Shown here: positions 1 through 64,000 of the stretch, piece by piece
Position numbering within the stretch: position 1 is the first letter of the stretch
Layout: every line of letters begins with the position of its first letter
NCBI GenBank assembly: GCA_025602915.1
Contig: JAHLJZ010000018.1
Location: forward strand, 62,001-126,000
DNA: 64,000 nt
From: Paraphysoderma sedebokerense
Lineage: Eukaryota; Blastocladiomycota; Physodermatomycetes; Physodermatales; Physodermataceae
Direction: 5' to 3'
The notes under the pieces: generated by a model
What the model saw: the letters and a program-made list of their open reading frames with translations, nothing else
The model's database searches: none
Told to the model about the DNA's origin: nothing
Made by a program: the position numbers and the translations under genes

Positions 1-45
1 GTTCTCTGCATACTTACACTCTATGCTTCTTTACCACCCATGCAG

Positions 46-2566
46 ACGGCAACCGCATCGTCCGGAGTTCCTGCCGTTGTCGGTTCCGTTGAACAACGAA
101 AGGTCCGCGGAGGAATTGAGTACAAGCGAGACCCGAAAGTGAAAGTATTACCAAAGCAAGGTCAACGAAATGTACTGGTTACTAGCGCCTTGCCCTATGT
201 GAATAATGAACCTCATCTGGGCAACATCATTGGTTGTGTGCTTTCGGCCGACGCATTCGCCAGGTACCTTTCAATACGAATCTCTCCATAAATCACACCA
301 AATTCTGAATATTACTTTTCTCGTAGATTCGGTCGATTACGAGGATACAATGTATTGTATGTCTGTGGAACTGATGAGTATGGTACTGCTACGGAAACAA
401 AGGCCTTAGAGGAGAAAATTTCTTGCCAAGCGCTGTGTGACAAATATCATGCCCTTCACAAGGGTATTTATGAATACTTTAGTATTGATTTTGATTATTT
501 TGGAAGAACGACAACGGAATGGCAGACAAAGTAAGGATTTCGTTAACTGGAAGAACGGGGGATGCATCACTCTAACCGGGCTCTTTATTTACAAAGAATC
601 GCTCAGGATATATTTAACAAACTGAACGCTAACAATTATGCCTTTGAACAATCCATGACTCAGTTATTTTGCGAAACCTGTCAGCGGTAAGACCCTTCGC
701 TTCTGGTTGGTTTTGGGACGAACTCGATTCATTGAAATTCTGACTTGAACGTACGAATTTATTTAAATTGAAAAGGTTTTTAGCTGATCGATACGTCGAA
801 GGAACTTGTCCATTTTGTGGGTACGAAGATGCTCGTGGAGATCAATGTGACGCTTGCCAAAAATTACTGAATGCGGTTGACTTAATCAACCCACGCTGTA
901 AACTCGACAGCACCCGACCGGTCACAAAAGAGAGCTCACATATGTTTTTGGATTTACCGAAATTACAGGATAAATGTGAAAATTTTGTTAAAACTAATAG
1001 CCAGAAAGGTATGTTTTCGTGTTGATGTTTCACAATGAAGTGCTGTCCTGATATATTTGTTTCCAGGCAAATGGTCTTCAAATTCCATCTCTATAACAAA
1101 TGGTTGGTTAAAGGAAGGTTTAAAACCGCGTTGTATTACTCGTGATTTGAAATGGGGAACACCTGTCCCCTTAGAATCTATGAAGAATAAAGTGTTCTAC
1201 GTCTGGTTTGATGCTCCTATTGGGTATGCTCTTCAAAAGTCGTTTTCAAATATAGAACCATGTATTGATCCAACATTTCTATCAGTTACCTTTCCATTAC
1301 TGCGAACTACACCGATAAATGGGAATTATGGTGGAAGAATCCAAAGAATGTTGATCTTTATCAATTTATGGGCAAAGACAATATTCCCTTCCATACAGTC
1401 ATTTTCCCTTCGTCTTTGCTTGGAAGCGGGGACGACTATACTTTATTGCATCATGTCAGTACAACAGGTGAGCAATCCACATGCATTGTATACAAAATGG
1501 TCATTTCGACTCACCAATATCCTTTCTAGAATACCTCAACTACGAAAGCGGCAAGTTCTCCAAATCCCGCAAGACTGGCGTCTTTGGATCTAATGTTAAA
1601 GATACCGGCATTCCAGTCGACGTTTGGAGATACTATTTATTCATCAACCGTCCGGAAAGCAACGATTCTGCGTTTTCTTGGAAAGATTTCATCTCTCGTA
1701 ACAATAATGAATTATTAGCCAATCTCGGTAACTTTGTTAACCGTGTTCTCAAATTTTTGGCCTCACCCAAATACCAGTCCACTGTCCCGAAATACGAGGA
1801 GAACGATCCCGCTGATGAAGGTTTCAAAAACGATATCAATGAGCTACTCAAAAATTACATTGACGCTTTCGAAAATGTTAAGCTACGCTTAGCACTACAA
1901 ATCGCCATGTCTATTTCAGCCCGAGGAAATCAATATCTTCAAGATAATAAACTCGATAACTCCCTTTTCGTTTCTAATCCCCAGAGGTGTAACAATGTCA
2001 TTGCAAACGCCATTAACCTAGTTTACCTTCTGGCTCCTATATTCTATCCGTTCATGCCCAATACCGCCGATGGAATCTGCAGGCAGTTGAATGTACCTAT
2101 GCGAAAACTATGTGAGAAATGGGAATATGGCGTCGACGAAGGGCATGTCATCGGCAAGCCGGATTATTTGTTTAAGAGGATTGAAGAAAAGATGGAAGAT
2201 GTGTACAGGGTGAAGTATGCTGGAACGAGCGCCGGTGGTGCTCCTGATGCCAAAAAGGTCGAGAACGGTGCGGCGGCAGCGACAAACGGTGCCGCCAAAC
2301 CGGATGGCAAGAAGTCGAAACGCGGTGGTGCTAGTTCTAAGAAAGCGGCCGCCCCCGATCCTGTAAAGATATTGGAATCTTTCAAAGGTACAGTTCCTGC
2401 TGATGTTCTGGAACTCAAAAAGAAAGTCGAAGTGCAAGGTGAACTTATTCGAAATATGAAAGCGGAAAAGGCCGATGCCGGGAAAATCAAAGGCGAAGTT
2501 GAATTTCTGTTGAAGTTGAAAGGAGCGTTGGGAGAAGCCGTGAACAAATTGGTTGCCTCTAATTAA
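46..2566 (+). CDS. MARS1: Methionyl-tRNA synthetase, cytosolic (left copy, 5' end outside window)
   Basis: Seven exons: 46-263, 327-530, 597-686, 776-1008, 1067-1223, 1286-1467 and 1530-2566. All junctions are GT-AG and the frame closes exactly. This part carries the HIGH-class motif HLGN, the zinc-knuckle cysteines (CPFCG and CDACQ), the KFSKS signature for the KMSKS loop and a C-terminal WHEP-type helical hairpin after a Lys/Ala-rich linker. The ATG at 40 is not a start: it lies at the end of an intron, and the two upstream exons are seen in the right copy (26722-27396). It is identical to that copy where both exist. Confidence 0.95.
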
Positions 2567-2808
2567 GCACTTCTGTCAATGGAAATATAGGATTGTAGAA
2601 CAGAATTGGTCTTGATGACGAGACAGTATTGTGATATAATTTTTATAAATAGATAGAGTGAATCGAGAGGAAAGAAAAGAAAGAATAAAAGATGATTTTT
2701 TTGTGATTCTGAAGAATGACTTGGCGAGAATATTTCCCTTCTGAACGCGGCATCTGACTTTGAAAGTCGACATCCATCAGAATAGGTCCATAGTAATCTT
2801 CATAAAGA

Positions 2809-5054
2809 ATGTCATCACATCGGCAATCTCATTACGCTATATTTATATCGGCCGCGGTATTGCGTCTCTGCATATTCTTATTCACAGACACAACCTGGGC
2901 AATCGATCGGGTTGAATTGTCAACTCCAGTGACCTCGTTTAAAAGATGTACGATTTCATCACTCTTTGCTGTTGTCTTTTCCGAAGTGAAACAGACCTCT
3001 TATTAACTATATGAATGTTAATATCTTTTCTCTTGCTGTAACTTAAATTCATGACAATCCGGCTTTCAATCCTCATCGTCGTGAACAAAAACAAAAACCG
3101 TAAACAAATCGTGCTAACAGTGAAGGAAGGGCTATACCTCTATGAATCTAATATATCAGTATACGACAATAATGTGTTTCACCAGGTACCGTCCCTGTTT
3201 ATTACATATCCGATCTCATTAGTTCAGATATCTGACAAAGTTTTTGGTCCATTATGTCACTTTGCTGCCGTCCCAAATCACTCCAGCCTCCACTGTTGCT
3301 GCCATTCTTTCAACTACTTTATTCGCCATTTTCTGGTACGATGAATTCAAGAGTGAGAGAATTATTCTTACAGATAGTATACATTATATGTGACTTGTTA
3401 ATTGGGTGGTGCTTGATTCAAATTGGAAATGAAAAAGGCAGTATTGACGGAACCATCAAAGTCCGTGATTCCGTTCGCAAAGAGGCTTTACAAGATGAAA
3501 GTGACTACGAAGACAATAGCGAGAACGAATCGAATCCGGAAAGCGATGACGATTCAAAGCCGCTGATGCAGAAAGAGAAGAAAATTCGCGACCGACAGCA
3601 GAAGAGGACTGAAGGCGTCGGTCTTACTGCGTTTAAGGGAGAATGGGATATTCAAGTGAATGAGCGGATCGTTCTATTTCTGTATCCTTTATTCGAAATA
3701 CTTGATAATACTCTTATGAATTGCTCGTTTCTCCTTAACGAATTGACTGCTTCCTTGAACGCGCCGTATTAACTCATCAGATACCTTTTCAACCCATTGA
3801 CAATTCTCTCGTGTATATCTCAAAATACCAATATATTTACATCGTTGGCGACAGTATTTGGAGTATATGCTGCTACACGAGGTAGAAAGTTTATTCGCTT
3901 TTTGTGGTATTTGGTAAAATATTGATCTATTTCGCGCGCACTCAGGACGTCTGATACAATCGTCAATGTCGATTGCTGCTGCATCATACCTAGGAGTGTA
4001 TCCTGTTATGTACATATCCCCCGTGATACTGATTTTGGCCGAAACTCTCAGTAAGAAGAACACAGATAAGGTTGGTCGGAAGTTGTTGCGGTCTCTATAA
4101 TGGCGAATAACCCATTGTAATGTATCGCATCTAGGTTCAATCACTTATTGGTGTAGGAATGAAAGTTACAATTAGCACATTATTGTGGATCTCAGCTTTT
4201 CTTTTCTTGTCATTTTTGATGGTGGATGAATCTGTTGACGAGTTCATTAAGTGCTTGAAATCGGTGTACGGAACTATGTATGTTACATTGTCTTGCTTCG
4301 TGTTGAGAAGGGTCCCACTAACGAAGTGCCTTCATTTTTTGGTGGTAGTTTGTTAGTTAGTGACTTGCGACCGAATATTGGGTTATGGTGGTACCTGTTT
4401 ATCGAAATCTTTGAACACTTCCGGAACTTTTTCCTCTTTGTATTCCAATTCCATCTGTTTAGTTACGTCGTCCCCTTTTCTATTCGGTTCAAGTGCGTAC
4501 ACTTTCCGTTATGGTTCCTTACCAGTCCTAGCTTATGATAAATTTGTCTTACCTTCACTTATTGGATGACGAATAGATCGCATCCATTATTTATAGTATA
4601 CCTACTGTCAGGTGTAATCGCAACTTTCAAGTCTTATCCAAGTGTAGGAGATATTGCGTTGGTTTGGGGTTTCTTGAGTTTGTTTCCCGAAATATTTAAG
4701 TGTAAGTTGACTTTATACCTTCATACTCGTCTGTTCTGATAATCGTTTCAATCACTAACTGTTTCGTCGTTGTGTTCAACGTTTGCTATAAAAATATAAG
4801 ACATGAGATACTCGTACCTTTCCTCGAGTATCTTCATCTACACTTGTTTTCTTTCTCCGTTGTTTTACCATTTATGGCTGTATACTGGATCCGGCAATGC
4901 CAATTTCTTTTACGCTATTACCTTGGTGATTGGGCTAGGAAACGTGTTAGTGTTAACAGATAGCGTGTTCGCCTTTAGAAGACGATTGTTCGATATCCAA
5001 CACGCCGGAAGAGCTGGAAACGAACAAGAAGCAGAAGTGGTTCAGGTTTATTAG
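2809..5054 (+). CDS. PIGU: GPI transamidase subunit PIG-U/CDC91 (left copy)
   Basis: Multi-exon gene for a polytopic ER membrane subunit of the GPI transamidase, which attaches GPI anchors to proteins. Recognised from the family pattern in order: VELSTPVTSFKR, then (after an intron 2948-3120) LKEGLYLYESNISVYDNNVFHQ-like sequence, FNPLTILSCIS, YLGVYPVMYISP, DLRPNIGLWWY with EIFEHF, YPSVGDIAL, and the C-terminal GSGNANFFYAITL. Human PIGU has the same blocks in the same order. An acidic, Ser/Asp/Glu-rich insert (about 3440-3610) sits in a loop after the second helix region and is unusually long. The first ATG with a hydrophobic helix is taken as start. It follows MetRS in the same direction with a 242-bp gap and is tail-to-tail with TRDMT1. 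Confidence 0.94.
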
Positions 5055-5226
5055 GTGGGGTGAATAATAAAGCGTCACTAAACGATTGCCTGTATTCCCG
5101 CCTAAGGCGTGAAATGAGGGGTAATGTACTGGTAACAAAGTAGTGATAAATTTGTTGAGTACAAATAAAAACGAATTGACTGCTATGATTCTGTACAGTT
5201 ATCAGATTAAATCAACTGTCATTACA

Positions 5227-7143
5227 TTAATTTCCAATATCGCTAACCATATACCGTATCAATTCTGAAACTACATATACATTAATACTATTACCCAACA
5301 ATCTATATTGCTGCTTTAACGTCGTAATCTCGGGAAACGAAAATGAAGATGGAAAATGTAACAGATTTGATATTTCGCGCGGGGTAAAATATCGCATTTG
5401 TAATGCGGAGAGTGGGTTGTTTGGTAAAGATGGATTAGTTGTAGATCCTTGTGTAGAGGTATCCTTAGTAGAGTCTGCCGAGGACGAAGTTGCCGGTGAA
5501 AAAGTCACAGAGGCAGCGGGTGCTTCGGTAGCTGATATCGGATCTAGGAGAACTCGATGCTTCGATTTTGGATGTGGCAAAATTCTGAAGTTATTGTTTA
5601 AATGCGGGAAATGTATTCGGCGTAGGTTAAAGTATTCCGTCCATATTGGTGAAACCTAGGAGATCAGAAGAATATAAGTTATAAATCTTGTAATCCATAA
5701 TTACAAGAAGTTTGGTTCAACTATGATAAAACACATACATCAACGTCTTCAGTTAGCTGCAACATTGAACCGGTTGCTTCGACATAATGATAGTATCCTT
5801 TGGTAAAGCAACATGAAGCAGATGAGGACGGCGTGACAATATCTGTCCCAATGACAAGTTAAAACCTCTTACAGTCACAACTTACGAAAAAGAATATGAA
5901 ATAGGTTCAAAATCAATTTATCCTACCAAATATTGGAGCAAACTTCCACAACACTTTATCCGGCACATTTGCCACAGCAGTCATATTTTCTGAGCTCTGC
6001 AGATACTCATTAATAGATTTCTGGACGACCGTAGTTCGATTAGGGCTAGGTATATCACATTGAATTCCCACCGCTGTGTGATTAAAGGATAATGGTGATA
6101 GTTTTGCGAGAAGGTAATAGCGTAGCCTCGAGTTCGGTATTCCGAATTGATATGGGTTTAGGTGAAATTCTTGGTAACTATAATTTAATTTTGATAACTG
6201 CGATAGCAAAAATTCATGTGTATCGGATTCATCAAATCCTTTGACGTTCTAGATATATATTTTCCACGATCACAATAATATCAGAGTGATAACTAATCAT
6301 TAGCCGTTTCCGTCCACATCGATTAACGAAAGCATTATTTCAAGAAGCTTAAGTAGCGAATTTGAACCAAACCTCGATTAAAATGTATTTAGGTTTATTT
6401 TCTAACGACGGTAACACGGTATCCATTAAATAGATGAAACTTTTAGCTCTAGAGTCCTTTGATCCCTCTTGTTTGGAACATTTTTGTCGACTGTAAGGTT
6501 GACAAGGCGGGGACATTGTCCATAGATCTGCACGATACTTGTTGAATTTCGAGACTGGAATAGATTCAATAAGAGACTATGGCAACATAGCAACATTTTG
6601 AAATTTTTCAGTCTGTGGCCTGATGAGTTTTGTTGCAAGCGATAGAAAAATAGACACACCTGAGTTATTCTCTCTCTGCCAAAGTTATGCGCTATTAATT
6701 AGGTCAGAAGATAAATCAAAGCAATAATAAAAAGACATGGAATAAACTGATTAGACTGATGGTCGTTGATGAAGTGGCAAATGTGGAAAAATCATTTGAT
6801 TTACCATAGACGTTGTTAGCGATATCATTGACTTCGAATGCCTGCACAACTTCAAAATCTGGAACAACGTCATCACATAATAAAGGAAATAACCAGTTTT
6901 AGCATTTATTCGGTGTAATTAAAGATACCCACAATCCAAGTTAAAGAGAGATTACAATTGAAATGAATTATTCACGAACCAATTTTTGAAGTCGATAATG
7001 CACAATGCTAAACGGAGGTTGAAAAGGGTTAATCCGAGAATATGAAATCTACTATTAAAGGAGGTCGCAGGAGGTCCCGCCAGGAAGATATTTACCATTC
7101 CTCCAATACCGCTATAAAATTCTAACACCCTCAATTTTTCCAT
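5227..7143 (-). CDS. TRDMT1: tRNA (cytosine-38-C5) methyltransferase DNMT2 (left copy)
   Basis: Multi-exon DNMT2 family gene; enzymes of this family methylate C38 of tRNA-Asp. The start exon (7143 downward) reads [16 protein letters not shown], the SAM-binding motif I. Later exons give [11 protein letters not shown], the catalytic motif [14 protein letters not shown] (around 6500), [20 protein letters not shown] (motif VIII region, around 6140) and the family-specific CFTKGY block (around 5805), followed by EATGSMLQ. The C-terminal motifs IX/X read [13 protein letters not shown] and RLLGNSINV. The catalytic Cys is present, so the enzyme should be active. Between the CFT block and motif IX lies an extra low-complexity segment of roughly 80-90 residues, rich in Ser, Thr, Ala and Pro, absent from animal DNMT2. 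A CACGTG box lies 64 bp upstream of the ATG. Confidence 0.94.
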
Positions 7144-7206
7144 GACTCTGATTTATTAATTCGAACTGACCATGGGTGTCGGTACTTCAGACATCTTGTT
7201 TATTCT

Positions 7207-7212
7207 CACGTG
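7207..7212. promoter_or_regulatory. CACGTG box upstream of TRDMT1
   Basis: 64 bp before the TRDMT1 ATG; repeated at 34638-34643. One of five such boxes in unique sequence that sit 64-101 bp before start codons. Confidence 0.4.
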
Positions 7213-7249
7213 CAAATAAATATAATAAATTTAGTTTTACGACATAAGC

Positions 7250-8629
<1,380 letters not shown>

Positions 8630-8692
8630 TTCGACGAGCAATGATTTCCTTACATTCAGTCAGTGTAATGGAGTAGCCAGTTGTATTTAATG

Positions 8693-8698
8693 CACGTG
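8693..8698. promoter_or_regulatory. CACGTG box upstream of DHPS
   Basis: 64 bp before the DHPS ATG, the same spacing as at TRDMT1; repeated at 36124-36129. Confidence 0.4.
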
Positions 8699-8854
8699 AC
8701 GAGTTGCTGGGACGACGTTCTGCTTCCAATCTTTCGCGTCCTACTTGACAGCAGTTTGCTCACTTATACCCGATATGCACCAGAAAAATTTAGGCTTATG
8801 CCAATATATTCGATGTAACAAACATTTAGGGTAACATTTCTTAGACATAAAATT

Positions 8855-11610
8855 TCACCGGGGAGCAGACGGTTCTGCGCGCTTGAATTCATAGAAATGA
8901 GGTCTATTGAGAAATATTGGAAAATATTGTCAAATTAGATGGAGGAGATTTTTCTGATATAAATAAAAGAAACGTACGCTAGTTCACTTAGCCATTCTTC
9001 TTCCACTGCCATCACCTCTTTCATAAACTTTTTTGTGCTTTCTACAATTTCATGGAACACGACACATTTTGGAGTCCGTTTAAATAAGACACTATTTGGA
9101 TGTGCCCAAACTGTTTCGCCACCTCTAATCAGCTTGTAACTTCCGTCCATTTGAAGTATAGCAGCATGAGGAAAATATCCAGACACTATAGCTTTGCGAA
9201 TGGCAATTGTGTCATTCGTCGACGTTTTAGTCGGAAGTTTGAAGTGAGAGAGATGGCTGAGAAGGTATTGACGAATTTGGTGGGCACGTTGAAGGGATTT
9301 ATTGTTGAGAAAATGGAGGTGACACCACCTAGGCGAAAGTTTTCCAAGTTTCGTATAAGCTAGGTATACTATAGAGCTTATTAGTCTCCGCTTTTCAATA
9401 AACGGGAGGTAAGACACACAAAACCATTTAGATATGTCAGATGGTCTCCTTCTAAGACGGCAAACTTCAGTTTTTCTGTCTCGGCATCTATGCGCTTCTC
9501 TCTCGGAGAAAGGAATACGTTCTAATAATGACATGAATTGAATACACACACAAGACAGGCGAATATAGTAAACCATTACCTCGACTGAGAGCATTGCTAC
9601 GATTGTCACAACCTCTTGAACGCATCCAAATTCGACAGCGGCAAACAACTAAACAGGAGAAGATTTGTGAGGATTAACAAGAGTAGAATATTAGAGATGC
9701 ACAATACGTACGACTTTGGCTAAAAGTGGTTCTACGGGCATTTCGGCCATGCGCAATCCTTTCGGAATTGTCAAAGACCCATATTCGTCAATAGCATCCC
9801 AAGCGTATAGCAATTCTAGAGCTCGCTCCATGGAAAGACTGCTCGGCGGGTCAACCCAATCCCAACGTATCACATTATCGATACCAAGCGCCTTGAGTTG
9901 GAGAACAACCGTTGAGAGATTTGTGCGTTGGATTTCAGGCATCGTAGTCGCGGGAAGTGTAGAATATAAATCTGAAGGATATAGACGGTAGCATTTTCCT
10001 GGCCGGACTCGACCGGCTCGACCTAGAATCACCATTAACAATCATCATTTAGTCACTTTTGACTATTTAAAACGTTACCTGCTCGTTGAGTTGCACTGGA
10101 TTGCGACGCAGGGGTGACAACGAGAGTTGAAAGATTTGTAATGGGATTATAGGTGCGAATCTGAGAATTATGGTTAACGAGTGCACTTGAAAATAAGCAG
10201 AATCATATCAATCTCACCTTGACAAATCCGCAATCGATGACATAAACGATTCCTTCAATTGTAATTGATGCCTCCGCAATATTTGTCGCGACGACCACTT
10301 TCCTTGTTCCTCGGGGAGTCGGTTCAAATATTTTCATTTGTTGCTCCGAAGACATCCCAGCGTATAACGGCAGCGCAAGAAGCTTGAAAGGCGAATTTAA
10401 CGATCTACACGTAATATCAGTATTTCTCAATCATTTGTAGCTAAAGAGAGGAGCACCAACCTTTGACGGTTCTTCAATCCAGAGACCACTTTATCAATTT
10501 CTTCTCGTCCCGTAAGAAAGACTAAAATATCCCCAGCATCCTCGCGCTCATGAATAGTGGCTGCCACATTGATAGCCTCTTCGACGTAATCCTGACAAGG
10601 CTCGATCTGATAATGAATATCCACTGGAAACATACGACCTTCTAAGGTCATCAAGGTCACTGGCTCTTTTCCATCGTAACCCTTCACATCTTTAAAATAT
10701 TGAGCAAATTTTTCAGCATCCAAAGTTGCACTAGCCACGATTAAACGTAAATCCGGCCGTTTGCGCATAATTTTCTTAATCAATCCCAATAACAAGTCAG
10801 TGTAAACAGATCTTTCGTGTGCTTCGTCGATCATTATCACACTATACTTAGATAGCAGCGGGTCAGACAAAGTTTCTCTGAATAAAGTGCCATCGGTCGT
10901 ATATTTGATTCGAGTGTCGGCAGAGGATTTATCGTCGAACCGAATTGAATATCCGACCTAGATCATCAGGTCAACAACAATGAAAATGTTTACTTTAGCC
11001 CAATCTTTCAATGGCCAGCATACCTCCTCCCCCAATTGACAACTTCTTTCTTCTGCCACCCTACTGGCAATACTGGTTGCCGCAACTCTTCTCGGTTGGG
11101 TGCAAACAACAGTTCGTCCGCCTTCACTCCAACCAACTTCGTGAAGGTACTGAGGAATTTGTGTCGTTTTGCCTGAACCGGTCTGACCAATAATAACTGT
11201 AACTGGATGATTTTCAACTAAATAGAGGATTTGATTTCCTATAACCAGAAAATCCGATGTCAGAACGTCTAAACTAACCCCGCCAACCAAGCACTGCAAT
11301 TTCAAGATCATCAAAGAATTGAAATGATCTTGACGTACTATGTTTGTAAATAGGCAATCGAAGCCTCTGCTGGCTTAACGGCAATCCAGAGGCCTCACTA
11401 CTATATGCATTGAATGTGGCGATCACTAGATCATCCTCCTCGGCCGTCGTCGCTCGCAGGCCGACAGGTCTAAGAACATTAGAACCTATGAACCAAAATT
11501 TGCGCCGAGAATTGATGAGTGAATGTCCATAAATATTTCATTAAACCATAATTTTGACTACTAAAAATAACATACCTGGGGCTACAGTCCCCGGTTTCCA
11601 GAATGCCATG
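8855..11610 (-). CDS. DHX35: DEAH-box RNA helicase DHX35 (left copy)
   Basis: ATP-dependent RNA helicase of the spliceosome-associated DEAH family. The start exon reads [12 protein letters not shown], matching the FWRPGT opening of human DHX35. Helicase motifs follow in order: GQTGSGKTT (motif I, about 11190), TQPRRVAA (Ia), DEAH (about 10830), SAT (about 10733), [10 protein letters not shown] (V) and [10 protein letters not shown] (VI). Next come the winged-helix/ratchet part ([11 protein letters not shown]) and the OB-fold region (VSGYFPHAA), ending [16 protein letters not shown]. The last exon is short: the splice at the ELA codon brings in 8904-8855, as in human DHX35 (ELAPHFY). DHX35 rather than Prp43/DHX15 is supported by the N-terminus and by [15 protein letters not shown]. 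Confidence 0.92.
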
Positions 11611-11970
11611 GCTAGAAAGAGCGGTGTGGTTAGCAGTAGGTGGTCAAAATTGCGAAATTCCACGGCCGCGGACTTGGGTCAGACGCAGAATCGTGGTCAC
11701 AACCGTCTCTGTATACGTTGAAATATGTGGCCGACAATGATAGCATGTACCATTCTTTAAGATGGCGAAGAGCACTTAGCAACTCGTACAATTGATTGGT
11801 GACTACGGTATGTGTTCAAGATAAGACATGATTGATACATGAATGGAGCGATCGACAATGGAAGGTAAAAGTTCAAAAAATGCTCTGATTTATTGAACAT
11901 ATAACTTATTCAAATTATCATGCCAGCACTAAGACCATGCTCACAACCACTGGCATCAAGATATTTGTAT
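11611..11970. other. Intergenic gap, DHX35 promoter / GH47 3' flank
   Basis: 360 bp between the 3' end of the GH47 gene and the DHX35 start. I see no gene, RNA or strong motif in it. The same holds for the copy at 39042-39401. Confidence 0.6.
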
Positions 11971-14799
<2,829 letters not shown>

Positions 14800-15351
14800 C
14801 CTCCAGTGTCAATTAAGGCCAAGATTGGAAACGTCTTTCTTATACTACCGAGAAACAAGGTTGACAACTGTAACGATGACACAAGCAGATAAGGGGGGAT
14901 GAATTCAGTTGTACTGCAATATTAAAATAGAACTTGAGTGGAATGCAGTAGGAATAGGTTATGGAGCATTGGTCATGCGAATTGAAGTCGGGGCGGGGAG
15001 ACAACTCCCACATCCACCATTTCACAGGGAAATCTTGTCCACCTCAAATATATCGGCAAATGGCGAGAGGATCTAAAATTCCAATCGTTTGTATTATCAG
15101 GCAATATTCCAGAACACTTCCACAGATTCCGCCGGAGAGCCTTCAACAGAAATGTCCGAGAATCTGGAACGAACAGTTGCCCGAATTCGGGGATGCAATC
15201 AAGCTGCGAGTAACATAGATTTTCAATTTTTAACGGGACCCAAAACTGGGATTACTATTGATATTTATGATAATCTATGACATATGCGGAACAGAATTTT
15301 ACATAGTCGATATGCAAAGTAATTTCAGGTGTGTCACCATAATGTACAATC
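14800..15351. other. Intergenic region between GH47 and dsRBD genes
   Basis: 552 bp upstream of the GH47 start and downstream of the dsRBD gene. The only candidate inside it is the tiny plus-strand ORF at 15060-15218, listed separately. The rest shows nothing recognisable. Copy at 42231-42782. Confidence 0.6.
15060..15218 (+). CDS. Possible very small gene, unrecognised (left copy)
   Basis: An ATG in good context (gcaaATGG) opens MARGSKIPI. A 39-nt GT-AG intron (15087-15125) could be removed to give IPPESLQQKCPRIWN and a stop at 15216-15218, for about 39 residues. The putative intron is a multiple of three and stop-free, so the unspliced form (52 residues) is also open. The composition looks protein-like, but I do not recognise a family. 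It lies in the promoter side of GH47 on the opposite strand and could be chance. Confidence 0.25.
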   Translation: MARGSKIPIVCIIRQYSRTLPQIPPESLQQKCPRIWNEQLPEFGDAIKLRVT

Positions 15352-17534
15352 TCATGAGTACTTAAACCCAAGTCCGTTATCTACAATCCACTTGAACATA
15401 TCTCCTGCCAAATCATCACGAGCTTTTTCCTCTTGCTCTTCGAAAAACTGGATATCATCAATTATCAACAGACCTGGCTCGCGCCGAGAATCTGCTTTAC
15501 TGGATCCATCCAATGTTAATTGACCTGTAATTCTGGATAATGTATTAGCTCCTAGGTCCCCAGCGAACCCCAGCTTTTCCGCCGCAGGCTGTTGATAATG
15601 TCGTGAGGCGCGAAAACATTTGCGACTCTTCCATTCCTTACCCAGCAGAAGCGACCGCAATCGGAAAGTGTTCGCAGGATCCGTCGGCAAAGTAATCGTT
15701 TCGAATGGAATAGGAGGATAAGACGGTGGGAGTACTTTGAGGAGTTCAGCTAGGTAGGAGTCGATTGGAACAGTCGGCAAAGGAGGGTCAGGCAAAGGTA
15801 TCTGAGCATTGAATTTCCGGTGCTGAAGGTATGGTGACTTCAAGCAAGCCAATGTATCTGTCGCTGGAGCATTCGCTCGCGGAAGTGGCGGGGAAGAAAA
15901 TCTATTGGGTTCCTGTGAGGTACTGTGTAGTGATATCGAAGAATGCGGCGAGTTTTGAAAATACGATTTCGACGTCTGTCCAGACGGCACTGAAACTGAA
16001 ACTGTCTCGCTTCGAGTCATATCTGGCCGCTTGGACTCAAAAAATATGATGTCCTGGTCTGTTTGTAATGGCATTAGCTCCTTCGTCTGTAACCTCCTCT
16101 TCGTCTCGTCTTCACCGTGCACGTAAAGCCATTCGTTTATTGTATTGATGGCTATTTTGGCGGCCTCGTCTACCCCTGAGCGTGGATCAGTGGAAGCCGA
16201 AACCCTTAACTTCAATGTGCCTACCGTCAAGAAGACTACAATTCCATCCGTCTCCTCGACTAATTCATAAGAAGGGGTGGCACCCAGCCGACGAAGAAGC
16301 AGTGAGAGTTGATCCTTGTAAGTGGTTTGAATTGAGAGGTTCGCGGTGGATGGATCATGTAACGCAAAGTCTGGAGAATAAATGTCTTGCTTCGAAGCTA
16401 AAGGAGAAGGGTGTAACGTCGGCGTTCTAAACTGGTATGAATCAGGCGATTCTTCCAAACTTATCCTTTTCGCATTTAATCCATCAGCGACAGCGTCCAG
16501 TGGACGTTTACCAGCTCCATGGGAGGGATCGGCTTGGGGATTTGAGAAGGAAGCAGTCGAAAATGTAGACGTTGTATCCGACTGTATGGTAGATTCTTGT
16601 TTTGAATTCGGTGGGTCCCCAGATGGATGCGGAAGACCAAATTTTTCTTGAGCCGCCTGAAATCCCATCACATACTAAGAACGAATATTATGAGTCTTCA
16701 TGTCACAAGGAACAAGATAAAAACGAATATTATCATACCGTTGCCAGCCAAATCGCACATGCTTCAGCTTTAGCTTCTTTCTTCGAACCTCGGTATGAAG
16801 ATTTCGCCGACTGATGTCCTACTGCCACAGAAGCTTGGAATGAGGGTGGCGCTTGTTGCGATTCTTCAATGTTAAATACGGGATCAGACAAGCGACTTTC
16901 TAAACGTTTAATTAGCATAAATAGCGCTAGAATCACTTGATGTCGATAAAAGAAGTAAACAGCGTACTTGCACAGTATTCGCAGAGCGCCGAGATGGCGG
17001 TAGAGGAAACGGTTTGTCGACGCAAAACTGGGACAGTTGACAAAGGAGATTGAGTGATTTGAGACGGGGAATCAAATACATTTCCCAGATTTTGGATCTG
17101 ATTACTTTGAACAGCTTTCAGCGCTGAAGATCATGCATCAAATCACAGCAAAGAATGGAGGATCCAGTTCAAGAAGAGAATCGGCAGTTAATAAATATGA
17201 ACATACGGACACAGCAAAGTAAAGCCAATCTGAATTCGAAAGCTCAACTTACCGAGCTCGGAGGCAGCATGTTTCGCTTCTTTTTTACTGTGATAGATCG
17301 GCTGGACAATAAAGAATTGACCAGCAAAGATGCAAGTGCATCCATAAAGGTTTCCAAGGGTCCGTTTGATTTCGGTGAACTCATATTCTGGTTTTTCTAC
17401 CAATTTTAATTTCATGGAAAGCTAAGTATAGGAGAACATAGAATGAAAACATAAGCCGTGCATAAGCGAAGGTGCACAGAAAGATTTTTATTTCAAACCT
17501 CGACGAGCTTAGATGTAGCGTTAACTCCAGCCAT
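15352..17534 (-). CDS. Protein with three dsRNA-binding domains (left copy)
   Basis: Start exon MAGVNATSKLVE (17534 downward), then several exons. Domain 1 (about 17400-17220) reads PEYEFTEIKRTLGN with KKEAKHAASELG as its last helix. Domain 2 (about 17000-16735) begins AISALCEYC, continues PPSFQASVAVG and ends SKKEAKAEACAIWL, a clear dsRBD with the KKEAK helix that contacts dsRNA. Domain 3 (about 16330-16130) is weaker: YKDQLSLLLRRLGATPSYEL to DEAAKIAINTINEWL. The large last exon continues into Ser/Pro-rich sequence and a conserved-looking tail with LLIIDDIQFFEEQEE. No RNase III, helicase, deaminase or kinase domain is visible, so it is a binding-only protein, possibly a partner in RNA silencing or dsRNA sensing. 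The function is inference. Confidence 0.75.
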
Positions 17535-18131
17535 TTTGAGATCGGAGACGGATGGTTGTTGAAAGAGGACCACTACTGAGATATCTATCCCACGATGATA
17601 TCAGCCGAAAATCAATCTTCACAATTTTTCATCAGGCCTTGCGGCTTCGCTAAATGGTAGGTCGGAAGTATTAAAGACAGTGAACCTCAGCCACAACAGG
17701 GAGCGGGAACCGGCGCATCAGACGACTCACTTCAACCCATATCGCACCACAAAAAAAGTAGCAAGTAATCGATTTGAAGTTCCAGTTCTCCAATTTTACC
17801 CTATTACAGGAGATTATCAGAAATTCTGGGGAGATTTCAGCTTTTTAGAATGTGCGGTGTCGTGATTGACCGAAACCGTTAACCTTGACTTCGCCATTGC
17901 CAATACTTTTTTCATATGATGAGACACTGAGTACCAAAGATCTTATACCATATATCATTTGATCCGTCATGTGGAAAGCACAAAGAGATGCCGACATAGC
18001 TATAATCATACTATAATAATTGTATCTACCTTGGCGCGAATTATCACGCATTGCCTGACCCAGGTGACCTTTTCCTGCTGATTGCCTTGGCCGTTCTCTC
18101 TTCCCTCCTATTCAATTGAAATCAACAAAGT
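17535..18131. other. Intergenic region between dsRBD gene and MGMT
   Basis: 597 bp between two divergent starts. Apart from the small ORF at 17845-18051 listed separately I see no feature. Copy at 44966-45562. Confidence 0.55.
17845..18051 (-). CDS. Possible small single-helix membrane protein, 68 aa (left copy)
   Basis: Uninterrupted ORF with ATG at 18051, divergent from MGMT with an 80-bp gap. It has a basic, aromatic N-terminus (RQGRYNYY), then one hydrophobic helix (about residues 14-36) and a polar tail. This layout is common for small subunits of mitochondrial membrane complexes, but I do not recognise it. It may also have an intron near its 3' end (GT at the codon after RSL). It could be a chance ORF. 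Confidence 0.35.
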   Translation of the reverse strand: MRDNSRQGRYNYYSMIIAMSASLCAFHMTDQMIYGIRSLVLSVSSYEKSIGNGEVKVNGFGQSRHRTF

Positions 18132-18636
18132 ATGAAGCGACCCAGGACAGAGACAGAGCTCTCTCAGGCCACTTCGGCAACAGCACCTCCCCGCAAACAA
18201 AGCCGTCTTCTGGCCGATCTTGTCCCTGAGAACGTCATCGACCAGCCAAAGGCTTCGGTCATCAAGTTCGGCCTAAAATCCGTTACAGCTCAGCCGAGCA
18301 TTCCCCTGACAAGCAATCAAGATGATTTAAACGGAGAGGAAATCGATTCTGATATTGACACTGTGAAGTACTACCCTGCTGAATTGACTGAAAGAAGTCA
18401 GTTTATCAGTGATAAGACACGGAGAAAAGTTACTCCATTTCAATTCAAGGTATACGATTGCTGTAGACAGGTCTGTTGCTCCACATCATGAAAAATTGAT
18501 TGCAATCATTAATTGAAATTTAAATCAAATAGGTGCCAAAAGGGAAGCTAACAACGTATAAAGCAATATCGGATTATCTCTCCTCTGCTCCTCGAGCGGT
18601 CGGACAAGCTCTGAAAAATAATCCGTTTGCACCATT
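18132..18636 (+). pseudogene. MGMT: MGMT, truncated at the duplication junction (left copy)
   Basis: Same first exon (18132-18470) and start of the second exon (18533 on) as the intact gene at 45563-46300. It breaks at 18636, just after NNPFAP and before the active-site PCHRV. Translation would run on into the reversed HMG-box DNA for about 36 foreign residues, starting LNPYTVNS, to a stop at 18772. With no acceptor cysteine and no C-terminal part it cannot repair O6-alkylguanine. Confidence 0.93.
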
Positions 18637-20280
18637 GAACCCATATACTGTAAATTCGCTTATACTCTTCCATCTCCAATTTTGCCAGATTCTGGTATTC
18701 TTTCTTCAACTCAGTATCCAGATCCTTCCATTGAGCTGTCACCAGCTTGTACACTTCCGATTTACTCCATGATGGATACAATTTCCTTGCTTCGGGACTT
18801 TTTAAAGTAAATACGTAGATTGGAAAGGAGTAAACGTTGGATAAATCAGCCAGCCGATTTTGAATGAAATCTGAAAACGAATAAAAAGAATCAAAACAAT
18901 TTACATTTTGTCACCTAGGAAACTTTGAAATGCGTTCCTCGGTTTAACAGGTTCCCCTGCTTCCAACTTTTTCTTCTTCCCTCTCGGTTTTTTGTTCAAT
19001 TCTGCATCGCTCCTGGAAAATTTGCCTGATTCCATACTTCCATGGGGGATCAAGGTCTGACTCTGCGTCGTCTTCATTGTTCGGGAATTGGCATCACCTC
19101 CGCTTGACACTTTAGTTGCACTCGCGTGATCGCGACCAATTTCATTTTCCCGGAAAGAATTCTTCACTATCGTTGACCGTGAATGATTGGATTTGGCCAA
19201 AGAATAATTAAGAGCACACGGTGTAAACACAAACTTAATCGCGGGATTCGAAATGACACCCTTGATTTTCAATTTTGGCATGTTCCGAGGCTTAAGTTTT
19301 AACCTGTACAACGAATCGAAATCTAGAGGGTTCGTTTGAGTTTGTATATCAACTCTTCTGCTTGTAGTCAGGATAGATCGAGATGACGGGCAACCAGAAT
19401 GAACAGGTAGAATGTAAGTTTCAGTTGAAGGATTCTCATTACAGCATGCTGTGTCTTGATGATTTGGTAGATTATCATCAGTCAATTTAGAGTTAGCGTC
19501 TTTTGAGCAGTCAACACTCTGATTCAAATCTATCGTCATATGTTCAACCAATGAAGCCGTGTCAGTTCGGCTACTCTGAACATCAGCAACTGGTGTCGTC
19601 AATCCAGCACTTTGATATTGCGAACCACAGACTTGAAACTCGTCGAACTGACGATTAAATTGATGACTGCCAGATCGTACAACTCCCATCGGAACATTCA
19701 GCGAAAGTGGAACGGTATCCGCTTGAATGGATGGATCAAACACCGCAGGTAAAGCCGGTGGCACATTTGTACCAGAGACAGCAGTTTGAGGTTCTGACAG
19801 ATGACAATGATCGACTGTACCAAGTTGATTCAATTCATTTGGTGTTGCATCGCTTATTTGCGAAATACTACTTGTATGTTGAACGATTCCGTTAAATGTC
19901 CATCCACCTTCCACACTCTCCGCCGTTGAACTGCCTGTGCAATCTTGCACATCACCCGTTTCATGCGCAACGCCAACCGCGACATCGGAGTTTGATTGAT
20001 CCACCAGTTGAATCGATTCACCCGACTTTGGAATACCAGATTTCACAAAAGAAACAGCACTGTTGTACTGACGAGTTAACCCATGTTCTATTGCTTTGTC
20101 AAGATCATTCACATTTCTATTGTGACTCAACGAGTGGCGTTTTAAGTTGTGAGATTTGTTGATCCGAAAGTTGAGGGACGAGGCGCGACGGATTCGAAGT
20201 GGGGACGATAATGAGTTATGGTGATTCCATCGTGATGAATGTGTTAATGTAGGAGAAACAATTGTTGAGGGTGAAACCAT
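18548..20280 (-). CDS. HMG-box protein, 3' end replaced at the duplication junction
   Basis: Two coding exons are visible: 20280-18905 and 18797 downward; removing the 107-bp intron joins GDK to IPEARKLYP in frame. The N-terminal about 440 residues are Ser/Thr/Gln-rich and probably disordered. A single HMG box follows at the C-terminus: VKPRNAFQSFLGDK, SKSEVYKLV, QWKDLDTELKKEYQ and EMEEYKRIYSIW. This is a sequence-specific-type box, as in fungal mating-type or Ste11-like regulators. Native sequence ends at 18637 right after the box (about 512 residues), and the frame runs 29 more codons through antisense MGMT to a stop at 18548. ATG 20280 is chosen because the frame upstream has no ATG; an upstream exon is possible. 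The native C-terminus must lie outside this window. Confidence 0.82.
18627..18646. other. Tandem-duplication junction (MGMT fused to HMG-box gene, tail to tail)
   Basis: The left copy follows the right copy up to CACCATT (ending 18636), then switches to GAACCCATAT, which is the reverse strand of the HMG-box gene. The right copy continues CATCCCATGC. The switch is abrupt, with no terminal repeats or filler bases, as expected for end joining or a chimeric join. The two broken genes face each other across it. Confidence 0.9.
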
Positions 20281-22268
20281 GATGTAATCGTTCAAGAGTT
20301 CTGGGTTGTAAATGAGATCAGTGAAGATGTGGAATCGGGTTTGGCGGAATACGCGCGGGGAACAGCAAGATTGGCGTTTCGAATGGATTGATTCGCTGAT
20401 CTGGAACGGCGGTGGCTGAATAACACTTGTACACTTTTCACTTGCAAGAGAAACAACAGATATCAATCTTCATCAAAACATCGAGCCTGCTTCTATCACT
20501 TACAAAAGTTCTCCTATTTTCACAAAATTTTGCGACTTTGAAAAGTTTAGTTTGGCGGGCCCCTGCGTAAGATCGCCGACTTGATTTCCAATTGTCGTGG
20601 GACAAGACCACTCTTTACACCAACACCAGGCAAAGATTCGCCGATATCAATACTAAAACTAACACAGTCATGTGTAATCTATTCTATTCGAATGTATTTG
20701 TCGATCGCACTTTTTTGTCCTTTTTAAATTCGAAAAACACTCCTCTCCGCGATATGACAATGTTTACAACTGAAGTCTCTAGCGTTGGAATATATTACTA
20801 CACAAAGAGACAAAACAGATAAAAGTATACTTTTCTCAAGTCAATCAGAGTAATTTAAAATAAAGTTCAGTAATAATATCAGTGACAGTGGGCATCGGTG
20901 CAGATTCTGTTGTCATCAATTACGGTCAGTCGTAGTTTCAGGCTTGAGTATTGCCTGTGAGTTTGAAAGAGCTAGCAGATAGGAAGCAATCGAACTGAAC
21001 TTAAACAGAGGATATCATACGTTGAGTCTCGTTGGCATTAGTCTAACAGGCTCTGTACTACAGCTGTAATATTAGTCCTAAGCAAAAGCAAAACTACTAG
21101 GGGAGTGCTCAACTACACTGTTCCAATTCGAATTTCCGAACATTGAACAGCAAATTCCTTCTTGTCCGAAGTAACTGATAGAGTATTTTTCTGTTAGCGA
21201 GTCAATCGGTTTCATTAATGTCTCTAACTTGATGCCGCATTCTGCGTTGGGATGCCTTGACTTGGCAACGATTTGTAGCTAGTCAACTGTACTTGAAGCC
21301 AACACTCACAGATGTATGTATACCTCTTCTATCGAAGAACTATTTCAAGCCCAGAAGATCGAAAACGTATTAGATGCAGGGAACTTAATAGAAACAGTTA
21401 CAGATCATCTAGCGTTCCATACATCCTCTCAGTTCGGTTGCTACGGTTAAACCTTGCGTTTATTCGTCTCTTTTTTACTGATATTAATCGATGTAGTTAT
21501 CCAGTTCGTCGCAGAGATTTTGTATTGTGGAGTAGTGTGTTGGGCCAACTTTGATATAGGCCGACAGTACGAGTCTCTAGCTCTATAATCGGGGAGCAAG
21601 CACATATAAACTTAGTGAGAACATTGAAGAGAATATACGCATCCAGAGAGATGTCAGCGGCTGTACGCTTCTTGCTCCAGATGTTCTAATTGTGAGGGGA
21701 GTATGAAGTTTCCGATCAGATGAGTAAGGATGGATTGCAGTTGGGCGTTTTACGTCAGATTGTGTTTCGAGGAATGATTTTACTTGTCGTATGATGATGT
21801 GTCAGTCATGGAGTGAAATAACTGCTGTGTGAATGGACGCATACTGCCTCGTTCCAGTCTGGTTCGCAAATTTCAATACAGCCACTATTCCACTTCCTGA
21901 TATCATAAGTACAGAATAGAAATCGTGAAACAAAGAGAGAGAGTGTAGTTATATGAGAATGTTTGTGCGAAAGAGTATTGCCGTTATTGTGGATAGAACA
22001 CGCGGAAGACTCAGATTTTCAAAACGATGTCTTCGCGACGTATCGCCGAGAATTACAGTTTTGAATTCAAAATCAGACGAGACTACATTTATCTAATGAC
22101 AATATATTTTATAACGTATTTACAGGCTTACAATAAAGGATTCTTTTTCTTTTAGATTGAAGTTACAGGTATCTGAATCGCACACACAGTAGACGACATT
22201 TAAAGGTTCAAATTCCTAGTATGACGGGAATCGATTGAGAATGTCCGCCTTCAACCGGCAATAGTGGT

Positions 22269-22310
22269 CTAGATGATGATGATATTGCCACAAATTGTTA
22301 CATCATCTAG
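22269..22310. repeat. Inverted repeat (stem-loop)
   Basis: CTAGATGATG at 22269-22278 is the perfect reverse complement of CATCATCTAG at 22301-22310, with a 22-nt spacer. It could form a hairpin in RNA or be an operator-like site about 235 bp upstream of the TATA box. Function unknown. Confidence 0.4.
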
Positions 22311-22543
22311 GAATCTATTCTCCAGAGTGTCTGGATCTGTCTGGAATTGAAGAATCGTGTTGCGAGTTGCGATGCTGAGATTTCGTGATTGGTTAGCCCT
22401 TGCGATATCCGTCATCGCTATCTAGTTTTTTCGATTTTCGTGATAGCACGCAACTAAATCTTTTCTTTCTGTTACTAACAAAAGTAAGTAGGAATGGTCT
22501 CGGTTTTGAGCTCATATTTTGTCATTTGTCCGCCATTTTCGGG

Positions 22544-22550
22544 TATAAAA
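22544..22550 (+). promoter_or_regulatory. TATA box of the proline-rich membrane gene
   Basis: TATAAAA followed by a G-rich run lies 118 bp before the ATG at 22662, a normal distance for a core promoter plus short leader. No similar box was noticed before the housekeeping genes in the window, so this gene may be under more variable, inducible control. Confidence 0.6.
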
Positions 22551-22661
22551 AGGGGGGTGAACCCTCCTGTTTTTCATCATCAGAAAGCAACAGCAACTCA
22601 AGGAAAATCTACAAGGAAAAAGAATCCCCAAGTGAAACCCTAACTGAACTGAAGCTGAACC

Positions 22662-23471
22662 ATGGAACTATTATCCAACAACGTTACTTACTATGTGGTA
22701 TCTTGCTGCATATTCATCTCCTTACTAAGATGTAAGTTCTCTCACCTGATTCTTGAAAGATCAAAGTGCGCAAACTAACATTTATTCTCCCGATTAGGTG
22801 TCGTAATATGGTCAAGACTTTTGTCTCTTGGGGTCCGTCGTAATACTGGTTTGAAGAAGGAAGAAACACCCACACCCGTACTCCAGACTACTGTGTCGAC
22901 TTCCCCTGTGTCGACTTTCCCAACATCTATCAAGAAAGGTACGTGATGCCAACCCTAAATTGACCTCAATCACTCAATGAAACTGACAATTGTTTTCTTA
23001 GTTCAACGCAGAAGAAGAAGAGTGGTTTATCGCAAGTGTTACTATAGAGTCTACATTTCTGATCCACAATCTGTCGCGAACTTTGTAACAAAGAACAAAC
23101 AGCTCGCTGCTGTTTCTACTGCACTTCCTGTACCTCCTCCCCCACCACCACCACCACCACCACCACCACCATCAACTGCCATGAAACCTCCTCCAGTCTC
23201 TTCATCTGCATCTACTCTTTCTAACTCTCTCTCTGATGTTACCTGCATCGCTGAATCACTCAGTGCCTGTTATGCACGAAAGTGTACTTCGTTAGATAAC
23301 ATTTCTGCCGAAAGTAACGCGTTTGCCTCTGAATTAATCGAAAAGAAAGCACATCACAATTCGGCCCCAAACATTGGTCCTAAGCCGATAGAGAGAAAAG
23401 GGTTCGCGTTGAATGAACAAACGTTGGGTGAAGCAATCAGTAGATTGCGCAAAACCAAGGCAGCCCAGTAA
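22662..23471 (+). CDS. Proline-rich protein with N-terminal membrane anchor, unknown function
   Basis: Three exons: the first from ATG 22662 (MELLSNNVTYYVVSCC and a hydrophobic helix CIFISLLRCVVIW completed across the first intron), a second with a basic then Thr/Pro-rich stretch, and the third from about 23002 to the stop at 23471. The third begins with an arginine cluster (QRRRRRVVYRK), then a run of about 13 prolines encoded by a CCA microsatellite, a Ser-rich part and a Lys-rich C-terminus (LNEQTLGEAISRLRKTK). The design is an N-terminal anchor with a cytosolic tail able to bind profilin, SH3 or WW domains. A WH2-like motif could be looked for in the C-terminal LRKTK region. No family recognised. 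Confidence 0.6.
23143..23171 (+). repeat. CCA microsatellite encoding polyproline
   Basis: About ten tandem CCA units inside the proline-rich gene. Such tracts vary in length by slippage, so the polyproline length probably differs between strains. Confidence 0.85.
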
Positions 23472-23966
23472 GCTAACTCGGCTATAAATGACTTATTAAG
23501 CAGTATTTTGTCTTAGATTTAGTACCCGTTTTTGTGTTTGTTGTTTGATTTAATTTAAGTTTTAGTATGTTTTAGTAAATAGTGAATAAACTGTTATTTT
23601 TTTGTTTCCAAACTCTGCTGATGGAAGTGATCGCAATGCATGACTCAATAGTACGCAAGTTTGAATCCACCGAGTTATACTATCATTTTCAACCGGAAAT
23701 AGATACATTTGATTAGGGTTGATATCAGTTATGAATAGCTATGCACTATCCTTGCCGATTCGGCAGACGAATCCTGAATTGACTGCCAACGCGATATATA
23801 AACATGGGTGTTCGTAAAACTAACGGGTTCATTGCGCGCGGATTGAAGACAGAAAAGTAGTAACTATCCGCATAATTTATTATAACTGATTGCCAGCACA
23901 AATTAGGCTTCATGATATTGTACAATGTATTAAAGGATATATATTAATTAAGGAGGAATCTATATT
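23472..23966. other. 3' flanks of two convergent genes
   Basis: 495 bp between the stop of the proline-rich gene and the stop of the PPR gene. An AATAAA at 23585-23590 is a plausible polyadenylation signal for the plus-strand gene. Nothing else seen. Confidence 0.55.
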
Positions 23967-25513
23967 TCATTTCTGAATAGAGCGCTGCACAACTTTCCTA
24001 GCATCGGATAATAACTGCCTGCACTCTCGATTCGGAACAGCATTCGAAGGAGGCAGTTTCAACTTTCTGTAATAAAACTCTGTAAGGAGAATCTTCTCTT
24101 TAGTATCCACAGACGCTAACGCGGGGTTTGATGAGCTTCCGGAGAAAAAATGATGATCTAGTTTATTCGCTGACGCAAGGATTTTGAGTAATGTCGTCGT
24201 GAGCATAGGTAAGGGTGACGGAAGTCGATTTGGTATACTTGATTTCGACATAGTGTGCGGGGAAGATGGCGTAGATGTTGTGTCCAACGAGAAAAAATCA
24301 GTGCAATCAAACGGTGGAGGTGGTAACATATTGGATAGATTCCCTTTGAGCTGATACTCAACATCAGTGGAATTGCCACGATCACACGGAGTGATCAATT
24401 CCGTTAGGATGCCGGGAATCTCCAGCCCGTATAGCTTCGAAATAATGAGTAGAGGCTGTACCGACAGTTCTACGGTAGTTGCTCGGTTGCACAGGTCGAC
24501 GTACTTATTAAACAACTCAAAATCCATCCTTATGCTTGGGATATCTGGTTTCTTTGTATCCATCTTCCATTTTCGGCCGTTTGACAGTTTAAACAAATCC
24601 CGTTGTTTTCGCAATTCATGAAGGTAATCGTTCCATATTGTCTTGGCAATGTCTGAGCCCTTTCGAACCTTATTTTCCGCTCCTGACAGATATGCTGTCA
24701 GCATAATGGTAAAAGTCGCTCGATCTGGCCGATACTCCAAGTCTCTAAGTGATGAGATAGTGGACCTCTTGGTCCGATCAATCAACTCCTGGTATGTTGT
24801 ATAAGCACTTTCTTGGCCACCATGTTTGAACAACGCAAGTAAGTATGCATTTGTACATATGGTGGGTAACCGGGTTGTCGGAGATGACATAAACGGCGAT
24901 ACGATTGAGTCGGATGAAGATGAAATTGAGGATGTAAACTGATCGTGGATTTGGTTAATGATGTCTCTAGCGTTGACTACATCTGACTTTGATATCGAGG
25001 TCATCAAAATTGAGTATGTGTAATTATTTGGTTTGAGCCCTTGAGACTTCATCTGAGTTAGATGCAGGCCAGAAAACAAGGAACAAAGCGAAAGCATACA
25101 AAACAGAGAAAAATAAGCAGAAAGAACCCCAGTTAGTAAATGTATTGAACAGATTTTGGAAGATCTGCATATATTCATACCTTGTTAAATAATTTCCAAC
25201 TTTTTTTCCATCGTCCCTCTTTAGCTAATTCCTTTAAGAGCTGATTGTACACTTCCGTTGATTGAGCGACTTTGGGCGATGCTAATGTCAAATTCCAAGC
25301 ATCCTCGAATCTATCTTGCTTAATTAACTTAGTGATTTTGGATGAAAGTAGGAAGGGATCCTGATATTTCAATTTTGATAAGTTTGGCGGCAATTTTGCG
25401 GTTGAGTTCGATACATGTCGGACGAGACAGAGATGAGATTGTGGGGATGCATTAGGATTACACAACCTGCAGCCGGTTCGTATTGAATTGAACGAAACTA
25501 ACAGTCTAGACAT
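23967..25513 (-). CDS. Mitochondrial PPR-like protein
   Basis: Two exons, 25513-25181 and 25052-23967, joined in frame (472 residues). The ATG at 25513 opens a typical mitochondrial targeting sequence, MSRLLVSFNSIRTGCRL, rich in Ser and Arg and without acidic residues. The splice completes a pentatricopeptide motif: EVYNQLLKELAKEGRWKKSW followed by LFNKMKSQGLKPN and NYTYSILM. A second repeat-like stretch follows (YRPDRATFTIMLTAYLSG). The C-terminal half is Ser/Pro-rich, then helical. PPR proteins bind organellar RNA and act in its processing or translation; the exact target cannot be read. The TTG-initiated extension to 25600 was rejected. A CACGTG box lies 78 bp upstream of the ATG. Confidence 0.72.
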
Positions 25514-25934
25514 TCGCAACAATAAGACGATTGCTTTGATCAGTCGAGTTTTCGTCAGATGGAAGCCTAGGACTTGGTGAAATGGATCAACACGTGACAA
25601 TTCAAGACTATGCGAGGGATGACTGGAAAGTAATCACAAAGACCGGAATCAATTATTAAGCTCTCACAAATGAAAGAGTTAAGAGCTTTGGATATTTTTT
25701 ACCATAATGATTGGTTTGTGGGTTTCGGATGAATATCCCTTGTGAGTGATTTGTCCGATGTACTTAGGAATGTCCTTCTGTCCAATACAGTTTTCTACAC
25801 ACTTGCAATATCTACATGAATGAAATCATTGACGCAGGATTTTATATATATTTACATGACACAGCTATCCCGCGGGCTTCACGATTTCCATGGACAACCA
25901 TGTTACGGTTAATGTTGAGGTTCCTGCAGATTAG
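25514..25934. other. Gap between PTRHD1 and PPR gene
   Basis: 421 bp. It holds the PPR promoter, with CACGTG at 25591-25596, and the PTRHD1 3' flank. No gene seen. Confidence 0.55.
25591..25596. promoter_or_regulatory. CACGTG box upstream of the PPR gene
   Basis: 78 bp before ATG 25513. Confidence 0.4.
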
Positions 25935-26520
25935 CTACCGAAACAAAGCACATTTCTTGAATGAATCACCGACATCACTTTTCCTATAAGGTTTGGTCGC
26001 CAAACAAGTAACAATATTTTCGGGTTGCTCAGTCCATAAATAATGATCAATTGAGCTCTCGGTGAGTTTGGACGCGAGCGTCTTCAATTGAGATTCATTT
26101 TTGATCTGCCAGAAAACGGTTCATCGTCACATCGAATTAGGGGGAAAAGTCGTCAGTTATCTGTAGGCGCAACCTGGATCTGTCCTGGCAATCATTGAAC
26201 CCAGTACGAAATAAGAGAAATAACGCACTTCTAAGACTACTTTATGCATATTCGGTGTATCCTTTAGGTACTCTATCGTGTTCATGTCGTCTTTAAATTG
26301 GTGAAGAACAGCAGTCGAGGCGTGACATGCTTGTGCAGTGACAGATCCAAGCGACCATGAAAGTGACTATTCCCGAAGGTAAAAGCGACGAAACAAAGAA
26401 CGTCAATAAGTCGCGCACAAGTAGACACTAAAGCTTAGCAATGTAGATACTTTAATGAGATCCTTCCGCACAACGATCCACATACACAAAGGCTCTACCG
26501 CGGCGACCGAAGATGCCATG
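25935..26520 (-). CDS. PTRHD1: Peptidyl-tRNA hydrolase domain protein PTRHD1
   Basis: Three short exons. The first is 26520-26452 (MASSVAAVEPLCMWIVVRKD, then LIK). The second begins SLSWSLGSVTAQACHASTAV and includes YLKDTPNMHKVVLE. The third begins IKNESQLKTLASKL and ends TEQPENIVTCLATKPY and FKKCALFR with stop TAG at 25935-25937. The order and wording match human PTRHD1, a Pth2-fold protein: AQACHA is the Pth2-family signature, and WLEQPEN is the corresponding human block. The protein is about 125-130 residues, normal for the family. Whether PTRHD1 proteins hydrolyse peptidyl-tRNA in cells is not settled. Divergent from MetRS with a 201-bp shared promoter. Confidence 0.9.
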
Positions 26521-26721
26521 ATAATTGGTTTTACTTAATCAGTGCGACCTTGTCTGCCAATGTCACCAATTCAAAGTGCTCGGACTTGAGCGCACCTTGT
26601 ACGATGAGAAGAAGGAAAGTCACGTGCGGTTGCTATGGCCGTTGTCAGGGAATTTTCACGACGCAACCGGCCGTGTTAAGAGTCATCTCATTCCGCACAA
26701 ATCCATATTCAAATCTTCGAT
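26521..26721. promoter_or_regulatory. Bidirectional promoter MetRS / PTRHD1 with CACGTG box
   Basis: 201 bp separate the two start codons. CACGTG at 26621-26626 sits almost in the centre, 96 bp before the MetRS ATG and about 100 bp before the PTRHD1 ATG. Such a palindrome is the core site of bHLH factors like Cbf1. Confidence 0.5.
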
Positions 26722-29700
26722 ATGGCACCGTCAAAGTCTGCTCCATCATCTACACCAGATGTGGCATTGTTGCTTCCCTCATCTATTGACTCTTCGTCGA
26801 CCGCAAACTCTCTAAAGGTCATTATAGCGCTTGCCCTATCCAACACCAAATACGCTATCTCGAAATCTACCACTACCGCCAAAGCCCCGCTGTCCGACTC
26901 GAGACCTGCAATAGAATTGGTAAAATCAGAGAAATTCTTATTCGATGCAAATGCTATTGTTAGGTATGTTTGAGTTCTTTTGACCCAATTTACGGAGATT
27001 TTGGCTAATGTTGCCTCTGTCAACTATAGTTACTTCCTCTCCCCATCATCACCGCAATCTTTGTCAGCCGCTGCTAAATCCTCGCATATCATTGAAGTCG
27101 AGTCCACTAAACTGATTAGATGTGTTTTACAACTCATTGAATCCCCAAAACCCGAAATTGAATCGACGCTTTCCTCAGTCATTAATGATCTGACTCCGTT
27201 GTTGCCGAATTTGCAAGCATCTCCCAAATCTGTGGAATCTGTGATCATTTTTTCAACATTACATACTTTAGTGAATAGTAAGAAACCTCAAGTGGCCTCA
27301 TTCATGCAAAAGCATGACCATATTAAGAATTTCGTCACAAAGATGTCTGTGGTCCCTGAATTGGCCGAGGCCGTTAAAACGGCGTCTAAGCTTCTGGTAT
27401 ACTATTTCAACTCCCTTTTATGTGATACTCTGTTCTCTGCATACTTACACTCTATGCTTCTTTACCACCCATGCAGACGGCAACCGCATCGTCCGGAGTT
27501 CCTGCCGTTGTCGGTTCCGTTGAACAACGAAAGGTCCGCGGAGGAATTGAGTACAAGCGAGACCCGAAAGTGAAAGTATTACCAAAGCAAGGTCAACGAA
27601 ATGTACTGGTTACTAGCGCCTTGCCCTATGTGAATAATGAACCTCATCTGGGCAACATCATTGGTTGTGTGCTTTCGGCCGACGCATTCGCCAGGTACCT
27701 TTCAATACGAATCTCTCCATAAATCACACCAAATTCTGAATATTACTTTTCTCGTAGATTCGGTCGATTACGAGGATACAATGTATTGTATGTCTGTGGA
27801 ACTGATGAGTATGGTACTGCTACGGAAACAAAGGCCTTAGAGGAGAAAATTTCTTGCCAAGCGCTGTGTGACAAATATCATGCCCTTCACAAGGGTATTT
27901 ATGAATACTTTAGTATTGATTTTGATTATTTTGGAAGAACGACAACGGAATGGCAGACAAAGTAAGGATTTCGTTAACTGGAAGAACGGGGGATGCATCA
28001 CTCTAACCGGGCTCTTTATTTACAAAGAATCGCTCAGGATATATTTAACAAACTGAACGCTAACAATTATGCCTTTGAACAATCCATGACTCAGTTATTT
28101 TGCGAAACCTGTCAGCGGTAAGACCCTTCGCTTCTGGTTGGTTTTGGGACGAACTCGATTCATTGAAATTCTGACTTGAACGTACGAATTTATTTAAATT
28201 GAAAAGGTTTTTAGCTGATCGATACGTCGAAGGAACTTGTCCATTTTGTGGGTACGAAGATGCTCGTGGAGATCAATGTGACGCTTGCCAAAAATTACTG
28301 AATGCGGTTGACTTAATCAACCCACGCTGTAAACTCGACAGCACCCGACCGGTCACAAAAGAGAGCTCACATATGTTTTTGGATTTACCGAAATTACAGG
28401 ATAAATGTGAAAATTTTGTTAAAACTAATAGCCAGAAAGGTATGTTTTCGTGTTGATGTTTCACAATGAAGTGCTGTCCTGATATATTTGTTTCCAGGCA
28501 AATGGTCTTCAAATTCCATCTCTATAACAAATGGTTGGTTAAAGGAAGGTTTAAAACCGCGTTGTATTACTCGTGATTTGAAATGGGGAACACCTGTCCC
28601 CTTAGAATCTATGAAGAATAAAGTGTTCTACGTCTGGTTTGATGCTCCTATTGGGTATGCTCTTCAAAAGTCGTTTTCAAATATAGAACCATGTATTGAT
28701 CCAACATTTCTATCAGTTACCTTTCCATTACTGCGAACTACACCGATAAATGGGAATTATGGTGGAAGAATCCAAAGAATGTTGATCTTTATCAATTTAT
28801 GGGCAAAGACAATATTCCCTTCCATACAGTCATTTTCCCTTCGTCTTTGCTTGGAAGCGGGGACGACTATACTTTATTGCATCATGTCAGTACAACAGGT
28901 GAGCAATCCACATGCATTGTATACAAAATGGTCATTTCGACTCACCAATATCCTTTCTAGAATACCTCAACTACGAAAGCGGCAAGTTCTCCAAATCCCG
29001 CAAGACTGGCGTCTTTGGATCTAATGTTAAAGATACCGGCATTCCAGTCGACGTTTGGAGATACTATTTATTCATCAACCGTCCGGAAAGCAACGATTCT
29101 GCGTTTTCTTGGAAAGATTTCATCTCTCGTAACAATAATGAATTATTAGCCAATCTCGGTAACTTTGTTAACCGTGTTCTCAAATTTTTGGCCTCACCCA
29201 AATACCAGTCCACTGTCCCGAAATACGAGGAGAACGATCCCGCTGATGAAGGTTTCAAAAACGATATCAATGAGCTACTCAAAAATTACATTGACGCTTT
29301 CGAAAATGTTAAGCTACGCTTAGCACTACAAATCGCCATGTCTATTTCAGCCCGAGGAAATCAATATCTTCAAGATAATAAACTCGATAACTCCCTTTTC
29401 GTTTCTAATCCCCAGAGGTGTAACAATGTCATTGCAAACGCCATTAACCTAGTTTACCTTCTGGCTCCTATATTCTATCCGTTCATGCCCAATACCGCCG
29501 ATGGAATCTGCAGGCAGTTGAATGTACCTATGCGAAAACTATGTGAGAAATGGGAATATGGCGTCGACGAAGGGCATGTCATCGGCAAGCCGGATTATTT
29601 GTTTAAGAGGATTGAAGAAAAGATGGAAGATGTGTACAGGGTGAAGTATGCTGGAACGAGCGCCGGTGGTGCTCCTGATGCCAAAAAGGTCGAGAACGGT

Positions 29701-29997
29701 GCGGCGGCAGCGACAAACGGTGCCGCCAAACCGGATGGCAAGAAGTCGAAACGCGGTGGTGCTAGTTCTAAGAAAGCGGCCGCCCCCGATCCTGTAAAGA
29801 TATTGGAATCTTTCAAAGGTACAGTTCCTGCTGATGTTCTGGAACTCAAAAAGAAAGTCGAAGTGCAAGGTGAACTTATTCGAAATATGAAAGCGGAAAA
29901 GGCCGATGCCGGGAAAATCAAAGGCGAAGTTGAATTTCTGTTGAAGTTGAAAGGAGCGTTGGGAGAAGCCGTGAACAAATTGGTTGCCTCTAATTAA
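26722..29997 (+). CDS. MARS1: Methionyl-tRNA synthetase, cytosolic, complete (right copy)
   Basis: Charges tRNA-Met for cytosolic initiation and elongation. Exons: 26722-26963, 27030-27396, 27477-27694, 27758-27961, 28028-28117, 28207-28439, 28498-28654, 28717-28898 and 28961-29997. All join GT-AG and total 2730 nt, 909 residues, close to the 900 of human MARS1. Order of domains: N-terminal GST-like domain (first about 200 residues, containing [11 protein letters not shown]), class Ia catalytic core with HLGN, zinc knuckle (CPFCG, CDACQ), [11 protein letters not shown] split by an intron, KFSKS (KMSKS loop), alpha-helical anticodon-binding domain, a Lys/Ala-rich linker, and a WHEP-type hairpin ([19 protein letters not shown]). 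GST-like and WHEP parts bind tRNA or partner proteins in multi-synthetase complexes. This is the only complete copy in the window. Confidence 0.97.
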
Positions 29998-30239
29998 GCA
30001 CTTCTGTCAATGGAAATATAGGATTGTAGAACAGAATTGGTCTTGATGACGAGACAGTATTGTGATATAATTTTTATAAATAGATAGAGTGAATCGAGAG
30101 GAAAGAAAAGAAAGAATAAAAGATGATTTTTTTGTGATTCTGAAGAATGACTTGGCGAGAATATTTCCCTTCTGAACGCGGCATCTGACTTTGAAAGTCG
30201 ACATCCATCAGAATAGGTCCATAGTAATCTTCATAAAGA

Positions 30240-32485
30240 ATGTCATCACATCGGCAATCTCATTACGCTATATTTATATCGGCCGCGGTATTGCGTCTCT
30301 GCATATTCTTATTCACAGACACAACCTGGGCAATCGATCGGGTTGAATTGTCAACTCCAGTGACCTCGTTTAAAAGATGTACGATTTCATCACTCTTTGC
30401 TGTTGTCTTTTCCGAAGTGAAACAGACCTCTTATTAACTATATGAATGTTAATATCTTTTCTCTTGCTGTAACTTAAATTCATGACAATCCGGCTTTCAA
30501 TCCTCATCGTCGTGAACAAAAACAAAAACCGTAAACAAATCGTGCTAACAGTGAAGGAAGGGCTATACCTCTATGAATCTAATATATCAGTATACGACAA
30601 TAATGTGTTTCACCAGGTACCGTCCCTGTTTATTACATATCCGATCTCATTAGTTCAGATATCTGACAAAGTTTTTGGTCCATTATGTCACTTTGCTGCC
30701 GTCCCAAATCACTCCAGCCTCCACTGTTGCTGCCATTCTTTCAACTACTTTATTCGCCATTTTCTGGTACGATGAATTCAAGAGTGAGAGAATTATTCTT
30801 ACAGATAGTATACATTATATGTGACTTGTTAATTGGGTGGTGCTTGATTCAAATTGGAAATGAAAAAGGCAGTATTGACGGAACCATCAAAGTCCGTGAT
30901 TCCGTTCGCAAAGAGGCTTTACAAGATGAAAGTGACTACGAAGACAATAGCGAGAACGAATCGAATCCGGAAAGCGATGACGATTCAAAGCCGCTGATGC
31001 AGAAAGAGAAGAAAATTCGCGACCGACAGCAGAAGAGGACTGAAGGCGTCGGTCTTACTGCGTTTAAGGGAGAATGGGATATTCAAGTGAATGAGCGGAT
31101 CGTTCTATTTCTGTATCCTTTATTCGAAATACTTGATAATACTCTTATGAATTGCTCGTTTCTCCTTAACGAATTGACTGCTTCCTTGAACGCGCCGTAT
31201 TAACTCATCAGATACCTTTTCAACCCATTGACAATTCTCTCGTGTATATCTCAAAATACCAATATATTTACATCGTTGGCGACAGTATTTGGAGTATATG
31301 CTGCTACACGAGGTAGAAAGTTTATTCGCTTTTTGTGGTATTTGGTAAAATATTGATCTATTTCGCGCGCACTCAGGACGTCTGATACAATCGTCAATGT
31401 CGATTGCTGCTGCATCATACCTAGGAGTGTATCCTGTTATGTACATATCCCCCGTGATACTGATTTTGGCCGAAACTCTCAGTAAGAAGAACACAGATAA
31501 GGTTGGTCGGAAGTTGTTGCGGTCTCTATAATGGCGAATAACCCATTGTAATGTATCGCATCTAGGTTCAATCACTTATTGGTGTAGGAATGAAAGTTAC
31601 AATTAGCACATTATTGTGGATCTCAGCTTTTCTTTTCTTGTCATTTTTGATGGTGGATGAATCTGTTGACGAGTTCATTAAGTGCTTGAAATCGGTGTAC
31701 GGAACTATGTATGTTACATTGTCTTGCTTCGTGTTGAGAAGGGTCCCACTAACGAAGTGCCTTCATTTTTTGGTGGTAGTTTGTTAGTTAGTGACTTGCG
31801 ACCGAATATTGGGTTATGGTGGTACCTGTTTATCGAAATCTTTGAACACTTCCGGAACTTTTTCCTCTTTGTATTCCAATTCCATCTGTTTAGTTACGTC
31901 GTCCCCTTTTCTATTCGGTTCAAGTGCGTACACTTTCCGTTATGGTTCCTTACCAGTCCTAGCTTATGATAAATTTGTCTTACCTTCACTTATTGGATGA
32001 CGAATAGATCGCATCCATTATTTATAGTATACCTACTGTCAGGTGTAATCGCAACTTTCAAGTCTTATCCAAGTGTAGGAGATATTGCGTTGGTTTGGGG
32101 TTTCTTGAGTTTGTTTCCCGAAATATTTAAGTGTAAGTTGACTTTATACCTTCATACTCGTCTGTTCTGATAATCGTTTCAATCACTAACTGTTTCGTCG
32201 TTGTGTTCAACGTTTGCTATAAAAATATAAGACATGAGATACTCGTACCTTTCCTCGAGTATCTTCATCTACACTTGTTTTCTTTCTCCGTTGTTTTACC
32301 ATTTATGGCTGTATACTGGATCCGGCAATGCCAATTTCTTTTACGCTATTACCTTGGTGATTGGGCTAGGAAACGTGTTAGTGTTAACAGATAGCGTGTT
32401 CGCCTTTAGAAGACGATTGTTCGATATCCAACACGCCGGAAGAGCTGGAAACGAACAAGAAGCAGAAGTGGTTCAGGTTTATTAG
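30240..32485 (+). CDS. PIGU: GPI transamidase subunit PIG-U (right copy)
   Basis: Identical in exon layout and sequence to 2809-5054, where domains are described. Both copies are intact, so the dosage of this transamidase subunit would be doubled without its partners (PIGK, PIGT, PIGS, GPAA1), none of which lie in the window. Confidence 0.94.
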
Positions 32486-32657
32486 GTGGGGTGAATAATA
32501 AAGCGTCACTAAACGATTGCCTGTATTCCCGCCTAAGGCGTGAAATGAGGGGTAATGTACTGGTAACAAAGTAGTGATAAATTTGTTGAGTACAAATAAA
32601 AACGAATTGACTGCTATGATTCTGTACAGTTATCAGATTAAATCAACTGTCATTACA

Positions 32658-34574
32658 TTAATTTCCAATATCGCTAACCATATACCGTATCAATTCTGAA
32701 ACTACATATACATTAATACTATTACCCAACAATCTATATTGCTGCTTTAACGTCGTAATCTCGGGAAACGAAAATGAAGATGGAAAATGTAACAGATTTG
32801 ATATTTCGCGCGGGGTAAAATATCGCATTTGTAATGCGGAGAGTGGGTTGTTTGGTAAAGATGGATTAGTTGTAGATCCTTGTGTAGAGGTATCCTTAGT
32901 AGAGTCTGCCGAGGACGAAGTTGCCGGTGAAAAAGTCACAGAGGCAGCGGGTGCTTCGGTAGCTGATATCGGATCTAGGAGAACTCGATGCTTCGATTTT
33001 GGATGTGGCAAAATTCTGAAGTTATTGTTTAAATGCGGGAAATGTATTCGGCGTAGGTTAAAGTATTCCGTCCATATTGGTGAAACCTAGGAGATCAGAA
33101 GAATATAAGTTATAAATCTTGTAATCCATAATTACAAGAAGTTTGGTTCAACTATGATAAAACACATACATCAACGTCTTCAGTTAGCTGCAACATTGAA
33201 CCGGTTGCTTCGACATAATGATAGTATCCTTTGGTAAAGCAACATGAAGCAGATGAGGACGGCGTGACAATATCTGTCCCAATGACAAGTTAAAACCTCT
33301 TACAGTCACAACTTACGAAAAAGAATATGAAATAGGTTCAAAATCAATTTATCCTACCAAATATTGGAGCAAACTTCCACAACACTTTATCCGGCACATT
33401 TGCCACAGCAGTCATATTTTCTGAGCTCTGCAGATACTCATTAATAGATTTCTGGACGACCGTAGTTCGATTAGGGCTAGGTATATCACATTGAATTCCC
33501 ACCGCTGTGTGATTAAAGGATAATGGTGATAGTTTTGCGAGAAGGTAATAGCGTAGCCTCGAGTTCGGTATTCCGAATTGATATGGGTTTAGGTGAAATT
33601 CTTGGTAACTATAATTTAATTTTGATAACTGCGATAGCAAAAATTCATGTGTATCGGATTCATCAAATCCTTTGACGTTCTAGATATATATTTTCCACGA
33701 TCACAATAATATCAGAGTGATAACTAATCATTAGCCGTTTCCGTCCACATCGATTAACGAAAGCATTATTTCAAGAAGCTTAAGTAGCGAATTTGAACCA
33801 AACCTCGATTAAAATGTATTTAGGTTTATTTTCTAACGACGGTAACACGGTATCCATTAAATAGATGAAACTTTTAGCTCTAGAGTCCTTTGATCCCTCT
33901 TGTTTGGAACATTTTTGTCGACTGTAAGGTTGACAAGGCGGGGACATTGTCCATAGATCTGCACGATACTTGTTGAATTTCGAGACTGGAATAGATTCAA
34001 TAAGAGACTATGGCAACATAGCAACATTTTGAAATTTTTCAGTCTGTGGCCTGATGAGTTTTGTTGCAAGCGATAGAAAAATAGACACACCTGAGTTATT
34101 CTCTCTCTGCCAAAGTTATGCGCTATTAATTAGGTCAGAAGATAAATCAAAGCAATAATAAAAAGACATGGAATAAACTGATTAGACTGATGGTCGTTGA
34201 TGAAGTGGCAAATGTGGAAAAATCATTTGATTTACCATAGACGTTGTTAGCGATATCATTGACTTCGAATGCCTGCACAACTTCAAAATCTGGAACAACG
34301 TCATCACATAATAAAGGAAATAACCAGTTTTAGCATTTATTCGGTGTAATTAAAGATACCCACAATCCAAGTTAAAGAGAGATTACAATTGAAATGAATT
34401 ATTCACGAACCAATTTTTGAAGTCGATAATGCACAATGCTAAACGGAGGTTGAAAAGGGTTAATCCGAGAATATGAAATCTACTATTAAAGGAGGTCGCA
34501 GGAGGTCCCGCCAGGAAGATATTTACCATTCCTCCAATACCGCTATAAAATTCTAACACCCTCAATTTTTCCAT
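32658..34574 (-). CDS. TRDMT1: tRNA methyltransferase DNMT2 (right copy)
   Basis: Identical to 5227-7143, with the same catalytic PPCQPY and CFTKGY blocks and the same low-complexity insert. CACGTG box at 34638-34643. Confidence 0.94.
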
Positions 34575-34680
34575 GACTCTGATTTATTAATTCGAACTGA
34601 CCATGGGTGTCGGTACTTCAGACATCTTGTTTATTCTCACGTGCAAATAAATATAATAAATTTAGTTTTACGACATAAGC

Positions 34681-36060
<1,380 letters not shown>

Positions 36061-36285
36061 TTCGACGAGCAATGATTTCCTTACATTCAGTCAGTGTAAT
36101 GGAGTAGCCAGTTGTATTTAATGCACGTGACGAGTTGCTGGGACGACGTTCTGCTTCCAATCTTTCGCGTCCTACTTGACAGCAGTTTGCTCACTTATAC
36201 CCGATATGCACCAGAAAAATTTAGGCTTATGCCAATATATTCGATGTAACAAACATTTAGGGTAACATTTCTTAGACATAAAATT

Positions 36286-39041
36286 TCACCGGGGAGCAGA
36301 CGGTTCTGCGCGCTTGAATTCATAGAAATGAGGTCTATTGAGAAATATTGGAAAATATTGTCAAATTAGATGGAGGAGATTTTTCTGATATAAATAAAAG
36401 AAACGTACGCTAGTTCACTTAGCCATTCTTCTTCCACTGCCATCACCTCTTTCATAAACTTTTTTGTGCTTTCTACAATTTCATGGAACACGACACATTT
36501 TGGAGTCCGTTTAAATAAGACACTATTTGGATGTGCCCAAACTGTTTCGCCACCTCTAATCAGCTTGTAACTTCCGTCCATTTGAAGTATAGCAGCATGA
36601 GGAAAATATCCAGACACTATAGCTTTGCGAATGGCAATTGTGTCATTCGTCGACGTTTTAGTCGGAAGTTTGAAGTGAGAGAGATGGCTGAGAAGGTATT
36701 GACGAATTTGGTGGGCACGTTGAAGGGATTTATTGTTGAGAAAATGGAGGTGACACCACCTAGGCGAAAGTTTTCCAAGTTTCGTATAAGCTAGGTATAC
36801 TATAGAGCTTATTAGTCTCCGCTTTTCAATAAACGGGAGGTAAGACACACAAAACCATTTAGATATGTCAGATGGTCTCCTTCTAAGACGGCAAACTTCA
36901 GTTTTTCTGTCTCGGCATCTATGCGCTTCTCTCTCGGAGAAAGGAATACGTTCTAATAATGACATGAATTGAATACACACACAAGACAGGCGAATATAGT
37001 AAACCATTACCTCGACTGAGAGCATTGCTACGATTGTCACAACCTCTTGAACGCATCCAAATTCGACAGCGGCAAACAACTAAACAGGAGAAGATTTGTG
37101 AGGATTAACAAGAGTAGAATATTAGAGATGCACAATACGTACGACTTTGGCTAAAAGTGGTTCTACGGGCATTTCGGCCATGCGCAATCCTTTCGGAATT
37201 GTCAAAGACCCATATTCGTCAATAGCATCCCAAGCGTATAGCAATTCTAGAGCTCGCTCCATGGAAAGACTGCTCGGCGGGTCAACCCAATCCCAACGTA
37301 TCACATTATCGATACCAAGCGCCTTGAGTTGGAGAACAACCGTTGAGAGATTTGTGCGTTGGATTTCAGGCATCGTAGTCGCGGGAAGTGTAGAATATAA
37401 ATCTGAAGGATATAGACGGTAGCATTTTCCTGGCCGGACTCGACCGGCTCGACCTAGAATCACCATTAACAATCATCATTTAGTCACTTTTGACTATTTA
37501 AAACGTTACCTGCTCGTTGAGTTGCACTGGATTGCGACGCAGGGGTGACAACGAGAGTTGAAAGATTTGTAATGGGATTATAGGTGCGAATCTGAGAATT
37601 ATGGTTAACGAGTGCACTTGAAAATAAGCAGAATCATATCAATCTCACCTTGACAAATCCGCAATCGATGACATAAACGATTCCTTCAATTGTAATTGAT
37701 GCCTCCGCAATATTTGTCGCGACGACCACTTTCCTTGTTCCTCGGGGAGTCGGTTCAAATATTTTCATTTGTTGCTCCGAAGACATCCCAGCGTATAACG
37801 GCAGCGCAAGAAGCTTGAAAGGCGAATTTAACGATCTACACGTAATATCAGTATTTCTCAATCATTTGTAGCTAAAGAGAGGAGCACCAACCTTTGACGG
37901 TTCTTCAATCCAGAGACCACTTTATCAATTTCTTCTCGTCCCGTAAGAAAGACTAAAATATCCCCAGCATCCTCGCGCTCATGAATAGTGGCTGCCACAT
38001 TGATAGCCTCTTCGACGTAATCCTGACAAGGCTCGATCTGATAATGAATATCCACTGGAAACATACGACCTTCTAAGGTCATCAAGGTCACTGGCTCTTT
38101 TCCATCGTAACCCTTCACATCTTTAAAATATTGAGCAAATTTTTCAGCATCCAAAGTTGCACTAGCCACGATTAAACGTAAATCCGGCCGTTTGCGCATA
38201 ATTTTCTTAATCAATCCCAATAACAAGTCAGTGTAAACAGATCTTTCGTGTGCTTCGTCGATCATTATCACACTATACTTAGATAGCAGCGGGTCAGACA
38301 AAGTTTCTCTGAATAAAGTGCCATCGGTCGTATATTTGATTCGAGTGTCGGCAGAGGATTTATCGTCGAACCGAATTGAATATCCGACCTAGATCATCAG
38401 GTCAACAACAATGAAAATGTTTACTTTAGCCCAATCTTTCAATGGCCAGCATACCTCCTCCCCCAATTGACAACTTCTTTCTTCTGCCACCCTACTGGCA
38501 ATACTGGTTGCCGCAACTCTTCTCGGTTGGGTGCAAACAACAGTTCGTCCGCCTTCACTCCAACCAACTTCGTGAAGGTACTGAGGAATTTGTGTCGTTT
38601 TGCCTGAACCGGTCTGACCAATAATAACTGTAACTGGATGATTTTCAACTAAATAGAGGATTTGATTTCCTATAACCAGAAAATCCGATGTCAGAACGTC
38701 TAAACTAACCCCGCCAACCAAGCACTGCAATTTCAAGATCATCAAAGAATTGAAATGATCTTGACGTACTATGTTTGTAAATAGGCAATCGAAGCCTCTG
38801 CTGGCTTAACGGCAATCCAGAGGCCTCACTACTATATGCATTGAATGTGGCGATCACTAGATCATCCTCCTCGGCCGTCGTCGCTCGCAGGCCGACAGGT
38901 CTAAGAACATTAGAACCTATGAACCAAAATTTGCGCCGAGAATTGATGAGTGAATGTCCATAAATATTTCATTAAACCATAATTTTGACTACTAAAAATA
39001 ACATACCTGGGGCTACAGTCCCCGGTTTCCAGAATGCCATG
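36286..39041 (-). CDS. DHX35: DEAH-box RNA helicase DHX35 (right copy)
   Basis: Identical to 8855-11610, including the short last exon. Confidence 0.92.
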
Positions 39042-39401
39042 GCTAGAAAGAGCGGTGTGGTTAGCAGTAGGTGGTCAAAATTGCGAAATTCCACGGCCGC
39101 GGACTTGGGTCAGACGCAGAATCGTGGTCACAACCGTCTCTGTATACGTTGAAATATGTGGCCGACAATGATAGCATGTACCATTCTTTAAGATGGCGAA
39201 GAGCACTTAGCAACTCGTACAATTGATTGGTGACTACGGTATGTGTTCAAGATAAGACATGATTGATACATGAATGGAGCGATCGACAATGGAAGGTAAA
39301 AGTTCAAAAAATGCTCTGATTTATTGAACATATAACTTATTCAAATTATCATGCCAGCACTAAGACCATGCTCACAACCACTGGCATCAAGATATTTGTA
39401 T

Positions 39402-42230
<2,829 letters not shown>

Positions 42231-42490
42231 CCTCCAGTGTCAATTAAGGCCAAGATTGGAAACGTCTTTCTTATACTACCGAGAAACAAGGTTGACAACT
42301 GTAACGATGACACAAGCAGATAAGGGGGGATGAATTCAGTTGTACTGCAATATTAAAATAGAACTTGAGTGGAATGCAGTAGGAATAGGTTATGGAGCAT
42401 TGGTCATGCGAATTGAAGTCGGGGCGGGGAGACAACTCCCACATCCACCATTTCACAGGGAAATCTTGTCCACCTCAAATATATCGGCAA

Positions 42491-42649
42491 ATGGCGAGAG
42501 GATCTAAAATTCCAATCGTTTGTATTATCAGGCAATATTCCAGAACACTTCCACAGATTCCGCCGGAGAGCCTTCAACAGAAATGTCCGAGAATCTGGAA
42601 CGAACAGTTGCCCGAATTCGGGGATGCAATCAAGCTGCGAGTAACATAG
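42491..42649 (+). CDS. Possible very small gene, unrecognised (right copy)
   Basis: Identical to 15060-15218; the same doubts apply. Confidence 0.25.
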   Translation: MARGSKIPIVCIIRQYSRTLPQIPPESLQQKCPRIWNEQLPEFGDAIKLRVT

Positions 42650-42782
42650 ATTTTCAATTTTTAACGGGACCCAAAACTGGGATTACTATTGATATTTATG
42701 ATAATCTATGACATATGCGGAACAGAATTTTACATAGTCGATATGCAAAGTAATTTCAGGTGTGTCACCATAATGTACAATC

Positions 42783-44965
42783 TCATGAGTACTTAAACCC
42801 AAGTCCGTTATCTACAATCCACTTGAACATATCTCCTGCCAAATCATCACGAGCTTTTTCCTCTTGCTCTTCGAAAAACTGGATATCATCAATTATCAAC
42901 AGACCTGGCTCGCGCCGAGAATCTGCTTTACTGGATCCATCCAATGTTAATTGACCTGTAATTCTGGATAATGTATTAGCTCCTAGGTCCCCAGCGAACC
43001 CCAGCTTTTCCGCCGCAGGCTGTTGATAATGTCGTGAGGCGCGAAAACATTTGCGACTCTTCCATTCCTTACCCAGCAGAAGCGACCGCAATCGGAAAGT
43101 GTTCGCAGGATCCGTCGGCAAAGTAATCGTTTCGAATGGAATAGGAGGATAAGACGGTGGGAGTACTTTGAGGAGTTCAGCTAGGTAGGAGTCGATTGGA
43201 ACAGTCGGCAAAGGAGGGTCAGGCAAAGGTATCTGAGCATTGAATTTCCGGTGCTGAAGGTATGGTGACTTCAAGCAAGCCAATGTATCTGTCGCTGGAG
43301 CATTCGCTCGCGGAAGTGGCGGGGAAGAAAATCTATTGGGTTCCTGTGAGGTACTGTGTAGTGATATCGAAGAATGCGGCGAGTTTTGAAAATACGATTT
43401 CGACGTCTGTCCAGACGGCACTGAAACTGAAACTGTCTCGCTTCGAGTCATATCTGGCCGCTTGGACTCAAAAAATATGATGTCCTGGTCTGTTTGTAAT
43501 GGCATTAGCTCCTTCGTCTGTAACCTCCTCTTCGTCTCGTCTTCACCGTGCACGTAAAGCCATTCGTTTATTGTATTGATGGCTATTTTGGCGGCCTCGT
43601 CTACCCCTGAGCGTGGATCAGTGGAAGCCGAAACCCTTAACTTCAATGTGCCTACCGTCAAGAAGACTACAATTCCATCCGTCTCCTCGACTAATTCATA
43701 AGAAGGGGTGGCACCCAGCCGACGAAGAAGCAGTGAGAGTTGATCCTTGTAAGTGGTTTGAATTGAGAGGTTCGCGGTGGATGGATCATGTAACGCAAAG
43801 TCTGGAGAATAAATGTCTTGCTTCGAAGCTAAAGGAGAAGGGTGTAACGTCGGCGTTCTAAACTGGTATGAATCAGGCGATTCTTCCAAACTTATCCTTT
43901 TCGCATTTAATCCATCAGCGACAGCGTCCAGTGGACGTTTACCAGCTCCATGGGAGGGATCGGCTTGGGGATTTGAGAAGGAAGCAGTCGAAAATGTAGA
44001 CGTTGTATCCGACTGTATGGTAGATTCTTGTTTTGAATTCGGTGGGTCCCCAGATGGATGCGGAAGACCAAATTTTTCTTGAGCCGCCTGAAATCCCATC
44101 ACATACTAAGAACGAATATTATGAGTCTTCATGTCACAAGGAACAAGATAAAAACGAATATTATCATACCGTTGCCAGCCAAATCGCACATGCTTCAGCT
44201 TTAGCTTCTTTCTTCGAACCTCGGTATGAAGATTTCGCCGACTGATGTCCTACTGCCACAGAAGCTTGGAATGAGGGTGGCGCTTGTTGCGATTCTTCAA
44301 TGTTAAATACGGGATCAGACAAGCGACTTTCTAAACGTTTAATTAGCATAAATAGCGCTAGAATCACTTGATGTCGATAAAAGAAGTAAACAGCGTACTT
44401 GCACAGTATTCGCAGAGCGCCGAGATGGCGGTAGAGGAAACGGTTTGTCGACGCAAAACTGGGACAGTTGACAAAGGAGATTGAGTGATTTGAGACGGGG
44501 AATCAAATACATTTCCCAGATTTTGGATCTGATTACTTTGAACAGCTTTCAGCGCTGAAGATCATGCATCAAATCACAGCAAAGAATGGAGGATCCAGTT
44601 CAAGAAGAGAATCGGCAGTTAATAAATATGAACATACGGACACAGCAAAGTAAAGCCAATCTGAATTCGAAAGCTCAACTTACCGAGCTCGGAGGCAGCA
44701 TGTTTCGCTTCTTTTTTACTGTGATAGATCGGCTGGACAATAAAGAATTGACCAGCAAAGATGCAAGTGCATCCATAAAGGTTTCCAAGGGTCCGTTTGA
44801 TTTCGGTGAACTCATATTCTGGTTTTTCTACCAATTTTAATTTCATGGAAAGCTAAGTATAGGAGAACATAGAATGAAAACATAAGCCGTGCATAAGCGA
44901 AGGTGCACAGAAAGATTTTTATTTCAAACCTCGACGAGCTTAGATGTAGCGTTAACTCCAGCCAT
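42783..44965 (-). CDS. Protein with three dsRNA-binding domains (right copy)
   Basis: Identical to 15352-17534. Confidence 0.75.
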
Positions 44966-45275
44966 TTTGAGATCGGAGACGGATGGTTGTTGAAAGAGGA
45001 CCACTACTGAGATATCTATCCCACGATGATATCAGCCGAAAATCAATCTTCACAATTTTTCATCAGGCCTTGCGGCTTCGCTAAATGGTAGGTCGGAAGT
45101 ATTAAAGACAGTGAACCTCAGCCACAACAGGGAGCGGGAACCGGCGCATCAGACGACTCACTTCAACCCATATCGCACCACAAAAAAAGTAGCAAGTAAT
45201 CGATTTGAAGTTCCAGTTCTCCAATTTTACCCTATTACAGGAGATTATCAGAAATTCTGGGGAGATTTCAGCTTT

Positions 45276-45482
45276 TTAGAATGTGCGGTGTCGTGATTGA
45301 CCGAAACCGTTAACCTTGACTTCGCCATTGCCAATACTTTTTTCATATGATGAGACACTGAGTACCAAAGATCTTATACCATATATCATTTGATCCGTCA
45401 TGTGGAAAGCACAAAGAGATGCCGACATAGCTATAATCATACTATAATAATTGTATCTACCTTGGCGCGAATTATCACGCAT
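45276..45482 (-). CDS. Possible small single-helix membrane protein (right copy)
   Basis: Identical to 17845-18051. Confidence 0.35.
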   Translation of the reverse strand: MRDNSRQGRYNYYSMIIAMSASLCAFHMTDQMIYGIRSLVLSVSSYEKSIGNGEVKVNGFGQSRHRTF

Positions 45483-45562
45483 TGCCTGACCCAGGTGACC
45501 TTTTCCTGCTGATTGCCTTGGCCGTTCTCTCTTCCCTCCTATTCAATTGAAATCAACAAAGT

Positions 45563-46300
45563 ATGAAGCGACCCAGGACAGAGACAGAGCTCTCTCAGGC
45601 CACTTCGGCAACAGCACCTCCCCGCAAACAAAGCCGTCTTCTGGCCGATCTTGTCCCTGAGAACGTCATCGACCAGCCAAAGGCTTCGGTCATCAAGTTC
45701 GGCCTAAAATCCGTTACAGCTCAGCCGAGCATTCCCCTGACAAGCAATCAAGATGATTTAAACGGAGAGGAAATCGATTCTGATATTGACACTGTGAAGT
45801 ACTACCCTGCTGAATTGACTGAAAGAAGTCAGTTTATCAGTGATAAGACACGGAGAAAAGTTACTCCATTTCAATTCAAGGTATACGATTGCTGTAGACA
45901 GGTCTGTTGCTCCACATCATGAAAAATTGATTGCAATCATTAATTGAAATTTAAATCAAATAGGTGCCAAAAGGGAAGCTAACAACGTATAAAGCAATAT
46001 CGGATTATCTCTCCTCTGCTCCTCGAGCGGTCGGACAAGCTCTGAAAAATAATCCGTTTGCACCATTCATCCCATGCCACAGAGTAGTAGCCAATAACGG
46101 ATATGTCGGCGGATTTTCCGGGTATGTTCTGTATAATCGCTCGGTTCTGATCGCGATGTTGATCCTTTTGAATTAGTCAATGGGGCAGTGGGTGCAAGAT
46201 CCAGTCAAAAAAAGCAAAACTAAAGAAAGAAGGTGTACTGGTCGGCGATGATGGATTTGTGAAGGGTTGGGATATTGTTTTTTGGAATCAGTTCAAGTGA
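45563..46300 (+). CDS. MGMT: O6-methylguanine-DNA methyltransferase, intact
   Basis: Suicide repair protein that moves alkyl groups from O6 of guanine to its own cysteine. Exons 45563-45901, 45964-46121 and 46177-46300 give 206 residues. The first about 110 residues form a basic, nuclear-signal-like N-terminus (MKRPRTETE, PPRKQSRL) and an acidic linker in place of the weakly conserved N-terminal domain. The C-terminal domain starts TPFQFKVYDC and continues VPKGKLTTYKAIS, PRAVGQALKNNPF, then the active site IPCHRV (acceptor Cys, about 46075) and VGGFSG. It ends KKEGV, GFVKGW and FWNQFK. A true methyltransferase rather than an alkyltransferase-like protein, because the Cys is present. The duplication breakpoint (46067) falls eight bases before the acceptor Cys codon region. 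Confidence 0.95.
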
Positions 46301-46850
46301 GGTCTGTTTTCATCCTTGTAGTGCAGACATTGAGGTCAGGGCACATTGTATAGTCAGTGACGAGGACGCAGAGAGACAGTCACGAAACCTCGTTTGCGCT
46401 AAACTCAGAATGCACACAGGCTTGGTGAATTTTCCTCGGTTACCAATCCGCAGTTAGCATTGAAATTAGTTTTCTCGTCAAATTTTTATGGGGAGTGAAA
46501 TGTTGAAAACCGTTATATATTAGTACTCAGTGCTTTAGGGTTGTTTCGTAAGCCAAGATGAAAATTTCTGCTTGTACCATACATCACCGAATTGTATAAT
46601 ACCGAATGTTCCATGTCGGTACCTAATTCCCGAAAAAAACTATTATTTCGCACGTGTTTAACAGGATGATTACTCTTTACCTACATAAATAAATTGCGAG
46701 TGTTCATAACGGGTGTCTCGAGCTGATTGTGCCTATGTCCTATTAAATCACCGCCGGACTTTTAGTCTTGGAAGTTGGACACTTCTGTCAACTAATGATG
46801 CTTGTTCGCATAAAAAATGAATTATTCAGATCTGTAAGTTGGCGGTGAGG
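46301..46850. other. MGMT 3' flank, no gene seen
   Basis: About 550 bp with only short ORFs. A CACGTG occurs at 46651-46656 without a nearby start codon. Upstream remains of the membrane-protein relic at 46859 may lie here but are not recognisable. Confidence 0.5.
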
Positions 46851-46858
46851 TGCTTTTT

Positions 46859-47140
46859 ATTGTTATTCTCACTAGTCTATTGTCAGCGGTGTTATCGTTC
46901 GTGTACATTTATCGGTTGAAGCGGGAGCTATTGAGCTCTAATAATGGATCTAGCGGTGCCAAATTCGAAGCCACCACCAAAAGTTTAACATCAACTTAAG
47001 TTTGTCAGACTTCGATTTCCGTATCCATATTCATAGGGTGTATCATTTTTTTAAACTAGTTTAATTGAAACCGAGCTATCCTTGGACCTCCCAGTCTGCT
47101 GTTAATCGAGTGTCAACGTTTGGAGCGTCGTTGGTAACAT
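46859..47140 (+). pseudogene. Decayed third member of the seven-helix membrane protein family
   Basis: On the plus strand, opposite to its two intact relatives. FIVILTSLLSAVLSFVYIYR followed by LKRELLSSNNGSSGAKFE and ATTKSLTST lines up with the fifth-helix region of the neighbours (LTCLVSAVLSLTYIYKLKQE and SKFNGTSKRTLSAY). A stop follows at about 46999. Further on, YPWTSQSAV, NRVSTFGA (about 47075-47130) matches FPWTAMYIVGEVTAFGS of the intact genes, in another register. The N-terminal half is missing or unrecognisable. An inverted, truncated gene duplicate is the simplest reading. Confidence 0.7.
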
Positions 47141-47192
47141 GAAGGGATAGTTGATATAACTTGAATGTTACATTGTTTATAACTCCGGATAT

Positions 47193-48113
47193 TTATTTCG
47201 CATCTGAAACATCTCGTCGAACAGATACTAAATGAGATTGAGTATTTGTACCCTGGCCTCCTTTAGCGAGAAGATCCAACATATTCACTTGAAACCCAGT
47301 CATGGATCCAAATGCGGTAACTTCACCGACAATATACATTGCAGTCCACGGGAATGGAAGTCTAAATACAACAACCATCAAATAAATGATTATCACCACC
47401 AAGAACATTGACACATAAATCCAAACTCGACGAATATACGCAGACAAAGTACGTTTTGAGGTACCGTTGAATTTCGACCCGGTAGAATCACAATTGAAAC
47501 TTATCAACTCTTGTTTCAGTTTATATATATACGTCAACGATAATACGGCTGACACTAGACATGTCAGCATTGCTAAACCGTAACTACCAGCGAACAACCA
47601 AAAACTCAGCTCAAATCTCGCGTTAAGTTCCGGGTGAGAGGATTCGGTCGTTACCACTTTAATGTAGGTATATGTGTACACAAGCAAGAACGCAAGAACA
47701 ATGAATTGAAACAGGTGGATAGTTTTCTGGCCGATACGAATTAAGGTTACTGAATTTCGCAAAATCATTGAAGAGAGTGCTAAACTTCCCACACTGAAAA
47801 GTCCAATGTCAAGGTTGAGTAGCACAGTCGCAAGTATTTCGAACCACCAATTCACACATTTGTCGTTTGTAACTATAATTTTAACTTCGGCTTTCTGGCA
47901 TGGAACCAAAAAGGGCTGTAATGTTATTGTAATGGTGGATATTGAAATGACTATCCAGGTCACAGTTGAAAATTGCAGGAACCGAGACGAGGATGTGGAA
48001 TTTTGGAGCCGCTTGTGTACGGCTCGGGTAATAAAGAAAGATGTAAGAATAAAGGGTAGCGAAATAGCAATAAATATTCCGTCGGCGATTGTAAAATTCT
48101 GGTGTATGACCAT
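47193..48113 (-). CDS. Seven-helix membrane protein, family unknown, paralogue 1
   Basis: Intronless ORF of 306 residues with about seven hydrophobic helices: FIAISLPFILTSFFI, TWIVISISTITITL, a long one around LATVLLNLDIGLFSVGSL, FIVLAFLLVYTYTY, LFAGSYGLAMLTCLVS, VSMFLVVIIIYLMVVVF and AMYIVGEVTAFGSM. Two cysteines (VPCQ and NDKCVNW) flank a loop and are shared with paralogue 2, so may form a disulfide. The tail ends SHLVSVRRDVSDAK. The layout resembles a GPCR, but I see no diagnostic family motif. It has no intron although nearly all neighbours do, which suggests origin by retrocopy or a family that is intronless by nature. Confidence 0.75.
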   Translation of the reverse strand: MVIHQNFTIADGIFIAISLPFILTSFFITRAVHKRLQNSTSSSRFLQFSTVTWIVISISTITITLQPFLVPCQKAEVKIIVTNDKCVNWWFEILATVLLNLDIGLFSVGSLALSSMILRNSVTLIRIGQKTIHLFQFIVLAFLLVYTYTYIKVVTTESSHPELNARFELSFWLFAGSYGLAMLTCLVSAVLSLTYIYKLKQELISFNCDSTGSKFNGTSKRTLSAYIRRVWIYVSMFLVVIIIYLMVVVFRLPFPWTAMYIVGEVTAFGSMTGFQVNMLDLLAKGGQGTNTQSHLVSVRRDVSDAK

Positions 48114-48586
48114 TTTAAGTGTGTGAAAATTTATGTCTTCTTATTTTTTTGGCCGAAGAACACTGGAGCTCATTGCTCATGATGAATTCGGGACGCACTT
48201 ACAAGATGTCGGCACCACGGGCTCGAAGATTGAATGATAATATCACATTATGAAACAACCGGATCGTATCAGGGGTATAAAATTTATCTAAACCTATCAA
48301 ATTGAGGGGGGAATTATTCAATATATTCTGTGAGACTGGATAGCTCTCCCATCACTTGTATAATTCAGCAGGCAGGGCGTTGTCGAAATATTCAAAAAAT
48401 GCGTGGTATTGCACAAATTCGAGTTGAAGAATCGACATCGACACCTTCAATCAAGAAACATTACGATTTTGTTGTTGCATATCCACTGTATTACAAATTA
48501 TTCTCTAGGTATATACTCGTAATTATGTAAGTCGAATAATACAATGTTTCTTTAAAGCCATACCCAGTGAGAGTTAAGAAGGATTA
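48114..48586. other. Gap between the two membrane-protein paralogues
   Basis: 473 bp; promoter of paralogue 1 and 3' flank of paralogue 2. No gene seen. Confidence 0.55.
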
Positions 48587-49498
48587 TCATTTCGCATCTA
48601 TAGTACTTCGTCGAACGGATACCAGATGCGATCCGGCATGGCTATCTCCTCCTTTCGACAGGAGATCCAACATGTTGACTTGAAATCCTGTCATCGACCC
48701 AAACGCTGTCACTTGAGCAACGACATACAAAGCAGTCCACGGAAAAATAAATCTAAATGCAATTGCTATCAAATAAATTAGAATTACCCCCACGAACATG
48801 CACACATAAATCCAAATTCGCTGAATGTAAATCGACATTGCAGATTTGGTGGCAGAGTTGAATTTAGGATGACTAGAGTGACTATTAAGGGTCAATAATT
48901 CCTTCTTCAATGTATAGATGTAAATCAACGACAACGCTGCTGAAGCTACACAAGTCAACATGGCTAAACCGTAACTTCCAGCAAATAACCAAAAACTGAG
49001 CTCATATTTCGCTTTTAGTTCTGGATGGGTTGATACTGTCATCACAACGTCGATGTAAATGTAGGTGTACAAAGCCAAAAATGAAAGAACAATACACTGA
49101 AAAGCAAGGATTGCCTTCTTATTTATGCGGAATAAAGTGACCGAATGCTGTAAAATCATGGAGGAAAGTGACAAGCTGCCGACACTAAAGAGTCCAATAC
49201 CAAGGTTCACAAGAATGATTGCCACAATTTCGAGTCCCCAATTTAAACATTTATCAAACGTGATTATAGTCTTTTTTTCAGTTCGGTGACAAGGAATGAG
49301 GAACGGCTGTAACGTTGCGACTATCGTTGATAATGAAATTACTATCCATGTCAATGTTGTACATTTGAGGAACCAAGAAGAGGAGGTAGTATTTTGAAGA
49401 CGCGCGTATACCAGTTGAGTAATGTAGAGACAAATAAGAATGAAAGGAAGTGAAAAGGCAGTAAAGACAGCGTCGGCTAATGCTGAATTTTGAGGCAT
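48587..49498 (-). CDS. Seven-helix membrane protein, family unknown, paralogue 2
   Basis: Intronless; 303 residues if started at ATG 49498 (MPQNSALADAVF), which aligns with the start of paralogue 1. An in-frame ATG at 49585 would add 29 polar residues. It shares with paralogue 1 the blocks TWIVIS, TLQPFL(I/V)PC, FSVGSL, YELSFWLFAGSYGLAMLTC, FPWTA, VTAFGSMTGFQVNMLDLL and the tail SHLVSVRR. Same strand, 473 bp apart: a tandem gene duplication, old enough for clear divergence outside the helices. Variation is concentrated in the third internal loop and N-terminus, the places where receptors differ in coupling and ligand. Confidence 0.75.
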   Translation of the reverse strand: MPQNSALADAVFTAFSLPFILICLYITQLVYARLQNTTSSSWFLKCTTLTWIVISLSTIVATLQPFLIPCHRTEKKTIITFDKCLNWGLEIVAIILVNLGIGLFSVGSLSLSSMILQHSVTLFRINKKAILAFQCIVLSFLALYTYIYIDVVMTVSTHPELKAKYELSFWLFAGSYGLAMLTCVASAALSLIYIYTLKKELLTLNSHSSHPKFNSATKSAMSIYIQRIWIYVCMFVGVILIYLIAIAFRFIFPWTALYVVAQVTAFGSMTGFQVNMLDLLSKGGDSHAGSHLVSVRRSTIDAK

Positions 49499-50036
49499 AG
49501 AAATTATTTCAGAATAAAACGTATTACTACTTATTCTTTGGTAAGGGGACGGTGGACGTCGGGCTGCATATTTCCGTGTGGACATTTAACCACCGTTGGC
49601 TCTTTGGGCTTAATTGTTGACATTGAAACAATAAAAACCACCGACCGTATCGGGGAAATAGGAAGGCCTACTCGAAATATGAGGGCAGTAAGGGCCATAT
49701 CAGTGGTCGAATGTTTAATTCATAATTCATTATTTTTGCGCTACTTGAGCTTAGCGCTGATGTCGATTGGAATATCGGTATAGTGAAACTTGCGTCAATG
49801 CAAAGGCCACGATAAAATGAGACCCGAGCTGAGGAAAGAAGATAAACTTTATGTTCTTACGTTTATAAGATCTTGTTTACTGTTTTCCTCCAACGAAATT
49901 TACATATTTTATTCATTCCACGTATTTAGGTATAAATCAAAGTTAAAAACGCCACTTGATTTATCAAATCGATCGGTGTCAAATGGAAGCGTTGATTCCT
50001 TAAAAATCGTATACAGTAAACAGTTGAAGCACCGTG
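49499..50036. other. Shared upstream region of paralogue 2 and the hydrolase
   Basis: 538 bp between divergent starts; short ORFs only. Nothing recognisable. Confidence 0.55.
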
Positions 50037-51062
50037 ATGACGACAAATATTATAACTCCATCGCAATCAGATTTTCCTCTCAAATTTGTCTACATTCCTC
50101 CTCCGAACAAAAATCCCGCCAGTAATATCTTGCTACTCTTGCACGGCCTCGGAGATTCTGAACTTCCTTTCGCAAATCTTGGGCGGTCTTTGCAACTTCC
50201 ACAAACAGCAGTTATGAGTGTCACCGCACCATATGCTGTCCCTTTGTTAGATAATTCTTATATGTGGGTGAATGGATCATTTGATATGATTGGAGATGGT
50301 TTGATATTTTTAATTGTTTGAAGCAGCTCGCTGACTTAGATATACACCTTATTGATCAATTTTACTTGCAGTATTACCGCCATCCTCTTCTACATTTCAT
50401 TCGAATCTTCAGAAAACTCGACAAACACTGATAGATTTCATCAATGTCCTCACCAAAAAGCCATATTCATATCAGCCCTCGTCCATTTTCTTATTGGGTT
50501 ACGATCAAGGCGCAACGACAGCTATGGATGTCGGTTTATATAGTAGCCTGTCGATAGGAGGTATTGTCTCAATTGGTGGTGTGATATTGGAAAGAAAAGA
50601 AGAAATCAAAGTGAACGAAGACACAAAATTTCTAATGGTCTATGGAGAAGACGATGATGTGATTGATCCGGATGAAGAAATTGAAAAAGTTTTTATCTCG
50701 ACTTTATCCATTCTGCGTACAATGTATCTGACATTCGGTTTATTTCACTCTCATTAGATCTCAAAGCTAAAAAAGAAGTTCCAGTTATCCATTGAAACCG
50801 TCACCTTAAAGAATAAGAATCATGGTATGCCGAATAACAAGGTATCATACCATCACCTCTAATTTTCGTTTCCCCATTGAAAAATATTCTGAGATATTAT
50901 GCTTATTAACGACTTGAAATTTCCCACGCTTTGCGCTGGTGTTGATTTTATTGAATGATCTTACAGACTCAATGGACGCCAATTATGACATTTTTCGGTA
51001 AAAATTTGAAATTGAGGAACCTTGCGTTGGAATCTATGTCAGATGTGATGGAATTGAAGTAA
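50037..51062 (+). CDS. Alpha/beta hydrolase, phospholipase/carboxylesterase-like, Asp at nucleophile
   Basis: Four exons. The first (ATG 50037) has NILLLLHGLGDSELPFANLG and SVTAPYAVPLL followed by YMWVNGSFD, the oxyanion-hole loop and early strands of the Abhydrolase_2 family. The second (from about 50372) reads STFHSNLQKTRQTLIDFINV and IFLLGYDQGATTAMDVG. The nucleophile elbow is GYDQG with GAT at 50503-50505, where acyl-protein thioesterases have GFSQG. The acid loop YGEDDDVIDP follows. After an intron comes ISKLKKKFQLSIET with NKNHGMP (catalytic His), and a last exon TQWTPIMTFFGKNLK to the stop at 51060-51062. Acid and His are in place but Ser is Asp, so it uses an Asp nucleophile, as epoxide hydrolases and dehalogenases do, or is a non-catalytic relative. 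Confidence 0.8.
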
Positions 51063-51539
51063 TGCGGAAAACTCATTCAAGATCCTGCGGTCAAGGTCTT
51101 CTAGTTCTAGAATGGAAGAAATTAATGTATCGAGCTAATTCCGGAAGACTGAGGCAGTTCGGGTTCGCCGATAGTAGTTGTCGCGGGGTAGATTTAGAAA
51201 TTCTTTTTTCGGACCGTAGGCATGAGTTCGATGTGGTTTCTGAAAAGCCGCTGTAAATAGGAATTAGCATTCGATGTATAATAAATGAGTGGCTTGCTAG
51301 ATTAATCGTGATTTTCATCAAAATCGTAGATATATATTTGCATTTCTTCAGATAAGTAATGTACATCGATTCATATCTTCAAAAAAGAGACATATAGTTT
51401 GACAAGCAGGCATGCCTCGATTTATGGTCGCTGTGAATTTCAGCAGCAAGTGAATGCTACTCATCAAGTCGGTAAACATCCCTGACCACCACCACAGTTA
51501 CGCTTTAGTGCTCTCTACCATCCTTTACTGTCTCGTTCT
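51063..51539. other. Gap between convergent hydrolase and CHMP1 genes
   Basis: 477 bp; short ORFs only, no recognisable feature. Confidence 0.55.
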
Positions 51540-52775
51540 TTACATATTTCGCAGTTTTGTCAATCGCTCAGTCAATTCATCTTGTTCTTCCTTCTCCTTT
51601 CCTTCTTTCACTCCTAAACTGGTACCTGGTACTGCAGCTCCGTTCATTTCCATATTCAATTCTAATCCATGTTCATCTGCCACCTGTTGCATCAAAAGAT
51701 CAACGTCTTCTTGCGGGGTAGATTGAGCTGTTGTCGTGGACATTGCACTTTCCATGTATGAAGTTTGAACATCAAGATCTTCAAACTGTGATTCAAATTT
51801 ATCCATGACCATCGAAATCTGGGAATGAAATATAACAGATTAAAGTCAATGAGTGCGAAGCGTAGAGAAACAAAGCACAGTAACGCGATGTAAACGGATT
51901 GAAACGTTGACGCTACGATTAGGTGGTAGCAATAAATAGATTCTGTATCTCACCTGTTCTAAATTCATAGCCGCCATTGCTTTATCCATCTGTTTCACAA
52001 CTCCAGCCATCGACTGTGTGACTTTCCTCATTGTCACTGCAGTTTGAACTCTAGATGCCACCGCATCAATTCTAGATCCTAATCTTAATAGATTCAACGA
52101 CTCGTTCTTCTTTCGTATGGCATTAGCAGCATATATCCGAGCTCCTTCCATATTTCCTTGTTGAATAGCCTGTATGACGATGTAAGTTTGATGTCAATAT
52201 CAAGATTTCGGTTTCCTTGGTGCGTTCATGCTCCATGTAAAGTCATCTACATTATGAGAGGAGGAAACGATACCTTTTTGAGTTTCACTTTTTCGGCTGC
52301 TTCATCCTTCTGGCACTTTTTAGCATTTCGTTGCAGTTGTTTGGCAGTAAACTATTTCACATCAATTATTACAAATTAGGCGAGTCCCAGTAAGTTTCAA
52401 AGAATGACGTTTTGATCAGGTGAATGAGTCGGAATGGATTCATAAGATGCAAGGAATTGAGACAGAGCAATTAAATGTTCATTTGGAATGTTAGTCGGTT
52501 TATTTTTCATATACTCCGTTTGTTTCAGAAGAGTAGATAGGCCGGGCTATAAACTCGAAGCGCAGTCAACAAAAACCGATAATAACTACGTACCTTTAGC
52601 TGAAATAGGTGTTCTATGATAAGCAATATTCAGCCAATTACCAGATAAAGTATGAAAAAAAAGTTCGGGCGAAACAGAAAGGATGTTGAATGTAGTTGAA
52701 ATGGTATTGTCAGAGAAAGTTTCAACAGAACATAGGTAATGAGGGTAACGAATACATACTTTCAAGATTACTCAT
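51540..52775 (-). CDS. CHMP1: ESCRT-III subunit CHMP1/Did2 (Vps46)
   Basis: Regulatory ESCRT-III protein that recruits Vps4 in endosomal sorting and abscission. Exons from the ATG at 52775: [32 protein letters not shown], then [34 protein letters not shown] and [12 protein letters not shown], and the final exon with [16 protein letters not shown] and [20 protein letters not shown]. The C-terminus [12 protein letters not shown] is a type 1 MIM motif for Vps4 and other MIT domains. Length and all blocks match human CHMP1A/B. The first two exons are tiny (16 and 20 nt), but each joins in frame to give the family's LFQLKFTAKQL start. Confidence 0.95.
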
Positions 52776-53338
52776 TGTATTAAGGTAGTTCAAATGTAAA
52801 TAGAATCAACGCAGTTATAATGGTTTTCTCGGGAAATCGTCGCTGTCAATGAGAGGCAGGGATAATGGCTGATGGTTGTAATGTAAATTGAAGGTGTAAT
52901 GTGCGTGGTGAAGGAGACGAGACTGAGGAACCGTGATTCTCCAGCCTGTTCCTCACTATTAATACTTGTGCAAATATTAATCCGGAAGAATAAAAGATAT
53001 GTGTATTTAGCTACATCTTATTATCGATCATTTCAATCTTAATTTATCTTCAAATAGTCGCAGTCATATATGATCGAAGCCTGGTCTCAGCCTCATTCAA
53101 TCCTACATTGGCAAGGGATTTCGAATTCTACATTACCATTTTGCGATGATACAGTATCGATTTACAATATTAAGCTATTTTAATCATTTTGTTTCTGGAT
53201 TCTCGGAAATTAAGTTCTGAATACGCGGCAGCGCCATTGAATTTATTCCCAATTTCAATTCCATCTTTTAACTCTGCGCAACGTCTTTACATCTTGGACA
53301 AGAAAATCTCATATCTCAAAAAGGCACAACCCCATCAA
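52776..53338. other. Shared upstream region of CHMP1 and ALG13
   Basis: 563 bp between divergent start codons; no recognised motif. The ALG13 frame is open further upstream to 53189, but the conserved start is at 53339. Confidence 0.5.
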
Positions 53339-53984
53339 ATGACGTTGCCCTCGTCCCGTCCTCACCCACAATCAGTATTCGTCACAGTTGGAACCACCCG
53401 ATTTGATTCCCTCATCTCCACTATCCTATCTCCACCGATATTAACATACCTCTCCAACCAAAACTACAAAACCATAACTGTCCAACACGGGCACTCCGCA
53501 TTCCCTTCTCTATCAAACCTGAACTCATTGATTAAATCACTGGATATCAATCTAAACATCCAATATTACAATTTTAAACCAACCCTCAAAGATGACATTG
53601 CGAATGCAGATTTGGTGGTGAGCCATGCTGGGTCGGGGTCAATACTCGAATGTTTAAGATCGAATAAAAAGCTAGTGGTGGTGATTAATGAAGAGTTAAT
53701 GGATAATCATCAATTTGAATTGGCTTCGGAGTTGGAACGAATGGGTTATCTGGTGGCGTCCAAGTGCGGGTATGGTTTTGCGTCTCTTGATTAATTTTAG
53801 ATTGCAATTGTTATGTTAGGGACCTTGACCTGATGCGGGCTTTTCTTCTATATCTAGAAACCTAGAAAATGCATTGCAGAGGGTTACAGAAACTAGTTTG
53901 ACGCCTTTTCCAGAACAGAATATGTCAATATTCCCGGAACTCGTTGATTCCGTATTCAACGATATTACAAAAAAGACTTCATGA
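53339..53984 (+). CDS. ALG13: UDP-GlcNAc transferase catalytic subunit ALG13
   Basis: With membrane partner ALG14 it adds the second GlcNAc to the dolichol-linked oligosaccharide on the ER surface. Exon 53339-53769 starts MTLPSSRPHPQSVFVTVGTT and continues DSLI, KTITVQHGHS, ADLVVSHAGSGSILECL and NEELMDNHQFELASEL, the GT28-type UDP-GlcNAc-binding block. A splice to 53858 (GT at 53770, AG at 53857) gives NLENALQRVTE and FPELVDSVFNDITKK to the stop, 185 residues in all. Without that splice the frame ends at 53794, eight residues into the intron. The spliced form has the C-terminal helix of the family and is preferred. It is the short form without the OTU/Tudor extension of animal ALG13. Confidence 0.92.
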
Positions 53985-54159
53985 TATGACATGATTCGGC
54001 ATTCCAATATTTCCCATCATGCTATGAAGTGCGTTCCCACCTTCAACACGCACTGCTACCAGCATGACGTGCTTCGTTTTAGACACTTCTTACTATAACA
54101 ATGCTTTCATTCCGGTTACACCAAACAGTATTCGTATCAACAGTAAACCTCTCCAACTC
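53985..54159. terminator. Shared 3' region of convergent ALG13 and SEC12
   Basis: 175 bp between two stop codons of facing genes. Transcription must end in both directions here, so the 3' UTRs probably overlap. Confidence 0.4.
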
Positions 54160-56410
54160 TTACAATTCTTCATTTACCTCCTCCTCCGCAACATGATCAC
54201 CTTCCTTTTCTTTTTCAACTTTATCCTCCACATTGACCCACTTCTTTTTCCCGCCAAATCCAAACGGACACTGCTCTTCTTCGACTTGGGTTCCTTCTTT
54301 CTTATCCTTATCAAATCCGAATGGACAAGATTCCCCAGCGCCATGGTCCATTCCTTGGTTTCTATTTCTCGAGAGCACCGAATGAATAGGTTTCACAATT
54401 GCATTCAAGAAAGGAATAGGTGGTAGTGGAAGAAGTAAGAGCGCTGGCGAGCGGATAATGATGGAAGTCGCTGTGAAAACGGAAATGAAAAGTAGGATGA
54501 GAATGATGATTGGTTTTACTATGGCTGTGTCATTAATCAAAACCGGGGAGTATTGTGAGCCGATAGGAGTAAAAATGTTGTTAATAACATTTCAGACGAG
54601 ATACGTAACAGAAAATTATATGTAGTCAACTGAAAAGAAAAGTAAACAAGTCAATAATACGTACACTCGGCGCCAACACCAGATACATCAATGGTCTTTA
54701 TAAATCCATCCACTGCTGCAGTTAACACTTTTGTTCCTGTCTTATCTATAACGATTGACGTTATAGGCATTCCATGAACCGCTTTGTACGTCTTGAGTGA
54801 TGCGAGATTTGAGGACTTAACGAGAAGGAGTGAACAGTCGGCGAGACCTGCAGCTACAAAATTTCCAGTGGGGCTATTTATTGTTTATTAGAATCAGGTT
54901 AACGTCACCTATTAATGATTTTGGGAAAGTGAAGAATTCAAACCTGACTGTGAACGAGACGATCCGTTTCGATGCGATGGGACGACTCTGATTTGGGATC
55001 CATTTGCCCTCGGATTGAACCCACCGTGTTAGGCACGCCATCTTGGCGCCAAAATTTTCGATAGTGAAGAAACATAATTCATTATTGACCGTTGCAAATC
55101 TTTTGAAATTACACAAACATCAGCGATTTCGTAACTTGAAGATTCTCCAGAATGGCGAATGGAGACAAACCTTCCGCTTCGAAACTCTCCCTTTACACCT
55201 TTCCTCTCTCTTCTTTCCACTTGGAACGATTCTTTACCATTCTTCACGTTATACCCTACTATTTTATCTCCACTTGTTACTACCACATTTGAACTTGTTA
55301 AATCCCAATCTAGATCAAAAATTTCGGAAGAAAGTGTGATTGGGGAGTAGGAAGTTGGAGTAAGGGCTGGGTAGGACAGAATCGACACCTAGATATGAGT
55401 GGTAGAAAAGGCGAGTGCGTCAATACCAGTGAAAATTCGTGGATATATTCTCATAGTCATTACATAGTAGAAAAGAATGGGAATATACCTTTCCTGCAGT
55501 TGTGCCACAAGCCAGATACTTTCCATCGGGACTGAAAGCCGACACTCGTTGATACTCTTCCATAGAATTCTTTTCAACTGTTGATACGTTCGATGAAAGC
55601 GAAGATAACCTAAAAGTAGGTGCTAATCGTTTAGGAACCGCACAACTCTGTAGTAACGATATGGAATGGAAACAGATCATCCAACGTACGATTTAGCCTT
55701 GTCTTCCCATTTGAACAGCCTACAGTTGCCTGTAGCATCAGTCTTTGAATCCTTTTCTTTCTCTTTGTCCTCTTTTGATTGTTTTGTATTAGCTTGCGCG
55801 GGATTTACACTTGCAAAAACGACTTTCTCCTAAAATAAATCACACAATAGGTATCAGCAGCGGTACTGGCGAACTCTCTATAATCCCATATACAACTCAT
55901 TGACATCGGCTGGCACCAAACTTAATAATTAAGAGATTATATGATACCTTTGGGTGAATAGCAACACTCATTGCAGAATCCTCGTTTTTTGAAAACTCGT
56001 AATCCGAATGAATGGTCAAAGAATCCCAGTTCGGTGATGCGGAAAAGATTGTCTAAACACGATTTAACAATTGTAAGATTGAATTAGCATATTGCCAATA
56101 TTTGTGATAGCGACAACTATAATTTATACGGCTTGGTTTATGACATCCCGCAAGAAGGAATATGTAACAGTCAGTTCAAAACAAAGACATTAGATAAAGT
56201 ACGAACTATTTTATTCTTCACTCCACTCCTACCAGGACCACCACCACCCCCAGATAAAACAATTTCGCCGCCTTCCTCATGACTTGAATCTTTTGCTGTA
56301 TCTTTTGCATCGTTGGAGTCGGACTTTGACCTTGACTCATTCGATGAAGGTGGCGAGGCGATGGAGAGGGAGTAAATAGGATATCCGGCGTATGTGCTTA
56401 CTATAGGCAT
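54160..56410 (-). CDS. SEC12: Sar1 exchange factor SEC12/PREB, WD40 with membrane anchor
   Basis: ER membrane protein that loads GTP on Sar1 to start COPII budding. The start MPIVSTYAGYPIYSLSIASP is followed by GGGGGPGRSGVKN, the counterpart of the potassium-binding K-loop of Sec12/PREB. Beta-propeller segments follow over several exons (FSPDGKYLACGTTAGKV around 55500, HGMPITSIVIDKTGTKVLT around 54770). A single hydrophobic helix PIIILILLFISVFTATSIII near 54500 anchors it, leaving a lumenal tail of about 95 residues. The tail has two CPFGF motifs in an acidic/lysine-rich context and ends VNEEL, reminiscent of the HDEL retrieval signal that ends yeast Sec12. WD blades are weakly conserved, as usual in this family, so the call rests on K-loop, propeller, anchor and tail together. 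Confidence 0.87.
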
Positions 56411-56748
56411 TTAGTACTTTTTATTAAAAGACTCAGTTGTATTTGGTTAGATGATAACGGAGGAGAGAATTGCGGAAGGGAAGTCGATGGATTTAATGAG
56501 TTGTGGCAATTGAACACGGAGCGCCATTCATCATTCAAGTGGACAAAGGGTATTGTCGATCGCTCATTTTTCCTCTAGGGTTCTCTTCTGCGCTGAAATG
56601 TTAAGCCTATCAGTGAAACCGTTGTAGATATCCCTGCGCAATTTTCATCGACACTTATTGTATTTATTCGCATCATTTTCCATTTGGGTATTCCCGACCA
56701 GCTGACAGTGCATCCAAAGTATCTATTCAAATTTACTAGTCCGTGTAG
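56411..56748. other. Gap between uS15m 3' end and SEC12 start
   Basis: 338 bp; SEC12 promoter and uS15m 3' flank. Nothing recognised. Confidence 0.5.
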
Positions 56749-57677
56749 TTACAGTCCTAACCGCTTCACACAATGATAGTACCTCTCCAAACTCTCTCGC
56801 TTTAAATATTTCAATAGTTTATCCCTTTTGGACTTCATTTGAGTAAGGCCGCGACGAGAATGAATATCGCGTGTATGTGTCTTGAGATGTGACTCGAGAT
56901 TATTGATTCGAACAGTCAACAGGGCAACTAGAACGCAAGATGCTGTTAATACAGTCGTCATTTAATAAGAATTGCGATAATCAGCTACATACTTTGAACT
57001 TCCGGACTACCAGTATCACTTTCATTTGACCTGAACATTTCCATAGCTCTTTGCATGTTCCATCGGGTAGTCATTTCATTATTGGCAGCTGATAAACTCA
57101 ATATCTTTTGCAGAGTTTCCACAATTGTATTTATTCTTTTCATAGCGTGATACTCATCTATTTCGCCAAATGCGGCTTCTGATAAAATCGACGTTGGCGA
57201 TGTCGTAGGTGAAGTTTGAGGTGAAAATGGTTTAGCTGGTAAGGTAGGAGAACTGAGTATCATAATATCATTGACTTTTTTGGGTGTCGGTAGATTAAAC
57301 GATTCAGATTTCAATAGAGTGTTGGGGACGATATTGAAAATGAATTCTAATTCAGCCGGTGAAAGAAAATGTTGGTAGTAAGGTGACGCGGACTGTGAAG
57401 GCGTAGAGGTCGAGGATGTAGACGAAGAATCCGCATTGACAGGCTTCGGAAGAACAGAGGCAACATTTGTGAATGGTTTGGTGATGAAAGATGATTTGTC
57501 TGATGGTAGTGAAGGCGGTGCTTTGTTGTCTTTTATCAAGAACTCGTTCAGTACAGGATATGATTTAGGTGACTGTGAAGATGACGCTTGCTCAAAATGC
57601 AAGCAAGATGTAGAGAATCGTCTAATTACGGAATTTGAAAATTGACGAATGGTAGATGGTCTGGCCGATATCGACAT
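56749..57677 (-). CDS. Mitochondrial small-subunit ribosomal protein uS15m
   Basis: Two exons, 57677-56993 and 56927-56749, 287 residues. ATG 57677 starts a targeting peptide, [21 protein letters not shown] long Ser/Thr/Pro-rich N-terminal extension follows, then helical sequence, then the S15 core at the C-terminus: [58 protein letters not shown]. The core is as conserved as in bacterial S15, which binds helix 22 of 16S rRNA. The intron interrupts the core right after SPEVQ. The extension is typical of fungal mitochondrial uS15 (yeast MRPS28). A CACGTG box lies 77 bp upstream. Confidence 0.95.
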
Positions 57678-57828
57678 GGTGTTACTTCTTTTGATTACGG
57701 CTATCAAGATATCGTAAAATTCGTCCCAGCGGATGAGCATTGTATACATTTGACACGTGATCAGTTGCTGTGGGGTGATGTAGTGATTTAAGGTTCGTTC
57801 CTCGTCGACAGTTCATTCCAATGTAGCT
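57678..57828. promoter_or_regulatory. Bidirectional promoter uS15m / SLC37 with CACGTG box
   Basis: 151 bp between start codons. CACGTG at 57754-57759 lies 77 bp before the uS15m ATG and 70 bp before the transporter ATG. Confidence 0.5.
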
Positions 57829-59745
57829 ATGAATGATGCAATACAGCAACAGCCTTTGCAGAACGACATCTCACAACCTTTAGTCGAAAATGTGGAAAGG
57901 CCCTGCATTTCACCCCATTCCGCCGCTCAGCTCAAGAAATGGCAGTCAATGTACGTTGCTCTGTAGCTAATTAACTTATACTCGTTTCTCGATTTTCAAT
58001 TGCATTCCTGGTTATGTTATTGACACACTATCCCCTTTAGTACCCTTGTTCTCTTGATACTAGGTTACACGGCTTACTTCTTTAGCCGGTCACCTCTGAA
58101 TACCATTACACCTAGCATATTAGACGAGGGATTCACGAAACAGCAGTTCGGAGTCATCCTTTCTTTCGGCTACGTTGGTGGGGCAATAGGTATTTGTCCG
58201 TTGTTTAATATAGAAACTGTCAGCCATATGATTTATTGCTTCTGATGTAGGTTACGTTGTGAATGGATTCTTTGTGGACTTGTTGGGTGCAAAGATGATG
58301 TTTCTAATCGGGTTAACGGGATGTTGTGCTTGCAGTATACTATTTGTATTGATCGGAGACATTCATTGGATGTCTTTTTGGTGGTTCTTCTCTCGGTTCT
58401 TTCAAGCTGCAGGTAACGCATCAATTTCATTGCAAGTTTAGCCAGGTAATCTAACAATTCAACGCTCAGGATGGAATTGTCTGTTGAAAACTGTTTCATA
58501 TTGGTTTCCTGTTGAAACGCACGGCAGGATTATTGCAATTTGTTCAGTGAGCTGGGGACTCGGCGACGCTGTCATTCGAGCTTTCGTAGGAGCATTGTTG
58601 GCTTGGAAATTGAGTTGGCAGTCAACGATGGTTGTGTCTGCGGTAGTTGGATTAGCGATGGTTCCGGTAATGAGTATTTGGTTGAAGGAACGACCAAGCG
58701 ACTTGCAGCTTTCCCTGTCTTCACAGGGTGAAATGAATGGAGAATGTAGGAATGACAAGGCCGATTGTCATGAAGTTAACATTGACAAACCATTAAATCA
58801 ACGAAAGTACTTCAAGAGACGTTCGGACGAGTCGTTCAACACCATTACCCCTTCCACCTCACTTATTGTAGAATATCCTTTAGAAAAACCAGCGGATCAA
58901 ATAACATTAGCTGATTATCCACCAACGGGCGACCGACGTGTTCCATCATCCAAGTCATTTAAATATTTCCTGCAGCGATATCGGCCACTTTACACGAATC
59001 CCAAGTTCTACCTTCTGCTAGCTCTGGCACCGAATACTACATTCATTCGTGAAACATTTAGTGACTGGTTCAGTTAATCTTCTTACCTTCAAATCTACCT
59101 AGCCTGTGTTAACCATGGTGATTTACCTGTTTCAGGCTCGCTGTATATCTCGTGGAAGTCTTCTCTCTTCAAGAATCAACCGCTGCCGTCGCGACATTAG
59201 CCTTTCCCGCTTTTGGAACCATATCCATGCTTTATGGCGGTTTTCACTTTGACCGCACCTCCCCCCCTAGACGTGCTCTTCTTGCGTCTTTCTATCTCGT
59301 TCTGACGCTGTGTTTCCTCGTTCCTCTCACCTTGTTAACGCCTTCGCTGAAGTTAAGTCTTTATGGTGGATTCGTTACTGCCATAACACTGGTTAGCATT
59401 GTGAGTTTGTTTCTGTATGCACCGGCGAGTTTTGTGGATGGTGCATTTGCCTTGAGTGTCGGCGGTAAAGACATGAGTGGATTAACCGTAGGTATGGTGG
59501 ACATGATGGCATGCGTCGGTGGTATTTTTGCTGGGAATATTGCAGGGAAGTTGGTGGAAAATGGAGATGATGGCAATGGGGGTCAAAAGGAAAATATTCA
59601 CGGATGGCAATTTATGCTTGGGATATTGTCCATGGCGAATGCTGTTGGTATATTTCTGATGTTGGTCTATTGGAGGTTTGATTCGAAAGAGTACGCAAAG
59701 AAGAGCGGATATACCGCATTGGACGAGGATCAGAATGACGAGTGA
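57829..59745 (+). CDS. MFS transporter, SLC37 / organophosphate:phosphate antiporter type
   Basis: The start MNDAIQQQPLQND is followed by a cytosolic N-terminus and exons carrying 12 likely helices. Helix 1 has ILGYTAYFFSRSPL, the SLC37/GlpT opening. Next come FTKQQFGVILSFGYVGGAIG, NGFFVDLLGAKMM, TVSYWFPVETHGRIIAI, and a long polar central loop (about 58690-58960). Then IRETFSDW with the spliced continuation LAVYLVEV, as in RETLNDW of the GlpT family, FHFDRTSPPRRALLAS and GKDMSGLTVGMVDMMA. It probably exchanges sugar or glycerol phosphates for phosphate. ER, plastid-like or plasma membrane location cannot be told; the C-terminal YTALDEDQNDE lacks a KKxx signal. Confidence 0.87.
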
Positions 59746-60022
59746 ATATGTACTATAATTACGAGTTTGTATATAGACTTGAATATATCCAAGACACGAA
59801 ACTTTATTCCTTATTCCTGGAGTGTAGCTGTTATTCTTTGAATTTCCTTGATGGAGTGGAGCGAATTGTGTCATTTTGCCATTCCCTCGTTGATAGCATT
59901 CATTGTAGCGCGTTCCCTTTGACGAGTTCCTCGCCTGTCGTCAACAAACCACTTTTGATACACTCTCGCAGGAGCAACACATATCGCCATTCATTCGAGC
60001 ATCTCTTTATTCTGCAAAAGAC
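59746..60022. other. Transporter 3' flank and STIL promoter
   Basis: 277 bp, no recognised element. Confidence 0.45.
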
Positions 60023-63000
60023 ATGCTCTCATCGCATCATCTGGACGCTGACCTCCGTCCTATTCACACTGCCAACCCTTTTCTCATTCCACAGTCCTCA
60101 AAGAATTCTCGACTGGGGTCAACTCAAACCCGACCGTCAAATCCCAATAATGCAAGCTATGAATTCGAGCCTCCGGCTTCCGTCAGAGTGGCACTATGGT
60201 AAATCTTTCTTGCCTCTCTCGTTTGTCATTCATACATTCAATCAACAACTAACGTAATTGGACCTCTCAACGTTACAGGGACAACACACCGATTTCCGCC
60301 ACAATACATTCTTCAATCTCCTCACATATACCAATGAAAATAAACCTCCAGAAACCGGCATTCGATTCTTATCTTTCTTTTGTGAAAAATCAGTTCACCA
60401 ACATAGTCCTCAATTCGGACACTACACACTCTTCAAAGTCAATTTTGGATCCACCGGCCTTCGTCGGATTCTTTATTGGACAAATTGTGACCTCCAGGCC
60501 AATCGTTCAGGATTTGAGTGAGCTGAAAACCACAGAAAGTTACAGTGGCATAATTAATGGGAAAGAAGACAAAATAGTAAAATCCCTAGTTTTGGACCGC
60601 TTCGATCCCGGAAAGCGTGTCAAAGGTTTGATAGAGGACATTAAGAGCAATGGCCATAGCGATAGAGTGCCGACGATAACATTGGATGGAGATATTGTTG
60701 TAAAGGTATCAAATATTTGATGACTGATTGAATTCCGAACCGATGCTGACATAACCGGTTACAGGTGTACATGTCCAAAATGAATGACGATAATTCAAGT
60801 GAAAATAGTCATGCTGAATCTTCACAGGTATGCTTTACAGTATGCACGCAAGTAGAATCAAAGGCAACTAACATGTTATCGTCTCTGATTTGTGTTGTCC
60901 AATTTCTGATCAAAGTCATCTAATTTTGAGTCTACTCCGTTCTCTATTACGATCCTATTCAAACATGAGAACGATAAATCTCAAATTCACTCATCTTGTA
61001 TGTTGCGGTCTCCTTTATATATTTTTGGTCAACTTGCTAATATTCAACGATTTAATGTCAGGTCACCTTTTCGCTTCTCCCTACTCGTTTGAATACAACC
61101 TTATTCATCCACTTCGCATCGTTCCCACCACCCTGTCGACACGGTTGCTAATTTCTTCAAGTAACAATTCACAAGATGATGAAGAGGAAGAATACGAAAT
61201 GGGATATGTTACAATAAACCGAGCTCGGCAAGCATTCTTGATTGCGTCGACAGATCCCAGAAGAAAAACTGTACCTCTAGTTGGAATGTATGTCAACCAT
61301 TTCTTCCTTTGTTCGCCATTGTCATTCCTGGGCTATGATTTCGTTGCATTTCCGGCACCGGTAACTAACGATAGCTTGTTGGAAAATCAGTTGGATTCAA
61401 GGACCACAAGACCTTAAGGAACTTAACGTGTATGCGGCTTGCACCCGTTACATCAGAAACCAGGAGCTCTGCAAGTTAAAATCTATCGACCAATCATTCC
61501 TCGTGGTGTTGATACCTCACAAGTCATCTGGCACCAGAAGAAATGCGAAATTCTACGAATGTCGCTTTCAGGTAACTATTTACCCTTCGTTCATCACAAG
61601 TCTCTTACACGATAGGTGATTGACTTTGAACAATTGAAGGAACCAATTCGACAGTACTTAAGTTACGACGATGCTCAGACGATTTCAACAGATGTCTCTA
61701 AACGGCCTATTTCATTATCCTGCCAATGGAGGTTGAAAGAAAACAACGAGAAGGATTCACAAGTTGAGACAGCACGGTACCACTTTTAATGATTTCACAG
61801 CTCGAATTATCAGTTCTCTAATTTGCTTTATAGTGAATCAGCGGTTTCTAAAGCCCAGGGAACATCCGAAATAATATCTCGGCCGACTGAAACCTCTAAC
61901 TCCATATCGTCGAAGCTGCATTCTGCAGACATGACGCCCGCGTCTCCGATTCCGCAATTACCGCATACCGAAGCCAAAGAAGATTTGCACAGTGCAAGCC
62001 TATCATCAAGAAAATCAACGACAGAACAGTCTACTTCGCCTCTCAAGGCAGTTCGACTATTGGCCAATGAAAAGTCACAATTGGATGCTGATTTGATACC
62101 TGAAAGTAGTCCAAAGTCGCCTACTCATCCTGTTGGAACTACTAGTCAAAATTATCAGTTCAATTCGCTGCCTTCATTTCCTTCGTCAACAATATCATCA
62201 GCGACCCCGGTTCAAAGTGATAATACTCACTACGTTTACCTACAACAGCAGCAAATGTTTATGAACATGATGATTCAACAGATGGAGATGTTGAAAAATC
62301 AAGTTATGCTTCAAACCAACAAGGACTCATTACAATCCCAGTCTTCATCGGTTTCGTCCAGGTCGTGCAGCGTTTCTGTTTCGACTGGTGTGACTGAAAC
62401 ACCACAAAATTCAACTGTACAGACAAACAAAAATTTAATTATGAAAGAAATTGGCACGAATACGACATTTGTTGATTCTTCGACGTGGTTGTCCAAGTCA
62501 AAAATGGTAACCTCTATCGGGACCAACACGACATTCACGGAGGCCAATGCTTCTCCGATGATGAATCATGCGACACAAATTAAGCAATTAAAGGTTAGCG
62601 ATAAGTCCAATCAACTTCAAGATATATTGGTTTTGACTTTAGGTTAAACTGTATTGAACTTGCATTTTAGGATACGTTCACCTCCACTGCAACCACGATC
62701 GAACCAACCATATCCGATCTCGAAACATTAGCTACAAAGGACATCAACCTCCATCAACCATTTAATAACGAACTCACTCTCCCGCCCACCGACGACGGCA
62801 ACAATTACATTCCATTCATGTATGGACCCGCATCAATTCATTCAAATTCACCCCTCCCATTAGTCGATCGTACACCGTTGTCACCTACGGATCGAAGCCA
62901 AGAAATACCCAATAGAAGTACCATTGTAGATGACGACGGTGGTCACGAGGATCAGGAGTTAACTTATGAAGAATTACAACCTCATGACTCATTGAGTATG

Positions 63001-63925
63001 ATTTATGAACATAACGATTTGGACAATAATAATAATGACCAAAAAGTCAAATCGCCCCCACACCATCAACAACAAAACAAGGAAGGAGATAGTAACGAGA
63101 ATATGGCGGAATTATTAGAAAAAGTTTCTAGAATATTAGAACCGAATGAGGTCGATGAAATTCGAGAGGAATGTTCCCGTTCCGGGGAAAACCAATGTCA
63201 AGCATCAAACCCGAAGCAGTATGGGAGTTTGGAAGACAAAAATGGTGTGAGTATGATCGCCAAAGCGGTCAAACATTCTGATATGAAATTCATTATTATG
63301 GAATCAGCGACAGCGGGGGAAAGTCGAAAAAGCTCTCTCATCCGAGGAAACAATGAAACAATCGTTGCAAAAGTGAAGGAAGTAGTGGGATCTTCTGATG
63401 CCCATGTTCCGATAGCCAGTGCCGAATTGAAGAAAGTCGCGACAACGCCAAAATCAAATAGTATGAAGGGAACGGTGACAGAGGTGCAGTCAAACGAGAC
63501 AAGCTGTAACAATACGATAAACGATTTGTCTGCATTATTGGTATGTCTAATGTTCCGCTTCGTTGTTCCATCCATAACTGATAACACCTTACCATTCACC
63601 GATGTGAACGCAGAACTCGGAATTAACTCTCGACCCGATCACATTGAAATACTTGACTCAAATTCGGGAGTCCAAAAATACAAAATCCTCGCCATCCACA
63701 AACAATTTGAGTATAAACGATCTGAGTAAGACGATATACACAAGTACCCCTAACACTAGTATAGAATATCATGGATCTCCGTGTAATACGGAGCAGATTA
63801 GAAGTAATAGAAAATCCGGCAAAGCTGAAAAAGACGGATTGTCAGAAAATATAAGTAATTTACATGAAGGGTTCAGTTTAGCGAGTTTGGAATTTTTGAA
63901 GAAACACGGCTTACTGAATAAATAA
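60023..63925 (+). CDS. STIL: Centriole duplication protein STIL/Ana2/SAS-5
   Basis: Large multi-exon gene, complete in the window. The N-terminal globular region matches animal STIL in order: RVALWDNTP (exon 60023-60198 spliced to 60279), LVLDRFDPGKRV, MGYVTINRARQAFLI, TVPLVG joined at 61286/61391 to IWIQGPQDL, then NVYAACTRYI, FLVVLI and KFYEC. A glutamine/methionine-rich coiled coil follows (YLQQQQMFMNMMIQQMEMLK, about 62237-62320), then SCSVSVSTGV, close to the VSIAVSTGA of human STIL. The last exon has LDPITLKYLTQI and ends with a STAN-like motif, GFSLASLEFLKKHGLL, immediately before the stop. STIL is phosphorylated by PLK4 in the STAN motif and brings SAS-6 to new centrioles. ATG 60023 is the first in frame with exon 1. 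Confidence 0.86.
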
Positions 63926-64000
63926 ACGCACTGCATTGTCTATTCACGACAAGCAATATAAACTGTGCAAAATGTGGAAAAATCAACTGAGTTTCTCACG
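63926..64000. other. STIL 3' flank to window end
   Basis: 75 bp after the stop; nothing visible. Confidence 0.4.

Follow-up and report, generated by a model that had tools for sequence, protein, structure and literature searches.

Paraphysoderma sedebokerense is an alga-infecting fungus of the Blastocladiomycota, and the alga Haematococcus is described as a host that it infects (PMC11797010). The sequenced strain is probably JEL821, a proteome of which is cited in PMC9224648 with a reference to the JGI portal. The DNA analyzed here, called the window below, is a 64-kb stretch of the genome assembly (27,287,198 bp in 195 contigs) and corresponds to positions 62001-126000 of a contig of 395,994 bp, referred to as C18; positions are those of the window unless the contig is named. 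Within this region a unit of 27,431 bp is present twice, head to tail. The copy that lies wholly inside the window (18636-46066, or C18:80636-108066) contains eight genes with a Pfam match over cut-off, together with at least two unassigned ORFs, and the estimate in the initial annotation that about ten whole genes are doubled is therefore a fair one.

Along this copy, a poly-proline ORF that may or may not be a gene (22959-23468, plus strand; PRIMA1 match below cut-off only) is followed by two ORFs of a PPR-repeat protein (23970-25633, minus strand; PF13041, from a scan covering 23970-25184). The plus strand then carries the exons of a methionyl-tRNA synthetase (27723-29994; PF09334, PF19303 and PF00458) and of PIG-U, a GPI transamidase subunit (30667-31966; PF06728). 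The remaining genes inside the unit are all on the minus strand: exons with a C-5 cytosine methyltransferase domain (32661-34007; PF00145), deoxyhypusine synthase (34750-35749; PF01916), exons of a DEAD/DEAH-type RNA helicase (36369-38805; PF07717, PF21010 and PF04408 over cut-off, PF00270 below it), exons of a GH47 alpha-mannosidase (39405-40601; PF01532), a 289-aa ORF with no Pfam match (41226-42092), and a probable dsRNA-binding-motif gene (42786-44852) that is the second copy of 15355-17421. The ORFs of the last probably form one gene; PF00035 scores 23.1 bits in one of them (cut-off 23) and 17 bits in the next, while the 440-aa ORF has no match. These assignments come from a Pfam scan of 40 ORFs, a subset of all ORFs, of which 37 lie in or overlap the unit. 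A tRNA scan in bacterial mode and an Rfam scan were both empty.

Two smaller repeats were seen in passing. Just ahead of where PIG-U exons are first detected, some 110 bp (30572-30684) are 83-88% alike to positions 11784-11894 of another contig, C2, and are perhaps a small dispersed repeat. Just to the right of the unit, two adjacent single-ORF genes of membrane-protein-like character on the minus strand (47196-48140, which has no Pfam match, and 48590-49585) are 63% identical over 312 positions and constitute an older, diverged tandem gene pair.

Each end of the unit falls within a gene. At the right end, the breakpoint (46066/46067) is spanned by an intact MGMT-like gene with three modelled coding exons (45563-46300, plus strand), whose product includes NNPFAPFIPCHRVVANNGYVGGFSG and retains the sequence PCHRV. 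The breakpoint cuts this gene just upstream of the PCHR motif, the cysteine of which we take to be the alkyl acceptor. At the left end, an intact HMG-box gene lies at the edge of the first unit, outside the window. Its exon ends in CAG and is followed by the splice donor GTAAGC, and the breakpoint falls one base upstream of this donor. A protein search with the long exon of the gene returned no scored relative.

Where the two units meet (18635/18636), the MGMT-like gene runs directly into the HMG-box gene, with no inserted bases and a single base pair (T) that is common to both ends and can be assigned to either side. The MGMT-like copy at this junction (18132-18772, plus strand) has lost its 3' part from the PCHR motif onward; its frame runs from NNPFAP into antisense HMG sequence and then to a stop, giving a product of 192 aa. 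The Pfam score falls from 84.8 bits for the intact protein to 43.9 bits for the chimera, and the domain match reaches profile position 74/81 at C18:107955-108143 versus position 51 at C18:80524-80643. The junction copy of the HMG-box gene (18551-20469, minus strand; these are the bounds of the open frame, with start codon and intron not fixed) has likewise lost its last coding exon and splice donor, and its frame continues for 28 residues antisense into the MGMT-like gene before a stop. This copy matches HMG_box_2 (PF09011) over cut-off and HMG_box (PF00505) just under it. Both boundary genes are thus intact at the outer edges of the repeated region, and a truncated chimera of each is found at the inner junction, which is precisely what a tandem duplication predicts.

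The initial annotation had described the region as an exact tandem duplication whose junction falls between these two genes, and base-by-base comparison bears this out. Positions 1-18636 equal 27432-46067 letter for letter at an offset of 27431. The first base to differ is 18637, and in 500-base bins starting at 19000 the identity drops to 23-35%, the level expected by chance; identity over 27 kb cannot itself be chance. The paired match begins 8,796 bp to the left of the window, at C18:53205, and a comparison of C18:53205-80636 with C18:80636-108067 shows no mismatch in 27,432 paired bases. The first unit therefore occupies C18:53205-80635, of which the right part is window 1-18635 (identical to 27432-46066), and the second occupies C18:80636-108066; the period is 27,431 bp, and the two strings are identical. 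The order along the contig is left flank, unit 1, unit 2, right flank, and the units adjoin in the same orientation between unique flanks, as in a direct tandem segmental duplication. The A-B-A'-C order described earlier from the window thus resolves into two whole head-to-tail units once the sequence to its left is added, and both a left copy of 18637-27431 and an intact HMG-box gene, which had been predicted to lie there, are present.

How many copies does the assembly hold? Two 601-bp probes from inside the unit matched two places each in the 27.3-Mb assembly, and probes across the left and right outer boundaries matched their own place and, in the half common to both, the other copy, with the outer flanks single-copy. 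A junction probe agreed with these results. All of these repeat counts are lower bounds, with 2 of 2 or 3 of 3 candidates scored in the unit and boundary searches. Short probes (601 bp) across the assembly found no third copy of the unit, and the unit and flank probes matched no allelic contig. The deoxyhypusine synthase family has four matches in the assembly, all in the units and two per unit, while the MGMT DNA-binding family has two, which are the two MGMT copies. When C18:1-306000 was compared with itself by BLAST (matches above 150 bp), only two pairs appeared besides the unit, at 83% and 75% identity, and C18:306001-316000, 345001-350000 and 386001-395994 gave no match to it at E 1e-8. 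There are no N bases in these 306,000 contiguous bases, and the junction is gapless. Near the start of the contig, C18:4808-5878 and 10700-11776 form a direct repeat of about 1.1 kb that is 83% identical, and at the start itself (C18:54-181) a 24-bp unit is present in 5.3 exact copies beside CCTAA-rich sequence; this end of the contig is possibly subtelomeric.

The junction has consequences for the public annotation. The public protein BKA69DRAFT_273484, which lacks PCHR, is identical letter for letter to the 192-aa chimera. A protein search with the intact MGMT-like sequence as query placed this protein first and found no identical 206-aa protein among the best 120 of 202 hits. Because of these two results, the annotation seems to hold the chimeric form, with the intact gene either missing there or modelled outside the length range that was searched. 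The MGMT-like gene is the only one detected in the assembly, and users of the proteome may wrongly infer a loss of MGMT-like activity from the truncated protein, when an intact gene lies 27 kb away. For users of the genome more generally, about ten genes look duplicated.

We consider a genuine direct tandem segmental duplication of 27,431 bp, fairly recent and carried by a nuclear contig, to be the best explanation, with a probability of roughly 0.6. The evidence for it is the gapless and base-precise join, the unique flanks, the lack of a haplotype partner and the consistent anatomy of the boundary genes, and it is from this anatomy of the assembled contig that we infer the structure of the chromosome. 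On this explanation, end joining or template switching would have linked two non-homologous breakpoints in unrelated genes that have 0-1 bp in common, recently enough that no substitution has yet accumulated between the units. The outcome would be the doubling of about ten genes and the addition of one truncated MGMT/HMG junction, and each boundary gene would keep an intact copy at its outer edge. The doubled genes are mostly of the housekeeping type, and the putative effect, if any, is extra gene dosage. If real, the duplication would represent a precisely bounded gene-dosage change in an early-diverging fungus, and its junction could inform studies of break repair. We found no report of it in the open-licence literature.

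The sequences at the breakpoints bear on the pathway by which such a join could arise. BLAST between the 4 kb surrounding one breakpoint and the 4 kb surrounding the other gave no direct match; its one hit is an inverted match of 13 bp (E 0.43) that does not touch either exact breakpoint. Within 300 bp, the longest words common to the breakpoints are two 9-mers, and these are out of register. Aligned across the breakpoints, 9/20, 12/30, 15/40 and 19/60 bases match, values reached by 4.9%, 6.3%, 6.8% and 18.8%, respectively, of 20,000 random site pairs, so that the aligned similarity is not convincing. When each 601-bp breakpoint region was searched for repeats of its own, the left one showed two short direct repeats and the right one a 13-nt inverted repeat with 85% complementarity (46001-46013/46044-46056) that ends 10 bp before the breakpoint; this search was internal to each region and has no bearing on homology between the two. 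Unequal crossing-over (NAHR) is unlikely because neither a repeat nor significant homeology pairs the breakpoints, which have 1 bp in common and no direct BLAST match. The join instead has the 0 to few bp of common sequence and the lack of long homology expected from end joining or template switching, and these pathways fit better. A 1-bp junction does not separate nonhomologous end joining (NHEJ) from template switching. Nor does it imply the use of microhomology, considering that at least one common base would be expected in about four of ten random joins. Transposition of the unit as a mobile element was also considered and rejected: inverted words between the first and last 300 bp of the unit are at most 8 long, the direct match between the ends is 1 bp, no transposase or integrase family is among the Pfam matches of the 40 ORFs scanned, and no match in the genes of the unit points to a selfish element.

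What does the perfect identity of the two units say about their age? The initial annotation had argued that the absence of drift means the event is extremely young, is kept uniform by exchange, or is not real. The identity itself stands, and the conclusion drawn from it is too strong, since some 10^5 generations could have passed at the fungus-like mutation rates assumed here. With 2 x 27,431 bp free of any difference, an assumed rate of 3e-10 per base and generation puts the 95% bound on age at about 1.8e5 generations; rates of 1e-9 and 1e-8, likewise assumed, bring it down to 5.5e4 and 5.5e3. Zero differences over 27 kb are thus unremarkable up to about 10^5 generations at the assumed rate of 3e-10. 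A quite different meaning would attach to this number if an assembler had walked one collapsed graph node twice; the copies would then be identical by construction, and zero would be silent on age. Homopolymer errors are unusable as an independent test because there is only one run of 8 or more in the unit.

The last point leads to the explanation that deserves most weight among the alternatives, although we judge it rather doubtful: the junction is real DNA, but the duplication is heterozygous or sub-clonal, or exists as a 27,431-bp circle beside an unduplicated chromosome, and the unit was walked twice by the assembler. The assembly graph would be the same in all such cases, with left flank, unit and right flank in a line and an additional unit-to-unit edge, and one node walked twice would give no mismatches whatever the biology. 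An argument against a chromosomal duplication is that a loop in the assembly graph of a read set would yield an identical contig. With reads of less than 27.4 kb, the assembler would have chosen both the precise number of copies and their perfect identity. There is a report of a true tandem duplication, specific to one allele, inside a single contig (PMC9516828). A short-read assembly of strain AZ_ISR came to 25.43 Mb versus 27.29 Mb here, a gap with many other possible causes; it was made with dipSPAdes, which is designed to assemble polymorphic diploid genomes (PMC9224648). The circular form in particular meets with difficulties. Extrachromosomal circular DNA would yield the same unit-to-unit junction reads, but the sequence gives no sign of a circle: the ends of the unit are not matched by repeats, and no mobile-element family appears among the Pfam matches of the ORFs scanned. 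A circle that was rare in the culture would, in addition, usually not displace the linear path. We regard as improbable the more specific proposal that the junction derives from a stable 27,431-bp extrachromosomal circle, or from a recurrent amplicon of variable copy number, that carries housekeeping genes while the unduplicated chromosome is retained.

It is also unlikely, in our view, that the junction is an assembly artefact, in which a chimeric or mis-overlapped read created the join and the assembler then duplicated the unit. Perfect identity and exactly two copies are what such an error would leave, and the junction is known here from the assembled contig. False duplications from haplotypes and from read errors, in long-read assemblies as well, are documented, with 7 to 24% on one scaffold (PMC9516828). 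The main source of false duplications described there is divergent haplotypes, with gaps between the copies typical, while the copies here adjoin without a gap, do not diverge and have no haplotype counterpart. For one chimeric molecule to be the cause, it would also have to bring together two points separated by 27 kb, in the right order and orientation, and then pass consensus. False duplication of one haplotype was rejected, with 0 differences, 0 N and no allelic contig found with the probes. Finally, an older duplication held identical by gene conversion or unequal exchange would likewise show identity in introns and intergenic DNA, but we give it hardly any credence, since conversion usually leaves divergent margins, while here the match is perfect right out to both ends, those portions of the junction genes that fall within the unit are without decay, and youth is the simpler account.

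The genuine tandem duplication that we favor would be an ordinary kind of event in an unusual fungus, and no new kind of system. It can be compared with segmental duplications in budding yeast, for which one report describes microhomology junctions that create chimeric ORFs (PMC2518615). As in the cases described there, many genes are doubled and chimeric ORFs are formed at the junction; in part of the yeast cases the breakpoints lie outside repeats, and direct tandems are among them. The same report gives 1-4 nt of complementarity as usual at NHEJ junctions, and finds that NHEJ made no contribution to spontaneous duplications in its assay, where junctions outside repeats relied on 5-10 bp or on microsatellites, a longer match than the single base pair found here. 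Unlike the yeast cases, the Paraphysoderma unit is 27 kb with 1 bp in common and no known selection, and its pathway is deduced from the assembled bases. There is a likeness to false duplications as well, in that genes are doubled on one contig of a draft assembly, but those described are mostly diverged haplotypes and typically gapped (PMC9516828), whereas the unit here is exact and gapless, with no haplotype partner in the probe searches. With extrachromosomal circular DNA the likeness would be in the unit-to-unit junction reads; the sequence holds no circle-specific evidence.
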